A DNA stretch of 64,000 nucleotides, from contig NZ_VFML01000001.1 in the NCBI RefSeq assembly GCF_006715045.1, positions 1,178,001 through 1,242,000 on the forward strand. The letters run 5' to 3'. The translations under genes and the position numbers were made by a program. This stretch comes from Amycolatopsis cihanbeyliensis (lineage in GTDB: Bacteria; Actinomycetota; Actinomycetes; Mycobacteriales; Pseudonocardiaceae). This document shows, piece after piece, positions 1 through 64,000 of the stretch; the first letter of the stretch is position 1; each line of letters starts with the position of its first letter. The notes beneath the pieces were generated by a model that did no database searches, had not been told where the DNA came from, and saw only the letters and a list, made by a program, of their open reading frames with translations.

Positions 1-3000
1 GGCGCCAGCGCCCAGTCCTCGGCAGCCGTCCCGGTCGACGTTTCGAAGCGCCCGAGATAGTTGAACCCGACCTGCGGCGTCGGGAGCTGGGCGAGCGTGG
101 GTGCGGTTTCCGGATTGAGGTAGCGAAGCAGTCCGTAGCCGATGCCGTTGTCCGGCACCGACCGCAGCTGCTCCTTGATCCGCCGAAGCGCCTCGCCCAC
201 GGCGGCGCCGCCGCTCCACACCTGGTCCCAGTCCACCCGGCCGGGGTCGAGTGAGACGGGGTAGATGGTCGTGAACCAGCCCACCGTCCTGGACAGCTCG
301 GCGCGCTCGAAGATCTGCTGCTCACGGCCGTGCCCCTCGGTGGACAGCAGCAGACCCTCGGTGGCGCCACCGAAACGGCTCCGCCGCCAGTCGGCGAAGG
401 CGAGCGTCAGCCCGGTGAGCAGCACGTCGTTGACGGAGGCGTGGAACACCGCCGGCAGGGTGGTCAGTACCGCCGCGGTGGTCTCGGTCGGCAGCGACAT
501 GCTGACCGAACGCAGCGTCCTGGTCAGGTCCCGCGCCGGGTTCACGGCAAGCTCGGCCAGCGGCGCGGGCGCGCCCGAGAGCCGCTGCTGCCAGCCGGGC
601 AACTCGGCGACCCGCTCGGGTCGCCGAGCCTCGTCCACCAGCAGGCGCGCCCACTCCCGCAGGGCCGTACCGACCGGCTCCAGCCGGGCATCGCCCTCCG
701 AACGCTCGGCGTCCCACGCGACGGCCAGATCACCCGGCAGGATGCGCCAGGAAACCCCGTCCACCACGAGGTGGTGCACGGCCAGCAGCAACCGACCACG
801 CTGATCCGGGCCCGCGTCGAACCACACCGCCTGCACCATCGAGCCGCCGTCCGGATCCAACCGGGTGAGCGCCGCCGCACCGTGTTCGACCAGTACGTCC
901 CGGCGTGCGGCCTCGTCCAGCCCGGCGATGTCCACCCGCCGGATCAGATCGGCCGCTCGCACCTGCCCACGCTCCGGGACCTCCAGCGTCCACTCCTCGC
1001 CGCTACGGCGGAGCCGGGCGCGCAGTGCGTCGTGGTGATCCAGCAAGGTCTGCAGCACCCGCGCCAGCCGTTGCTCGTCGAGCTCCGCGGGCGCCTGCAT
1101 CAGCATCGACTGGTTCAGCCGGTCGATCGGACCGCCCCGGTCCCGCAGCCACGCCACGACCGGGGTCATCGGCACCTCGCCGATGCCCGCGTCCGCGTCC
1201 GCTTCCGCGAGGGGCGTGCTCCCCTCCGCCGTGGTCGCCGCCGCGGCGAGCTCGCGGATGGTCCGGTGCCGGAAGACCTCGCGTGGCCCGAACATCAGTC
1301 CCGCCTTGCGGGCGCGGGTCACCAGCTGGATGGCCGTGATGCTGTCGCCGCCGAGGGAGAAGAACCCGTCGTCGACACCGACCTCCGCGACACCGAGCAG
1401 CTCGGCACACAACCGGCACAGCACCGCTTCCTGCTCGGTGCGGGGATGTGTGTCGGAAGCGGGGGCGAGCTCGGGTGCGGGCAGTGCCTTGCGGTCGAGT
1501 TTCCCGTTCGGGGTCAGCGGCAGGCTGTCCAGCGTGACGAGCAACGAAGGCACCATGTAGTCGGGCAACCGACTACTCGCGTACTCCCGGATCGCCTCCT
1601 GGTCGACCGCGCGCCCCGGGGCCGCCACCAGGTAACCGACCAGCCGTTTCGACCCTGGCGCCTGCTCATGTGCGACCACGGCGGCCTGGTCGACGTCGTC
1701 GTGCCGGGCCAGCACGGTCTCGATCTCGCCGGGCTCGATCCGGAAGCCCCGGATCTTCACCTGCTCGTCGGCCCGGCCGATGAACTCCAGCTGCCCGTCC
1801 TGCCGCCAGCGGACCACGTCGCCGGTGCGGTACATCCGCTCCCCCGGCGCGCCGAACGGGTGCGCCACGAACCGCTCGGCGGTCAGCGACGTCCGCTTCA
1901 GGTACCCGCGCGCCAGTCCTGCCCCGGACACGTACAGCTCGCCCGGCATGCCGACCGGAACCTCACACAACGCACCGTCCAGCACGAACACTCGGGTGTC
2001 CCGCACCGGCCTTCCGATCGGGACGCCGCCGCCCGGCAGCAGCGGCTCGCTGATCGTGGCGGCGACCGTCGACTCGGTCGGACCGTAGGCGTTGACCATC
2101 CGCCTTCCCGGCGCCCACCGCCGTACCAGCTCGGCCGAGCACGCGTCCCCACCGACGATCAGGCCGTCGAAGGCGGGCAGGGGCTCGGCGGGCATGCTGG
2201 CCAGCGCCGCGGGCGGGATCAGTGCATGGGTCACCGCGCGGTCGGCGAGTACCCCGGCGAGCACCTCGCCGGCGAGCACCTCCGGCCCCGGCACCACGAC
2301 CGCGGCGCCCGAGAGCAGCGCCATGCACAGCTCCAGCACCGAGGCGTCGAAGCTCGGTGAGGAGAACCGCAGCACCCTGCTGTCGGCGGTGACGGCGAAC
2401 TGTTCGATCTCGGCGGCCGCGAAGCTCGCCAGCCCCGCGTGCGGCACGACCACGCCCTTGGGCACCCCCGAGGAGCCCGAGGTGTAGATCAGGTACGCGG
2501 GCGCACCCAGCGAGAGCGGCGCGATGCGCTCGGCGTCCCCGACCTCGTCGGCCCGGCGTTCGGCGAGCGCCGCCACGGTCTCCGCGGAGTCCAGTGCCAC
2601 CACGGTGGTTCCCTGGACCGTGGGGACCACGCCTGCCGTCTCCTCGGTGGTGAGCACCACGGACGGCTCGGCGTCGGACAGCATGAACGCGATCCGTTCC
2701 GCGGGGTAGTCCGGATCGACCGGCAGGAAGGCCGCGCCTGCCTGCAGCACCGCGACCGAGGCCACCACCGACTCCACCGACCGGCCCAGCACCTGAGCCA
2801 CCACGTGTTCCGGCCCGGCTCCCAGCTCGATGAGGTAACGGGCCAGCCGGGCCGCGCGTTCGGCCAGTTCGGCGTAGCTCAGCGTCACCTCGTCCGACTC
2901 CACCGCCACCGCGTCCGGCGTGCGCGCCAGCTGAGCCGCGAAGAGCTCGGGGAAGGTCGCCGCGGGCACCTCGGCGCCGGTGTCGTTCCAGCGCCGCAGT

Positions 3001-6000
3001 CGCGCCCGCTCGTCCGGGGACAGCACCTCGAGCCCGCGCACCGGCAGGTCGGGGTCGGCCACCGCCGCCGACAGCACCCGCACCAGGCGCGCGGCGAGCT
3101 CCTCGACGGTCTCCCGGTCGAACAGGTCGGTGCTGTAGGTCGCGGTGCCTTCGATGCCGGTCGGGCTGCCGTCCTCGGCGTAGGTCTCGGCGAAGGCGAA
3201 CATGAGGTCGAACCTGGCGACCTCGAGCCCGATCTGCTGCCGCCTCGGCTCGAGACCCGTCAGCTCGACGCCGGCCTCGGCGGTGTTCTCCAACGAAAGC
3301 ATCACCTGGACCAGCGACTGCCGGGCCATCGACCGCTCGGGGTTGAGCCGCTCCACGAGCCGTTCGAAGGGCAGGTCCTGGTTGGCGTAGGCGGCAAGGT
3401 CGGTCTCCCTGACCCGTGTCAGCAACTGCCGGAAGGTCGGGGAACCCGAGAGGTCGGTGCGCAGCACCAGCGTGTTGAGGAAGAACCCGACCAGCTCGTC
3501 CAGCGCGTCGTCGGTACGGCCGGCGATGGCCGTACCGATCGGGATGTCGGTGCCCGAGCCCAGCCTGCTCAGCAACGCAGCCAGCCCCGCGTGCACGGTC
3601 ATGAACAGGCTGGCCCGGTCGCTCCTCGCCAGCTCGAGCAACCCCGCGTGCAGTTCGGAGTCGAACCGGACCCGGACGCTCTGCCCGTGGTAGCTGGGCG
3701 TCGCGGGCCGCGGGCGGTCGGCGGGCAGCGCCAGCTCCTCCGGAAGGTCGGCCAGCGTGGACATCCAGTACTCCGCCTGCCGGGAGATGGGACTGTCCTC
3801 GTCGTCCTCGCTGCCCAGCACCTCGTGCTGCCACTGGGTGTAGTCGGCGTACTGCACCGGCAGCGGGGACCACACCGGCTCCTTGCCCGCGCACCGGGCC
3901 GCGTAGGCGGCGGAGAGGTCCCGGCCGAACGGCGCCATCGACCATCCGTCCGCTGCGATGTGATGCAGCACCAGGACCAGGACGTGCTCGGTACGCTCCA
4001 GCGCGAACAGGTACCCGCGGATCGGGATCTCGGTGGCGATGTCGAAGGCGTAGGACGCCGCCTCGGTCACCTTCGCGTCGATGTCCCGCTCCGCAACGTC
4101 CTGCACGGTCAGCTCAGGGGCGGCGTCCAGGATGACCTGGTGCGGCCTGCCGTCGACGTCCGGGAAGACGGTGCGCAGGCTCTCGTGCCTGGCCACGACG
4201 TCCGCCAGCGCGGCAGCCAGCGCCTCCCGGTCGAGCTCGCCGGAGAGCCGCACGGCCACCGGCAGGTTGTAGGTGGCGCTACGCCCTTCCAGCCGGTTGA
4301 GGAACCACAGGCGGCGCTGGCCGAAGGACAGCGGTATCTCCTCGGGCCGTTCCCGTGGGGCCAGCGCGAGGCGGGCACGCCCGGCCTGGCCGAGCGACGT
4401 GGCCAGCTGCGCCGGGGTCGACGCCTCGAACAGGTCACGTACGGCCAGTTCCACGTCGAGAACCGACCTTGCCCTGCTGACCAGGCGGGTGGCCAGCAGG
4501 GAGTGCCCGCCGAGGTCGAAGAAGTTGTCGTCGACGCCCACCTTCGGCAGGCCGAGCACCTCCGCGAAGAGGCCGCACAGGATCTCCTCCTGCGGGGTGC
4601 GCGGCTGCCGCGGCGCGCCCGACCCGAGCTCCGGTGCGGGCAACGCGGCGCGGTCCAGCTTTCCGTTCGGCGTCAACGGCAAGGCGTCCAGCGCCACGAA
4701 CGCCGAAGGCACCATGTACTCGGGCAACTCACCCGCGATGTGCTTGCGCAGCGTGGGTGAGTCCGGCGCCACCTGACCGGAAACCGGCACGGTGTACGCG
4801 ACCAGTTGACGGACCCCTGGACGGTCCTCCCTGGCCAGCACGGCCGCCGAGGCCACGTCGGGGTGCGCGGCCAGCGTCGTCTCGATCTCGCCGAGCTCCA
4901 CCCGGAAACCCCGGATCTTGACCTGGTCGTCGGTACGGCCGCGGTACTCCAGCTCCCCTTCGGGGGTCCACCTCGCCAGGTCGCCGGTGCGGTACATCCG
5001 GGCGCCCGGCGCGCCGAACGGGTTGGGCACGAACCGCTGCGCGGTAAGGCCCGGCCGGTTCAGGTAGCCGCGGGCCAGCCCCGCGCCCGCCAGGTACAGC
5101 TCGCCGACGACCCCGGTCGCCGTGGGGTTGAGCCGGTCGTCCAGCACGTAGACCTGGTCGTTCCACACGGGCGTTCCGATCGGCACCGTGGCGGGCCAGC
5201 CGGCGGGCTCGGCCGGCAGCGCCTTGGCCGTCACCACGTGGGTCTCGGTCGGGCCGTAGTGGTTGTGCAACCGCCGCTCCGGCTGCCCGGCGCAGAACTC
5301 GCGAAGCTTCGGCGTGGCCGCCAGCGCCTCGCCCGCCTGCACGATCGTCCGCAGGTGCGGCAGCTCCAGCCGCTGTTCCCTGGCCGCCTCGACGACCGAG
5401 TCGATCACCAGGTTCGGGGCGTAGAGCTCGTTGACCCGGTGCTCGTCCAGCCACCGCGCGAAGGCCGCGGCGTCCCGCCGGATGTCGTCGTCGGGCACCA
5501 CCAGCGTCTTGCCGCCGAGCAGGGCGGACAGGATCTCCTGGGCCGACACGTCGAAACTGGTCGCGGTGAACTGCGCGACCCGCTCACCCGGGGCGCCACC
5601 GATGGCCTCGTGGTGCCAGGACAGCAGGTTCACCATGGCGCCGGCCGGCATGACCACGCCCTTGGGCCTGCCCGTCGAACCGGAGGTGTAGATCACGTAG
5701 GCCGGGCTGTCCGCGCGCAGTGGCGAGGTGCGTTCGGCGTCCCGCGGGTCGGTGTCCGGCTGCCGGGCCACCTCCGCCTCGGTTTCCGGAGCGTCGAGCG
5801 CCAGGCGCGGCACATCCCCCACCACGCTCGGCTCGGGGAGCGTTCCCTCGGCCGTGAGCACCAGCGAGGGTGCCGCGTCGGCGAGCATGAAAGTGATCCG
5901 CTCCGCGGGGTACCCCGCGTCCACCGGCAAGTAGGCCGCCCCGGCCTTGAGCACCGCGCACACCGCGACGATCAGTTCGGGTGAGCGGCCGAGTGCGATC

Positions 6001-9000
6001 GCCACCGTGTGCTCCGGCCCGATCCCGCGCCGGATCAGCAGGTGTGCCAGCTTGTTCGCCCGGGAGTTCAGCTCGAGGTAGGACAGCGCGGCGGAGCCGT
6101 GCACGACGGCGGTGGCTTCCGGGTCGCCGCCGACCCGCCGCTCGAACAGCTCCGGCAGGGTGGCGGCCGGCACCTCGTGTGCGGTGTCGTTGCTGCCCGT
6201 CACGAGCCGGTGCCGCTCGACAGGGTCGAGCACGTCCACCACGGTGACCGCGCGTTCCGGGTCGGTCACGGCGGCGACCAGTACCCGCGCCAGCCGGTCG
6301 GCCAGCGCCTGCACGGTGTCCCGGTCGAAGAGGTCACAGCTGTAGTTGACCTTGCCCTGGATCCCCGCGGGGGAACCGTCCTCGGCGCGCTGCTCGAACA
6401 TCTCGAACAGCAGGTCGAACTTGGCCGAGGTGTTGTGCTGCGGGTAGGGGTCCACCCGCACACCCGGCAGCGTGAGCTCGGCCATCTGGTTGTTCTGCAG
6501 GGTGAACATCACCTGGAACAGCGGGTGCCGGGCCACCGACCGCGGCGGGTTGATCAGCTCGACCAGGCGCTCGAACGGCAGGTCCTGGTTGGCGTACGCG
6601 GAAAGGTCGGTCTCGCGCACCCGCCGTACCAGTTCCCGGAAGCTCGGATCGCCCGAGACGTCGGTGCGCAGCACCAGCGTGTTGAGGAAGAACCCGACCA
6701 GCTCGTCCAGCGCGTCGTCGGTACGGCCCGCGATCGGGGTGCCCATCGGGATGTCCTCGCCCGCTCCGGACCGCGACAGCAGCACCGCCAGCCCGGCTTG
6801 CAGCACCATGAACAGGCTGGACTGGGTGTTGCGCGCGAAGGTGAGCAGGCGCTGGTGCAGCTCGGGCTCCAACCTGAACCTGATGCTGTCCCCCCGGTAG
6901 CTGGGCTGCGCCGTACGCGGCCGGTCGGTGGGCAGGCTCAGCTCGTCCGGGATGCCGTCCAGAACCCGCGCCCAGTACGCGAACTGCTCGCCGGCAAGGC
7001 TCCCGGCCTCCTCCTCGTCGCCGAGCAGCCGCTGGTGCCACAGCGTGTAGTCGGCGTACTGCACCGGCAGCGGTGCCTGCCCCGGCTCGCGCCCCTCCAG
7101 CCGTGCCGTGTAGCTCACCGAGAGGTCCCTGGCGAACGGCACCATCGACCAGCCGTCCCCCACGATGTGGTGCAGCACGATGAGCAGCACGTGCTCTGCC
7201 CTACCGGTCCGGAAGAGCCCGGCGCGCAGCGGCAGCTCCTCGGTGAGCCGGAAGCCCCGCGCCGCGAACACGCCGAGCGCGGCGTCCAGGTCCGCGGGGG
7301 AGTCCCCGGTGGCGTCCTGGACGGACAGCTCGAGCCGCGCGTGCGCGGGATCGAGGATCCGCTGGTAGGGATGGCCGTCCCGCTCGGGAAACACGGTGCG
7401 CAGGGTCTCGTGCCGGGCCACGACGTCCAGCAGCGCGTCCTGCAAGGCGGCCGCGTCCAGCTCACCGGACAGCCGCAACGCCAGCGGGATGTTGTAGGTG
7501 GGGCTGGGCCCTTCGAACCGGTTGAGGAACCACAGCCTGCGCTGGGCGCTGGACAGCGGGACGTACGCGGGCCGGTCCGCGGGCAGCAGGGCGGGCCTGC
7601 TCTCCCCGGTCCTGGTCACCTTGCCCGCGATGTCCGCGGGGGTCGGTGCCTGGAACACCTCGCGCAGGGTCAGCTCGACGCCGAACAGTGCCCGCAGCCG
7701 GGTCACCAGCCTGGTCGCCAGCAGCGAGTGCCCGCCGAGGTCGAAGAAGTTGTCGTCGACCGCGACCCGCGGGACACCGAGCAGCTCGGCGAACAGCGAG
7801 CACAGGATCTCTTCCTGCGGCGTGCGTGGTACCCGGCCGGCCAGCTCGCCGGTGAGGTCGGGCTCGGGGAGGGCCTTGCGGTCGACCTTTCCGTTGGGGG
7901 TCAACGGGATCGCGTCCATCGGAACGAAGGCCGAAGGCATCATGTGCTCCGGCAGCGTGCCGGCGACATGCTGCCGCAGCACCGCGGGCTTGGGCACGGC
8001 GGACCCCGACGCGGGGACCAGGTAGGCCACCAGCCGCTTGTCCCCCGGCTCCGGCTCCCTGACCACGACCACCGCCTGGTCCACGTCCGCGTGCGCGGTC
8101 AGCGCGGAGGAGATCTCACCGAGCTCGATCCGGAAACCACGGATCTTCACCTGGTCGTCGGCCCGCCCGACGAACTCCAGCTCGCCATGGCCCGCACCGG
8201 CGCCCTCGCCCGGCACCCGCCACCGCACCAGATCGCCCGTGCGGTACATGCGGGTGCCGTCGCCCGCGAACGGATCCGGCACGAACCGTTGCGCGGTCAG
8301 ACCCGGACGGTTCAGGTAGCCGCGCGCCACACCCGCACCGGAGACGTAGAGCTCCCCGTCCACGCCCGGTGGCACCGGACGCAAGGCACCGTCCAGCACC
8401 CGCAGTCCGGCCGCCCCGAACGGCCCGCCGATGGACGGCGCCTCGGCGCCTGCCAGCGGCCCGGTCATCGATGCGCAGACCGTCGTCTCGGTTGGCCCGT
8501 ACGCGTTGATCATGGTGCGGTCCGCCGACCACTCCTCGACCAGCTCCGGCCCGCAGGCCTCACCGGCCACCACCAGCAGCCGCACGGAAGGCAGATCGCG
8601 CGACGCCAGCACGGCCAGCGCGGCCGGCGGGATGGTGGCATGGGTGACCTCGTGCTCGGCGACCAGCTCGGCGAGCGCGTTGCCCGGCATCAGGCGCTCG
8701 TCCGGCGCCAGCACCAGCGTGGCGCCGGAGAGCAGGCCCATGCACAGCTCCCAGAACGCCGCGTCGAAGCTGGGCGAGGCGAACTGCAGCACCCGGCTGC
8801 CGGGGCCCGCCCCGAACCGCTCGACATGGGTGGCCACGAGATCGGCGACGCCGGTGTGCGAGACCACGACGCCCTTCGGCCTTCCGGTCGAGCCGGAGGT
8901 GTAGATCACGTACGCCGGGTTGCGGGGGGACAGCCGGCTGGTCCGCTCGCCCTGCGCGATCGGGTCACCCGGCAACGCGGTGAGCGTGCCCGCCACGTCC

Positions 9001-10745
9001 TGATCGTCGAGCACGACCCGGTCGGCGGGGCAGGAGTCGGGCAACACCCCCGCCGCGGCCGCGGTCGTCAGCACGAGTGCCGGGTCGGAGTCGGTGAGCA
9101 GGTACGAGATGCGGTCCGCGGGGTAGGTGGTGTCCACCGGCAGGTAGGCGCCGCCCGCCTTCAGCACCGCCAGCATCGAGATCACGAGCTCCGGCGACCG
9201 CGGCAAGGCCAGCGCCACCAGCCGCTCCGGCCCCACTCCGCGCCGGATCAGGAGCCGGGCGAGACGGTTGGCCTCCCCTTCGAGCTCGGCGTAGGTCATC
9301 GTGCGGCCCTCGTAGGACAGCGCGACCTCGTCCGGGTGCTGCCGCACCTGCTCGTCGAACAGTTCGGGAACGGTGGCGCCGTCCTCGCCCGAGCCCGTTC
9401 CCACGCCGAGCTCGAGCGGGTGGGCACGCTCGGCGTCGGCCAGCACCTCGACCCGGCCGACCGGCTGGTGCGGGTCCGCGACGAACGCCTCGAACAACCG
9501 CCGGAACCCGGCCCCGATCGACTCGATCTCCCCGCGCGAGAACACCTCCGGCTGGTACCCGAAGCGCAGTTTCAGCTCGCCGTGCGGCAACGCGGCGATG
9601 CTCAGCGGGTAGTGGTTCGCGTCGTTGCCCACGACGCCGGCCAGCCGCAGGTCGCCGGCGAGCTCCTCGATGTCACCGTCGTCCATCGGGTAGTTCTCGG
9701 TGACGGTGAGGGTGTCGAACAGGGTCGGCAACCCGGCACAGCGCTGGATGTCCGGCAGGCTCAGGTGCTGGTGCGGCAGCAGCGCGGTGGACCGCTCCTG
9801 CACCGCGGTCAGCACGCCGGCCAGCGTGTCGTCCGGCCGTACCGGCACGCGGATGGGCAGGGTGTTGATGAAAAGCCCGACCATCGTCTCGACACCGGGC
9901 AGTTCGGCGGGCCTTCCCGAGACGGTGGACCCGAACACCACGTCGGAGCGGCCGGTGAGGCGGGAAAGCAGCAGCGCCCAGCAGCCCTGGAAAACGGTGT
10001 TCAGCGTGACGCCGTTGCGGCGGGCGGTCTCGCGCACCCCTTCCGCGAGCCACTCCGGCATCGACACCTCGAGCCGGTGCGGTCGTACCGAGGTGCCGGG
10101 CGCGTCCGGGGCCAGCAGCGTCGGCTCCTCCAGGCCACTCAGCGCGCCCCGCCACGCGTTCTCGGCCGCGGGCCGGTCCTGCGCGGCGAGCCAGGAAAGG
10201 TACTGGCTGTACGGCGTGACACGCGGCATCCCGGTGTCGTCCCCGCGCCGGTCGTAGAGCTGGAACAGCTCTCGCATCATCCGCGCGGTGGACCAGCCGT
10301 CCAGGAGTATGTGGTGGCTGTTGAGCATCAGCCGGTTCCGCCGCTCACCCAGCCTGATCAAGGTGAACCGCAGCATCGGCCCCGAGGTCAGGTCGAACCG
10401 GAAGGCGGCCTCCTCCTCCAGCAGCCGGTCCAGTTCGACTTGCCGGCTCCGCTCGTCGAGGTGGCTGAGGTCGACCTCTCGCCAGGGCACGGTCACGTCG
10501 CGCGGGATGACCTGCACCGGCTTGCTCAGCTTCTCGTAGCGGAAGCTCGCGCGCAGGTTGGGATGCCGGCGCAGCAACGCCGCCACCGACTCCCGCATCG
10601 CCTCGCCGTCCAGCGCGCCATCGAGGTCGACAGCCAGCTGGGCGATGTAGACGTCGAGCGCCTGCTCGCCGTACAGCGCGAGGAAGAGCAGCCCTTCCTG
10701 CAGCGGCGACAGCGGCAGTACATCGTCGAAGGTCGACCCAGCCAT
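1..10745 (-). CDS. Non-ribosomal peptide synthetase, modules 5-7 (C-A-T, C-A-T, C-A-T-E), 3' end outside window
   Basis: The frame is open from an ATG at 10745 to the left edge (at least 3,581 codons). Domains by approximate residue: C (HHILLDGW ~145), A5 (TSGSTG ~618), T (LGGHS ~1007), C (HHIVGDGW ~1193), A6 (~1690), T (~2079), C (HHIAADGW ~2262), A7 (~2757), T (LGGDS ~3134), E ([10 protein letters not shown] ~3320; FNYLGRFE at the edge). I read specificity codes by hand against GrsA. A5 is D-A-W-T-V-A-A-V-C (Phe). A6 is D-V-Q-Y-V-A-H-V-V (Pro). A7 is D-A-L-L-I-G-A-V-A (hydrophobic or aromatic, unassigned). The first C domain begins with [14 protein letters not shown], as C domains after an epimerase do, which fits the E domain closing the upstream protein. 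The start codon overlaps the upstream stop (TGATG), so the two are translationally coupled. No thioesterase is seen; release must lie further left. The protein may end just beyond the edge. Confidence 0.96.
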
Positions 10746-13700
10746 CAGGAGTTTCTCCATTCCTCTTCGAGAAGGTTGATCTCGTCCTGGTCAAGCGCGG
10801 ACAGCGCGACGTCCGAAGGCGTGTGCCCGCCGGCCTCCGGCCTGTCCACGTGTGCGATCAGCGCGTCCAGCACCCGGAACCAGGTGTCCGCTGTCTCTTG
10901 TACGTCCTTTTCGGACATCACCGCGGCCGGCCACGACCAGGTCGCCACCAGCTCGGGCCCGCCGGCCCTGTCGACGGTCGCCGCGTTGAGTTCCAGTGCG
11001 TAGGGCTGCCGTAGCCCGGTGGCGTTACCCAGCCGCACCGCCTCGACCTCCGCCGCGAGGGTCCACGGGGCGGGCCGCGGGCCTTCATCCGGCGCCTCGA
11101 TCCGGCCGAGGTAGTTGAATCCGACGGTGGGCACGGAGAGGGCGGCCAGCTCTCGCCCGGTGTGCTCGTTGAGGTACCGGAGCAGCCCGTAGCCGATGCC
11201 GTTGTCCGGCACCGCCCTCAGCTGCTCCTTCAGCCGTTTCACCAGGCGCCCTGCGGTCACCTCGCCCGACCACAGCCCGGTCCAGTCCACCACGCCGGGG
11301 TCGAGGCGCACCGGGTGCACGCTGGTGAACCAGCCGACCGTACGGCTGAGATCGACCCCGTCCGCGATCTCCTGCCTGCCGTGCCCTTCCAGCGCGATCA
11401 GGGAGGAGGTGTCGGTCGCGTTGGCGCGCTGCTGCCGCCGGTGTGCCAGCGCGAGCGCCATGGCGGTCACCAGCACCTCGTCGACCCCGCAGTGGAACGC
11501 CGAGGGCACCCTGCTCAGCAGCGGCGCCGTCCGCTCCGTGGGGAGGGTCATGGTGACCGACTGGACGGTGCCGACCAGGTCGCGCTCGCCGTCCAGGGGC
11601 CGCTCGCCCACCGGCACGTCCGGCGCGCTCAGGATGTCCGTCCACAGCGACATCTCCGCGACCCGATCCGGGCTAGCGGCCTCGGTGACCAGATGCTCCG
11701 ACCACCGGCGCATCGAGGTGCCCGTGGCGGCCAGTTCCGGTGCACCACCGTCCGCGAGCGCCTCCCACGCGGTGGCCAGGTCGGACCGCAGGATCTGCCA
11801 GGACACGGCGTCCACCACCAGGTGGTTCGCCACCAGCAGCAGTCGCCCCTGCGTGTCCGCACCGGCGTCGAACCACACGGCGCGGAGCATCACGCCCGCG
11901 CGCGGCGCCAGGCTTTCGCGTGCGGCCGCTCCGTGTTCGTCGACAGCGGCGACGAGCTGGTCGCCGTCGAGTCCCGCGGCATCGATCCTGGTGAGGCAGT
12001 CCGCGGCCAGGACGGACCCGACCGGTCGCACCTCCATTCGCCTGCCACCGCCGGCCGCGAGAGTCAGCCGCAGCGCGTCGTGGTGGTCCAGCACCGCCTG
12101 CAGCACCGAACACAGGCTCGCCTCGCCGAGCCCGGCCGGGGTTCGCACGAGCGTCGACTGGCTGTAGCCGTCCACCGCCTCGCCCCGGTCCAGCAGCCAG
12201 TGCATGATCGGCGTCGGCCGGACCTCGCCGACCGCGACATCCGGCTTCCTGGTCACCGAGTCGTCCACCACGGTGGCCACGGTCGCGAGCCCGGCGACCG
12301 TCCGCTGCTCGAACACGTCCTTGACGGTCAGCACCACGCCGACCTCCTTGGCCCTGGCGACCAGTTGCATCGAGGTGATGCTGTCCCCGCCGAGGTCGAA
12401 GAAACTGTCGTCGATTCCGACCGAATCCTGCCGCAGCACCTTCGCGAAAACACCGCAGAGCAATTCCTCGAGCGGGATACGCGGTGCGCGGGAGTCCGCC
12501 GATGACTGGAAGTCGGGTTCGGGTAGGGCCTTACGGTCCACCTTCCCATTCGGCGTCAACGGAAACTCATCCAACACCACAAACGCCGACGGCACCATAT
12601 AATCCGGCAACCGCTCACCCACACACCCAGCCAACACACCCACATCCACCACACCACCAGACACCGGAACCACATACGCCACCAACCGACGCACACCCCC
12701 ACCATCCGACACCACCACCACACACCGACCCACACCCACACACCCCGCCAACACAGCCTCAACCTCACCCAACTCAATCCGAAAACCCCGAACCTTCACC
12801 TGATCATCAGCCCGCCCCACAAACTCCAACACCCCATCACCACGCCACCGCACCACATCCCCCGTCCGATACATCCGCTCACCCACACCACCAAACGGAC
12901 ACGCCACAAACCGCTCCGCCGTCAACCCAACCCGACCCCGATACCCACGAGCCACACCCTCACCCGCAATATACAAATCCCCCGCAACACCCACCGGAAC
13001 CGGACACAACCCCCCATCCAACACAAACACCCGATTATTCAACACCGGCCCACCAATCACCGGAACACCCTCACCCACCACCGACGCCGTCGACCACACC
13101 GTCGTCTCCGTCGGCCCATACAAATTCGTCACCTCACCCGACAACCCCACCAACCGCTCCGCCAACCCCACCGGCAACGCCTCACCACCCACCAACACCC
13201 GCACACCCGCCACCACATCCGGACACTCCGCCACCAACGCCTCCCACAACGTCGGCGTCGCCTGCACCACCGAACCACCCGACACCTCCACCAACTCACC
13301 CAACCGCGCCACATCACGCACCTCATCACGCCCAGCCACCACCACAGCCGCACCCGACACCAACGGCACAAACAACTCCAACACCGCAATATCAAACGCC
13401 ACCGTCGTCACCGCCACCAACCGATCACCCCACGACAAACCAAACCGATCCCGCATCCCCACCACAAAATTCGTCAAATTCCCCCGCGACACCACCACAC
13501 CCTTCGGACGCCCCGTCGAACCCGACGTATAAATCACATACGCCACACTCGACCACAACACCGAACCCCGCAACTCACCCACCAACACATCCTCACCAGA
13601 CAACCCCACCAACCAATCCCCCACCACCGGATCATCCAACTCCACCCGACACACACCCTCCACATCAGGAACCACACCCCCCACCACAGAATCCGTCAAC

Positions 13701-16700
13701 ACCACACCCGGACACGCATCCCGCACAATAAACTCCACCCGCTCCCTCGGATACTCCACATCCAACGGAACATAACCACCACCCGCCTTCAACACCGCCA
13801 ACAACGCCACCACCAAATCCACCCCACGCGGCAACGCCACACCCACCAAACACTCCGGCCCCACACCCAAACCCACCAACAACCGCGCCAACCTATTCAC
13901 CCGCACATTCAACTCACCAAACGACACACACTCCCCACCCACCACCAACGCAACCCCATCCCCACCAACACCCACAACACCCTCAAACAACCCCACCACA
14001 GAACAACCACCCACAACACCACCAGAACCATTCCACCCCACCAACACACAATCCCGCTCAACCCCAGAAAGCACATCGATCTCCCCGATCGGGAGCGCGG
14101 GCTCCGCGGCAACCGCCTCGAGCACGCGGGTCAGCCGCCACAGCAGCGTCTCGACAGTCGCCTGGTCGAAAAGGTCGGTGCTGTAGTCGACCTGCCCGAT
14201 CAGCCCGTCCGGCTCGCCGTTCTCGTCCCGGCGCTCGCCGAACGCGAAGTGCAGGTCGAACCGGGCCACCCCCAGATCGATCTGCTCCCGCCGCAGCTCG
14301 AGGTCGCCGAACGCGCCGTCGGGTGCCGGCGTGTTCTGGAAGGTCAACATGACCTGGAACAGCGGGTGCCTCGCCAGCGAACGCTCCGGGTTGAGCACCT
14401 CGACCAGCCGCTCGAACGGCACGTCCTGATGGGCGTAGGCGGCAAGGGCCGACCTCCGGACCCGGCCGACCAGCTCGGCGAAGGTCGGGTTTCCCGAGGT
14501 GTCGGTCCGCAGGACCAGCGTGTTCAGGAACACCCCGACCAGGTCGTCCATCGCCTCGTCGGTACGGCCCGCGATCGGGCTGCCGATCGGGATGTCGTGC
14601 CCGGCCCCGAGCCGGGACAGTGTGGTGGCCAGCGCGGCCTGTAGCACCATGAACACGCTGGCGCCGGTCGAGCGGGCCAGCTCGAGCACACCGCGATGCA
14701 GCTCGGGACTCAGCGAGCAGTCCAGGCTCCTGCCCTGGTAACTGGCCGCGGCCGGGCGCGTCCGGTCCTTCGGGATGTCCAGTTCCTCCGGGACGCCCGC
14801 GAGCTCGGCACGCCAGAAGTCGAGCTGCCTGGCCGCGAGGCTGTCCGGATCGTCCTCCTCGCCGAGTAGCTCTCGCTGCCACAGGGCGTAGTCGACGTAC
14901 TGCGCACGCAACGGTGCCCACTGGGGAGCGTGACCCGAGCGACGTGCCTCGTATGCCACCGAAAGATCGCGCACCAGTGGCGCGATCGACCATCCGTCGC
15001 TCGCGATGTGGTGCACGGCAAGGACCAGAACCTGTTCGGCCGGACCGAGGACGAACAGCGCGAACCGCACCGGCAGCTCGCGGGTGAGGTCGAAACCACG
15101 CCGTCCCAGCGTTTCGACCAGGCCCGGGAGTTCCCCCTCCGTGGTGTCGACGACCGTCAGCGGAACGCGGGCGGTCGCGGCGTCCAGAACTTCCTGCCGC
15201 ACCTGACCTGCCGTCGCGGGGAAGATCGTGCGCAGGCTCTCGTGCCGCTCCAGCAGGTCGGCCAGCGCGGCTTCCAGCGTCCCTCGGTCCAGCTCACCGG
15301 ACAGCCGCAGGCCGATCGGGATGTTGTAGGTGGCGCTCGTGCCCTCCATCTGGTTGAGGAACCACAGGCGCTGCTGGGCGAAGGAGAGCGGGACCTCCTC
15401 CGGGCGCGGCATCGGTGCCAGTGGTGGCCGTGCGGTGGCCGCCTCGTCCAGGTACCCGGCGAGGCCGGCCACGGTCGGCGCCTCGAACACCGCGCGGACC
15501 GGCAGCTCGACCTCGAACGCGGTCCGGATGCCGTTGATCAGGCGGGTGGCCAGCAACGAGTGTCCACCGAGGTCGAAGAAGTTGTCGTGCACACCCACCG
15601 AGGGCAACCCCAGGATCTGGGCGAAGAGCGCGGCGAGGATCTCCTCCCGCGGTCCCCTGGCCGCACCGGTCCCCGCGGCACCGAAGTCCGGTTCCGGCAG
15701 CGCGGCGCGGTCGAGCTTGCCATTGGCCGTGAGCGGCAGCCCCTCCAGCCGCACGCAGGTGACCGGAACCATGTAGTCCGGCAGCGCGCGAGCAAGGTGC
15801 GCGCGCACCGCGGCGGGGCCCGGGTTCGCGCCCTCCGCCGGCACGTAGTAGGCGACCAGCTGTTCCCCGCGCACCGCAACGGCCTGCGAACCGACCTCGG
15901 AGTGACGAGCCAGCTCGGCCTCGACCTCACCGAGCTCGATCCGGAACCCGCGCACCTTGACCTGGTCGTCGGTGCGCCCGGCGTAGACCAGGTTCCCCTC
16001 GGCGTTCCAGCTGGCGAGGTCGCCGGACCGGTACATCACGCCGCCGGGCTCGCCGAACGGGCACGCCACGAATCGCTCGGCGGTCTGCCCCGGACGACGG
16101 CGGTAGCCACGGGCCAGGCAGGAACCGGCGATGTACAGCTCCCCGACAACCCCCGGCGGCACCGGGCGCATCCGGCTGTCGAGCACGTACAGCCGCGCGT
16201 TGGCGTGCGGCCGCCCGATCGGCACCGGGCCGGGCTCGATCGGCGCGCCCGCGGGGAGGTGGTACTCGGCGCAGTTGATGGTGGCCTCGGTCGGGCCGTA
16301 CACGTTGTACACCGGCACGTCGGGATGCTCCCGCCGCCACGGCGCCAGTGCCTCGCCCAGCAGGGCCTCGCCACCGAGCACCAGCGCACCGGAAGGGGCG
16401 AACTCCTCCGGCGCCACCTCCAGCAACGGCAGATGGCTCGGGGTGCCCTTGACGAAGGTACACGGCGAGTCCCGCAGCCACCTGCGGTCCTCTTCCCTCG
16501 GATCGTCCAGTGTGGTCACTCGTAGCTGCCCGCCTGCCACCAGCGGGGTGAACAACGTGCCCGCGGTGCCGTCGAAGGACAGCGAGGTGTGCAGCAACGC
16601 CATCCCGCGCGCGGCGGGGTAGGCGTCCACGGCCCTGGCGAGGTAGGCGGACAGCGAGCGATGCTCGACCACCACACCCTTCGGCCGGCCGGTCGACCCT

Positions 16701-19700
16701 GAGGTGTAGACGAGGTACGCCGGATGCCGCGGCGACACCGGCGCCCGTTCCGCATCGGTCAGCGGCCCCGCCGGCTGCTCGCCGAGCTCCGCGAGCAGCT
16801 CCGGGTCGTCCAGCCGCCACACCGGGGTGGCTTCGTCCACCGGCAGCGGCGCGGTCGCCATATCGGTCAGCACCAGCGCCGGCCGCGAGTCCGCCAGCAG
16901 GTACCCGATCCGCTCCTCAGGGTACGTGGGGTCGACCGGCACGTAGGCCGCTCCCGCGGTGAGCACCGCCAGCGGCGCGGCCACCAGGTCGATCGACCGT
17001 GGCAACGCGACCGCGACGAACTGCTCGGGCCCGACCCCGTGCCGGATCAACAACCTGGCCAGCTGGTTGACCCGAGCGGCGAGGTGCTCGTAGGTCAACG
17101 ACGCGGTGGCGAAGCTGACCGCGGTCGCCCCAGGGTCGGCCGCGGCCCGCGCGGCGAACAGCTCGACGACGTCCGGCCCACCGTCCTCCGCGCGGGCCGC
17201 GCCCTGCCAGGCGTCGAGCACCTGCTCCCGCTCGGTTTCGGAGAGCAGCTCCACCTCGTCCACGGGGACGGCCGGGTTGGCGACGACCGCCTCGAAGAGC
17301 CTGGTCAGCCTGGCCGCCATGAGTTCGGCTGTGGACTGGTCGTAGAGGTCGGTGCTGTAGGTGAGTAGTCCGGACATCCCGGCCGCGGTTCCGTCCTCGC
17401 CGTACTGCTCCCCGATCGAGAAGTACATGTCGACCTTCGCCACCATCGGGTTCGCCCCGTACTGCCTCGTCCGCAGGCCGGGGAACCGCAGGGAGAGCTC
17501 CGGGGTGTTCTCGAAGTTCAGCATCACCTGGAACAGCGGGTTCCTGGACAGCGAGCGCGCGGGATTGAGCCGCTCGACCAGCGACTCGAACGGCAGATCC
17601 TGGTTGGCGTACGCGGAAAGGCTGGTCTCGCGCACCCTTTCCACCAGCTGGCGGAACGTCGGCCTGCCGGAAAGGTCGTTGCGCAGCACCAGCGTGTTCA
17701 CGAAGAAGCCGATCATGTCGACGAGCGCCTGGTCGTTGCGCCCGGCCACCGAGGTACCGATCGGGATGTCCTCGCCGGCCCCCAAGCGGGAGAGCAGCGC
17801 GACCAGGCCCGCCTGTACGACCATGAACGGGCTGGCACCGCTGGTTCTCGCGACCTCGAGCAGGCCCTGGTGCAGCTCCGGGCTGAGCTCGAAGCGAATG
17901 AGGTCCCCCCGGTGACTGGCGACCGCGGGGCGGGGCCGGTCGGAGGGAAGGTCGAGTTCCTCCGGAAGTCCCTCCAATGTGGACTCCCAGTAGGCGATCT
18001 GGCCCGCGACCACGCTGTCCGACTCGGTGTCGCCGCCCACCAGGTCGCGCTGCCACAACGTGTAGTCCCCGTACTGGACGGGAAGCGGCTCGAAGGCGGG
18101 CACGCCACCGACCCTGCGCTCGGCGTAGGCGGCGGCGAGATCACCCACCAGCGGGGTCATCGACCAGCCGTCGGAGACGATGTGGTGCACCACGATCAGG
18201 AAGACGTGCTCGGTGGGGCTCAGCACGAACAGGTCAGCCCGGATCGGCAGCTCGGACTCCAGGTCGAAGCCGCGACGCGCGGCCACCTTCATGGTGGCGT
18301 CCAGGTCCTGCTCGGCCAGCTCGGTCACGTTGATCTCGGCCTGCGCCTCGTCCACCGGCACGACCCGCTGGCTGGGCACGCCTTCCCGGTCAGGGAACAC
18401 CGTCCGGAGGCTTTCGTGCCTGGCGAGCACGTCGTGCAGCGCTTCGAACAGCGCCTCGCGGTTCAGATGACCGGAGAACCGCAGGCCGATACCGAGGTTG
18501 TAGGTCGGGCTCGGGCCCTCCAGCTTGTTCAGGAACCACAGCCGTCGCTGCGGGATCGACAGCGGCAGCTCCGCGGGGCGGTCCGCGGGGACCAGTGCGG
18601 GGCGGGCGTCGTCCGCGGCGTCGACCAGCTCGACCAGCTGCGCGACGGTCGGGGCCTCGAACAGGTCGCGCACCGAGAGCTCGACCCCGAGGATCTCCTG
18701 GATGCGCAGGATGAGCCTGGTGGCGATCAGCGAATGGCCGCCGAGGTCGAAGAAGCTGTCGTCGATGGTGACGGTGGACCGCTCGAGGATCTCCGCGAAG
18801 AGACCGCACAGCACCTGTTCCCGGTCGGTACGCGGCTGGCGGCCGGACCCGTCGCCGGAGAGATCCGGCGCGGGAAGCGCCCGCCGGTCGAGCTTGCCGT
18901 TGGGGGTGACCGGCATCGCGGGCATCGGAACGATCGCGACCGGCACCAGGTAGTCCGGCAGCACCGCCGTCAACCGCGACCGCAGGGTGGTGACGTCGAG
19001 CCCGGAGTCCTCGGCGAGCACCACGTACGCGACGAGGCGCTTGTCCCCCGGCCGGTCCTCGCGTACGACCACGGCGGCCTGCCGCACGCCCTCCTGGGCG
19101 GCGACGACCGCCTCGACCTCACCGGGCTCCACCCGGAAACCCCGGATCTTCACCTGGTCGTCGGCCCTGCCGAGGAACACCAGCGTTCCGCCTGCGGTCC
19201 ACTTGGCCAGGTCGCCGACCCGGTACATCCGGCTGCCTGCCGGCCCGAACGGATCGGCGACGAACCGCTCGGCGGTCAGCCCCCGCTGGTTCCAGTAGCC
19301 ACGAGCCAGCCCCTCACCCGCGACGTACAGTTCACCGGCCACCCCGGGGGGCACCCGGCGCAGCCCGGCGTCCAGCACGTAGGACCGCATGTTGTCGAGC
19401 GGGCTCCCGACGGGCACCACGTCCGGCACCGGGGTGTCCGCATCCGCCCGGAAGTAGCTGGAGAAGGTGGTCGCCTCGGTGGGACCGTAGGTGTCCTTGA
19501 ACACCAGCTCCGGGAAGCGTTCGAGTACCCGCCGCACCGCGGTCGCCGGCACCGTGTCACCACCGGCCAGCAGCTCCCGGACACCGGCGAGGCAGTCGAC
19601 ATCGTTCTCCACGACCACCTGGAACAGGCCCGCAGGCAGGTGCAGCCCGGTGACCTCGTGCTCGGCCAGTGTCCGGCGCAGCGTCAAAGCGTCCATATCG

Positions 19701-22700
19701 GTCGCCGGGCCGACGACCACCTGGCCGCCCCGCAGCAACGGCACCCAGAGCTCGTAGTTGACCGCGTCGAAGGCGTGCGTGGCGTGCAGCAGCACCCGCT
19801 GGTGCGCCTCGCCGTCGAAGCCGCCGTCCAGCGCGAAGGCCAGCAGGTCCCGGTGCGTGATCGCGACGCCCTTGGGAAGGCCGGTCGACCCGGAGGTGTA
19901 CATCACGTACGCCAGCTGCTCGGGCCGGCAGGGTGCCCCCGGATCGGCGGCGGAATGACCGGCCGGGTCCTGGTCCTCGGCGGGATGCATGACCCGTGCC
20001 GCGTGCTCGAACTCGAGGTCGACCTGCGCCCGGTCGGTCAGCAGCACCGAGGCCGACACCGAGTCGAGTATCTGCTGCCACCTCGCCTGCGGGGCCCGCT
20101 GGTCCAGCGGTACGTAGGCGCCACCGGCCTTGAGCACGGCGAGCAGCGACACGACCAGCTCGACCGACCGCCACTGCAGGACGGCGACCCGGGACTCGGC
20201 ACCGACACCCGCCTCGATCAGCCGGTGCGCGAGCCGGTTCGCCCGCTCGTCCAGCTCCCGGTAGGACAGGACAGTGTCCCCGGACACCAGCGCCGGGGCG
20301 TCCGGACTCGCCGCCACCAGCTCGGCGAAACGCGCGGGCACGCTGCCGCGCAACGCGGGCTGCTCCCGTACCGTGCCGGACCAGTCCACCGCGAACCGTT
20401 CGACCTCCGCGTCCTGCAGCAGTTCGAGCTCGTCGATCCGGGCCTCCGGGCGCGTGCGAACCGACTCGAGCAGCCGGACCAGCCGCCACCGCAGGAGTTC
20501 CACGGTCGCGGGGTCGAAAAGGTCGGTCCGATAGTTGATCAACCCGCTGATGCCGGCTGGGGAACCGTCCGGCGAGCGGTGCTCGGTGAGGTCGAACTCC
20601 AGGTCGAACTTGGCGATGGTCAGCTCGCCCGGTTCGATCACCGTGTCCAGCCCTGGCAGGTCCACCGTGCTGTCCGGACGGTCCTGCACGCTCAGGAACA
20701 CCTGGAACAGCGGATGCCGGGTGAGGGAACGCTCCGGGTTGAGCACCTCCACCAGGAGCTCGAAGGGGACGTCCTGGTTGGCGTACGCGGCGAGGTCGGT
20801 CTGCCGGACCCGCTCCACCAGCTCGAGGAAGCTCGGCGAGCCGGAGGTGTCGGTCCGCAGCACCAGCGTGTTCACGAACAACCCGACCATATCGTCGAGT
20901 GCCTCGTCGGTACGGCCGGCGATCGGGCTGCCGATCGGGATGTCCTGCCCCGCGCCGAGCCGGGACAGCAGCGCCGCCAGCGCGGCCTGCAGGACCATGA
21001 ACACGCTCGCGCCGGTCGACTGCGCGACCGCGACCAGACCCTCGTGCAGCTCCGCGCTCAGTGCGCACTCGATGCGCCCGCCCCGGTGGTCGGCCGCGGC
21101 GGGGCGGCGCCGGTCAGTCGGCAGCGGCAGCTCGTCCGGAATCCCGTCCAGCGCGGACTTCCAGTAGTCGAGTTGCTGGGCCAGCGCGCTGCTGGGGTCG
21201 GTCTCGTTGCCCAGCACGGCGCGTTGCCACAGCGTGTAGTCGACATACTGCACCGGCAGCGCGGCGCGCTCCGGCGGGCGACCCGCGTTACGCGCGGCGT
21301 AGGCGGCCGCCGTGTCACGGATCAGCGGTGCGAGCGACCAGCCGTCGGCGGCGATGTGATGAACCATGACCGAGAGCACGTGCTCGGTCGGTCCGAGCTC
21401 GAACAGCTCCGCCCTGATCGGCAGCTCACGCGTGAGGTCCACGCAGTAGGCCGCGGCCGCGGCGAGTTTGCCGGGCAGGTTCTCCGGCGTCGCCGGGGTC
21501 ACGTGGAGCTCGAACCCCGTCTCCGCGGCGTCCAGCACCAGCTGGTGCGGCACTCCCACGTGTGAGGGGAAGACGGTGCGCAGGCTCTCGTGCCGGGCCA
21601 GCACGTCCTGCAGTGCGGCGCGCAGCGCGGGCACGTCCAGCTCGCCGGAGAGCCGGAGCACGAAGGGGATGTTGTAGTTGGGGCTGGGGCCGTCGAGCTG
21701 GCCGAGGAACCACAGGCGTTGCTGGGCGAAGGAGAGCGGGACCAGCTCGGGCCGGTCGGCAACGGTCAGCGGCGTCCTGGCGCCGTCCGCCCTTTCCAGT
21801 ACCTCGGCGAGCCTGGCCACCGTGGGTGCCTCGAAGAGGTCCCGCACGGCGAGCTCGAAGCCGAGCACGGTGCGGACGCGGCTGATCAGCCTGGTCGCGG
21901 TCAGCGAATGCCCGCCGAGCGCGAAGAAATTGTCCTCGATGCCGACCGCACCGGACGGGCTACTCAGCCCGAGCACCTCCGCGAACAGCTCGCACAGCAC
22001 CTGCTCGCGCGCCGTACGCGCGGTCGTACCGGAGCCCGAGACCTCCGGCTCGGGTAGGGCGCGCTGGTCCAGCTTGCCGTTCGGGGTGAGCGGCAGGGCA
22101 TCCAGCCGCACGAACGCCGAGGGAACCATGTGGTCCGGAAGCATCTCCCCGAGCTGCTCGCGGAGCGCTCCGGGTTCCGGCGGCTCGCCGCCTGGCTCGG
22201 GCACGAGGTAGGCAACCAGTCGCTGGTCGCCCCGCCGGTCCTTGACGGCGAGCACGACGCCCTGCGCGACGCGGGTACAGCTGTTCAGCGCGGCGGCGAC
22301 CTCGCCGAGCTCGATGCGGAAACCGCGGATCTTGACCTGGTCGTCGGCGCGATCCAGGTACTCCAGCTGGCCGTCCTGCTGCCACCGTGCCACGTCACCG
22401 GTGCGGTACATGCGCCGGCCTTCGCCCGCGAAGGGATCCGCCACGAACCGCTCCGCGCTCAGCCCCGGCCGGTTCAGGTATCCCTGTGCGACCCCGCCAC
22501 CGCCGACGTAGAGCTCGCCGACCGCGCCGGGCGGAACCGGGCGCAGTGCGCCGTCCAGCAAGTAGAGCCGCAGGTCGGAAAGGCCGCGGCCGATGAGGCT
22601 GCCGGGCGCCGTACGGGCCAGCTCGCCGCCGAGCTCCACGTAGCTGACATGCACGGTGGTCTCGGTGATGCCGTACATGTTGACCAGCAACGGCGCGCCA

Positions 22701-24961
22701 CCGCCCCCGTCGGGATGGCGCTCGTACCAGTCCGTCAGCCGCCACAGGTCCAGCTTCTCGCCACCGAACACCACGTAGCGCAACGCCAGCTCGGCGCCGG
22801 TGCCGGGGTTGTCCCGGTCGGCCCGGACGAGTTGGTGAAAGGCGGACGGCGTCTGGTTCAGCACGGTCACCCGCTCGGCGGCCAGCAGCCGCAGGAACTG
22901 CTCGGGGGATCGCGCGACGTCGTGCGGCACCACGACCAGCCTGCCGCCGTACAGCAGCGCCCCCCACAGCTCCCAGACGGAGAAGTCGAAGGCGTAGGAG
23001 TGGAACAGCGTCCACACGTCCTCGGGTCCGAAGTGGAACCGCTCGTCGGTGGACTCGAACAGTCGGACCACGTTCCGGTGGGTCACCACGACGCCCTTGG
23101 GGCTGCCGGTGGATCCGGAGGTGTAGATGACGTAGGCGGGGGTACGCGGGTCGAGTCGACCGCTCTGCTCGAGGTCCGTCGCCGGGAGCTCCGCGAGCAG
23201 CTCGGTCGTGCGGGCGGTGCCCAGGACGACCCTGTCGATGTCGGCTGGCAACCGGACGTCGGTGTCGTCGGACGTGACCACCAGGACCGGCTCGGCGTCA
23301 TCGATCACGTAGGCGATGCGGTCGGCAGGGTAGTTCGGGTCGATCGGCACGTAGGCGGCGCCGGACTTGACGACGGCGAGCAGCGCGGCCACGAGGTCGA
23401 TCGAGCGTGGCAGGGCGAGCGCGACGAGCTTCCCGGGACCGGCACCGCGCTCGACCAGCAGCCTCGCCAGCGCGTTGGCCCGCTCGTTCAGCCGCGCATA
23501 GGTCAGCGTGTCCGTGCCCATGGTCACGGCGGGCGCCGACGGGGTGCGCGCCGCCCGCGCCTGGAACAGCTCGGGCAACGTCGCGGCCGGATCGTAGGCG
23601 GCGCTGCCGTTCCACTCGTGCAGCGCGCGGTGCCGCTCGTACACGGTGGTCACGTCCAGCCGCCCGAGCTCGAGGTCCGGTTCGGCAGCACTCAACGCGC
23701 TCAGCGCGCCGGACATCCGCTCGCCGTGCCGGGCCAGATCCGCGGCGGAGTAGAGGTCGGGGTTGGCGTACAGCACGAGTTGCAGCTCCCCGTTGGCCGC
23801 GCGACCGTCGACCACCACGGTGAGGTCGTCATCGTGCCCGATCGACAGCGTGCGCGCGGTCCCCGGCCGGCCGGCGAAGTCGAGATCGTAGGTGAACATC
23901 ACGATGTTGACCCGGGGACCGACCAGCCTGCTGCCATCGGCCAGCGCGCCGAGATCGCGCAACAGGTCCTCGTAGCGGTACCTCTGGTGTCGCAGGGCTT
24001 CCCGCATCCGGTCCGAGACATGCCACAGGAACTCGGCGACGGGGGTGTCCGGCCGCACCGTCAGGCGCAGCGGCAGCACGTTCGACACCATGCCGGGAAC
24101 ACCCGCGGTCGACTGGTCGGTCCTGGCCGAAACCGGGAGAGCGAGCACGATGTCGTTCCGGCCGGTCATCCGGTGCAGGTACAGCGCCTGCGCGGCCACG
24201 ATCACCGCGGGCCAGGCAACCCCCACCTCGGTGGTGATCGAGCGCAGGGACTCCCTCGCGGTGGGACCGGTGTTCGTGTCGACGCGCAGCAGCGGGCGGT
24301 TCGCCAGCCGGGTCGGCTGCTCGGCCAGGCCGCCCACCTCGGGCCGATCGGCCATCCGCTCGAGCCAGTAGTCCCGGTCGACGCCGAACTGCTCGGAGTC
24401 CCGGTACTCCCGCTCGGCGGCCACGAGTTCGGCCAGCGAACCGAACTCGGCTTCGGGGCAGGTTCTCCCCTCGACGAGCGCGGTGTAGACCTCCGCCGTC
24501 CGCCGCGCCACGAGGCCGCCGCTCAGCCCGTCCAGCAGGATGTGGTGGTAACGCTGGTACCAGACGTAGTGGTCCTCGGCCAGGCGGAAGAGCGTGAACG
24601 CGAACAGCACGCCGTTCGCCAGATCCACGGGCTCGGCGTTGTCGGCGGCGACCCACTCCGCCAGCTCGCGCTCCCCGTCCACCGCCGCCGTCAGGTCGAC
24701 CAGGTGAAAAGACCAGTCGAGCTCCGGCCGGACCACTTGATATGGGCCCGTGGCGTCCGCACGGAAGCAGGTCCGCAGCGCTTCGACCTCCGTCACGACC
24801 TGCCGCAGCGCCGCCTCGAACCGGCCGGCGTCCACCTGACCGTGCACGTCCACGCGCTCGGTCAGGTTGAACACCGGGTTGGTCGGGTCCTGCGCCACCG
24901 CATACCAGATCCCGGCCTGTCCGGCGGTCAGGGGCACGCGCACACCCAGCGGGTCAGACAT
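10745..24961 (-). CDS. Non-ribosomal peptide synthetase, modules 1-4 with starter condensation domain
   Basis: About 4,738 residues. Domains by approximate residue: starter C (HHILLDG ~140), A1 (TSGSTG ~618), T (LGGHS ~1018), C (~1206), A2 (~1693), T (~2077), C (~2261), A3 (~2758), T (~3134), C (~3320), A4 (~3815), T (LGGDS ~4191), E ([10 protein letters not shown] ~4383, FNYLGR near the end). Hand-read codes: A1 D-F-W-N-V-G-M-V-H (Thr, good match). A2 D-A-Y-H-L-G-T-T-F (first six positions Hpg-like, last three not). A3 D-G-G-K-V-G-V-I-N (unassigned; K278 as in Asp/Asn types). A4 D-I-L-Q-L-G-L-V-W (Gly). An N-terminal C domain with no upstream carrier implies direct acylation of Thr by an acyl-ACP or acyl-CoA. 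I chose ATG 24961 over GTG 24964 because GGAG lies just upstream. The gene diverges from the P450 gene. A4 has foreign base composition (separate entry). Confidence 0.96.
12545..14070 (-). other. Compositionally foreign adenylation-domain block inside NRPS module 4
   Basis: Within the first NRPS gene, base use changes abruptly near 12,545 and back near 14,070. In between, the plus strand is almost only C and A, so the coding strand is G/T-rich with GTG, GGT, TTG and GGG codons. The protein becomes Val/Gly-rich. The other six A domains of the window use ordinary G/C-ending codons. The block spans A4 from just before its first core motif to the [14 protein letters not shown] motif, that is, one A domain and nothing else. 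The flanking C, T and E domains look normal. All A-domain core motifs are intact, so it should be functional. Confidence 0.85.
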
Positions 24962-25496
24962 CACTACTCCACCGTCGATCGGAACAACCCGGCAAAGGAA
25001 ATGGACTCGGAATCCGACTACCGAGGTTGCTCATACATTCATGACCCCTACGTGCAGGGACGGTACGGCATCACGCGCGCCGGCAGGCGCCTGTACAAAA
25101 ACTCGATGACCCGGACCGGCGCACATCGAATCTTTCTCATCGTCGATGACACGCCGACCGGCTCCATGTAAAGCTTCTGACCGGACTCGCATGCCGGTGG
25201 GCGGGCCGCGGGCCCCGCGATCACGACAGTGCCGACATCGACAATAACGGCCGATAAAAGATTATCGAAGCGCTGAAAGCGGCGCGGAATGAACCTACAC
25301 CGTCCAAGCCCGCCATATCGAATCCTTCTCATCGTCGATGACGCCGCGGTCGCACCCATGTAAGGATCCGTCAGCAAGTTTATGATGGTTGTGCTCAGCT
25401 TGGCAGAGGGGCGAGGCACAGGCTCATTGCACCAGGCAACGCGTGCTGGCGAGCGGTCCGTGAACGCCACCCGAGGAAGGCGAGGAGAGCAGGACG
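24962..25496. promoter_or_regulatory. Divergent promoter region between NRPS genes and P450 gene
   Basis: This 535-base gap must hold the leftward NRPS promoter and the rightward P450 promoter. No conserved protein is encoded. It contains two copies of a short element (separate entry) and is less G/C-rich than its surroundings. I could not place -35/-10 boxes with confidence. Confidence 0.6.
25106..25363 (+). repeat. Two direct copies of a mini-ORF / inverted-repeat element
   Basis: Copy 1 is the 21-codon frame 25106-25171 and copy 2 the 24-codon frame 25289-25363, on the plus strand. Each starts with ATG and ends with ATG-TAA. The shared peptide core is HRIFLIVDD in copy 1 and YRILLIVDD in copy 2. 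Over the 27 bases of that core, 25 are identical. Inside each copy is a perfect inverted repeat TCATCG-T-CGATGA (25137-25149 and 25329-25341), 192 bases apart. Neither frame has a clear ribosome binding site. It could be a pair of leader peptides for the P450 gene, a protein-binding site in duplicate, or a small duplication. The sequence alone does not decide. Confidence 0.6.
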
Positions 25497-26717
25497 ATGA
25501 CGGCTGGCGGAACGCTGTCCAAGTACTGGATGTTCAGTCCTGAGTACACGAACAACCCGTACCCGATCCTGGCCAAGGTGCGTACCGAACAGCCGGTGAG
25601 CAGGGTCGAGACACCGGACGGCGTCCGGGTATGGGTGGTGACCCGGTACGACGACGTCCGTGAGGCGCTGGCGATGCCGCAGCTCGGCCGCGACATCGGC
25701 AAGCTCTACCGTTCGCTCGGGAAGCAGATCGGCCGGGACCTTGTCCCCCCGGCGCTGATCAGCAACCAGCTCGCCAACTCCGACCCGCCTCGGCACACCG
25801 CCCTGCGCAAGGCACTGACATTCGCCTTCACTCCCAAACGGATAGAAAAGCTTCGTCCGACGTTCCAGAAAATTATCGACGACCTTCTCGACGACCTTTC
25901 CCGGCAAGAGCATCCCGACATCCAGACCGCCCTCGCGGATCCACTGCCGGTCATCAGCCTCGCCCAGTTGATGGGCGTGCCGTCCGCGGACTGGCCGAAA
26001 TTCTCCAGCTGGGCGAAGACGCTGCAGAACACCGATGCCGCTGATCCGACCGGGAAGCGCGAGAAGGATATCAACGACGCATCGGTCTACGTGTCCGACC
26101 TGATCGCCAAGCGTGAGCGTGAGCCGGAGGACGACCTCATCTCGGCCATGGTGCACGCCGACGAGGACAAACGGTTGGAACCCAAGGAAATCCTGTCGAC
26201 CGTGTTCGCCATGATGACCGGAGGTACCGACACCACGTCGGCGATGGTGACGAGTTGCCTGCTCGCGCTGCTCACCCATCCCGAGCAGTCGAAGCGGCTG
26301 GCAGAGGATCTCGACCTGATCCCGGACGCGATCGACGAACTGATCAGGTATGTCAACCCTGTTTTCAACGCGCTCCAACGCATCACGCTGGAGCCCATCG
26401 AGATCAACGGGGTACACATTCCCGCCGACGAGATCGTCGTTATCTCGCTCGGATCCGCGAACCAGGATCCCACGCAGTTCCCGGACCGGCCTGACGAGCT
26501 GGACATCACCAAGCCGCGGCCACGTCAGCACCTCGGTTTCGGTCACGGCGTTCACTTCTGCGTCGGCAGCCATATGGCGAGGGCGCTGGCCGAGATCGCC
26601 CTGCGCCGGATTTTCGAGCGCTTCCCCGACATCCGGCCCGCCGTCGACCCTTCCGAGTTGCGGTACCGGCCGAGCCTGTTGCTCCGCCAGCTGAACTCGC
26701 TGCCGGTGCTCCTGTGA
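25497..26717 (+). CDS. Cytochrome P450
   Basis: 406 residues, the usual length of soluble bacterial P450s. The I-helix oxygen-binding motif MTGGTDTTS, the K-helix ExxR motif (ELIR) and the heme loop FGHGVHFCVGSH with its Cys ligand are all present. The start ATG follows a purine-rich AGGAGAGCAGG. In peptide clusters of this kind such enzymes hydroxylate an amino acid on its carrier protein, oxidise the acyl chain (for example epoxidation of a cinnamoyl side chain), or cross-link aromatic side chains. I cannot choose among these. It needs a ferredoxin and reductase, not found in the window. It diverges from the NRPS genes and converges with the dehydratase pair. Confidence 0.95.
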   Translation: MTAGGTLSKYWMFSPEYTNNPYPILAKVRTEQPVSRVETPDGVRVWVVTRYDDVREALAMPQLGRDIGKLYRSLGKQIGRDLVPPALISNQLANSDPPRHTALRKALTFAFTPKRIEKLRPTFQKIIDDLLDDLSRQEHPDIQTALADPLPVISLAQLMGVPSADWPKFSSWAKTLQNTDAADPTGKREKDINDASVYVSDLIAKREREPEDDLISAMVHADEDKRLEPKEILSTVFAMMTGGTDTTSAMVTSCLLALLTHPEQSKRLAEDLDLIPDAIDELIRYVNPVFNALQRITLEPIEINGVHIPADEIVVISLGSANQDPTQFPDRPDELDITKPRPRQHLGFGHGVHFCVGSHMARALAEIALRRIFERFPDIRPAVDPSELRYRPSLLLRQLNSLPVLL

Positions 26718-26866
26718 GCCACGGCCGGGAGCGCAGCCACAGTGTCAACCGGCAACACAGGTGACAGGCGAACATGACAACACCGCCCCGCCCGCCGCCG
26801 GCACGTGCGTCGTGAGCGACAACGCGTGCGGCGACGCCGAGGCGTTGAGAGGGTCGAGAAGGACGC

Positions 26867-27364
26867 TCAGGACGAAACGGCAGCCGATTCGGTTGGTCGC
26901 AGTTCCGCGGCCGGCCGGAAGGCCATGACCATACTGGACACTGTCAGCACCGGCTCGCCATCGATGCTGCTCGACCCCTCGAAGATCGTGGCGTCGCTGA
27001 GCGCCCTGAGCACCCGCACGTGGTGTTCGACGACATCGCCCGGATACGCCCGCCGGCAGACCTGCACGTCGGACATCCCGCCGAACAGCATGACGTACTC
27101 ATCCAGCCACCCGCGCGAACCCGACGCGCTCAGGTTGGCCATGATGGCGGCGGACTGGCCCCAGGACTCGAGCAGCAGCGTCTCCGGGTAGGCGAAGTCC
27201 TCCTGCACGGCCGACTCGCCGATCTCGGCATACCACGGCTCGTTACAGGTGATCGCCTTGACGGCACTGAGCCACTCACCCGGCACCACCTCCGACACCC
27301 TGTCCAGGAGCAAGATCGGGTAACGGCGTGGCAGTAGCGTCCTCAGCTCAGCCGTGGTCAGCAT
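26867..27364 (-). CDS. FabZ-like hotdog dehydratase subunit lacking the catalytic His (copy 1)
   Basis: 165 residues with the FabZ-type N-terminal segment LLPRRYPILLLDRV and the Glu-containing segment LLLESWGQ. The GHFPG segment that carries the catalytic His in FabZ is missing; NEPWYAEIGES stands in its place. Its start lies 17 bases inside the end of the upstream gene (27348-27752), which does carry a GHYxxFPIFPG motif, so the two are translationally coupled and probably form a heterodimer, as proposed for ApeI/ApeP-type pairs of aryl polyene systems. Expected role: dehydration of 3-hydroxyacyl-ACP during building of the polyene or cinnamoyl chain. A close paralogue lies at 44075-44560. Confidence 0.88.
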   Translation of the reverse strand: MLTTAELRTLLPRRYPILLLDRVSEVVPGEWLSAVKAITCNEPWYAEIGESAVQEDFAYPETLLLESWGQSAAIMANLSASGSRGWLDEYVMLFGGMSDVQVCRRAYPGDVVEHHVRVLRALSDATIFEGSSSIDGEPVLTVSSMVMAFRPAAELRPTESAAVSS

Positions 27365-27752
27365 CCCTCGTCACCTCCCGGTAGCGCACCCGTACCGTGG
27401 CCGCCTCGTCGCGGCGCGTCCGGGCGCGGGCAGTACACAGCCAGTCGCCGCCAGAACCTTCCCAGCGCAGTTGCACGGTGAGCACGTCGCCCGGATAGAC
27501 CGCGCCGGTGAAGCGAGCCGACTTCACCCCGCTCAACACCAGTCCCGGAACCGGAGCCGCGTCCAGCGCCGCGCGGTGCACGCACTCGAGGACGCAGATA
27601 CCCGGAAAGATCGGAAAATGCGAGTAGTGACCCGCGAACACCGGCTCGTCGTCACTGATCGTGATCGTCGCTTCCGCGGTCCACTCACCCTCGCCCGTGG
27701 CCACCGGCCCGGCTCGCACCTCCGCGGCCACGGGGCTCACGCCGCCACTCAC
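27348..27752 (-). CDS. Hotdog dehydratase subunit carrying the catalytic His
   Basis: 134 residues, FabA/FabZ-like. The motif FAGHYSHFPIFPG has the His expected at the dehydratase active site, followed by CVLECVHRAA, where the catalytic Glu/Asp helix should be. It starts with GTG at 27752, overlapping the stop of a 39-codon frame upstream (GTGA), and overlaps the next gene (26867-27364) by 17 bases. Together the pair should dehydrate the beta-hydroxyacyl-ACP after the ketoreductase step. This is the only intact His-bearing dehydratase in the window; the equivalent gene next to the second dehydratase has been reduced to a remnant at 44557-44634. Confidence 0.88.
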   Translation of the reverse strand: MSGGVSPVAAEVRAGPVATGEGEWTAEATITISDDEPVFAGHYSHFPIFPGICVLECVHRAALDAAPVPGLVLSGVKSARFTGAVYPGDVLTVQLRWEGSGGDWLCTARARTRRDEAATVRVRYREVTRDADHG

Positions 27753-27868
27753 CGGGTCTCCAGCTTGCTCTGAACCAGCTCACGCACCGAGCACATCTCT
27801 CCCCCGGTATCGCCGGCCACCGCCGGCGGATCATTGTCGTCCGATTTCTCGCCAGAAATAAATACCAT
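27749..27868 (-). CDS. Possible 39-residue peptide coupled to the dehydratase operon
   Basis: An ATG at 27868 is preceded by GAGG about six bases upstream and opens 39 codons ending in SVRELVQSKLETR. Its TGA overlaps the GTG start of the dehydratase subunit. The peptide is acidic in the middle and helical-looking at the end. I recognise no family. It could be a real small protein, a translational-coupling leader, or the remnant of a larger gene. Confidence 0.4.
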   Translation of the reverse strand: MVFISGEKSDDNDPPAVAGDTGGEMCSVRELVQSKLETR

Positions 27869-27988
27869 ACCAAACCTCACATCCCCTGCACTCCGCTTGA
27901 CCAACCAATATTCATTTTTACCGTACTAGCAGACACGGGTCGAGACCGGTTCACCAAGCTAAAAGTGACCAGATCCGCCGCGGCGAGA

Positions 27989-28582
27989 TTAATCTCGCGT
28001 CAGTTCAGGTTCGGGTTTAACCGATGCTGAAACATTTGCGTTTGTACGGCGACGGTAGTATGCGAACGTGACGAGTCCCAGCAACGGCCCCCAGGCCAGG
28101 GACGGGGCGTAGAGCCAGGCGATCCACGGCTCGACACCACCGAGCTCCGCGTTCGCGGGGACCTCGACCACACTGAGGGCGCGAGCCTCCTCGACCGTCT
28201 CCGGCTTCCCGCCCAACAGGTTGAACAGCCTGTTGAACAGCATCACCGCGGTGAGCACGGTGACGGCGAGCGTCCCGCACGCGGCGGGAACGACGGCCGC
28301 GCCGATCGGGATCCTGCGCCCACCCAGCGCGGGCACCCACCTCGGCACCACTTCACCCCAGGAATGGACCAACCCGAGGGTAAGCAACCCGAGGCCCATC
28401 TCCAGGAGGCTGAGGGCCAGCAGGTACCAGCCTTCTTCCAGCCCCTTCTCGATGACCAACTGGGCTCGCCATATCGACGATGGCAGCAGGCACAACGGCA
28501 CCGCATATGCGGCCCAAACCGCCCAACGCGGCGCGCGGGTCGTCATGACGGCGCCGCCGTCAGTGCTATGCCTGGTTTTCAC
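27989..28582 (-). CDS. Integral membrane protein of unknown function
   Basis: 197 residues from a GTG start at 28582 with AAAGGAG six bases upstream; an in-frame ATG at 28546 is the alternative. Four to five hydrophobic segments are visible: around residues 20-40, 50-70, 82-105 and 150-175, the last followed by a positively charged YYRRR stretch. No catalytic or transporter motif is recognised. It sits between the dehydratase operon and the first GT-C glycosyltransferase, so a role at the membrane with the glycosyltransferases or in export is possible but unsupported. Confidence 0.75.
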   Translation of the reverse strand: MKTRHSTDGGAVMTTRAPRWAVWAAYAVPLCLLPSSIWRAQLVIEKGLEEGWYLLALSLLEMGLGLLTLGLVHSWGEVVPRWVPALGGRRIPIGAAVVPAACGTLAVTVLTAVMLFNRLFNLLGGKPETVEEARALSVVEVPANAELGGVEPWIAWLYAPSLAWGPLLGLVTFAYYRRRTNANVSASVKPEPELTRD

Positions 28583-29173
28583 AACTACTCCTTTACGTGG
28601 GCATTACCGATCACCGTCGAAGGCGACCTGTTCAGGCTCCTCCGGGCCGGTCACATGGGGAAACAATCGCCGGAGTGAGTTCGTCTCCCCCCTGGGAGTG
28701 AGACGAGCACCGTCAGTTACCAGGACGTCCTTCAGTTTGCGTTGCAATCCGCCGGTCAAGCAGGCTGAGAAGATGGGCGAGACGCCCCCTGGCGCTTGAC
28801 GAGTCAACGCACGATCTCCTTGGTAATCCGGTTCGAGTCCAACTATCAGCCAAACCAATGACAAAATGGCATCGCTATTAACATTTTCTAACCACGCGGA
28901 CCTTGACAATAAGTCAAGAATACAGGAGCCTGTTCCCTGCCTGTACGTGACCGGCCCGAGGCAAGCGGAATGAAGCGCTCACTCATCTCCCTCCCACCCG
29001 AGCGGAGGCGCTGCCCGCGAACGTGACAATCGGCGTCGTACGTTCAGGAGCGAGCGCCAGGGGGTCCGCAAGGAAATGACGTCGTCCCGTGGGTGGGCAC
29101 CGCCCGGTGGCCGAACAGGCCACCGGGCCGCCGCGCTGATTTCACCGCCCGCACACCAGCTGGGAGATCCGCG
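28583..29173. promoter_or_regulatory. Divergent intergenic region with TTGAC-N5-GTCAA inverted repeat
   Basis: A 591-base gap between the membrane protein (left) and the first glycosyltransferase (right). The stretch around 28,850-28,930 is A/T-rich and holds a perfect inverted repeat TTGAC-AATAA-GTCAA at 28913-28927, which could be an operator and also offers a TTGACA -35-like hexamer. A short leftward open frame at 28604-28909 shows no coding features and is not called. Confidence 0.45.
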
Positions 29174-31150
29174 ATGACATCCGTGAAGAAACCCGTGGAG
29201 GCGGGCCTCGCCACGCCGGCGGCCACGGCCCACGAGCGAGGCACGAGGCCACGCTGGCACGTTCTCGCGCTCGGGGCGATCTGCGTGCTGGCCGGCGTGC
29301 TCTACCTGTGGGCCCTGTCCTCGCTTGGCTACGGGCGCCCTTACCTCGCCTCCGCGGTGCTCGCGATGTCCCAGGACTGGCAGGCATTCCTGTTCGGTTC
29401 GATGGACCTTTCCAACACCGTCACGATAGACAAGCCACCCCTTGCGCTGTGGCCACAGGCGATCCTCGTGTCGATCTTCGGCTACCATGGCTGGGCCCTG
29501 CTGTTACCGCAGGCGCTCGGCGGGGTGCTGACCGTCTTCCTGCTGCATCGCACCGTGCGGCTGTGGGCCGGGGAGAAGCCCGCGCTGCTGGCGTCACTGA
29601 TCCTCGCCGTCACGCCGGTCGCCGTCGCGATCAACAGGGTCAACCTGCCGGACACCCTGCTCATCCTGTTCTGCGTCGCGGCGGCGTACGCGCTCACCCG
29701 CGCGCTACTGCGGGACTCCACCGGCTGGTTGCTGCTCGGCGCCGGGCTGCTCGGTTGCGGGTTCGCCACGAAGATGCTCCAGGCATGGGTGGTGGTGCCC
29801 GCGTTCGTGGTGGCTTACCTCATCGGCTCCCGTACGTCCTGGCGACGGCGCGTGGCCCAGCTCGGCGGCGCCGCGGCGGTGCTGCTCGCCTCCTCGTTGT
29901 GGTGGGTGGCGCTGGTCGACCTCTGGCCGGGACGCAAGCCCTACGTCGGCGGCAGCACCGACGGTTCGGCGTGGGATCTCGTGTTCGGTTACAGCGGGCT
30001 GTCCCGGCTGATCGGTGATGAGGGCGATGACTCTCTCGCCCAGGCAGGCATGACGTTCTCCGGGGACCCGGGCTGGGGCCGCCTGTTCAACGAGCACTTC
30101 GCGGGTCAGATCAGCTGGTTCCTGCCGCTGTGCGCGCTGGTACTCGTCGTGGCGGCGGTGCGCGGCGGGCGAAACCTGCTCGCCGGAAGGCACATCAGTC
30201 CATTATGGATTTCCGGGTGGGCCATGTGGGGTGGCTGGCTGCTGTCGACCGCGGCCGCGTTCAGCTTTGCCGAGGGACTGATCCACCCCTACTACGCGAC
30301 GATGGCGGCCCCCGCCGTCGCGGCGGTGTCCGCCACGGGCCTCGCCGTGTTCTCGCGGTGGTACCGGGCTCGAAGCGGTGGCGGCTGGCTGCTGCCCGCC
30401 GGCATCGCGGCCACCGGGGCGTGGGCCTTCGTCGTGGCCACTCGCCAGCCGGCCTGGCACGGTTGGGTGCGCTGGGCGGCCGTCGTCACGGTCGTGATCG
30501 CGGTCGGCGTCCTCGCCGTCACCCTGCTGGCGAAACGTCATTCCACCGTCACCGCCCGGTCCGCCGCCGCGGCGGGACTCGCGGCAGTCCTGCTGACGCC
30601 GGCCGTATGGGCCACGGGCACGGCGTTCGGCGAGGTGGCGCCGGACGCGGCGGAGAACCCGCTCGCGGGACCGGTCCCGGCACCCGGTGATCCGATGCAG
30701 CAGGTCGACATGCAGATCGCCGAGGAGAATCGCGAGCGAGTGCTCCACTCCGATCAGCGTGCCGTGCTCGAGCACGTCACGGCGAACGCGGAGGGCCAGG
30801 ACATCGTACTGGCCGTCGAGGGAGGTATCTCCCAGTCCGCGCCGTACATCATGAACAGCGAACGCCCGGTGTCCGGGATGGGTGGTTTCCTCGGCGGTGA
30901 TCCGGCGCCCTCCGTGACGGAGCTGGCTGGCTGGGTGAGCTCGGGACGGTTGCGGTTCGTGCTGAGCAACCAGGTGCTGCTGCGGATGCCCGAGCAGGTC
31001 GGGACATCCCATCCCATCGCGGCCCGAACGGCGTGGGTGCAGGAGCACTGCGAGACAGTGGACCCGGCGAGCTACCTGGACGGCGCACCAACCAGCCCCA
31101 CCGCGAAGCTGTTCGGCGGGCCGGTGCTCTTCGACTGCGCGCGCGGCTAG
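29174..31150 (+). CDS. GT-C (ArnT/PMT-like) polyprenyl-phosphate-dependent glycosyltransferase, copy 1
   Basis: 658 residues with about eleven to twelve hydrophobic segments between residues 35 and 490 and a soluble C-terminal part, the layout of family 39/ArnT-like enzymes. The first periplasmic loop contains SMDLSNTVTIDKPPLALW, with the acidic residue expected near the active site. Start: ATG at 29174 with GGGAG seven bases upstream. Such enzymes use a polyprenyl-phosphate sugar on the outer face of the membrane. Relatives in the ramoplanin and mannopeptimycin clusters mannosylate Hpg or Tyr residues. Here they would glycosylate the peptide, perhaps on Hpg, during or after export. It ends at a strong bidirectional hairpin. 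A paralogue is at 47335-49398. Confidence 0.9.
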   Translation: MTSVKKPVEAGLATPAATAHERGTRPRWHVLALGAICVLAGVLYLWALSSLGYGRPYLASAVLAMSQDWQAFLFGSMDLSNTVTIDKPPLALWPQAILVSIFGYHGWALLLPQALGGVLTVFLLHRTVRLWAGEKPALLASLILAVTPVAVAINRVNLPDTLLILFCVAAAYALTRALLRDSTGWLLLGAGLLGCGFATKMLQAWVVVPAFVVAYLIGSRTSWRRRVAQLGGAAAVLLASSLWWVALVDLWPGRKPYVGGSTDGSAWDLVFGYSGLSRLIGDEGDDSLAQAGMTFSGDPGWGRLFNEHFAGQISWFLPLCALVLVVAAVRGGRNLLAGRHISPLWISGWAMWGGWLLSTAAAFSFAEGLIHPYYATMAAPAVAAVSATGLAVFSRWYRARSGGGWLLPAGIAATGAWAFVVATRQPAWHGWVRWAAVVTVVIAVGVLAVTLLAKRHSTVTARSAAAAGLAAVLLTPAVWATGTAFGEVAPDAAENPLAGPVPAPGDPMQQVDMQIAEENRERVLHSDQRAVLEHVTANAEGQDIVLAVEGGISQSAPYIMNSERPVSGMGGFLGGDPAPSVTELAGWVSSGRLRFVLSNQVLLRMPEQVGTSHPIAARTAWVQEHCETVDPASYLDGAPTSPTAKLFGGPVLFDCARG

Positions 31151-31220
31151 AACAGCGCCGCTGCCGCCGCGGTTTCCACAGTACCGGCCGTTCCACGCCG
31201 GTGAGGTCCCGCTCACTGAG

Positions 31221-31275
31221 CCGGGTCCGGGACCCGGTCTCGCCAGAACGAGGCCGGGGGCGGTCTCGTTCTGGC
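31221..31275. terminator. Bidirectional hairpin terminator between convergent genes
   Basis: A perfect 11-base stem (31242-31252 pairs with 31265-31275, GCCAGAACGAG with CTCGTTCTGGC) and a 12-base loop. A second palindrome CCGGGTC-CGG-GACCCGG lies just upstream at 31221-31237. It sits in the 335-base gap between the convergent glycosyltransferase and ketosynthase-like genes and would end both transcripts. I see nothing else in the gap. Confidence 0.8.
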
Positions 31276-31485
31276 CGTGCGATGAGCCGCACGTACGCGG
31301 CGGCCGCAAGCTCGAAGGTCGCCGTAGCGCGCCACTGTGGCCAGGACTCTCTCCGCGAACCCGCCGCCGGATCACCGACGCGTCACCGCCCGCGGGGCGA
31401 ACTGTGCCCGCTGCGGCAATTGGTTTCAGAGATCAGGCTCGGGGTGAGCCGGCCGAGGGGCGAGTGTTGTGCGGGGTTCGGCTGG

Positions 31486-32433
31486 TCAGGACGCGGCCGG
31501 CGACATCAGCACGCCGGCCGAGGCGTCGTCGCCGGCACCGCCCGCCACGGCCAGCACCGGCTCGGAGGTACCGGCCCGGAACCTGGCGACGGCTCCGGCG
31601 CACTGCAGCAGGCCGAGCACGCTGGAGCACACGCCCCAGGACTCGGAAAGCTCGAACCGGGTCGCTTTCGCCAGCGCGGCCGCGTCGGCACGGCCCTCCG
31701 GGCCGTACCAGCCGGCCAGTGCCTCCGCTTCGACCCGCAGCCCGCGGACGACACCCTCGATGTCGCCGCTACGGCGGTACCCGCCGAACCCGGCCTGCGC
31801 CACGGCGGACCGCTGGGCCGCGGCTCCCGCGGTCTCGACAACCAGCGCGATCGCACCATCGACGATGTTCCGCCCGCCGAGGAAACCGCGTACCACCTCG
31901 TTGTCCGGTTCGACGGCCAGCACGACCACCTGCCGTGCCCTGCCGGCACCGAGCCAGGTCGCGGCCCACCGCAGGGTGTCCAGGCCGGAGGTCGCTCCAT
32001 TGCAGACGCTCAGGTTCGGGCCGCGCAGGGCGTACCGGATCGCCACCTCGGACGCGATCACGTTGCTGGAGAGGTCGGGGGTTCCGACCGGGCTGAGCAG
32101 CCGCGTGCTCCCCTCCTCGGCGATGGTGTCCACGGCATTGCTCACCGAATCGAGGTTGCCGTAGTTCGAGGCGGCGACCACGCCGACCTCCTCCGGCCGC
32201 GTCACGGGTGACTTGGGATCGTCGGCCTCGACCAGCAACCCGCTCTCGCGCAGCGCCTCGTAGGCGGCCACCAGCCCGAGCTGTGTCGAGCGATGCTTGT
32301 GCCGCAAGCCCTTCTTCCCGATCCGCTCGGCCGGGTTCACCGGTTCGGCGGCCGCGGGCTCGAGCACCCCCTTGCCGGACGTGGCACCCGGTACGGCCAC
32401 GCCCATCCCCGTGACGACGATCTCCGTGCTCAC
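31486..32433 (-). CDS. Ketosynthase-like chain-length-factor protein (no catalytic Cys)
   Basis: 315 residues with a ketosynthase fold pattern (start EIVVTGMGVAVPG, RGPNLSV region, C-terminal glycine-rich ending). The nucleophile position is not Cys: the segment reads SVCNGATSGLDTL where active enzymes have TACSSG. The HGTGT motif is absent. It is shorter than a full ketosynthase (about 400). Its GTG start overlaps the stop of the active ketosynthase upstream (GTGA), the classic arrangement of a type II KS-alpha/KS-beta pair. It should pair with that enzyme and set chain length in the highly reducing type II system (compare Iga11/Iga12 of ishigamide). Confidence 0.88.
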   Translation of the reverse strand: MSTEIVVTGMGVAVPGATSGKGVLEPAAAEPVNPAERIGKKGLRHKHRSTQLGLVAAYEALRESGLLVEADDPKSPVTRPEEVGVVAASNYGNLDSVSNAVDTIAEEGSTRLLSPVGTPDLSSNVIASEVAIRYALRGPNLSVCNGATSGLDTLRWAATWLGAGRARQVVVLAVEPDNEVVRGFLGGRNIVDGAIALVVETAGAAAQRSAVAQAGFGGYRRSGDIEGVVRGLRVEAEALAGWYGPEGRADAAALAKATRFELSESWGVCSSVLGLLQCAGAVARFRAGTSEPVLAVAGGAGDDASAGVLMSPAAS

Positions 32434-33569
32434 GTGTTGTCCTCCACAATCGCGACCGCGTTGAGACCCCCGAAACCGAAGGCGTTGATCTGCGTCAGCG
32501 TGATCGGTTCGGTGGCCATCCCGCCGCGTACGATGCGGAAGTCGGACACCTCGTCGATCGGCCTGTCCAGCGAGATCGTCGGGGGGATCCGGCCGGTCCG
32601 CATACTGTGCAGCGCGGTGACAAGGCTGTGCACGCCCGAAGCCCCGGAAGTATGGCCGGTCATGGACTTCACGCTGGTCATGGCCGGCACCTTGCCCGCT
32701 GTCCCGTACACCTCATGCATGGCCTCCGCCTCGCCGACGTCGTTCGCCAGCGTTCCGGTGCCGTGCAGCATGACGAGATCGATGTCGGCGGGCACGACGC
32801 CGGCCCGCCGGTGTACCTCCTGCATGGCCGCGGCGATCCGATGCGGGTCCGGCGCCGTCGGATGGCCCGCGTCGCAGTTGACCGCGACACCGCGAACCCA
32901 GCCATGTACCCGGTCGTCCGCGAGCGGCTCACGACGCAGCACGACGGCGGCCGCGCCCTCACCGAGGATGGTGCCGCGCCGGTCGACATCGAACGGCCGG
33001 ACGGCATCCGGGGGAACCATCTGAAGCCGGTCGGAGATACCGAACATGCTTTCGGTGATCGCGTCCGTACCCGCGACGACCACCGTGTCCGCCTCGCCCG
33101 CGGCGAGGATGTCCGTCCCGAGCGACAGCGCGTACAGCGATGCCGAGCACGCGTTGGAGAAGGTCTGGCTGTTCACCGCGCCGAACCGGCGGCGGAGTGC
33201 CGTACCGAAATGCAGGTCTCCCGGGGCGACCTCGGCGCCGTCCCTGCGCCACAACTCGACCGACCGCAGTTCGCGCAAGCCGGTACCGATCAGCACCGGA
33301 ACGTCGCCGAGGTCCTCGGACATGCCAGCCGACGCCAGCGCCTCGGCGATGGCGTCGATGAGAAAGCCGGTGGCCCTGCCGGGACGGTCCGCCCTTTCCG
33401 CCCGGTCGTCGACCTCGTACAGGTCGGTGGCGGTGTACCACTGCCGGTTGAAGGAACGCATTTCCGCCTGACCGCTACGGCCGGCGCAGAGGTTCTCGAA
33501 CATCTCCTCGCCGGTGCGGCCGACGCTGGACAGCGCGCCCGTACCGACGATCGGCCATCTGGTTGTCAC
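32430..33569 (-). CDS. Type II beta-ketoacyl-ACP synthase (KS-alpha), active
   Basis: 379 residues from a GTG at 33569 that overlaps the stop of the aminotransferase gene (GTGA). The catalytic triad is complete: Cys in NACSASL, His in HGTGTLAND, and His in KSMTGHTSGASG. It would condense malonyl-ACP units onto the growing chain together with the Cys-less partner encoded next. It lies in an operon with the Hpg-forming genes (order: hydroxymandelate synthase, aminotransferase, KS, KS-like), so precursor supply and acyl-chain synthesis are co-transcribed. Confidence 0.93.
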   Translation of the reverse strand: MTTRWPIVGTGALSSVGRTGEEMFENLCAGRSGQAEMRSFNRQWYTATDLYEVDDRAERADRPGRATGFLIDAIAEALASAGMSEDLGDVPVLIGTGLRELRSVELWRRDGAEVAPGDLHFGTALRRRFGAVNSQTFSNACSASLYALSLGTDILAAGEADTVVVAGTDAITESMFGISDRLQMVPPDAVRPFDVDRRGTILGEGAAAVVLRREPLADDRVHGWVRGVAVNCDAGHPTAPDPHRIAAAMQEVHRRAGVVPADIDLVMLHGTGTLANDVGEAEAMHEVYGTAGKVPAMTSVKSMTGHTSGASGVHSLVTALHSMRTGRIPPTISLDRPIDEVSDFRIVRGGMATEPITLTQINAFGFGGLNAVAIVEDNT

Positions 33570-34894
33570 GCTTCGCTCTCCTCGTCCTGCCGACTCACCC
33601 GATCCGCGATCATGGCCGCTAGCCGGTCGAGGCCGGACTCGATCTGCTCGGGACTGAGCAGGCTGACCGAAAGGCGGAGCTGCCGAAGCGGCGCGCCGCC
33701 GTCGTAGAAGTGGTGCATCGGTGTCCACAGCACCCCGTGCCGCTGGGCCGAGTACTCCAGCAGCTCGTCGTCGACCGTGAACGGCACGGTGACCACGACG
33801 AAGAAACCTCCGTTCGGCACGTTCCAGCTCACCCCGTTGCCCTCGTCCCGGGGGAATCGCCGGGTAAGGCCGGTCAGCACGTGCCGCATGTTCCGCGCGT
33901 AGATGTCGATCTCGCGCAGGTTGCCCTTCACCATGCTGCAGCCGTTCTCCAGCAGCATTCCGGCCACCATGGCCTGCGCGATCGGGGCGGTGTTCACCGT
34001 GAGCATGCTCTTGAGCTTGGCCAGCTCGTCGGCGAACAGGCTCGTCTGGCCCTCCTCGCGCAGCACCCGCTGGTCGGCGACGGCATAGCCGATCCTGGCT
34101 CCGGGGAAGGCCGTCTTGGCGTACGAACCGAGGTAGACCACCCGGTCGCTGTCGTCCAGCGCCTTGAGCGTCGGCAGCCGCTCGCCGTCGATGTGGAACA
34201 GCCCGTACGGGTTGTCCTCGAGTACCAGCAGGCCTTCCTCCCCGGCCACACGCAGCAGGCGGTGCCGGGTCTCCAGGTCCATGCTGATGCCGGAAGGGTT
34301 GGCGAAGTCGGGCATGACGTACAGCGCCCTCGGTCTGCGCCCGGAAGCACGGGCCTGCCGGGCCTGGGTGACCAGGTCGTCGAGGTCGATGCCGGCGGGG
34401 CCGTCCCGCACCGGGAGGACCGGCATGTCCAGCAGCCGCGCGGCTCCGGTCACCCCGACGTACGCGGGAGAGACCGAGAGCAGCACATCGTCCGGGCCCG
34501 CGCGCAGCGCGCGCATCACAAGGAACATCGCCTCCTGGCAGCCGACGGTCACCACGACGGACTCCGGATCGACGACGATTCCCTCGTCGACGGCGAGGTT
34601 GCGCGCGATCACCTCGTGCGCCACGCCCTTGGTGCGGCCGTACTGGAACAGCGATCTACGGACCTGCTCGGGGGTAAGCCCCCGTTCCTCGGCCAGGTAA
34701 CGGCAGTAGGTACGCAGGTAGCTGTGCAGGTCGTCGAGGTCGAAAAACTCCTCGAAGGGCCGTCCCGGAGCGAACGACACCGCGTCCGGATAGTGGTTGG
34801 CCACCTCGTTCAAGAAATTCATCGAGGTCAGCGCCGGGTCGCTCAGCGAACCGTGCAGCTCGGCCGCCGACAACCTCGTGCCTTGTTCGTCCAT
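33566..34894 (-). CDS. hpgT: 4-Hydroxyphenylglycine aminotransferase (HpgT-like)
   Basis: 442 residues, fold-type I PLP aminotransferase. The PLP Lys is in YLGSYAKTAFPGARIGY, and the Asp/Tyr pocket motifs MPDFANPSG and LEDNPYG are visible. ATG 34894 is chosen because GAGGAGGAAGG ends about eight bases upstream. In glycopeptide, ramoplanin and CDA clusters this enzyme converts 4-hydroxyphenylglyoxylate to L-Hpg, usually with Tyr as amino donor, which regenerates 4-hydroxyphenylpyruvate. Its place directly after hydroxymandelate synthase makes the Hpg role very likely; by sequence alone other aromatic amino acids cannot be excluded. Confidence 0.9.
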   Translation of the reverse strand: MDEQGTRLSAAELHGSLSDPALTSMNFLNEVANHYPDAVSFAPGRPFEEFFDLDDLHSYLRTYCRYLAEERGLTPEQVRRSLFQYGRTKGVAHEVIARNLAVDEGIVVDPESVVVTVGCQEAMFLVMRALRAGPDDVLLSVSPAYVGVTGAARLLDMPVLPVRDGPAGIDLDDLVTQARQARASGRRPRALYVMPDFANPSGISMDLETRHRLLRVAGEEGLLVLEDNPYGLFHIDGERLPTLKALDDSDRVVYLGSYAKTAFPGARIGYAVADQRVLREEGQTSLFADELAKLKSMLTVNTAPIAQAMVAGMLLENGCSMVKGNLREIDIYARNMRHVLTGLTRRFPRDEGNGVSWNVPNGGFFVVVTVPFTVDDELLEYSAQRHGVLWTPMHHFYDGGAPLRQLRLSVSLLSPEQIESGLDRLAAMIADRVSRQDEESEA

Positions 34895-34978
34895 AGAGCC
34901 CTTCCTCCTCACCGCGCACTGGCACCGGGTTGCCGCACCACCGGAACGCGACCGGGTCCTACCCGCCGGCGGCGACGG

Positions 34979-36061
34979 TCAGGATCCCGGCGTGCCGAGC
35001 CGCTCGGCCTCGACGGCCTCGTAGAGCGCCTTGATGTTGCCGCTGCCGAACGTGCGGGCACCCGCGCGCTCGATGACCTCCATGAAGAACGTCCCCCTCG
35101 GATGCGTCGACCTGGCGAAGATCTGGAAGAGCTGGCCGTCGTGATCCTCGTCCACCAGGATGCCGAGCTCGCGCAGGCTCGGGATGGAGTGCCGGTCCAG
35201 CTCGATCCGCTCGCCCAGCTTGTCGTAGTAGGCACCCGGGGTGTTCAGGAACTCCACCCCGCGCGCCGTCATCATGTCGACCGACTCGACGATCGACTCC
35301 GTGGTGAGCGCGATGTGCTGGACGCCGGCGCCACCGTGGTTCTTCAGGAACTCGTCGATCTGGCCCGGATCGCGGGTGAGATCCGGCTCGATCAGCGTCA
35401 GCGTGACCGTACCGGACGGGCTCTGCACCACCTTGGAGTTCATCGCCTGCGCGCCCACCACGATCTTCTCCTCGAAGATCGCGGGGAAGCCGAGTACGTT
35501 CTCGTAGAACTCCACGGTGGGGTCGAGTTGCCCACCCTCGAGGCAGACCGCGAAGTGGTCGAGCACGGCGACCCCCGTATCCACCTCCGCCTCGCGGCTC
35601 ACCGGCGTGAACCCCGGCGGGACGAGCGGGTCCGAGTTCTCGGGCCGCTGCACGAAGGTGTGCACCACGTCGCCGAACCCCATGATCGACGCGGTCACCA
35701 CGCCGTCGATCTCGGCAGGCTCGGCCATCGAGCGGGCGCCCCGGCGCAGCGCCTCCGCGTAGGCGGCCCGCGCGTCGGAGGTGACCATCGCGATATCCGC
35801 GACACCGTCGCCGTGCGCCTGGACGTAGGCGGTGGCCGGGTGATCGTCGGTCATCGGCTCGGTGAACACCATCGAGATGTCTCGCTTGCCGACCGCGACC
35901 GAGTACACCCCGGAGCCACCCTGCCGGTCACCGGAACGCGCGCACACGTCGAGCCCGTAGTCACGCATGAACTCCGCCGACCTGGAATCGGCGTCCCCGA
36001 CGTGGAACACGACGTGGTCGAGCACCAGGTCATCAAGAACTCCACTCGGTTCCTTGCTCAT
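34979..36061 (-). CDS. hmaS: 4-Hydroxymandelate synthase (HmaS)
   Basis: 360 residues, two vicinal-oxygen-chelate repeats as in 4-hydroxyphenylpyruvate dioxygenases. The likely iron ligands are His in LDHFAVCLEGG, His in GVQHIALTT and Glu in FFMEVIER. The enzyme oxidises 4-hydroxyphenylpyruvate to 4-hydroxymandelate, the first step to Hpg. HmaS and HppD share a fold; the neighbouring HpgT-like gene and the Hpg-like A2 code favour HmaS. ATG 36061 is preferred over GTG 36070 because AGGAAG lies 8-9 bases upstream. It heads the leftward operon hmaS, hpgT, KS, KS-like. The 4-hydroxymandelate oxidase needed for the middle step is not in the window. Confidence 0.92.
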   Translation of the reverse strand: MSKEPSGVLDDLVLDHVVFHVGDADSRSAEFMRDYGLDVCARSGDRQGGSGVYSVAVGKRDISMVFTEPMTDDHPATAYVQAHGDGVADIAMVTSDARAAYAEALRRGARSMAEPAEIDGVVTASIMGFGDVVHTFVQRPENSDPLVPPGFTPVSREAEVDTGVAVLDHFAVCLEGGQLDPTVEFYENVLGFPAIFEEKIVVGAQAMNSKVVQSPSGTVTLTLIEPDLTRDPGQIDEFLKNHGGAGVQHIALTTESIVESVDMMTARGVEFLNTPGAYYDKLGERIELDRHSIPSLRELGILVDEDHDGQLFQIFARSTHPRGTFFMEVIERAGARTFGSGNIKALYEAVEAERLGTPGS

Positions 36062-36429
36062 GTTATTCACTTCCTAACCGGGGATTCATGCGAGTAGCTC
36101 AGCCAACGTGCGCAAGGTAACCTCGGCGACGTCGGCACCGCACCCCTGGATCAGCAAGTTCGATCCGGTGCCCGTACCGAAGTCGAACGATCCACGGCGG
36201 ATATCATTCGGGTGGCCTCCACTCGAACGGCTCGAGCAGCCCCGGGCGGTTCAAGAAGTCTAATACCAACTTGTCATCCGGAATGCCGCTCTATTTGACT
36301 CGACGGTGGTTGCCCTCGCCTGGTGCGAGCACGGTGACCGAGGTGATCAACGCAGTGGTGACCGCTGGTGTTGATGACACGACGAGGACGACGCTCTCGC
36401 CTCCGCTGAGCTGATTGGACGATGTCGGC
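36062..36429. promoter_or_regulatory. Divergent region between hmaS and carbamoyltransferase gene, with TTCAAGAA motif
   Basis: A 368-base divergent promoter region. TTCAAGAA at 36250-36257 (TTCTTGAA on the minus strand) lies 189 bases before hmaS and 173 before the carbamoyltransferase; read leftward it continues as part of TAGACTTCTTGAA, which recurs at 39554-39566. Two adjoining leftward frames without start codons look protein-like (LDFLNRPGLLEPFEW, then FDFGTGTGSNLLIQ and a helical tail ending at 36090) but are in different frames and could be a decayed gene end. On the plus strand a 26-codon frame begins with GTG at 36334 and stops at 36411-36413. Confidence 0.45.
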
Positions 36430-38430
36430 ATGCTGACACTTGGAATTAGCGGGAACTACGGCACCGCGGATGCTGATTTGTTTCCCGGAATGCCGGACTA
36501 CTACTTTCACGATGCGACGGCTTGCATCGTCCGCGACGGCGTTCTTGTCGCTGCCGTCGAGGAGGAACGCCTAAATCGGATCAAGAAAACAACCAAGTTC
36601 CCGATCAACGCGATCCGGGCGTGCTTGGATATCGCGAACGCCACACCGGACGACGTCGACGCGGTGGGGTATTACTTCGAGGAAACGTTCGCCGACACCA
36701 TGCTGAACACCTGGCAGCTGCAGAACCCGAAGATCCCCGTGCGCCGGGCTCGCGAGATAGTCAAGGACATGCTGCGTGGCGGGCTCGACTGGGAGCTCAG
36801 TGACGATCGCCTCAGGTTCACGGACCACCACCGCGCGCACGCGCTGTCGTCGTACGCGCGTTCCGGCATGGCGGACGCGCTGGTCGTCGTGCTCGACGGC
36901 CGCGGCGAGGACATCTCCGGAACCATCTTCCGGGCCGGCCACAGCGGTCTCCGGCCGCTGAAGACCTACCCGCTGTACAAGTCACTCGGCGGTTTCTACG
37001 AGGCGGCCATCCAGTTGGCGGGCTACCGGTTCGGTGACGAGTACAAGGTGATGGGTCTCGCGCCGTACGGTGACCCGAACAAGTACCGGGACATCTTCGA
37101 CCGCCTGTACCTCACCGAGGAAGGCGGCGACTACGAGATCAACCCGGCAGCGCCGACCACGTTCTTCCTGAACGGATTCCGTCCCCGACGCAAGGGGGAA
37201 GAGTTCACCCAGGAACACATGGACTTCGCGGCCGGGCTCCAGGAGACGCTGGAGACCATCGTGCTGCACATTCTGCGGCACTGGTCCAAGGCCACCGGGC
37301 TCAACAAGCTCTGCTTCACCGGTGGCGTCGCGCACAACAGCACGTTGAACGGCAGGATCATCGAGTCCGGCCTTTTCGACGAGGTGTTCATCCACCCGGC
37401 CTCGCACGACGCGGGCGCCGCCGAAGGTGGCGCCCTTGCCGCGGCGGTGGACCTCGGCGGCAACCCCTTCGGGCGACCCCGGCTGCGTTCCGCCAGCCTC
37501 GGCCCCTCGCTGGGCCACTCGGACGATATCGAGCGGACGTTGAAGGCGTGGAGCGCGATGCTCGAGGTCGAGCGGCCCACCAACATCGTCGACCGTGCGG
37601 CGGACCTGCTCGCGGAAGGCTCGGTCATCGGCTGGGCACAGGGCCGGTCCGAGTTCGGCCCGCGGGCGCTGGGCAACCGCAGTATCATCGCCGACGCGCG
37701 TCCGAGCGAGAACCGGCACAAAATCAACGCCATGGTGAAGAAGCGCGAGGGTTACCGGCCGTTCGCGCCGGTGGTCACCGCCGAGGCCGCGGAAAGGTAC
37801 TTCGAGCTGCCGCCTACCAAGGCGAACTACGACTTCATGTCCTACGTCGTTTCGGTGCGGCCCGAGCATCGCGAGCTGCTCGGCGCGATCACACATGTGG
37901 ACGGATCGGCGCGGTTGCAGGTGATCCACCCCGAGGTGAACGAGCGGTACCACGGCCTCGTCCGCCGTTTCGGCGAGCTCACCGGCACACCGGTGCTGCT
38001 GAACACCTCCTTCAACAACAACGCCGAACCCATCGTGCAGACCGTCGAGGACGTGCTGACCTGTTTCCTCACCACCGATCTCGACCTGCTGGTGATCGAC
38101 GACTTCGTGGTGCGCCGCCGAGCGGGCGGCGAGCTGGCGTTCGACGACTTCCGGATCACCTTCCGCCCGGTCGCCAAGCTTGCCAAGAATGTACGGGTGA
38201 CCTCCTCCGGGGAACGTGAGGTGGTCCACGAGATCTCGCTCGACTACTACAACGGCCCCCGAGCCACGGTGTCGAAGGAACTGTTCTCGGTGCTGGAAGG
38301 CGTCGACGGCTCGAGCACGCTGAGCTCGCTCGCGCGCGAAGCGGGTGTCGAGCTGACCGGGGACCTGCGAAGGGAGCTCGGCGACCTGTGGCAGGCGAGG
38401 TTCCTCGGCCTGAGTTCCGCGCTGGAGTAA
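36430..38430 (+). CDS. O-carbamoyltransferase (NodU/CmcH family)
   Basis: 666 residues. Hallmarks: TLGISGNYG at the N-terminus, the metal/active-site motif [28 protein letters not shown], and the ATP/carbamoyl-phosphate-domain motifs [15 protein letters not shown] and [11 protein letters not shown]. The enzyme first makes carbamoyl-AMP from carbamoyl phosphate and ATP, then carbamoylates a hydroxyl group (compare CmcH, TobZ, NodU and the mannose carbamoyltransferase of bleomycin-type clusters). The acceptor here may be a sugar hydroxyl placed by the glycosyltransferases or a hydroxyl on the peptide. About 100 C-terminal residues after the core (from about 565) extend beyond a typical NodU. 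ATG 36430 is used; the in-frame TTG 36415 is less likely. Confidence 0.93.
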
Positions 38431-38472
38431 ACCTGGTCGCTGATCGCTTTCCAGACTGGAGACTGGGCTGGC

Positions 38473-38895
38473 ATGATACAAGACTCCGACTCCATCCGGG
38501 CTGTCGCCGAGCCAGCCCATGATCCGATCCAGGAATCGCAACCGCACATTCACCGATTCGTGGAAACGCTCACTCCGTGGAACAACGGCGAGCCACTCGT
38601 CGACGCGTACCTGGCCTGTCTCGAGGCCGCGAGCAGCATCGGGCGGGCCATGGAGCACGCGCGCCAGGATCGCGCCGTACCGTCCACCGAGGCGGCGCAG
38701 GAGGCACTGTACGCGAGCAGAGCCGCGGCAACGGCGATCCGCTTCTCGCTCGTCGAACTGACCGACCGAATCCGCGGCGGTGACGTGGCGAAGCCTGATG
38801 CCGCACGCGGGCCGCTGCCCACCGAGCGGGACGTGCGCGTCGAAGGGCAGGCACGAAGCCAGTTGCTCCGGCAACCACCTGCACGAGACACCTGA
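38473..38895 (+). CDS. Small helical protein of unknown function
   Basis: 140 residues starting 42 bases after the carbamoyltransferase and on the same strand, so probably co-transcribed. Composition is Ala/Glu/Arg-rich. Two long helices are likely (about residues 40-65 and 70-100, with AAQEALYASRAAATAIRF), and the C-terminal 30 residues look disordered. No signal peptide, membrane segment or known motif. A hairpin terminator follows. I recognise no family; a carrier or accessory role for the carbamoyltransferase is only a guess. Confidence 0.65.
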   Translation: MIQDSDSIRAVAEPAHDPIQESQPHIHRFVETLTPWNNGEPLVDAYLACLEAASSIGRAMEHARQDRAVPSTEAAQEALYASRAAATAIRFSLVELTDRIRGGDVAKPDAARGPLPTERDVRVEGQARSQLLRQPPARDT

Positions 38896-38985
38896 GCCGA
38901 GCGGACGTCGTTGCGGTGTCCGGGGGCGACTCCCGCCCCTGGACACGGCACCCCGACGCAGAGCACAAGGCGGAGCAAAGCAAAA

Positions 38986-39021
38986 GCGAGGGTCTCCCGC
39001 ACCGCCACGGGAGACCCTCGC
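38986..39021. terminator. Bidirectional hairpin terminator
   Basis: A perfect 14-base stem, GCGAGGGTCTCCCG (38986-38999) with CGGGAGACCCTCGC (39008-39021), and an 8-base loop, between the convergent 140-residue protein gene and the mbtH-like gene. Confidence 0.85.
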
Positions 39022-39042
39022 CGGTCATGGAGCAAGGATGAG

Positions 39043-39261
39043 TCAGGCCGAGCTGGCCTCCATCTCCGCGATCAGGCTCTTGGGACGCATGTCCGTCCAG
39101 TTCTCCTCGACGTAGTCAAGGCAGGCCTGCCTGCTGTCCTCGCCGTACACCGTCGTCCAGCCACTCGGAACCTCCGCGAAGGCCGGCCACAGCGAGTGTT
39201 GCCCCTCGTCGTTCACCAGCACGAAGAAGCTCGCGTCATTGTCGTCAAAAGGGTTGGTCAT
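39043..39261 (-). CDS. MbtH-like protein
   Basis: 72 residues beginning [20 protein letters not shown]. It keeps the family signature: N-x-E-x-Q-x-S-L-W-P ([12 protein letters not shown]), the central GW of [10 protein letters not shown], and the C-terminal TDMRPKSL. MbtH-like proteins bind and activate or stabilise NRPS adenylation domains and are commonly required for those of Hpg- and Tyr-type. It stands alone on the minus strand between two rightward operons, with direct repeats in its upstream region, so it has its own promoter. Confidence 0.95.
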
Positions 39262-39320
39262 TCGCCTGTCCTCGACTCATCGCCGCCGGAGCGGACGCCT
39301 CGTGTCATATTCAAAAGCCG

Positions 39321-39498
39321 GGTTATTCAGGTCTGCGATGTGCCATGTCGGCATCGCGACAGGACAACCCCTCATCTCTGTGTCTTACCCAATAGTCGGG
39401 CTATTCAGATCCGGAGCATGCCTCACTGGCGCTGTGGCCCGCAACGACCGCTCGCACGGGCCTGGCGGCCCGCGGTCGCTGGGTCGTTCTGAATAGCC
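39321..39498. promoter_or_regulatory. Three CTGAATA(G/A)CC motifs upstream of mbtH-like gene
   Basis: On the minus strand, CCTGAATAACC (39331-39321) and TCTGAATAGCC (39409-39399) form a direct repeat whose similarity extends to about 18 bases (GAYCTGAATARCCCGRC). A third copy, TCTGAATAGCC, lies on the plus strand at 39488-39498 and forms an 11-base inverted pair with the middle copy. They lie 60-240 bases upstream of the mbtH-like gene and on the other side of the gap from the thioesterase operon. They look like sites for one regulator serving both directions. Confidence 0.5.
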
Positions 39499-39553
39499 AT
39501 CCCTCGGAACACTGCTTTTGTAACAGCCGGCCACCGGCATCACCAACACCGTA

Positions 39554-39566
39554 TAGACTTCTTGAA
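39554..39566 (+). promoter_or_regulatory. TAGACTTCTTGAA motif upstream of the thioesterase-isomerase-desaturase operon
   Basis: The 13 bases TAGACTTCTTGAA are identical to the minus-strand sequence upstream of hmaS at 36262-36250. The motif ends 174 bases before the ATG at 39740. A shorter version, GTTCTTGAAGC, occurs on the minus strand near 47094-47101, 172 bases before the alpha/beta-hydrolase operon. Confidence 0.4.
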
Positions 39567-39739
39567 GCCCGATTGCGCGGCCGGCCACGGTCCATCGCCT
39601 GGGCGGATTCGGCTCGCCCTCCCCACTCAATGAAATCCTCAATGCGGGCTGCCCACCGGGGATCGGAGTCGATACCGTCGTCCATCGACGGGACCGGCGT
39701 GGTCCCGGCACAGCCGACTGCGCATAGGAGCCATGGCAT

Positions 39740-40762
39740 ATGAGCACGGTGTCCGATACGGCCGTCAAAACCTTGCTGAACGAACCCAGCTCGGTGACGC
39801 TTCGCCCGGGGTACGAAGGCGGAAACATCAACACCGCGATCGGGTTCAAACACGTGTGTTACCTGATCGAACACGCGGTGCTGGACCACTTCCGGGCCAT
39901 CGGACTCGGTGCGACCAAGCTGTACCTCGAGCACGGGTTGAACTTCGATGTGGTCGGGCTGGAGGCTCGCCTGATCACCGTGGTCACCCTCGACGACGAG
40001 GTGACCTTCGACGTGCTGCCGAAATCCTCCGACGGCGACTCCGAACTGCGGTTCGCGGTCACCGGCAGGCTCGTGCGCGGTGGCGAGCGGGTCAAGGCCG
40101 TCGCCGCCAAAGTGACCGTCCGGCTGCGGCAGGACGAAACCGTGGTCGATCCGGATCCGGTTCCGGACGAGCTGGCCCGGTTCGCCACACCCCGGCTGGC
40201 CACGGCGGAGCCGCGGCCACTCGCCTCGTCTCCCGTGGACAACCTCGACCTCACGACAGGCCGCGGCGCGCCCGCTGATGACCCGGTACTCGCCGAGATC
40301 ATCGGGGACACCAACGCGTTCGGCTGGAAGTGGCGAATCCCCTACTACTACTGCCACTTCACCGAGCGCATGCAGATGTCCGGCTACCTGCGCCAGATGG
40401 AGGAGGCGAAGCACCTGTTCGTCGCGTCACGGGGCATCAGCATCAAGAAGCTGCTCGACGAGCGCGGGTGGATCCCGGTGGTCACCCAGTGCAAGCTCAC
40501 GCTCACCGACGAGGCGATCATGGAGGAGGACGTCTACACCGTCTACACGGTGGAGAACATCTTCAAGAACATGCTCTACACCTCGCGGATGGACTGCTAC
40601 GTGGTTCGCGAGGGCAGGCTGGTGCAAACCGCGACCGGCAGCATCGTGCACGGCTACGCCGCGAAACCGCATGCGGCGGCCGAGTGGGAGATGCCGTTGA
40701 CCTTCGACGACCACGTACTCCGCGCCATCCAGGGCACGGACCGGCCGGACGTCAGGGGGTGA
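39740..40762 (+). CDS. Double-hotdog acyl thioesterase-like protein
   Basis: 340 residues made of two hotdog (4HBT-like) halves: about 35-130 (start FKHVCYLIEHAVLDHFRAIG) and 205-330 (start YYYCHFTERMQMSGYLRQMEEA). It heads a rightward operon with the isomerase and desaturase genes that would complete the aromatic acyl chain, so it probably acts on the ACP-bound acyl product: hydrolysis for proofreading, or binding of an intermediate. A dehydratase role is also possible because the fold is shared. Start: ATG 39740; the ribosome binding site (AGGAG, 39727-39731) is good. Confidence 0.8.
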   Translation: MSTVSDTAVKTLLNEPSSVTLRPGYEGGNINTAIGFKHVCYLIEHAVLDHFRAIGLGATKLYLEHGLNFDVVGLEARLITVVTLDDEVTFDVLPKSSDGDSELRFAVTGRLVRGGERVKAVAAKVTVRLRQDETVVDPDPVPDELARFATPRLATAEPRPLASSPVDNLDLTTGRGAPADDPVLAEIIGDTNAFGWKWRIPYYYCHFTERMQMSGYLRQMEEAKHLFVASRGISIKKLLDERGWIPVVTQCKLTLTDEAIMEEDVYTVYTVENIFKNMLYTSRMDCYVVREGRLVQTATGSIVHGYAAKPHAAAEWEMPLTFDDHVLRAIQGTDRPDVRG

Positions 40763-40766
40763 CACC

Positions 40767-41495
40767 GTGGCCGCCGCGAAACGCAACCCACGCTGGTACT
40801 TCTCCCTCCGCAGCCCGTACTCCTGGCTGGCGTACCGGGACCTGGTGACCATGCGCCCGGACGTACTCGACGCGATCGAGTGGCTGCCGTTCTGGGAGCC
40901 GGACGCGCGCACCGAGGAGATACTCTCCGACCAGGGAGTCACCCTGCCGACCGTGGCGATGAGCCGTGCCAAGAACTTCTACATCCTGCAGGACACCCGC
41001 AGGTTGACGCGGGCGCGCGGGCTGCACGACATCACCTGGCCGATCGACCAGAACCCCTGCTGGGAGGTCGCGCACCTGGCCTGGATACTGGCCGACGACG
41101 AGGGGCGAGGCAAGGACTTCGCCGCCGCGGCGTACCGGGCACGCTGGGAGCAGAACAAGAACATCTCCGACCCTGAGGTGATAGCCGAGATCGCGGCCGA
41201 GTTCGGTCTCGACTCGCGGCGGCTGGCCGGCGCGGCCGAGGACGAGGACCTGCGCAAGCGCGGAGCCGCCCTGCTCGAGCGGTCGGCGAGGGACGGGATG
41301 TTCGGCGTTCCGTTCTTCATCAGCGGCAGGGAGAAGTTCTGGGGCCTCGACCGGGTCAGCCAGTTCGTCAGCTCGCTGACCGGGGAGCCCGAGCCGGAGC
41401 CTGCGACGCTGCCGGAACGGGAGCCCGCTCCCGGAACGAACGCGGAGCTGCTTCCGGCCGGTGCGGACGCCGGGCACGCAGGCGGCTGCGGCTGA
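40767..41495 (+). CDS. DsbA-fold isomerase (2-hydroxychromene-2-carboxylate isomerase-like)
   Basis: 242 residues. The thioredoxin-fold N-terminal motif YFSLRSPYSWLA has Ser-Pro in the place of the redox Cys pair, and the C-terminal motif GVPFFISGREKFWGLDRV is typical of HCCA isomerases and kappa-class relatives. The last 40 residues are Pro/Glu/Gly-rich and look disordered. Starts with GTG five bases after the thioesterase stop. In cinnamoyl-lipid biosynthesis such an isomerase turns an E double bond of the ACP-bound polyene to Z so that 6-pi electrocyclisation can close the ring. That role is assigned here by context. Confidence 0.87.
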   Translation: MAAAKRNPRWYFSLRSPYSWLAYRDLVTMRPDVLDAIEWLPFWEPDARTEEILSDQGVTLPTVAMSRAKNFYILQDTRRLTRARGLHDITWPIDQNPCWEVAHLAWILADDEGRGKDFAAAAYRARWEQNKNISDPEVIAEIAAEFGLDSRRLAGAAEDEDLRKRGAALLERSARDGMFGVPFFISGREKFWGLDRVSQFVSSLTGEPEPEPATLPEREPAPGTNAELLPAGADAGHAGGCG

Positions 41496-41535
41496 GTACC
41501 AGGCGTCACCCAACAGCGACCGGAGGTCGAGAAAC

Positions 41536-43242
41536 GTGAACACCCAGTCGAACCCGGCGGAACCACGGTCCGAATGGGACGCGATCATCATCGGTGCCGG
41601 GCTGGGTGGGCTGACCTGCGCCGCCTACCTCGCCACCACCGGCCGCCGGGTGCTGGTACTCGAGCAGTTCTCCGTGGCAGGCGGCAACAGTCACGTGTTC
41701 CGGCGGCGCCGCAGGTACGAGTTCGACGTCGGCATCCACTACCTCGGCGACTGCGGGCAGGACGGGATCATCCCCGCGATCCTGAACGGCGTGGGGTTGG
41801 CGGGCCGGACCGAGTTCCTCGAGATGGATCCGGACGGCTTCGACCAGGTCAGGGTGCAGGGACTCGAACTGGACGTGCCCACCGGCTGGTCGCGATACCG
41901 CGAACGGCTGAAAGCCGCCCTGCCGGACGAGGCGGACGCGGTGGACGCGTTCGTAGACATCAGCATCGCGAGTGCCGAGGAACAGCGTTTCGCCCTGCTC
42001 GCGGGCGAAGAGGTAACGCCTGTGGAGCTCGCGAACCAGTGCGGCACCACCCGGCGCTGGGGCAGGCGAACGCTCGACCAGCTTTTCGACCACTGTGGAC
42101 TGTCGGCACGAGCCCGAACGGTGCTCGCCGCGCAGGCCCCGAACTACGGCCTCACCCCACGGCAGGTCACGGTGGGGCGGCACACCTCGGTATTCGACCA
42201 CTACCTGCGCGGGGCGTACTACCCGGCGGGCGGCGGCCAGGTCATCGCGGCCGGGCTGGTCGAGGTCATCGAGGCGCACGGCGGTGAGGTGCGAACCAAC
42301 GCCAGGGTCGAGAAGATCCTCGTCGAGGGTGGCAGGGTGACCGGCGTCGGCCTTGGCGACTCCGAGGTCATCACCGCTCCCCTCGTCGTCTCCAACGCCG
42401 ACTACCGGCGCACCGTGCTCGAGCTCGCCGGCGCCGCGCACTTTCCCGCGAAGACCGTGGATCGCACGCGTTCGGCGGTGATGAGCATGCCGTGGCTGGT
42501 GCTCTACCTCGGCCTGGACACCGACCTACGGGAACGTCCCAACGCCAACCTCTGGTGGTACGACGAGGACATCGACACGTACTTCGACAAGGTGAGCCGG
42601 GGCGAGGCCGACGACGTGCGGTTCCTGTTCGCCTCGTTCGCCTCGCGCAAGGATCCCGACAACCGCACCATCTGTCCGCCAGGGCACGCCAACCTCCAGG
42701 TGATGACCCCCAGTCCCGCCGCGTACCACTGGTGGGGCGTCGAGGGCGGCCCCGCGGCCGGTGTGCCCTACCGGCGCAACCCGACGTATCGGGAACAGAA
42801 GGAATGGTATGTCGAGGCCACTCTCCGTGCCGCGGAGCGCGCCATCGGGCCGTTGCGGGATCACATCACGCATCTCGAGGCGGCGACACCACTGACCCAC
42901 GAACGTTACATCCTTTCCAGCGGCGGAACGCCCTGCGGCCTGGCCGAGTGGGGCAATGCCAAGTGGCCGGACACCGCTACCACCGTCGAGGGCCTGCACG
43001 TTGTGGGTGCGAACACCCGCTACGGCAGTGGCGTCGCGGGCGTCATGGTCAGCGGAATCATGTGCGCGGGCCAGATCCTCGGGCGGCGGCTGCTGTCGGA
43101 GGCGCATCGCGGATCGGTGTTCGGTGAGCCCGCGCTGCTCCCGGAACGGGACCCGGAGTGGGATCCACGGGATGTCTGCCGGGGCGCGGCTCGACGTGGC
43201 CGGGGCGCCACCCGGCGCCGCATGGCGCAAGCGGTGGACTGA
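41536..43242 (+). CDS. CrtI/phytoene-desaturase-like FAD oxidoreductase
   Basis: 568 residues from GTG 41536 with GGAGG nine bases upstream. The N-terminal FAD-binding motif AIIIGAGLGGLTCAAYLA is clear, followed by GRRVLVLEQ, and the C-terminal flavin motif GLHVVGANTRYGSGVAGVMVSG. The fold is that of carotenoid desaturases. Located after the isomerase, it most likely oxidises the cyclohexadiene formed by electrocyclisation to the benzene ring of a cinnamoyl unit. The last 35 residues are Arg-rich. The gene ends at a strong hairpin facing the ketoreductase gene. Confidence 0.9.
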   Translation: MNTQSNPAEPRSEWDAIIIGAGLGGLTCAAYLATTGRRVLVLEQFSVAGGNSHVFRRRRRYEFDVGIHYLGDCGQDGIIPAILNGVGLAGRTEFLEMDPDGFDQVRVQGLELDVPTGWSRYRERLKAALPDEADAVDAFVDISIASAEEQRFALLAGEEVTPVELANQCGTTRRWGRRTLDQLFDHCGLSARARTVLAAQAPNYGLTPRQVTVGRHTSVFDHYLRGAYYPAGGGQVIAAGLVEVIEAHGGEVRTNARVEKILVEGGRVTGVGLGDSEVITAPLVVSNADYRRTVLELAGAAHFPAKTVDRTRSAVMSMPWLVLYLGLDTDLRERPNANLWWYDEDIDTYFDKVSRGEADDVRFLFASFASRKDPDNRTICPPGHANLQVMTPSPAAYHWWGVEGGPAAGVPYRRNPTYREQKEWYVEATLRAAERAIGPLRDHITHLEAATPLTHERYILSSGGTPCGLAEWGNAKWPDTATTVEGLHVVGANTRYGSGVAGVMVSGIMCAGQILGRRLLSEAHRGSVFGEPALLPERDPEWDPRDVCRGAARRGRGATRRRMAQAVD

Positions 43243-43247
43243 GCACC

Positions 43248-43280
43248 GTCGCCGCCCCGCCGAATCGGCGGGGCGGCGAC
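43248..43280. terminator. Bidirectional hairpin terminator
   Basis: A perfect 15-base stem, GTCGCCGCCCCGCCG (43248-43262) with CGGCGGGGCGGCGAC (43266-43280), with an AAT loop, between the convergent desaturase and ketoreductase genes. Confidence 0.88.
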
Positions 43281-43305
43281 GCGGGGCCAGGTACGGGCCG
43301 GGCGG

Positions 43306-44052
43306 TCAGATGGTGATCCCGCCGTCGATCTGCAGTACCGAGCCGGTGATGTAGGCGGCCCGATCCGAGACCAGGTACGACACCAGATCCGCGACCTCGT
43401 CGGCCCGGCCGATCCGGCGTAGCGGGATAGTCTCCAGTGCCCGCTCCCGGACCTTGGTGGTGAGGCTCCCGGTCATGTCCGTCTCGACGAACCCCGGCGC
43501 GACGACGTTGGCTCGGATCCCGTAGCGGCCGACCTCCTTGGCCAGCGCCTTGGAGAAGCCGATGATACCGGCCTTGGAGGCGGAATAGTTGGTCTGGGTC
43601 GCGTTGCCGTAGACCCCGGCGACGGACGAGATGTTCACGATGGAACCGGACTTGCGCTTCATCATCTCGAAGATCACTGACCGGCACACGTTGTAGACAC
43701 CATCCAGGTTGGTGTCCAGCACCCCATGCCAGTCCTCATCGGACATCATCAGCAGCGGGTTGTCCCTTGTGATCCCGGCCGATGTCACCACGGCGTCGAT
43801 CGCGCCGAGCTCGCTCTCGGTCCGCTCGATCCAGCCGCGCACCGAGTCCGCTTCGGACACGTCGGCATGGACGGCGAGAACGCGCGCGCCTCGTTCACCG
43901 GCTTCCTTCTCCAGCTCGCGCGCGGCCTCCTCGTTGGAGCGATAGCAAAAGCTGACATCGAACCCTTCCTCGGCCAGCCGGTGCACCACGGCCCGCCCGA
44001 TGCCACGCGAACCGCCACTTACCAGAGCAACCCGAGCTTCGCTCTCTGCCAT
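43306..44052 (-). CDS. 3-Oxoacyl-ACP reductase (FabG-type ketoreductase)
   Basis: 248 residues, classical short-chain dehydrogenase. NADPH-binding SGGSRGIGRAV, catalytic Ser in NISSVAG, YSASK with Tyr and Lys, and PGFVETDM are all present. GGAGAGG lies just before ATG 44052. It is the last gene of the leftward operon (hydrolase, KS-like, ACP, dehydratase remnant, dehydratase, KR) and would reduce each beta-keto intermediate of the type II polyketide chain. It is the only ketoreductase of the cluster in the window. Confidence 0.95.
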   Translation of the reverse strand: MAESEARVALVSGGSRGIGRAVVHRLAEEGFDVSFCYRSNEEAARELEKEAGERGARVLAVHADVSEADSVRGWIERTESELGAIDAVVTSAGITRDNPLLMMSDEDWHGVLDTNLDGVYNVCRSVIFEMMKRKSGSIVNISSVAGVYGNATQTNYSASKAGIIGFSKALAKEVGRYGIRANVVAPGFVETDMTGSLTTKVRERALETIPLRRIGRADEVADLVSYLVSDRAAYITGSVLQIDGGITI

Positions 44053-44074
44053 GTATCCTCTCCGTTCTGGTCCG

Positions 44075-44560
44075 CTAGGACATCGTTACCGGCTCGGCGG
44101 ACCGCAGTACCTCGGCGGGGCGGAACGTCATCACCATCTTGGATACGGTCAGCAGCGGTTCTCCTTCGAGGAGACTCTCGCCTTCGAAGATCACCGTGTC
44201 GCTCAGGGCACGGGTCACCCGAACCCGGTGCTCGGCGACGTCGCCAGGGTAAAGCTTCCGATGTATGTCCACCTCGGACATCGAACCGAACAACATGACC
44301 TCGCCGCTCTGCACTTCCGCGCGGCCCATGCCCGCCAGTATCCCCGCCGACTGGCCCCACGACTCCAGCAGCAACGTCTCCGGGTAGGCGAGGTCCTCCA
44401 CTCGGGCATCCTCGCCTGCGTGGGCGTACCAGGGTTCGTTGCAGGTAACCGCCTTGATCGCGGTGAGTCGCTCACCCGGGACCACGTCGAGGACCTTGTC
44501 CACGAGCAGCATCGGGTACCTGTGCGGCAGCAGCTTCCTGACCTCGGCCGCAGTGATCAT
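44075..44560 (-). CDS. FabZ-like hotdog dehydratase subunit (copy 2)
   Basis: 161 residues, closely similar to the protein at 26867-27364. It has LLPHRYPMLLVDKV and the Glu-containing LLLESWGQSAG. Like copy 1 it lacks the GHFPG segment with the catalytic His; NEPWYAHAGED is in that place, so a His is near but not in the usual motif. Start: ATG 44560, overlapping the stop of the 25-codon remnant of a partner subunit (ATGA). It probably works with the His-bearing subunit encoded at 27348-27752, or alone if the shifted His is competent. Confidence 0.88.
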   Translation of the reverse strand: MITAAEVRKLLPHRYPMLLVDKVLDVVPGERLTAIKAVTCNEPWYAHAGEDARVEDLAYPETLLLESWGQSAGILAGMGRAEVQSGEVMLFGSMSEVDIHRKLYPGDVAEHRVRVTRALSDTVIFEGESLLEGEPLLTVSKMVMTFRPAEVLRSAEPVTMS

Positions 44561-44634
44561 GTTCGGTCCTCTCTCCGGTGCCTCAGCCGGATCGTCGCCG
44601 CGTCCACGGCCACCGGGCTCACCCTGCGACTCAC
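44557..44634 (-). pseudogene. Internally deleted remnant of the His-bearing dehydratase subunit
   Basis: A GTG-initiated frame of 25 codons. Its first ten residues (SRRVSPVAV) match the N-terminus of the dehydratase subunit at 27348-27752 (SGGVSPVAA), and the rest (DAATIRLRHRREDRT) matches that protein's C-terminus (DEAATVRVRYREVTRD). About 110 residues of core are missing. The first 29 bases are largely identical to the intact gene. It keeps the gene order of the intact locus, directly before the Glu-bearing dehydratase, and its ends overlap both neighbours (GTGA with the ACP stop, ATGA with the dehydratase start), so it may still be translated and serve as a coupling leader. Confidence 0.8.
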
Positions 44635-44888
44635 GACTCGCGCAATTTCCCCTGCAGCAACCCATGAGCCGCGCGCAGGGTCCGAACCGAACGCATCTCG
44701 GTCTCGGTGAACTTGACCCGGTACTTCTTCTCCAGGGCGACGACGACCTCCAGCGCGAGCAGCGAGTCGACCTGGAGGTGGTCGATGAAGTCGGTGTCGT
44801 CCGACACCTGGGTGGGTTCCACGTCGATCACGTCGGCAAGCGTGACGCGGAGCTCTTCCTTGTCGAGTGTTTCCTCGGGAATGGTCAT
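44631..44888 (-). CDS. Acyl carrier protein 1
   Basis: 85 residues. The phosphopantetheine Ser lies in HLQVDSLLALEVV, with the acidic helix II typical of type II ACPs. It sits between the Cys-less KS-like gene (46 bases upstream) and the dehydratase remnant. It carries the growing acyl chain. A second ACP is encoded at 50439-50696, so separate ACPs may serve two chain-building stages. Confidence 0.93.
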   Translation of the reverse strand: MTIPEETLDKEELRVTLADVIDVEPTQVSDDTDFIDHLQVDSLLALEVVVALEKKYRVKFTETEMRSVRTLRAAHGLLQGKLRES

Positions 44889-44934
44889 CTTCGTGGATTC
44901 TCGCTTTCTTCGTGTGGTACGGCGGATGTCCTCG

Positions 44935-46047
44935 TCACCGGTTCCCGCCGAGCAGCCTCAGCACGGCACAGGCGACGGTGCCGTCGGGGTCCACCGAGGT
45001 GACCACGGCCGCCTCACCGCTGGCCTCGGTGGCACGCTCGGCCACGCTGAGCACCGACACCAGCTGGAAGGTGGCGGACGCTCCGGAGGTGTCGCCGAGC
45101 CTGCTCAGATCCGGGACCCGCCGCAGGGCCGGTGCCTCGAACAGCTCGCCGAGCACTTCACTCTCGTAGCGTCCGGCGGCTCCGGGCGGGCCACTCGGCA
45201 CCACCGCCCACGCGTCCCGCGCGGCGAGGCCGGACCGATCCAGGGCACCGCGCACGCAGGCGTCCAGCACGATACGCAGGTCTCCCTCGAGGTACACCCT
45301 GGACTCCACGGCGAGGATCTCGGCAAGCGGCTGCCTTCCGTGTCCCGCGGGCGAGGGCGGTTCGACCAGCAGAACCGCTCCCCCCTCACCGAGCACCGTG
45401 CCGGCTGCCTCCTCGCCGCGGCTGTGGTGCTCCAGCCAGGCACGCGCGTGGCTGTACTCCTCCGCGCCGGCGCAGAGGACCTCGCCCGCGCGTCCCGTCG
45501 CCAGCAACCTGCCCGCGTACTTGAGCGCGAACAACCCCGCGGTCCGGCCACCCGCGATCGTGGTGTTCGGTCCCTTGAGCTGGTGCCAGATCGCGCATTG
45601 CCCGGCGGCACAGTTCATCACGGCATTGGGCATCCGGGCCGGGTCAACGTAGAAGGGTTTGTCGGCCGTCAGCGAGTCGCGGGTGAAGTCCATCATGCTC
45701 TGCGCGCTACCGGTCGTGGTGCCGAGCACAAGCCCGGTCCGCTCCCCCGTCTCGATCAGCCGGTTGCCGTCCACGTCATTGAGCAACCCGCCGACGGTGG
45801 CCACGGCGAGCCCGGTCACCCGATCCATCGAACGAGTCCCCTTCTTGCCGAGGACCTTCCTGAGGTCGAAGCCCGGAACGAGACCGGCTCGGCCGACCGG
45901 CACTTGCCACTGCTCCGCGTCGAGGTCGGTCACGGCGTCCCGCCCCGAGCACAGGCCCTCGACGTAGGCCTCACGGCCAAAGCCGAACGGCGAGACGGCG
46001 GACCAGTTCGAGATGACCGGATTCGTGGCGGCGGTCCGCGCGGTCAT
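44935..46047 (-). CDS. Ketosynthase-like protein without catalytic Cys or His (second KS-beta)
   Basis: 370 residues with ketosynthase-like N-terminus (SNWSAVSPFGFG) and the LKGPNTTIAGG region, where the active-site Cys should follow; it is replaced by Gly (AGGRTAG). HGTGT is replaced by PSGPPGAAGRYES. The C-terminal KS motif reads LGDTSGAS. It therefore cannot condense by itself. It begins at 46047, overlapping the hydrolase stop (ATGA). By analogy to chain-length factors it should pair with an active ketosynthase, perhaps the one encoded alone at 50731-51981, giving two KS/KS-like pairs in the cluster. Confidence 0.85.
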   Translation of the reverse strand: MTARTAATNPVISNWSAVSPFGFGREAYVEGLCSGRDAVTDLDAEQWQVPVGRAGLVPGFDLRKVLGKKGTRSMDRVTGLAVATVGGLLNDVDGNRLIETGERTGLVLGTTTGSAQSMMDFTRDSLTADKPFYVDPARMPNAVMNCAAGQCAIWHQLKGPNTTIAGGRTAGLFALKYAGRLLATGRAGEVLCAGAEEYSHARAWLEHHSRGEEAAGTVLGEGGAVLLVEPPSPAGHGRQPLAEILAVESRVYLEGDLRIVLDACVRGALDRSGLAARDAWAVVPSGPPGAAGRYESEVLGELFEAPALRRVPDLSRLGDTSGASATFQLVSVLSVAERATEASGEAAVVTSVDPDGTVACAVLRLLGGNR

Positions 46048-46922
46048 GAGTTCCCTCCAGCGGATGGTTCGGTTACCTTGCCGGACAGACTCGGCCGGTG
46101 TCCCAGGGTGTCCAGGAAGTGATGCACGATCGCCGCGAATCGGTCGGGTTCACGCAGCATCGGGAAGTGGCCGCAGCCATCGAGCAGCTCGGCGGTCCCC
46201 GCCGGCAGGTCCTCGGCCAGCGCGACGCCCTCCTCAGGCGGGACCGTGGTGTCGTCGGCGCCCACGATCACCTTGCACGGCAAGGTGATCAGCTCGGTGC
46301 GCAACAGCGGGGTGCGCAGGTAGGTATCCAGGAACCTGACCCAGCCATGGGGGCCCACCCGCTCGCAGACCCGCAGCGCCAGGTCGTCGAGCAGCTCCGG
46401 GTCGATCGACCGGGTGGCATGCATCCGGATGCCCTCGCGCATCGTGTGTTCGAACCGGGCTATCAGGTCGCCGAGCGCCGACCACCGGAAGTCCTCCACC
46501 TCCCGCCGGTAGAACGGGGACACCAGGACCGCGCCGGCGAGGCCGTAACGATGGCGAATGTCGGCGGCTCGGCGGTTCAGCAGCTCGACGAGGAGGTTGG
46601 CCGACATCGAGTGGGCCACCACCAGGTCGACCCCGCCGGGAACCCTGGTGAGCGCGGACTCGATCCACCGGCTCGGCTCACCCTCGTGGCCCCATACCGG
46701 GTCGCCGTCGTTGCGCCACGGCAGCTCGGCCGTCCACACCTCGGCCCGCGCGCGCCACCGGTCGACGAAACCGTCCCACACGGCCCCGCTGTTGGCGAGC
46801 CCGTGCAGCAGGAGGATCCGCGGACCGGCCCCACTCCCCGGGCCCGCGTTCCTGCGGTCGACCGTCAGGGGTGACACGTCCGGCGACGGCCGTGTGACCA
46901 GGCCGGACGCTGTCGGGCTCAT
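46044..46922 (-). CDS. Alpha/beta-hydrolase
   Basis: 292 residues from ATG 46922 with GGGAGG before it. Oxyanion motif LLLHGLANSGAVW, nucleophile Ser in VVAHSMSANLL, acid Asp in VIVGADDTTVP and His in GCGHFPML complete the triad. It heads the leftward ketoreductase operon. Likely a thioesterase or hydrolase acting on acyl-ACP or a shunt product; the substrate cannot be read from the sequence. Confidence 0.88.
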   Translation of the reverse strand: MSPTASGLVTRPSPDVSPLTVDRRNAGPGSGAGPRILLLHGLANSGAVWDGFVDRWRARAEVWTAELPWRNDGDPVWGHEGEPSRWIESALTRVPGGVDLVVAHSMSANLLVELLNRRAADIRHRYGLAGAVLVSPFYRREVEDFRWSALGDLIARFEHTMREGIRMHATRSIDPELLDDLALRVCERVGPHGWVRFLDTYLRTPLLRTELITLPCKVIVGADDTTVPPEEGVALAEDLPAGTAELLDGCGHFPMLREPDRFAAIVHHFLDTLGHRPSLSGKVTEPSAGGNS

Positions 46923-47334
46923 CGGCGTACCTCCCGGTTCCGGCCGCGCCGGATTCCCTTTCGCTCGAGCTCGGTGACTCGACGCGGACAACTGCGCTGC
47001 TGCTTCCTGTCTCTCGGCATGCGTCATCCTCTCGGCCAGAGCCAGGCGGTGAAATCTTTCATAACAGTGCCGCGGCATCGCCGACAAGGACGCTTCAAGA
47101 ACTTTGCACAGCATGGCGGCCGATCATCTCCACGGATTAACATAACGCACGTTCACGACTACGACAGATAATTAATCCACCATGCGGGCCAGCGAAAACG
47201 CGTCGAGAAAACTTGAACGACGACCACAAGAGGACTAGAATCGGTCGACGTCACGAATAATTCAAGAGTTGACGTATAAAACATTTCTATCAGAACTTGA
47301 CGACGTCACCCGAATTGACGCATGATCCGTTTCC
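46923..47334. promoter_or_regulatory. Divergent region with TTCAAGAA and repeated TTGACG / CGACGTCAC motifs
   Basis: A 412-base, relatively A/T-rich divergent region. TTCAAGAA at 47094-47101 is 172 bases before the hydrolase start. TTGACG occurs at 47269, 47297 and 47315, and CGACGTCAC at 47246-47254 and 47301-47309. The second glycosyltransferase begins only 15 bases after the last TTGACG and has no visible ribosome binding site, so at least that copy is not a plain -35 box. These are candidate operator sites. Confidence 0.4.
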
Positions 47335-49398
47335 ATGAATCTCGTCACAACCTTGGACGGGTCGCACGCCGAAAGGCCCGATGACGCAGGTACCGAGCCG
47401 TCCCGTCGCCGCCCGCCTTGGTTGTCGCCGGTGGGCCAGCCGAGTTGGGCCCGGCCGGCCCTGCTGCTCATAGCCGCCGTCAGCGCGGTGGTGTACGGAT
47501 GGGACCTCACCACCAGGCTCTACGGATCCGCCGACGTCTACCTGGCGACGGTGCGCAGCATGTCCGAGAGCTGGTCGGGCTTCCTGTTCGGCGCTTTCGA
47601 CCCCGCCGCATCGATCACCCTGGACAAGATACCCGGGGGGCTCTGGCCCGCCGCGCTGTCCGCGAGCATCTTCGGCTTCGACACCTGGTCCGCCTTACTG
47701 CCACAGGTGATCGCGGCGGTACTGACGGTGCTCGTGCTGTACCGTGTGGCGCGCCGGCTGGCCGGTCCCGCGGCCGGGCTGCTCGCGGCCGGCGCCATGG
47801 CGGCGATGCCGGTCGCGGCCGCGCTGGCGCATGTCACCTGGCCGGACACCTTCCTGACCCTGCTGCTGGCGCTGGCCGCCGACGCCGCCCTGCGCGCCAT
47901 CAGCACCGGTAGCCTCCGCTCGCTGGTCCTTGCCGGGGTATGGGTCGGTCTGGCCACCCACGCGAAGATGCTCGTGGCCTGGGGGACCCTGCCCGCGCTG
48001 GCCGTCGCGTACCTGGTGGCGGCACCGCCGAAACCACTGCGCCGCCTCGCCCATGTCGGCATCGCCGGAGCGGTCACCATCGCCGTGTCCAGCGTCTGGC
48101 TGGTGATCGTGTCGCTCACCCCGGCCAGCAGCCGCCCCTACATCGACGGCACCACCGACAACGACCCGTTCAGCATGGTGTTCGGGTACAACGGGTTCTC
48201 GATCTTCTCCGCCGGGCAGGGCAGCCGGACGGACACGCCCTTCGAGACCGGTCTGCTGCCGACCCTGTTCGGCTCGATGGCACCGCAGGCCATGTGGCTG
48301 TTCCCGGTGGCACTGATCGGGCTCGTGTTCGGCCTTGCCAGCAGGGCCCGCGCGGCCCGAACCGACCTGCTCCGTGCCGGCCTGCTGCTGTGGGGGTTGT
48401 GGCTGGTCACCTTCGGTGCCGTGTTCAGCACGGCTGTCGTCAACCATGTCGCGTACTCCATCGTGCTCGGGCCAGGACTCGCCGCCCTGTTCGGCGTCGG
48501 GCTGGTGCTCCTGTGGCGCGCCTACCGCGAGGGCGGATGGCAGGCGTGGCTGCTTCCCGCGGCGATCGCGGCCACGGCTGTCTGGTCGATCGTCGTTTCC
48601 GGACGCTTCGACAACTTCCTGACCTGGCTGGCTCCCGCGACCGCGGTGTTCGGCGGCCTCGCCGTCGTGCTGCTCGCCCTGGCGAGGGTTCTCCCCCGGG
48701 TACCGAAGCCCGCCGTCCCCGCCGGGGTGGCGACCGGCCTTGTCGCCATGCTCCTCGCTCCGGCGGCCTGGACCGTCGCGACCACGGACAAGGCCGCCTA
48801 CTCGGGAATCATGGCCAACCCGGCGGCCGGCCCCATGGGTGCCGAGCTGCAGTACGCGGATCTTCCGGCCGACCAGAAGCAGAGCATGCTGGCCGCGCTG
48901 GAGAAGCAGGCCGAGATGATCGTGGCCAGCATGGAGCAGAGCGGCGGCAGGATGCTGTCGCCCGAAGGGCAGGCACTGTTGCGGCACGCGCGGTCGGGCA
49001 CGGACGGCCAGAAGTACCTTTTCGCCACCCCCGACTCCGGGCTGGCCTCGGCCTTCATCATCGAGCACGGGGCAAGCATCCTGCCGATCGGCGGCTTCGT
49101 CGGCGACATCCCGTTCCCTGCCGAGCGGGACTTCGTCCGGCACGTCGAATCCGGCGACCTGCGGTACGTGGTCGACCGCGCGCAGCCGCCGAACGCACCC
49201 GCCCCCGGTGGCACCGCGGGCACCACCACGGCGCAGCGGAACCTCGCCTGGGTCAAGCAGCACTGCACCCTGGTCGATCCGGAAGAGTACTTCCAGCTTC
49301 CCGGCGCCCAGCCCGGCGGTGGCGGAGCGGGCGCGCAGGCGCAGCCTGGTCCCCGCACGCGCTGGATGCTGTACGACTGCGCCGGGCGCCAGGGCTGA
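47335..49398 (+). CDS. GT-C (ArnT/PMT-like) polyprenyl-phosphate-dependent glycosyltransferase, copy 2
   Basis: 687 residues, a paralogue of the protein at 29174-31150. Shared pattern in the first outer loop: SWSGFLFGAFDPAASITLDK here against DWQAFLFGSMDLSNTVTIDK there, each followed by a Trp-Pro motif. About eleven hydrophobic segments, a soluble C-terminal domain from about residue 500, and a Gly/Ala/Gln-rich stretch near the end. Predicted to transfer a sugar (mannose is the commonest in related peptide clusters) from a lipid carrier to the product on the outer membrane face. First gene of the rightward operon with the type II thioesterase, ACP 2 and KS. No Shine-Dalgarno is seen before ATG 47335, which may be leaderless. 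Confidence 0.9.
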   Translation: MNLVTTLDGSHAERPDDAGTEPSRRRPPWLSPVGQPSWARPALLLIAAVSAVVYGWDLTTRLYGSADVYLATVRSMSESWSGFLFGAFDPAASITLDKIPGGLWPAALSASIFGFDTWSALLPQVIAAVLTVLVLYRVARRLAGPAAGLLAAGAMAAMPVAAALAHVTWPDTFLTLLLALAADAALRAISTGSLRSLVLAGVWVGLATHAKMLVAWGTLPALAVAYLVAAPPKPLRRLAHVGIAGAVTIAVSSVWLVIVSLTPASSRPYIDGTTDNDPFSMVFGYNGFSIFSAGQGSRTDTPFETGLLPTLFGSMAPQAMWLFPVALIGLVFGLASRARAARTDLLRAGLLLWGLWLVTFGAVFSTAVVNHVAYSIVLGPGLAALFGVGLVLLWRAYREGGWQAWLLPAAIAATAVWSIVVSGRFDNFLTWLAPATAVFGGLAVVLLALARVLPRVPKPAVPAGVATGLVAMLLAPAAWTVATTDKAAYSGIMANPAAGPMGAELQYADLPADQKQSMLAALEKQAEMIVASMEQSGGRMLSPEGQALLRHARSGTDGQKYLFATPDSGLASAFIIEHGASILPIGGFVGDIPFPAERDFVRHVESGDLRYVVDRAQPPNAPAPGGTAGTTTAQRNLAWVKQHCTLVDPEEYFQLPGAQPGGGGAGAQAQPGPRTRWMLYDCAGRQG

Positions 49399-49461
49399 CC
49401 GGCAGGACGAACGGAACGTCACGAGCGAGTTCCCCGACCAACCGACAAGGGGTGATCGGTA

Positions 49462-50223
49462 ATGACCCGTGCGTCGGGTTCGACAGTGCTGCGTCCGCTA
49501 CCGCGGCCGGACGCGGAGCGGGTTCTGGTCTGTCTCGGCTATTCCGGCGGGGGCACGGCCACCTTCCGGCCATGGGCGTCCGTGCTGCCCGAGGACGTCG
49601 AGCTGGCCATCGTCTGCTACCCGGGGCGGGAGGGCCGGTTCACCACGCCGTTCGCGCGCAGCTGGGACGAGTTGATGGTCGACGTGCTGGCCTCGGTGCG
49701 CCCGCTGACCACCCGCCCCTACATGTTGCTCGGTCACAGCCTCGGCGCGTGGGTGGCCTTCGAGGCCGCTTCCCGGCTCGAACGAGCAGGAACGGCCCCG
49801 GAGTCACTGGTGGTCTCGGCATCCGAGTCCCCCATCGACTGCCAGGCCAACCCGTACCCGCGGACGCCGTGCCCCGAGAACACCGACGAGGAGTTGCTGG
49901 CCTGGATGCGTGATGCCGGGCAACTGCCCGAGGTCATCCACTCCGACCCCGACCTCAGGGAGATCGCGGTCGAGCTGCTCAGGGCGGACATGCGGGTGAG
50001 CCGGTCCTACCGCTACCGCCACGGCACCACCGTCAGCGCACCGATGCAGGTGCTCTACGGCGAGGACGACAGCTCCGTCGGAGCCGAGGACGCGGAACGG
50101 TGGCGGCTGGTGTCCTCCGGGCCATTCCAGATAACGAGAATGCCAGGCGGACACTTCTACACCGACGATATTTGGGCACGACTACCGGAACAGATCGACA
50201 TTCAGGGAAATTTGGTCAAGTAG
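49462..50223 (+). CDS. Type II thioesterase
   Basis: 253 residues. Nucleophile Ser in LLGHSLGAW, Asp in LYGEDDSSV and His in MPGGHFYTDD, with the N-terminal LGYSGGGTATFRPW typical of external thioesterases of NRPS/PKS clusters. It removes wrong or stalled acyl groups from carrier proteins. It lies 63 bases after the glycosyltransferase. Confidence 0.94.
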   Translation: MTRASGSTVLRPLPRPDAERVLVCLGYSGGGTATFRPWASVLPEDVELAIVCYPGREGRFTTPFARSWDELMVDVLASVRPLTTRPYMLLGHSLGAWVAFEAASRLERAGTAPESLVVSASESPIDCQANPYPRTPCPENTDEELLAWMRDAGQLPEVIHSDPDLREIAVELLRADMRVSRSYRYRHGTTVSAPMQVLYGEDDSSVGAEDAERWRLVSSGPFQITRMPGGHFYTDDIWARLPEQIDIQGNLVK

Positions 50224-50438
50224 GGTTCGTTTTTTGTACCGCGCACTCGACCCGGCGCGGCGGTCGAGCGGTGCCGCATGGTCACCGTCCACGCCGGGCG
50301 GCGCCGTGCCGACACGAGGGCACTTCGCGGGACGTATCAGAAAGTTCGAACACCGATTGCGGGGCGGCCACAAATTCTGTGTGATCTGGGTACAACCACC
50401 GCACGACACGCTGTTCGACTCGAAGGAGTAGACGCAAG

Positions 50439-50696
50439 GTGACTACCTCAATCAACGCCGAGCGCATGGCCCAGATCAAAGAAATTGTCTGCGACATTCT
50501 CGAGCTCGAGGAGGAAGAGGTCACACAGACCAGTCTCTTCAAGGAAGAGCATGACGCCGACTCACTGCTGGCGATCGAGATCCTGGCTGCACTCGAGAAG
50601 CAGTTCGGAGTACTGATCGACCAGACCGAGCTCACCCGGATGGTGAACCTGAAGGGCGTGTACGAGGTCGTCACCGAGGCGATCGAAGCGAGCTAG
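50439..50696 (+). CDS. Acyl carrier protein 2
   Basis: 85 residues from GTG 50439 with AAGGAG ten bases upstream. The phosphopantetheine Ser lies in EEHDADSLLAIEIL. Helix I is very acidic. It is followed 34 bases later by an active ketosynthase gene, its likely partner, and preceded by the type II thioesterase gene. Confidence 0.93.
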   Translation: MTTSINAERMAQIKEIVCDILELEEEEVTQTSLFKEEHDADSLLAIEILAALEKQFGVLIDQTELTRMVNLKGVYEVVTEAIEAS

Positions 50697-50730
50697 TTGA
50701 CCAGGGTGACCGGTCGGAGGAGGGAGGACG

Positions 50731-51981
50731 ATGACGTCAACGTGGCGCGACGCTGACACGAGCACCACGGCACGGCGAGTCGTGCTTACCGGGTTCGGTG
50801 TTTTCTCGAGCATCGGCATCGGCGCCGAGGAGTTCGCCGAAGGTCTGCGCCACGGGCGTTGTGGGGCCCGGCCGATCACCGTGTTCGACACCGAGGGGTT
50901 CGCCCACTCGAATGGCTGCGAGGTGGTCGGCTTCGAGCCGGAGAAGTGGATCCACAATCTCCCCGTGGACAAGCTCGGCCGGGCGAGCAGGTTCTCTGTC
51001 GCGGCCGCCCGGATGGCCATCGAGGACGCCGGCCTCAGTGCGGAGCAGCTTCGGTCCCAGCTCGGGGTGATCTCCATCGGCACGACCGACGGCGAGTCTC
51101 ACGATCTCGATCACCTGGTGGGAATGGAGGTCGAGAGCGGGCCGGAGAGCATGCGACCGGACATCGCACGCCGGATATCGCCTGAGCGGCTCTCGCTGTG
51201 CATCGCGCAGGAGTTCGGCCTGTCCAACGTCGAGGCCGCCACCATCGCCACGGCCTGCTCGGCAGGCAACTACGCCATCGGGCACGGATATGACGCGGTG
51301 CGTTCGGGAGAGGCGGACTACGCCCTGTGCGGAGGTGCCGACGCTATGTGCCGCAAGACCTTCACCGGCTTCTACCGGCTCGGCACGATCGCACCGGACG
51401 TCTGCCGTCCGTTCGACAAGGACCGCAAGGGGATCCTGACCGGAGAAGGCGCGGGCATCATGGTGATGGAGAGCCTGGACTCGGCGCTGGCTCGTGGTGC
51501 GCACATCTACGCCGAGGTGCTCGGGTACGGCCTGAACTGTGACGCCTTCCACCAGGTCGCACCCGACCAGTCGAGCGTCGCCAGATGCATGGGGCTCGCA
51601 CTCGACAACGCCGGAGTCAAGCCACACGAGGTCGACCTGATCTCCGCACACGGAACGGGCACCAAGGCCAACGACGTGACGGAGATCCAGGCGATCCGGG
51701 ACGTGTTCGACGACACTCCGCCCCGTACGATCTCTCTCAAGTCGATGCTGGGGCACACCATGGGCGCGGCGAGCGCACTCGCCGCCATCGCCTGCTCGCT
51801 GGCGATCAAACATGGGTTCATCCCACCCACGATCAACCACCGGGAGACGGACCCGGAGTGCGAGATCGACTGCGTGCCGAACCAGTCGGTGGAGGCCGAC
51901 CTGCGCATCGTGCAGAACAACGGTCTGGCGTTCGGCGGCAACAACTCGATCGTGGTCCTCGGTAAGCATCAGGCTTCCTGA
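50731..51981 (+). CDS. Type II beta-ketoacyl-ACP synthase, second active copy
   Basis: 416 residues with the full triad: Cys in ATACSAGN, His in SAHGTGTKANDV, His in KSMLGHTMGA. Strong ribosome binding site (GGAGGAGGGAGG). No chain-length-factor gene follows it; its partner may be the Cys-less protein encoded at 44935-46047, or it may act as a homodimer. It marks the apparent right end of the biosynthetic genes, because the next 1.1 kb codes for nothing clear. Confidence 0.94.
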   Translation: MTSTWRDADTSTTARRVVLTGFGVFSSIGIGAEEFAEGLRHGRCGARPITVFDTEGFAHSNGCEVVGFEPEKWIHNLPVDKLGRASRFSVAAARMAIEDAGLSAEQLRSQLGVISIGTTDGESHDLDHLVGMEVESGPESMRPDIARRISPERLSLCIAQEFGLSNVEAATIATACSAGNYAIGHGYDAVRSGEADYALCGGADAMCRKTFTGFYRLGTIAPDVCRPFDKDRKGILTGEGAGIMVMESLDSALARGAHIYAEVLGYGLNCDAFHQVAPDQSSVARCMGLALDNAGVKPHEVDLISAHGTGTKANDVTEIQAIRDVFDDTPPRTISLKSMLGHTMGAASALAAIACSLAIKHGFIPPTINHRETDPECEIDCVPNQSVEADLRIVQNNGLAFGGNNSIVVLGKHQAS

Positions 51982-53104
51982 CCCCAGGCACCCCTCCGGG
52001 CAGAACCCGCGGCGCCGGACAGTCCACACCGGCCTACCGGGTCGATGACCGCACGGCCCGCGGCGGGCGGCGCGAGCGGCATGGCTTACACACCAGCCAT
52101 ACCAGTTCACAAGAACGTGACATGTACATGAACCGTGTTCGCATTGCCGGTCCGGCGTCGTGATCGGGCGGAAAGCGTGGTACGTTCTGCCCGCAAGCTA
52201 TTACTGGCGGGGTGATATAGAAGACCACGTCCGCACCACCGGCGGCCGATGTAGTACCGATCGACGGTACCGCATCGCATCGATGGCCTGATGTTGGTCG
52301 ATAGTATGGCTTTTATTTGAAAAGTCAGCTTTCGATAGCCGGCATCGGACCCATAGCCATCAAATTTTTCGAATCGGTGGCCGGATGCGGGCGTGGCCGT
52401 GCATGATGGTAGTTGACCTGAGCAGGACGCAGTTGCGAGTGCCACTAGCGCGCTAGCACGGACTTCCTCTAGCGTTCAGTTCAGGTAGTCATACCGAACA
52501 GTCCTGGGGGTTAGAGTGAAGATTACTAGGCGTAAAGCCCGTTACAGTCGGCTATTGTTACGCGTCAGTGTCGTGACATCAAGATTGTTTGCTCCACTCG
52601 CAGTTGACGAGTAGAGTGCATGCGCCATACGCAGCATGCCGCGTAACGGATTTCTCATCGCTAAATGACGTGTATACCTGGCGTCGTATCCGCGGGTGAA
52701 CGCCCGTGTTGGCTTCGTCGTGGCGACGAGGGTATGCCGTCGTGACCGCACCATGTTCGAATCGCCGTTGAAGAGTTCGAGGAGGCGGAGGGAGTGGCGG
52801 TAAGTGCATCACGATCCGGTGACCGTGACTCGGCCCCAGAGCGTGATCAACTCGTCACACCGGAAAGCCACCTTGTCCGAAATCAGGACAATATCCGGAT
52901 TACGCCGGCTCAGAATTGCGGTGATCACCGCAAATTCGAACAAACTGGGGAACACAAAAAGATGTCGGTTGAACGTCCTTTCGATGAAGCCTACACCAGC
53001 CGGGTGCCGGCTCGCGCTCACACACCAAGGACGACGACCACGACAGGCTTGAACCACCTATCTTGTAGAACCGGTGCAAAAACGGACGATTGGGGGCTTT
53101 GACC
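51982..53104. other. 1.1 kb poorly coding, lower-GC gap with small inverted repeats
   Basis: I see no convincing gene here. Base composition is visibly less G/C-rich than in the flanks. Inverted repeats: GTACCG-N5-CGGTAC at 52254-52270 and TTGTCC-N7-GGACAA at 52873-52891, the latter about 214 bases before the small LysR-type gene and a possible operator. Short open frames in all phases lack third-position G/C bias and start signals. It may be a decayed gene or insertion site at the edge of the cluster. Confidence 0.5.
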
Positions 53105-53398
53105 GTGCACGAAAGGGAACTGAGGGCCTTCGTGGCGACCGCGCAGATCGGCAGAATGGACCTCGCCGCCAAGGAGCTTGGATACTCCCAGCCGGCGATC
53201 AGCTACCAGATCAAGTGCTTGGAACGCGCGCTCGGTGTGCGGCTGTTCATGCGCAACCCGGCCGGCGCCCAGTTGACCAGAGAGGGAGAGATCATTCTGT
53301 TGTCCGCGCAGTCGGCCCTGCTCCTGCTAGACAACATCAAGAGCATGTCACGCAGTTCGGCGGAGGAACTTCTCTCGGCGGCGGGAATAGCGACCTGA
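53105..53398 (+). CDS. Stand-alone LysR-type helix-turn-helix protein (no effector domain)
   Basis: 97 residues from GTG 53105; TTG 53099 and TTG 53090 are alternatives. Residues 1-60 are a clean LysR winged HTH (ELRAFVATAQIGRMDLAAKE, then SQPAISYQIKCLERALGVRLF), followed by the start of the linker helix. The frame stops at 53398, so the substrate-binding domain of a normal LysR protein (about 300 residues) is absent. It may be a truncated gene or a genuine short regulator. As the first gene right of the biosynthetic block it could regulate the cluster. Confidence 0.8.
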   Translation: MHERELRAFVATAQIGRMDLAAKELGYSQPAISYQIKCLERALGVRLFMRNPAGAQLTREGEIILLSAQSALLLLDNIKSMSRSSAEELLSAAGIAT

Positions 53399-53547
53399 TT
53401 GACCGGGCACGGTCCGGAGCCGGTCGCCGGCCCGTGTCTCGGGTCGAGGTGGCGGGCCGGCTGCCACGCCCGTCCTGGCGAGCGGTTGCAGAACTTTTTT
53501 AGGTTTCGGTTGGCCGGCGGGTCGCTCGCCATGGTCGAGCTCACCGC

Positions 53548-54381
53548 TCATGGCTTGCGGGCCAGGCCGCCGACGATCAGGTGCTGCACATCCGCCAACG
53601 GCCGGTCCGAGGGGCCGTCCGGCCACCAGTGCGGGAGCAGGGCCAGTCCCGGGTCGATCAGGTCCAGGCCGCAGAACATCCGCTCGATCTCCGCGCGGGA
53701 TCGGAAGTGACCCGAACCCATCGGGCTGTGCAGCATGACCTCCTGCAGCCTGCGGGCCAGGGCCGCGCGCGGGCTGTCGTCGCGGGGGTCGAGAAAGTGC
53801 GTGATGCCCACGTAGCTCCCGCTGGGCAACGCGTCGACGTAGGCCTGCATGATCGCCCACGGATCGAGTTCGTCCGGCACGTGGTGCAGGGTTCCGATCT
53901 GCAACAACGCCACCGGCGTCGAGAAGTCGAGGTGCCGCCGGGCCGCCACGCTGTCCAGCACCTCCTCGGGGCGGGTGAGGTCGGCCGCGATCAGGTGGCT
54001 GTTCACGTCCTGCGCCAGTAGGGCCCTGCCGTGTGCGATCACCACCGGATCGTTGTCCACGTACACCACCGTGGCGTCGCCGTTCATCCTGCGGGCCACC
54101 TCGTGGGTGTTCTCCGCGGTCGGTAGCCCGGCACCGATGTCGAGGATCTGCTCGATGCCGGCCCGGCCGACCAGCCAGCGGACCATCCTGATCAGCATCT
54201 CCCGGTTGTCCCTGGCGATCATCGGAACCTCCGGCGCGACCTTGACGAGGGACTTCTTCACCTCCTGGTCGATGGCGTAGTTGTCCTTGCCGCCGAGGAC
54301 CGCGTCGTACACCCGAGCGATACTGGCGCGTGTGGGGTCCACCCCGACCGGGGTCCGGTACGGTGCCTCGTCCGCGCGCAT
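53548..54381 (-). CDS. SAM-dependent methyltransferase (DUF574 / SAM_MT type)
   Basis: 277 residues. The N-terminal segment PTRASIARVYDAVLGGKDNYAID and the SAM motif ILDIGAGLPTAENTHEVAR followed by VVYVDNDPVV identify the actinobacterial DUF574 family. ATG 54381 is preceded by GGGAGGGATGG. Members are numerous in actinomycete genomes and mostly have no known substrate. Nothing ties it to the peptide cluster beyond position. It converges with the LysR-type gene. Confidence 0.9.
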   Translation of the reverse strand: MRADEAPYRTPVGVDPTRASIARVYDAVLGGKDNYAIDQEVKKSLVKVAPEVPMIARDNREMLIRMVRWLVGRAGIEQILDIGAGLPTAENTHEVARRMNGDATVVYVDNDPVVIAHGRALLAQDVNSHLIAADLTRPEEVLDSVAARRHLDFSTPVALLQIGTLHHVPDELDPWAIMQAYVDALPSGSYVGITHFLDPRDDSPRAALARRLQEVMLHSPMGSGHFRSRAEIERMFCGLDLIDPGLALLPHWWPDGPSDRPLADVQHLIVGGLARKP

Positions 54382-54548
54382 AACTCCGCCATCCCTCCCG
54401 TTTCGTGTTCCGACGCTTACTCTACGAGATGGCTCCGAGATCATGTCGCCCCGCCGAATGACCCCCATCGCCGAGCGTTGCCCATGGCACGGAGCGGCAT
54501 CCCGGCCGCGCGACTATGATCTTCCTGGTCCGGCGTTGGGAGGTGACG

Positions 54549-56864
54549 ATGTCCGGCGACGCAGCTCGGCGATCGCTCGGTCCACTCCCCGCGGAGCGGA
54601 CGACCTACGTGGGGCGCCGGACCGAGTTGATCGAGACGCGGCGGCTGCTCGGCGCGGCGTCGCTGGTGACCCTGACCGGGCCCGGCGGGGTGGGCAAGAC
54701 GAGGCTGGCGCTGCAGGCCGCCGCGGCCGCGCGGGCCTCCTTCGCCGACGACGTGGTGTTCGTCGGGCTCGCCGAGCTCCGCGAGCCGGAACTGCTGGTC
54801 AACACGGTCGCCGACCACCTCGGGTCGGGTGACCGCTCGGCGCGTCCCCCGATCGACCTGCTGGTGGAGCAGCTGCGCGCCCGCAGGCTGCTGCTGGTGC
54901 TGGACAACTGCGAGCACCTGGTCGAGGCCTGCGCGCGGCTGGTGGGCACCCTGCTGGCCGGCTGCCCCGACCTGGTCGTGCTGGCGACCAGCCGCCAGTC
55001 GCTCGGTGTGGCGGGAGAACGGATCCTGCCGGTGTCCCCGCTGGCCGTCCCCGAGCCCGGCGAGTCGACCGCCGGGCTGGAGCAGTACGAGGGTGTCCAG
55101 CTCTTCGTGGATCGGGCCACGGCCGTCGTGCCGTCGTTCGCGATCACCGAGGAGAACGCCGCCGACGTGACCCGGCTGTGCCAGGCATTGGACGGGTTGC
55201 CGCTGGCCATCGAGCTGGCGGCGGTGCGGTTGCGCTCGCTGTCGGTGCGCCAGCTCGCCGACCGGCTGGACAACCGATTCACCCTGCTCACCGGGGGCCG
55301 CCGGTCGGGACCGAGCAGGCACGCGACGTTCCAGGCGTTGATCGACTGGAGCCACGAACTGTGTACCGAGCAGGAACGCCTGCTGTGGGCACGCACCTCG
55401 GTGTTCTCCGGCACCTTCGGCCTGGATGCCGCCGAGGAGGTGTGCTCGGCGGGCGGGCTGGACCGGCATGCGGTGCTGGACGTGCTGGACGGTCTGCTGG
55501 ACAAGTCGATCCTGCTGCGGCAGGAGCGCGACGACGTCGTGCGTTACCGGATGCTGGAACCGGTCCGGCAGTACGGCGAGGACCGGTTGCAGGCCGCGGG
55601 TGACCTGGTGCGGATGCGGCGGCGGCACCGCGACTGGTACCTGGAGCTGGCCAGGCAGTTCGCCGCGGAGTGGTTCGGCGCCGACCAGATCGCCTGGATC
55701 ACCCGGCTCAAGCAGGAGCACGCCAACCTGCGCGGGGCACTCGACTTCTGCTCGACCGAGCCCGGCGAGGCAGCCGCGGGGCTGGACCTGGTGCACGGCG
55801 TGAAGGAGTACTGGGTGTTGCGCGGGCTCAACACCGAGGGGCGGATGTGGCTGGGCAAGCTGCTCGATGTCGCCCCGAACGACTCCCCCGGCAGGGCCAG
55901 CGGGTCGTGGATGTACGCCTTCCTCGCGCTCGTGCAGAGCGACCTTCCCGCCTTCGACACCGCGCTGGCCAGGGCGGCGGACGCGGCCGAGGAACTCGGC
56001 GACGAGCGCTCCCGTGCCTACGTCCACCACGTGCGCGCCTACGCGGCGCTGATCGACGACCAGGCGGACACCGCCGCCGACCTGTTCCACCAGGCCGCCG
56101 AGGAGTTCCGGCGGCAGCGGGACTTCGGCGGGCTGTTGTGGGCGAGGTACAACCACGGTCTCGCGATCAGCCTGGCGGGCGACCTGGAGCGCGGGCGCCA
56201 GGTGCTGCGGGACTGCGTGGCCGAGTGCGTCGAACGCGGCGAGGTGTTCTGGCGGTCCTGGGCGCTGTGGTCCCGCAGCGCCGCCGAGTACCTGCGCGGG
56301 GACATGGAACAGGCCGAGCAGGCGGGACTGGAGCTGCTGCGGCTGCAACGACGCGTCGACGACCGGGCGATCATCGCCTTCTCGCTGACGGTCATGGCCG
56401 GCTGCGCCACGCATCGCGGGGATCCGCGCCGGGCCGCCCGGTTGCTCGGCGCGGCGACCACGGTGTGGCAGTGGCTCGGCGCCTCACCCACCAACTACGC
56501 CGCGTTCGTCGAACCGATGGAACGCGACATCGGCCTGGTGACCGGCGAGCTCGGGGCCGAGGAGGCGGCCAAGGAGTTCGCCACCGGTGCCGAGCTGTCC
56601 GCGGAGCAGGCCGTGCGACACGCACTGGGCGAGGCGCAGGACGGAGCGGAGGCCACTGTGGAGCCTCCGCCCGATCCACTCACCAAGCGGGAGACCGAGA
56701 TCGCCGAGCTGGTGACCCAGGGCCTGACCAACCGGGACATCGCCGACCGCCTCGTCATCGCCCGCCGGACGGCCGAGACCCACGTCGACCACATCCTCGG
56801 CAAGCTGGGCTTCACCAGCCGGGCACAGATCGCCGCCTGGTTCGTGGAGTCCCGCCGGTCCTGA
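54549..56864 (+). CDS. LuxR-family regulator with N-terminal AAA/NB-ARC ATPase
   Basis: 771 residues. Walker A is TGPGGVGKTRLAL (residues about 43-55) and Walker B LLLVLDNCEHLV, followed by an NB-ARC-like region, TPR-like helical repeats (about 380-650) and a C-terminal LuxR HTH (LTKRETEIAELVTQGLTNRD, about 705-760). ATG 54549 follows GGGAGGTGAC. ATP-dependent regulators of this kind often control secondary metabolism, so this could act on the cluster, but the sequence does not prove it. It diverges from the methyltransferase gene. Confidence 0.93.
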   Translation: MSGDAARRSLGPLPAERTTYVGRRTELIETRRLLGAASLVTLTGPGGVGKTRLALQAAAAARASFADDVVFVGLAELREPELLVNTVADHLGSGDRSARPPIDLLVEQLRARRLLLVLDNCEHLVEACARLVGTLLAGCPDLVVLATSRQSLGVAGERILPVSPLAVPEPGESTAGLEQYEGVQLFVDRATAVVPSFAITEENAADVTRLCQALDGLPLAIELAAVRLRSLSVRQLADRLDNRFTLLTGGRRSGPSRHATFQALIDWSHELCTEQERLLWARTSVFSGTFGLDAAEEVCSAGGLDRHAVLDVLDGLLDKSILLRQERDDVVRYRMLEPVRQYGEDRLQAAGDLVRMRRRHRDWYLELARQFAAEWFGADQIAWITRLKQEHANLRGALDFCSTEPGEAAAGLDLVHGVKEYWVLRGLNTEGRMWLGKLLDVAPNDSPGRASGSWMYAFLALVQSDLPAFDTALARAADAAEELGDERSRAYVHHVRAYAALIDDQADTAADLFHQAAEEFRRQRDFGGLLWARYNHGLAISLAGDLERGRQVLRDCVAECVERGEVFWRSWALWSRSAAEYLRGDMEQAEQAGLELLRLQRRVDDRAIIAFSLTVMAGCATHRGDPRRAARLLGAATTVWQWLGASPTNYAAFVEPMERDIGLVTGELGAEEAAKEFATGAELSAEQAVRHALGEAQDGAEATVEPPPDPLTKRETEIAELVTQGLTNRDIADRLVIARRTAETHVDHILGKLGFTSRAQIAAWFVESRRS

Positions 56865-57040
56865 CCGGGCGAGCACCGAGGTACGTACGCCAGGTACGTA
56901 GTCCTCACGATGCGCGGCGCGCGGCGGGCGGGGGACGCTGTGTCGCCAAGGTGGCCACCGTGGCCCACCTGGCGCACCGCGGAGGCAGTCCCGATGACTC
57001 GGAACACGACCCGGCACACCGAGCCCGAGCGCTGATCGCC

Positions 57041-58228
57041 ATGACCGTCACCGAGCAGCGCAACGAACCGGCCGGCGGGTTCCACCCGCACGCCGGCATC
57101 ATGGCCAAGGCGATCGTCTATGAGATCGAGAACCTGGTACCGGGGTACGCGCGGCGGCTGGACGGCCCGTTCGGCGCGGCCCTCCGGGAGGGCGTCGAAC
57201 GGGTCATCCGGTACGCCCTTGCCACCCCGGGCCGCGTCGTGGTGCTGCCGGAGCGCGGTGCCAGGATGTTCCGCGAGCTGGGTAGGGCCGAGTTCGACGC
57301 GGGCAACGGCCTGGACCGGCTGCAGTCCGCGTACCGGCTCGGGGGCACGGTGGCCTGGCGGCACCTGGCCGAGTTCGGGCAGGCGCGGGGTGTGCCCGCG
57401 GGCCGCCTGAGTGCGTGTGCCGATGCGGTGTTCGGCTACGTGGACCAGGTGTCCGCACTGTCGGTACGGGGGTACCACGCGGCGCGGACCGCGTCGGCGG
57501 GGCGGCTGGCACGCAGCAGGCGTCTGCTGTTGGAGCAGATCCTCGCCACGCCACCCGCCTCGCCGCGGGCACTGGCCTCGGCCGCGGCGCAGGCGCGGTG
57601 GACCCTGCCGGAACGGGTCACGATGGTGGCCGTCGAGGCATCCGGCCACCCGGCGCAGCCGGACCTTCCCGAACTCGGCGAGGGGACGCTGGCCGACCTC
57701 ACCGACGCCCGGCCCTGCCTGCTGCTGGCCGCTGAGACGGATCTGACCGGGATCGCGCGGGCACTGGGCGGCAGGCGGATCGCGGCCGGGCCGAGCGTGC
57801 CGCTGCGAGACGCCGCGAGCTCGCTGCACTGGGCACGGCGCACCCTGGAGCTGGTGTGTTCCGGGGCGCTGCCGGACGCCACGGTCACCCGGTGCACCGA
57901 CCACCTGCTCAGCCTGTGGCTGCGCGCGGACCGGTTCCTGCTCACCGAGCTGCGCAAGCTCAGCCTCGCCCCGCTCGACGGGCTCACCGGCAAACGGCGG
58001 GCGGCGCTGGGCGGGACCCTGCTCGCCTGGCTGGAGTCGCGGGGCAGCGCGGTGGAGCTGGCCGAGCGGCTCCAGGTGCATCCGCAGACCGTCCGGTACC
58101 GGCTACGGCAGCTCGAGGAGCTGTTCGGGCGCCGCCTGCACGATCCGGACGAGCGGCTCGCGATGGAGATCGCACTCCGCGCCGAGCGGGAAACCACTGC
58201 CACCAAGGTCACGGAGGTTGACGAGTGA
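57041..58228 (+). CDS. PucR-family transcriptional regulator
   Basis: 395 residues from ATG 57041. The C-terminal HTH typical of PucR/CdaR proteins is clear (AELAERLQVHPQTVRYRLRQ, then LEELFGRRLHDPDERLAMEI). The N-terminal half is helical (FGAALREGVERVIRYALATP) and of unknown ligand. It ends with a GTGA overlap onto the secreted lipase gene, so the two are coupled and the regulator may respond to the substrate of the lipase. Confidence 0.88.
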   Translation: MTVTEQRNEPAGGFHPHAGIMAKAIVYEIENLVPGYARRLDGPFGAALREGVERVIRYALATPGRVVVLPERGARMFRELGRAEFDAGNGLDRLQSAYRLGGTVAWRHLAEFGQARGVPAGRLSACADAVFGYVDQVSALSVRGYHAARTASAGRLARSRRLLLEQILATPPASPRALASAAAQARWTLPERVTMVAVEASGHPAQPDLPELGEGTLADLTDARPCLLLAAETDLTGIARALGGRRIAAGPSVPLRDAASSLHWARRTLELVCSGALPDATVTRCTDHLLSLWLRADRFLLTELRKLSLAPLDGLTGKRRAALGGTLLAWLESRGSAVELAERLQVHPQTVRYRLRQLEELFGRRLHDPDERLAMEIALRAERETTATKVTEVDE

Positions 58229-59409
58229 ACCGGTCCCGTCTGCTCACGGCCCTGGTGCTCGCGGTTGTGCTGACCGCGGGCGCCCCGGTTTCGGCCGCAC
58301 CGCCGCAACCGGCGCCGCCGGGGGACGCCTTCTACCAGCCGCCATCCCCGCTGCCCGATGGGCAGCCGGGCGAGGTGATCCGCTGGCGCCCCGGCACGGC
58401 GGGACCCGCCCACGAGACCGTGGACGCCTGGCAGGTGATGTACCACTCCACCGACGCGCTGGGCGAGCCGAACGTGGTGACCGGCACGGTGCTGCTGGGC
58501 AAGGACGTCGATCCCGCCACCGCCCCGGTGGTGGCCATGGCCCCCGGAACGCACGGCCCCGCGTTCCGCTGCGCCCCGTCGAAGATGCTGTCCATCGGTG
58601 CCTTCTACGAGCAGCCCGCGCTGGAGGATCTGCTCGGCCGCGGCTATGCGGTGGCGATGACCGACTACGAGGGCTACCACCCCGAGCCGGACACCACCTA
58701 TGTGACCGGCAGGGCCATGGGGCACGCCGTGATCGACGTGGTGCGGGCGGCGCAGCGGCTGCCCGTGGCGGGGCTGTCGGCGGAGGCGGAGGTGGCCTTC
58801 CGCGGCTACTCCCAGGGTGGCGGCGCGGCGATGTGGGCGGGCCAGATGCAGCCGGGGTACGCCCCGGAGCTGAACCTGGTCGGCGTCGCCGCGGGCGGGG
58901 TTCCCGCCGATCTGGCGCAGGTGTCGATCCAGCTCGACGGCGGCCTCGGGTTCGGCCTGCTCGCCTATGCGCTGCAGGGACTGGACGCCGCCTACCCGCG
59001 ACTGCGGCTGGACTCCTACCTCAACGAGGCGGGCCGCACCGAGTTCGCGCGGATGCGGCAGGAGGCCTGCACCTTCGAGCTGCTGGTGGACTACCGGGGC
59101 AGGAAGCTGTCCGAGTTCACCACCGCCAGCCCGGTGATCCAGCCGGAGTGGATGGCCAGGATCAGGGAGAACGTCCTCGGCGGCACCCCGATCGAGGTCC
59201 CGGTGTTCGACTACCACGCGACCGGGGACGACCTGGTGTGGTTCCCGCAGGCGGAGCGGCTGCGCCGGTCCTACTGCGACCAGGGCGTCCCGGTGACCTG
59301 GCGGGCCTACGACACCGACCACATCACCCTGGTCTACACCGGCAACGAGGCCGCGCACCAGTTCATCGCCGACCGGTTCGCGGGCAAGCCGGTCACCTCG
59401 AACTGCTGA
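58225..59409 (+). CDS. Secreted lipase/esterase (LIP family)
   Basis: 394 residues from GTG 58225. A signal peptide is plain (MNRSRLLTALVLAVVLTAG, probable cleavage after VSAA near residue 25). The nucleophile is in FRGYSQGGGA, the acid and His probably in YHATGDD and DTDHITLVY. Matches the layout of secretory LIP-family lipases of actinomycetes. Four-base overlap with the PucR-type gene upstream. A hairpin terminator follows. Confidence 0.92.
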   Translation: MNRSRLLTALVLAVVLTAGAPVSAAPPQPAPPGDAFYQPPSPLPDGQPGEVIRWRPGTAGPAHETVDAWQVMYHSTDALGEPNVVTGTVLLGKDVDPATAPVVAMAPGTHGPAFRCAPSKMLSIGAFYEQPALEDLLGRGYAVAMTDYEGYHPEPDTTYVTGRAMGHAVIDVVRAAQRLPVAGLSAEAEVAFRGYSQGGGAAMWAGQMQPGYAPELNLVGVAAGGVPADLAQVSIQLDGGLGFGLLAYALQGLDAAYPRLRLDSYLNEAGRTEFARMRQEACTFELLVDYRGRKLSEFTTASPVIQPEWMARIRENVLGGTPIEVPVFDYHATGDDLVWFPQAERLRRSYCDQGVPVTWRAYDTDHITLVYTGNEAAHQFIADRFAGKPVTSNC

Positions 59410-59453
59410 GCCGCGCCGGCGGACGTACGGAATGTGCGCGGAAGCCAACGTGA

Positions 59454-59484
59454 AGTGGCCCGGTCGGCGGGCGACCGGGCCACT
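59454..59484. terminator. Bidirectional hairpin terminator
   Basis: A perfect 13-base stem, AGTGGCCCGGTCG (59454-59466) with CGACCGGGCCACT (59472-59484), and a 5-base loop, between the convergent lipase and DUF397 genes. Confidence 0.88.
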
Positions 59485-59521
59485 ACTCCTGCCGACTTGG
59501 AACGAGTCGGCGCCGTGCGGG

Positions 59522-59731
59522 TCAGCTGAGGTGCTGAGCGCGTTCCCTCATCGTGTCGAGGAATGCGTCGAAGGCTGAGCGTGTGAGCGTGAGGTGCCCA
59601 CCATTGCGGTTCTTGGTGTCCCGCACCGCGACCAGACGGCTGGACGCGGCCACCTCGACACACGCGCCATTGCCCTGCGATCGCGTGCTTGTTCGCCAGG
59701 TCGTCCCTGCGGGAATCGGTGTCGACATCAT
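59522..59731 (-). CDS. DUF397 domain protein
   Basis: 69 residues with the DUF397 pattern WRTSTRSQGNGACVEVA, then VAVRDTKNRNGGHLTLT and FDAFLDTMR. Such small proteins are encoded beside Scr1-like XRE regulators in actinomycetes and are thought to form regulator/partner pairs. Here it lies 18 bases after the truncated Scr1-like gene. ATG 59728 is an alternative start. Confidence 0.92.
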   Translation of the reverse strand: MMSTPIPAGTTWRTSTRSQGNGACVEVAASSRLVAVRDTKNRNGGHLTLTRSAFDAFLDTMRERAQHLS

Positions 59732-59749
59732 GCCGCCTTCAGTAGAACT

Positions 59750-60475
59750 TCAGGTGAGGACCGAAGCTACCTGCTCGATCAACCGCGCCGAGCTGGTCCC
59801 GTCGGAAGCCAGCTCCCACAACTGATTGTACGCAGTCTGGAAGGCAGCGACCTCGTCGTCCTCGTCCTCCAGGACGAAGTATGACACGCTCTCAGCGAAG
59901 ATCACGGCCGGATCGTCTGGGTCCGGAAACTCCAGGATCGTGAAGTTCCGGCCGAGGGCTGGCCGTGCTCCCACAACCCACGGGAGTACCCGGGTCTCGA
60001 TCGTCTCGTAGTTGGACGTCAGGTCGAGCAAGTGCTCGAGTTGCTCACGAAGGACCCTTGGGCCGCCGACCTGGGTATGGAGAGCGGCCTCGCCCAGCAA
60101 GATCCTCAGCTTGAGCGGATCACCCGCCGTAACACGTTGTTGCCGCGTCATACGAATGTCGAGCAGGCGGTCCACGTCCTCGGGCCGCACATGCGGGCTG
60201 TACGACGCTATGAGCGCCCGCGCGTACTCCTTGATCTGCACGAGGCCCGGCACGAACTCGCCTTCGAGCAGGGATATCGTGTCCGCTTCGTCTTCGAGTT
60301 CGTAGTACTCGGCCAGCCGCTTGGGCAGCACATCGTCGTACCGCCTGCGCATGGCGCCGCGCTTACGGCCATCCTTGGCGATCTCGACCATCTCGGCGAC
60401 AACGTCCGCCGGAGCGCCGTATGCCTCCAGCGCGTGCTTGACGCGGAGTGGTTCGGCACTCTGGCCGTTCTCCAT
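59750..60475 (-). pseudogene. Scr1-like regulator (DUF5753) lacking its N-terminal HTH
   Basis: 241 residues beginning MENGQSAEPLRVKHALEAYG, which in full-length relatives is the end of the XRE HTH recognition helix and what follows. The effector part (DUF5753) is complete: YYELEDEADTISLLEGEFVPGLVQ, ILLGEAALHTQVGG, and PAVIFAESVSYFV. Immediately upstream in frame there is a stop (TAG), and the preceding sequence does not encode the missing 40 or so residues. The protein as it stands should not bind DNA by itself. It is either a pseudogene cut at about 60,485 or an HTH-less partner. The DUF397 gene follows. Confidence 0.75.
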
Positions 60476-60631
60476 CCGGGAGTCCGACTAGGAGGCACCG
60501 AGGATGCTAGCCGACCGAACGGACACATCCGAACTCGCGGTGACCAGAGTTCGCCGAGCACGTCACGGCACACGCTGGGGTCACTCGCGGACATCTCCCG
60601 CCGTCTCAACGCGGACAGACGGCGACCAAGC

Positions 60632-60910
60632 GTGACAGCGCCCCGACCGGGTCTGCTCGAAACGGCCGAGCGTCACGAGATCTACCTGACCGCAGGCACC
60701 AGCGACGGCGAACACGTCATGCACTGGCCGGCAACAGCACGACTGACCGAATACGGACCAGACACGGTCGAGGTAGTCACCTACCTCCGTCGAACCGGCA
60801 TCCTCGGCCTGACCCCGGTCAGCCGAGACGATCTCCGCGTGTACCGGGTCGTCCCGACCGAGGCGGGCCGAGTCCTGCTTGCCGAGCACCGCATCGGCGG
60901 TGAACGGTGA
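60632..60910 (+). CDS. Hypothetical protein
   Basis: 92 residues from GTG 60632 (start uncertain; the frame is open further upstream). Contains PDTVEVVTYLRRTGILGLTPVSRDDLRVYRV. No known family recognised. Its end overlaps the next gene by four bases (GTGA), so it is the first of three coupled small genes. Confidence 0.6.
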   Translation: MTAPRPGLLETAERHEIYLTAGTSDGEHVMHWPATARLTEYGPDTVEVVTYLRRTGILGLTPVSRDDLRVYRVVPTEAGRVLLAEHRIGGER

Positions 60911-61176
60911 CCAGCGACAGCGGGCTCACGGTGGCCGATGCGCTGACCCTGCTCGACAGCCCACCCGACAGGTCCCTCGTGCCCAACCTGCCCCGCTGGG
61001 AAGCGATCCCGCTGGGCACGGCCTGCGGCGAGGTCTGCCAGGAACAGCCGCGGAGCCGCCCCCACCTGGCCGGGTGGCGCCGCGTGGTCCTGGATGACCA
61101 CGGACACGTCGAGAAACAGTTGTACTGCACCGTCCACGCCGAGCAGGCCGATCGGCTATGTCCGCCGTCGTCGTGA
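60907..61176 (+). CDS. Hypothetical protein
   Basis: 89 residues from GTG 60907, coupled to the genes on both sides (4-base and 19-base overlaps). It has three Cys (TACGEVCQEQ and QLYCTVHAEQ) with a His, which could bind a metal. No family recognised. Similar small genes occur near Scr1/DUF397 pairs in actinomycetes. Confidence 0.65.
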   Translation: MTSDSGLTVADALTLLDSPPDRSLVPNLPRWEAIPLGTACGEVCQEQPRSRPHLAGWRRVVLDDHGHVEKQLYCTVHAEQADRLCPPSS

Positions 61177-61544
61177 CCGGCCCGGAGGTGCCGGACGAGT
61201 TGATCGAGGTCCCGCTCGCCGACTCCTACGGCACTGTGCACGCCACGGTGCCGGCCTGGAACGTGGCCGGGCTGCTGCTGCACCGCCGCCCCCGGCTGGA
61301 ACGGCTCCAGCTCGGCTATCAGGTTCGCGAGAACTCCCGCATCTGGTTGCTGTGCATTCCCGACCATGGCTACCTGCCCCTGGAGTGCTACTCGAAGGCC
61401 GCCGCGACCAAGGCGGCCCGAGCGTTCCGCCGGGACGCCGACGACGGCGCGGTCACCGGCTGCACCTCAGCCGATCTCGCCCGGTGGGTCCGCGCATGGT
61501 GCTCACGCAACCCGGACGCCGTACCTCTACTCGGCTACGACTGA
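61158..61544 (+). CDS. Hypothetical protein
   Basis: 128 residues overlapping the previous gene by 19 bases. Features VPLADSYGTVHATVPAW, SRIWLLCIPDHGYLPLECYS and an Ala/Arg-rich helix. No signal peptide, no membrane segment, no family recognised. Last of three coupled small genes. Confidence 0.68.
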   Translation: MSAVVVTGPEVPDELIEVPLADSYGTVHATVPAWNVAGLLLHRRPRLERLQLGYQVRENSRIWLLCIPDHGYLPLECYSKAAATKAARAFRRDADDGAVTGCTSADLARWVRAWCSRNPDAVPLLGYD

Positions 61545-61769
61545 CGACTCGGCGGGATCGAGCGCCGGGCGCGGACCCAGCCACGGGCGCTCGACTCGCC
61601 TTCCCGACCGGGCGCCCGGTGTCGGCCGGACGCGGCCGATCCCCGGGCACCGTGCGCCCGGTCCCGGTCCTAACAGGAAAGGAGTTCGCGTTGGCAAGGC
61701 AACGGTCACCGCCGCAGGTCCGGTAGTCCCACCTACCCACAAATCAGGCCGATTAAAGGGAATAACGGA

Positions 61770-61988
61770 ATGACCACACCAACCAAGGCTACTGCGGAGC
61801 GAGTCCGGTTCACTGGTCCAGAAAGGACGGAACTCGCCGAGGAACTGAAACGGCAATACGAGCAGGGCGACAGCATTCGCGCTCTCGCGGACTCCTGCGG
61901 CCGCTCCTACGGCTTCGTCCATCGCCTTCTCACCGAAGCCAGAACCACCCTTCGCTCCCGGGGCGGCAGCCGTCCAGGAAACGACTAG
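61770..61988 (+). CDS. Small helix-turn-helix protein
   Basis: 72 residues. The region EELKRQYEQGDSIRALADSC followed by GRSYGFVHRLLTEA is a helix-turn-helix, and the tail TTLRSRGGSRPG is basic. Proteins of this pattern are common in actinomycetes; the target is unknown. The start ATG is preceded by AAAGGGAATAACGG. It stands apart from the small-gene operon by 225 bases. Confidence 0.82.
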   Translation: MTTPTKATAERVRFTGPERTELAEELKRQYEQGDSIRALADSCGRSYGFVHRLLTEARTTLRSRGGSRPGND

Positions 61989-62458
61989 ACCCGACGTCCG
62001 CTACCGCCCGGATGCACCATCCTGGCGAACCTTACCTGACGGCCGTACACCTGACGTCTATCTCTGGTAGTCACAGGTGAAGGTCGCACAGCTACCGATT
62101 GGAGTGATCTTGTGACTGCGAAGACGGAGCCGCTCGTGGGTGCGCACACTGTGTTCCCGCTCGGAGACTACAAAGGGCCGAGCATGGATCGCGCCGGATC
62201 CCCGGCTCGGCCGTCCGGACACAGCCTCCGGCTCGGCGACCGGCACGCCTGGGACATCTCCGCATAACACCTCAGTCCCGACCAGGCCCGTGATGGAGCC
62301 GCACCAGCCTGGCGTCGCGCACCTGCCACGTCCATGAGCAGCGGAAACACCATGCAAGTCAACACTGCCCAAGTCGGAACTTGACCAACTCGCCTACGTG
62401 GACAGCAAACTCGCCTACGCGAATGGCCAACACGCCTACGTGGCGGGCAAACACGCCG
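61989..62458. repeat. Intergenic region with a 21-base tandem repeat (62387-62458)
   Basis: A 470-base gap. Its right end carries three full and one partial copies of a 21-base unit (62387-62407, 62408-62428, 62429-62449, then partial), consensus AACWCGCCTACGYGGMNRGCA. Each unit equals seven codons, so the plus-strand frame reads as a degenerate N-S/T-P-T-W heptad, but I see no gene around it. It lies just beyond the stop of the leftward GntR gene. I see nothing else in the gap. Confidence 0.7.
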
Positions 62459-63124
62459 TCAGATCAGGGCGCGGATGGCGTTCTCGAATCCGGTGACGTG
62501 CCGCAGGGCCAGGTCGGCGGCGGCCCCGGCGTCGCCGTCGATGATCTTCGTCAGCAGCGGGACGTGCTCGCCGACGTGGCCGGCGACCCCGGACAACCGG
62601 GGCAGGAAGACGCCCCAGATCCGGGTGGCCAGGTTGTCGTAGGTGAGCAGGGTGTCCTCGAGGAAGGGATTGTGCACGCAGCGGTAGATGGCGCGATGCG
62701 CGGCGAGGTCCATCTTGAGCAGTTCGGTGGTGTTCTCCATCTCCTCCGCCCGCGCCAGCCGGTCGCGTAGCTTCGCGAGCGTGTCCCGGTCGGCCTCGGT
62801 GGCCCGCTCGGCGGCCGCGGCGGTGGCCATCGGCTCGAGGGTACGGCGCACCTCGGAGATATAGGCGAGGTCGGAGATGTTGACATCGGTGGCGAAGGTG
62901 CCGCGCCGGGGGAAGGCGACCACGAGCCGTTCCTTCGCCAACCGCTTCAGTGCCTCCCGAACGGGGGTTCGCCCGACCTCCAGCTCGCCGCTCAGCCGCT
63001 CCTCGTTGATCGGGCTTCCCGGCGGGATCTCCAGCATCACCAGGCGGTCGCGAATGGCGAGGTAGGCCTGCTCCGCCAACGAGGTTCCGGACCCGAAGGT
63101 CGCCGTGTTGACCGGTGCTCTCAC
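62459..63124 (-). CDS. GntR-family (FadR subfamily) transcriptional regulator
   Basis: 221 residues from GTG 63124. Winged HTH in the first 75 residues (INEERLSGELEVGRTPVREALKRL), and an FCD ligand/metal domain (LDTKM-like helix LLKMDLAAHRAIYRCVHNPF) behind it. It diverges from the sarcosine-oxidase-like gene, and a perfect palindrome sits between them, so it most likely represses that gene and itself in response to a small acid. Confidence 0.93.
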   Translation of the reverse strand: MRAPVNTATFGSGTSLAEQAYLAIRDRLVMLEIPPGSPINEERLSGELEVGRTPVREALKRLAKERLVVAFPRRGTFATDVNISDLAYISEVRRTLEPMATAAAAERATEADRDTLAKLRDRLARAEEMENTTELLKMDLAAHRAIYRCVHNPFLEDTLLTYDNLATRIWGVFLPRLSGVAGHVGEHVPLLTKIIDGDAGAAADLALRHVTGFENAIRALI

Positions 63125-63144
63125 CGGGCTTACTCTACACTACG

Positions 63145-63158
63145 ACTGATATATCAGT
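63145..63158. promoter_or_regulatory. Perfect palindrome, probable GntR operator
   Basis: ACTGATATATCAGT is a perfect 14-base palindrome 20 bases upstream of the ATG at 63178 and 20 bases from the GntR start. Position and symmetry fit a FadR-type operator controlling both divergent genes. Confidence 0.75.
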
Positions 63159-63177
63159 AGTTGACTAGAGGTACACC

Positions 63178-64000
63178 ATGACCGTGGCACCCACCTCAGA
63201 CGCAGTCGCCCCCGGTTCGCGACTGCCGGAACACCCCGACTTCCTCTGGAACAACCCCGAACCCGCGCGCGGCTACGACGTCCTCGTCGTGGGTGGCGGC
63301 GGGCACGGCCTCGCCACCGCCTACCACCTCGCCCGCACGCAGGGCGTCAGCAACGTGGCCGTGCTGGAGAAGGGCTGGCTGGCCGGCGGGAACATGGCCC
63401 GCAACACCACGATCATCCGGTCCAACTACCTGTGGGACGAAAGCGCCCGGATCTACGAGCACGCGCTGACACTCTGGGAGAACCTGGAGAACGAGCTGGA
63501 CTATCCCGTCCTGTTCGACCAGCGTGGCGTGCTGAACCTGGCACACAGCCTGCAGGACGTGCGGGACAGCGTGCGGCGGGTGAACGCCAACCGGCTGAAC
63601 GGGATCGACGCGGAATGGCTGGAACCCGCCGAGGTCAAGGACGTCTGCCCGATCCTGAACGTCTCCCCCGACATCCGGTACCCGGTACTCGGCGCCAGTT
63701 ACCAGCCACGGGCGGGCATCGCCAAGCACGACCACGTCGCCTGGGGCTACGCCCGTGCCGCGGCGGGCCTCGGCGTGGACCTCATCCAGAACTGCGAGGT
63801 CACCGGCATCCGAACCAGCGGTGGCCGGGTGACCGGGGTCCGCACCACCCGGGGGGACATCGCCGCGGGCAAGGTCGCGCTCTGCGCGGCGGGCCACTCC
63901 TCCGTGCTGGCCGGCATGGTCGGGCTACGGCTTCCGGTCGCCTCGCACCCGCTGCAGGCGATGGTCTCCGAACTACTCGAGCCGGTGCACCCGACGGTGG
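63178..64000 (+). CDS. Sarcosine oxidase beta-subunit-like FAD oxidoreductase, 3' end outside window
   Basis: At least 274 residues, open at the right edge. The FAD motif is [19 protein letters not shown] (about residues 35-53), followed by [20 protein letters not shown], where heterotetrameric sarcosine oxidases bind flavin. ATG 63178 follows AGAGGT. The family oxidises sarcosine or related N-methyl amines to glycine, formaldehyde and peroxide, with three further subunits usually encoded downstream. Regulated most likely by the adjacent GntR protein. Confidence 0.9.

Follow-up and report, generated by a model that had tools for sequence, protein, structure and literature searches.

The window, that is, the whole 64,000-nucleotide stretch of the Amycolatopsis cihanbeyliensis genome that was analyzed, carries NRPS genes together with genes for acyl-chain formation, Hpg supply, glycosyl transfer and carbamoyl transfer (Table 1). 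Pfam confirmed the gene set listed in the original prediction (NRPS, KS, ACP, KR, dehydratases, isomerase, HmaS, GT-C and carbamoyltransferase), and the count of at least seven NRPS modules in the window is borne out by four A domains in 10745-24961 and three in the next gene. Leftward extension in the same genome, the check proposed at that time, recovered the remaining NRPS modules and the thioesterase (TE), giving a complete cluster of ~71 kb with three NRPS genes, 10 modules and one terminal TE. Its left edge lies at about -19.1 kb (C1:1158919), outside the window, and the leftward part adds the third NRPS gene with the TE, two further P450s and two ABC exporter pairs. Type II KS, KR, DH, ACP and polyene isomerase genes are thus found with NRPS genes in one cluster, the combination taken to identify CCNP clusters (PMC6510318).

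Table 1. Features of the locus, numbered from the first letter of the window (negative positions lie to its left)
Feature	Position	Strand	Remark
NRPS N2, 3682 aa: C-A(Phe)-T, C-A(Pro)-T, C-A(X7)-T-E	1..10745, running on to -303 (C1:1177697)	-	
NRPS N1, 4738 aa: C-A(Thr)-T, C-A(Hpg)-T, C-A(X3)-T, C-A(Gly)-T-E	10745..24961	-	
Intense-skew repeat (GRINS-like) over Gly A domain of module 4	12383..14095		Partner -5701..-3989 in module 8
Cytochrome P450 c	25497..26717	+	60/59% to P450 adjoining N2 in S. hygroscopicus/S. iranensis
FabA-like dehydratase DHa	26867..27364	-	Pfam
FabA-like dehydratase DHb	27348..27752	-	Pfam
Small hydrophobic protein, no family match	27989..28582	-	37-38% homologue in nyuzenamide-type clusters
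GT-C glycosyltransferase 1, ArnT/PMT-like, YkcB C-terminal domain	29174..31150	+	D78/D86/K87/D160 kept
KS-like chain-length factor 1, without active-site Cys	31486..32433	-	
Ketosynthase 2	32430..33569	-	Catalytic Cys in NACSA
HpgT-like aminotransferase	33566..34894	-	49-51% to HpgT part of nyuzenamide-type clusters
HmaS, 4-hydroxymandelate synthase	34979..36061	-	Nearest solved chains 7yvv, PCZA361.1/2r5v
O-carbamoyltransferase, NovN/GdmN type, 671 aa	36415..38430	+	810-824 bits to GdmN/NovN, nearly full length
Small protein without Pfam match	38473..38895	+	Accompanies relatives of this carbamoyltransferase
MbtH-like protein	39043..39261	-	Pfam
Hotdog/thioesterase-like protein	39740..40762	+	Weak Pfam match; 50-67% homologue in all four compared clusters
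DsbA-fold polyene isomerase	40767..41495	+	Pfam DSBA fold
CrtI-like desaturase (FAD protein)	41536..43242	+	68% to WS9326A-type locus
Ketoreductase	43306..44052	-	Pfam
FabA-like dehydratase DHc	44075..44560	-	Pfam
Acyl carrier protein 1	44631..44888	-	Pfam
KS-like chain-length factor 2, without active-site Cys	44935..46047	-	
Alpha/beta hydrolase	46044..46922	-	42-52% homologue in four compared clusters
GT-C glycosyltransferase 2	47335..49398	+	34% to GT-C 1; same acidic residues kept
Type II thioesterase	49462..50223	+	Pfam
Acyl carrier protein 2	50439..50696	+	Pfam
Ketosynthase 4	50731..51981	+	Catalytic Cys in TACSA; 79% to WS9326A-type and Saccharothrix loci

The ten modules predict the backbone acyl-Thr-Hpg-X-Gly-Phe-Pro-X-Gly-Tyr-Phe, in which X denotes modules 3 and 7, whose A-domain codes are not readable; the order acyl-Thr-Hpg-X-Gly-Phe-Pro-X given previously was right as far as it went, its missing end being Gly-Tyr-Phe-TE. 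E domains follow modules 4, 7 and 9 and the TE comes last, as in the nyuzenamide/epoxinnamide line, and the nyuzenamide assembly line is likewise split 4+3+3 (PMC8880029, PMC9321520). More specifically, among the 22 modules compared, the best match of the C domain was the same-position module of S. iranensis or S. hygroscopicus for all ten modules (58-69% identity), eight of them in S. iranensis; for modules 6 and 7, S. hygroscopicus ranked first and S. iranensis second. The starter C domain was 58% identical to its S. iranensis counterpart versus 29% for the next match, and in a family-wide search (390 genomes, 148 with a match, our own included; 4 candidates per genome scored) the matches listed from outside its own genome reached at most 48%. 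A ramoplanin-like assignment because of Hpg was rejected, as the C-domain comparison gives the nyuzenamide line.

The residues shared with that line are Thr1, Hpg2, Gly4, Phe5 (nyuzenamide), Pro6, Gly8 and Tyr9. The Tyr9 code (DAATLAAVCK) is identical to its nyuzenamide-type counterpart, whereas the Hpg2 code reads DAYHLGTTFK here versus DAYHLGTSFK there, and position 10 carries a Phe-type code (DAWTVAAVCK) instead of the Asn10 of the line. The A domains at positions 3, 7 and 10 are replaced relative to the nyuzenamide/epoxinnamide line; in addition, the E domain of module 4 (N1) is degenerate, with the first His lost, and the gene order is rearranged. The TE is of the shared bifunctional type: it reads LDQ, with Gln at the site of Gln/Glu125 of such enzymes (aligned by eye). 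A point against the assignment is that it carries Gln where Skyxy-TE has Leu98.

Separately, we observed an intense-skew repeat shared by both Gly A domains (modules 4 and 8), which lie in NRPS genes without PKS domains. The copies span 1715 bp at 97.1% identity, with skews up to 0.75 and 0.63, and so fall within the GRINS definition (≥500 bp with >80% identity to a second stretch of one assembly line, and both GC and TA skew >0.15), which has been applied to PKS (PMC9899208). This very clear repeat allows direct study of exchange between two Gly modules.

The acyl genes form a mosaic and are not all nearest to one relative, with isomerase and desaturase nearest to the WS9326A type. Compared with the WS9326A-type cluster of S. 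griseus BIG105, identities were 69% (isomerase), 67% (hotdog protein), 68% (desaturase), 78% (KR) and 79% (KS), whereas the dehydratases reached only 45-52% and its C domains were not the nearest; HmaS, HpgT, the GT-Cs and the carbamoyltransferase had no match in 60 kb of that locus. NCBIfam places the desaturase near CrtI/carotenoid isomerase, below cut-off, and its presence is a difference from the nyuzenamide/epoxinnamide line. The two KS/CLF pairs, with KR, three dehydratases, isomerase and desaturase, would make an alkenyl-cinnamoyl chain. Of the cinnamoyl or polyenyl cap predicted before, we keep the cinnamoyl form and drop the polyenyl form, which is less likely because isomerase and desaturase are both present.

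HmaS and HpgT were only 41-51% identical to the nyuzenamide-type set; their closest counterparts form another set elsewhere in this genome, the second HmaS lying at C1:1690914-1691972. The best structure matches of HmaS, 7yvv (401 bits) and 2r5v (387 bits), outscored the chains labelled HPPD, 3zgj (250 bits) and 1t47 (226 bits), and we rejected an ordinary HPPD on this ground. As 7yvv also bears the HPPD label and the one NCBIfam model is that for 4HPPD (passed at 358 bits), the HmaS identity rests mainly on 2r5v and the neighboring HpgT. Of the full pathway (HmaS, Hmo, HpgT, prephenate dehydrogenase), HmaS and HpgT are the only members in the cluster: no oxidase of the Hmo family (PF01070) was present in the 144 kb examined, and a query with the prephenate dehydrogenase of S. 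iranensis found no match there. Hpg supply thus needs a gene elsewhere, perhaps C2:791493-792545; its product and the Hmo portion of the Hmo-HpgT fusion in S. iranensis share 42% identity across 278 residues.

Three P450s and an exporter pair are shared with the nyuzenamide/epoxinnamide line, as compared in S. iranensis (P450s, 59, 68 and 59% identity; exporter pair, 71/60%). An EpcH-like P450 and a P450sky-like hydroxylase are present, as in that line, and we placed P450 c as EpcF, the proposed acyl-chain epoxidase. The nearest solved structure for one P450 was P450sky (4l0e), and for another 8w6z, with TamI second (codes 8w6z and 8fz8 led to no relevant paper in the open-licence PMC literature). 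In contrast to the line, EpcG, the Hmo fusion and prephenate dehydrogenase were not found in the 144 kb; the S. iranensis gene taken as EpcG, a putative alpha-hydroxyglycine enzyme, matched S. hygroscopicus at 93%.

The two GT-Cs and the carbamoyltransferase are additions relative to the nyuzenamide/epoxinnamide line. Both GT-C proteins are PMT_2/YkcB_C by Pfam. ArnT (5ezm, 5f15) gave the first matches to the predicted structure of GT-C 1, a mediocre model (pLDDT 77.5), and D78/D86/D160 were present in 24 of 24 aligned sequences (GT-C 1 and 2 plus 22 of the 119 other listed homologues). The fold (GT-C 1, from the model) and the acidic residues (both proteins) are those of the class using lipid-linked sugars. 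The mannosyltransferases Ram29 (ramoplanin), MppH/I (mannopeptimycin) and Dbv20, likened here by description, are likewise membrane GT-Cs with an acidic motif and a C-terminal domain, encoded in NRPS clusters (PMC4635501).

For the carbamoyltransferase, the start at 36415 is the more likely one, and its scores (NovN, 824 bits; GdmN, 810 bits) are about equally close. Among the matches listed, the six nearest relatives in the genus adjoin PKS, AHBA-type or glycosyltransferase genes. The gene agrees with the carbamoylation predicted originally; sugar, also claimed as the acceptor, is one of two candidates, NovN and GdmN being about equally close. We consider it only somewhat less probable than its opposite that the carbamoyl group sits, GdmN-like, on a peptide or acyl hydroxyl, independent of glycosylation. 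The AHBA-type contexts (DegT aminotransferase and dehydroquinase II in L104; L106 alike by eye) and type I PKS contexts (L108; L109 alike by eye) agree with such a placement. The location of the enzymes would favor the aglycone, since GT-Cs by precedent work on the outer side of the membrane and the carbamoyltransferase is presumably a cytoplasmic protein. Against it, the cluster's own two GT-Cs offer sugar hydroxyls, the NovN match is slightly higher, and an EryCIII-like glycosyltransferase gene adjoins the relative in two of the six contexts (L105, L107).

It is also conceivable, but unlikely, that the locus is a plain nyuzenamide-family CCNP cluster in which the three additional genes (two GT-C, one carbamoyltransferase) are passengers or serve the cell envelope (e.g., in self-protection), so that the product lacks sugar and carbamoyl. 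Searches with GT-C 1 and the carbamoyltransferase scored the best 7998 candidates by word sharing; the 120 GT-C 1 homologues listed include itself, and the others, 43-53% identical, come from many actinobacteria. With GT-C 1 as query, whole-genome searches of 47 isomerase-bearing genomes (from 50 of 80 isomerase loci) found relatives in 36, at 36-59% identity and any distance from the isomerase, so both GT-Cs here could act on cell-envelope substrates. Moreover, none of the three genes occurs in the regions compared from S. hygroscopicus and S. iranensis. Here, however, all three lie among acyl, Hpg and MbtH genes common to other CCNP clusters, and the carbamoyltransferase is of NovN/GdmN type with the biosynthetic neighborhoods described above. 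That two clusters, one for an acyl/Hpg NRPS and one for an unrelated glycosylated product, lie side by side or have merged is very improbable: gene origins are several (nyuzenamide-like NRPS, mosaic acyl genes, HmaS/HpgT nearest the second set), but Pfam found no second core biosynthetic set among the genes scanned from -19 to 52 kb, and the GT-C and carbamoyltransferase genes are scattered among acyl and Hpg genes.

We consider it probable that, as first predicted, this is one cluster for a cinnamoyl-type acylated peptide, here a complete one. Its product would be an N-acylated decadepsipeptide belonging to the nyuzenamide/epoxinnamide line, and the two GT-Cs and the carbamoyltransferase would add sugar and carbamoyl. 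From the gene content, module order, positional orthology and motifs observed, we infer every chemical step and the final structure as follows. The starter C domain would place the acyl chain on Thr1, and the ten modules would build Thr-Hpg-X-Gly-Phe-Pro-(D)X-Gly-(D)Tyr-Phe. By analogy, the P450sky-like enzyme may hydroxylate carrier-bound residues (Phe5/Tyr9), and the TE may epimerize the last residue and close the lactone on Thr1; the EpcH-like P450 would cross-link Hpg2 and Tyr9. The carbamoyltransferase would modify a hydroxyl of sugar or aglycone. The two membrane GT-Cs would act at the outer face, while the ABC pumps export the peptide or afterwards, transferring sugar from polyprenyl-phosphate donors; the Ram29 precedent and, for GT-C 1, the ArnT-like fold suggest this.

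Two claims to novelty did not hold. Hpg already belongs to the nyuzenamide/epoxinnamide line of this NRPS, so the product does not join two unrelated families, and glycosylation alone is not new among CCNPs: the kitacinnamycins are glycosylated, their sugar being added at the oxidized acyl end by Kcn28, a soluble UDP-sugar enzyme (GT-B) (PMC6510318), whereas the enzymes here are membrane GT-Cs of ArnT/PMT type. Titles and abstract openings in the open-licence PMC literature indicated no carbamoylated CCNP. GT-C and carbamoyltransferase genes were absent within ≤10 kb on each side of the 80 related isomerase genes among the matches listed (several stretches ended by contig ends) and from four related clusters examined over 58-100 kb. 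Membrane GT-C decoration and carbamoylation appear new for CCNPs, although this novelty is not certain. The chances are about even that the cluster represents a new branch of the nyuzenamide line, making a bicyclic cinnamoyl-decapeptide that is carbamoylated and is glycosylated outside the cell by two GT-Cs using lipid-phosphate sugars. It would be the first CCNP glycosylated at the surface in ramoplanin style and also the first to be carbamoylated, its assembly line having arisen by replacement of three A domains while the C-domain framework was kept.

Because one set of ten C-domain positions takes different A domains at 3, 7 and 10, the cluster offers a natural test of module editing. Its predicted product would bring sugar and carbamoyl groups into a family that includes antifungal, cytotoxic and antiangiogenic compounds.

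Our analysis covered 144 kb (the window, G000:C1:1178001-1242000, with 60 kb to its left and 20 kb to its right) of a 7.4-Mb genome assembled in two contigs. The parts named in the original prediction were supported by Pfam, PDB, and NCBIfam searches, and the leftward extension that it had called for located the remaining nonribosomal peptide synthetase (NRPS) modules and the thioesterase (TE), all encoded by N3. The cluster is taken to run from an exporter gene at -19.1 kb to a ketosynthase gene ending at 51981. Beyond its left edge lie asparagine-synthase-like and PqqD genes (L010:17518-19586), which we take to be a lasso-peptide-like set.

Features of the cluster (window positions; negative positions continue leftward on the same contig)
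Feature	Position	Strand	Domains or A-domain code	Predicted residue
N1	10745-24961	-	C-A-T x3, C-A-T-E	
Module 1 (N1)			DFWNVGMVHK	Thr
Module 2 (N1)			DAYHLGTTFK	Hpg
Module 3 (N1)			DGGKVGVINK	X3
Module 4 (N1)			DILQLGLVWK	Gly
N2	-303 to 10745	-	C-A-T x2, C-A-T-E	
Module 5 (N2)			DAWTVAAVCK	Phe
Module 6 (N2)			DVQYVAHVVK	Pro
Module 7 (N2)			DALLIGAVAK	X7
N3	-14437 to -2702	-	C-A-T, C-A-T-E, C-A-T-TE	
Module 8 (N3)			DILQLGLVWK	Gly
Module 9 (N3)			DAATLAAVCK	Tyr
Module 10 (N3)			DAWTVAAVCK	Phe
Repeat copy, module 4	12383-14095			
Repeat copy, module 8 (L009:14299-16011)	-5701 to -3989			
Hydrophobic protein	27989-28582			
Small protein	38473-38895			

A-domain codes were extracted by alignment to the GrsA core, and the predicted Thr, Gly, Phe, and Pro readings follow the code tables. 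The Hpg and Tyr readings are predictions based on comparison with the Streptomyces iranensis line, whose order fits the epoxinnamide residue order in PMC9321520; we infer that S. iranensis is an epoxinnamide producer. The nyuzenamide domain order, residues, and occurrence in S. hygroscopicus NBRC 13472 follow PMC8880029. Because its motif has lost the first His, the first E domain (module 4) is probably inactive, which would be harmless since it follows Gly.

All ten C domains had their best match at the corresponding position of the nyuzenamide-type NRPS (the ten-module line of nyuzenamide and epoxinnamide), two runs agreeing. The comparison set was 22 modules with a clear A3 motif: 10 from S. 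iranensis, 3 from S. hygroscopicus, 5 from the locus of WS9326A type, and 4 from Saccharothrix. The A domains of modules 1, 2, 5, 6, 8, and 9 also best matched the same-position module, that of module 1 being tied with the second Thr domain. The remaining top matches were the Gly domain of module 8 for module 4, Saccharothrix domains for modules 3 and 7, and a Phe-type domain for module 10. As all C-domain matches but not all A-domain matches are positional, the C-domain frame was retained and some A domains were swapped; recombination of A domains is on record (PMC9205934).

Modules 4 and 8 share a repeat, which takes in the A domain and extends as far as the T motif and is 97.1% identical over 1,715 bp (549 of 571 encoded residues equal); the same two modules are 57% alike in S. 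iranensis. Skew within the pair reaches -0.75 (GC) and -0.63 (TA), and the two copies are the only stretches above 0.4/0.3 in the 144 kb. The pair is GRINS-like and fits the definition published in PMC9899208 and PMC10394414, where it is used on PKS and PKS-NRPS hybrids; the copies here lie in NRPS genes. In the WS9326A-type locus, one NRPS gene also contains a strongly skewed stretch (L117-L119 joined, 15400-16900; GC skew to 0.5), with no duplicate in the 60 kb examined, and weaker skews (0.16-0.25) occur in the stretches from S. iranensis and Saccharothrix.

The acyl genes encode two ketosynthases (KS) with Cys, two KS-like proteins (CLF) without Cys, a ketoreductase (KR), three dehydratases, an isomerase, and a CrtI-like desaturase. 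When 14 acyl-related genes were compared with four clusters, the WS9326A-type locus, from S. griseus BIG105 (named cal-like in PMC6510318), was the best match for six (isomerase, 69%; hotdog protein, 67%; desaturase, 68%; KR, 78%; second CLF, 62%; ACP1, 58%), tied for two (KS4, 79%; KS2, 59%), and was not best for the other six. Nearest to the Saccharothrix locus were DHa, DHb, ACP2, and the hydrolase; DHc was nearest to S. iranensis, and the first CLF to both. Since nearest relatives differ by gene, the cassette is a mosaic. The nyuzenamide-type stretches examined gave no match to the desaturase; from isomerase and desaturase, our guess is an acyl group of WS9326A type. A hydrophobic 197-aa protein without a family match has homologues (37-38%) in nyuzenamide-type clusters.

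HmaS and HpgT are 41-51% identical to the nyuzenamide-type set and 68% each to a second pair in the same genome, beside a putative two-gene NRPS (G000:C1:1689584-1708514; L135, L136; 3,544 and 1,914 aa), a layout that may resemble that of nocardicin. The 144 kb contained no Hmo-family gene and no match to the S. iranensis prephenate dehydrogenase; the same query recovers the corresponding S. hygroscopicus protein (94%). The genome has two full-length PF01070 genes (C2:791493-792545 and C1:2208401-2209471; 42% and 37% identical, respectively, to the Hmo portion of the fusion protein in S. iranensis), neither, by eye, in a peptide cluster. The code of module 2 is nearly equal to that of S. iranensis; this supply gap is the weakest link of its Hpg assignment.

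Among three P450s, P450b is nearest P450sky (643 bits) and 68% identical to the S. iranensis gene placed as EpcB, P450a is 59% identical to the gene placed as EpcH, and P450c 59-60% to the genes placed as EpcF, placements made by position and TamI resemblance. By analogy, the TE likely epimerizes Phe10, because it carries LDQ where, by eye, Skyxy-TE has Gln125 (Glu in S. iranensis, Ala in the WS9326A-type TE); against this, Gln follows its catalytic Ser, where Skyxy-TE has Leu98.

The two GT-C glycosyltransferases are 34% alike and, like all 24 proteins in the alignment (these two included), retain D78, D86, K87, and D160. A structural model of GT-C 1 matched ArnT first; among the 120 homologues listed for this enzyme, itself included, all others are 43-53% identical to it. 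The carbamoyltransferase is of NovN/GdmN type; its closest protein among the matches listed is from Amycolatopsis sp. NPDC051716 (68%), and relatives at E 1e-40 occur in 68 of 80 Amycolatopsis genomes, its own included. The genome that carries the cluster encodes two more carbamoyltransferases (L110:7396-12636; 41 and 46% identical to the one in the window). Neither GT-C gene nor the carbamoyltransferase occurred at any of 80 named isomerase loci among the matches listed (tblastn, 40% coverage, up to 10 kb each side), of which three carried HmaS and HpgT and one more HpgT alone; nor did the four clusters match over 58-100 kb.

Decoration with both sugar and carbamoyl has about an even chance. 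Six other Amycolatopsis genomes have carbamoyltransferase relatives at 54-60%, neighbored by AHBA-type genes (L104, L106), type I PKS (L108, L109), or an EryCIII-like glycosyltransferase (L105, L107); the latter two contexts count slightly against a carbamoyl group on the aglycone instead of the sugar, an alternative that is somewhat less likely than not. The small protein adjoining the carbamoyltransferase, possibly an accessory protein, has no Pfam match; homologues accompany the relatives in five of these six contexts (all but L107). Overall, we consider it likely that this is a complete cluster of the nyuzenamide line and a new variant with unusual decoration genes, for which mechanism and product are predicted.
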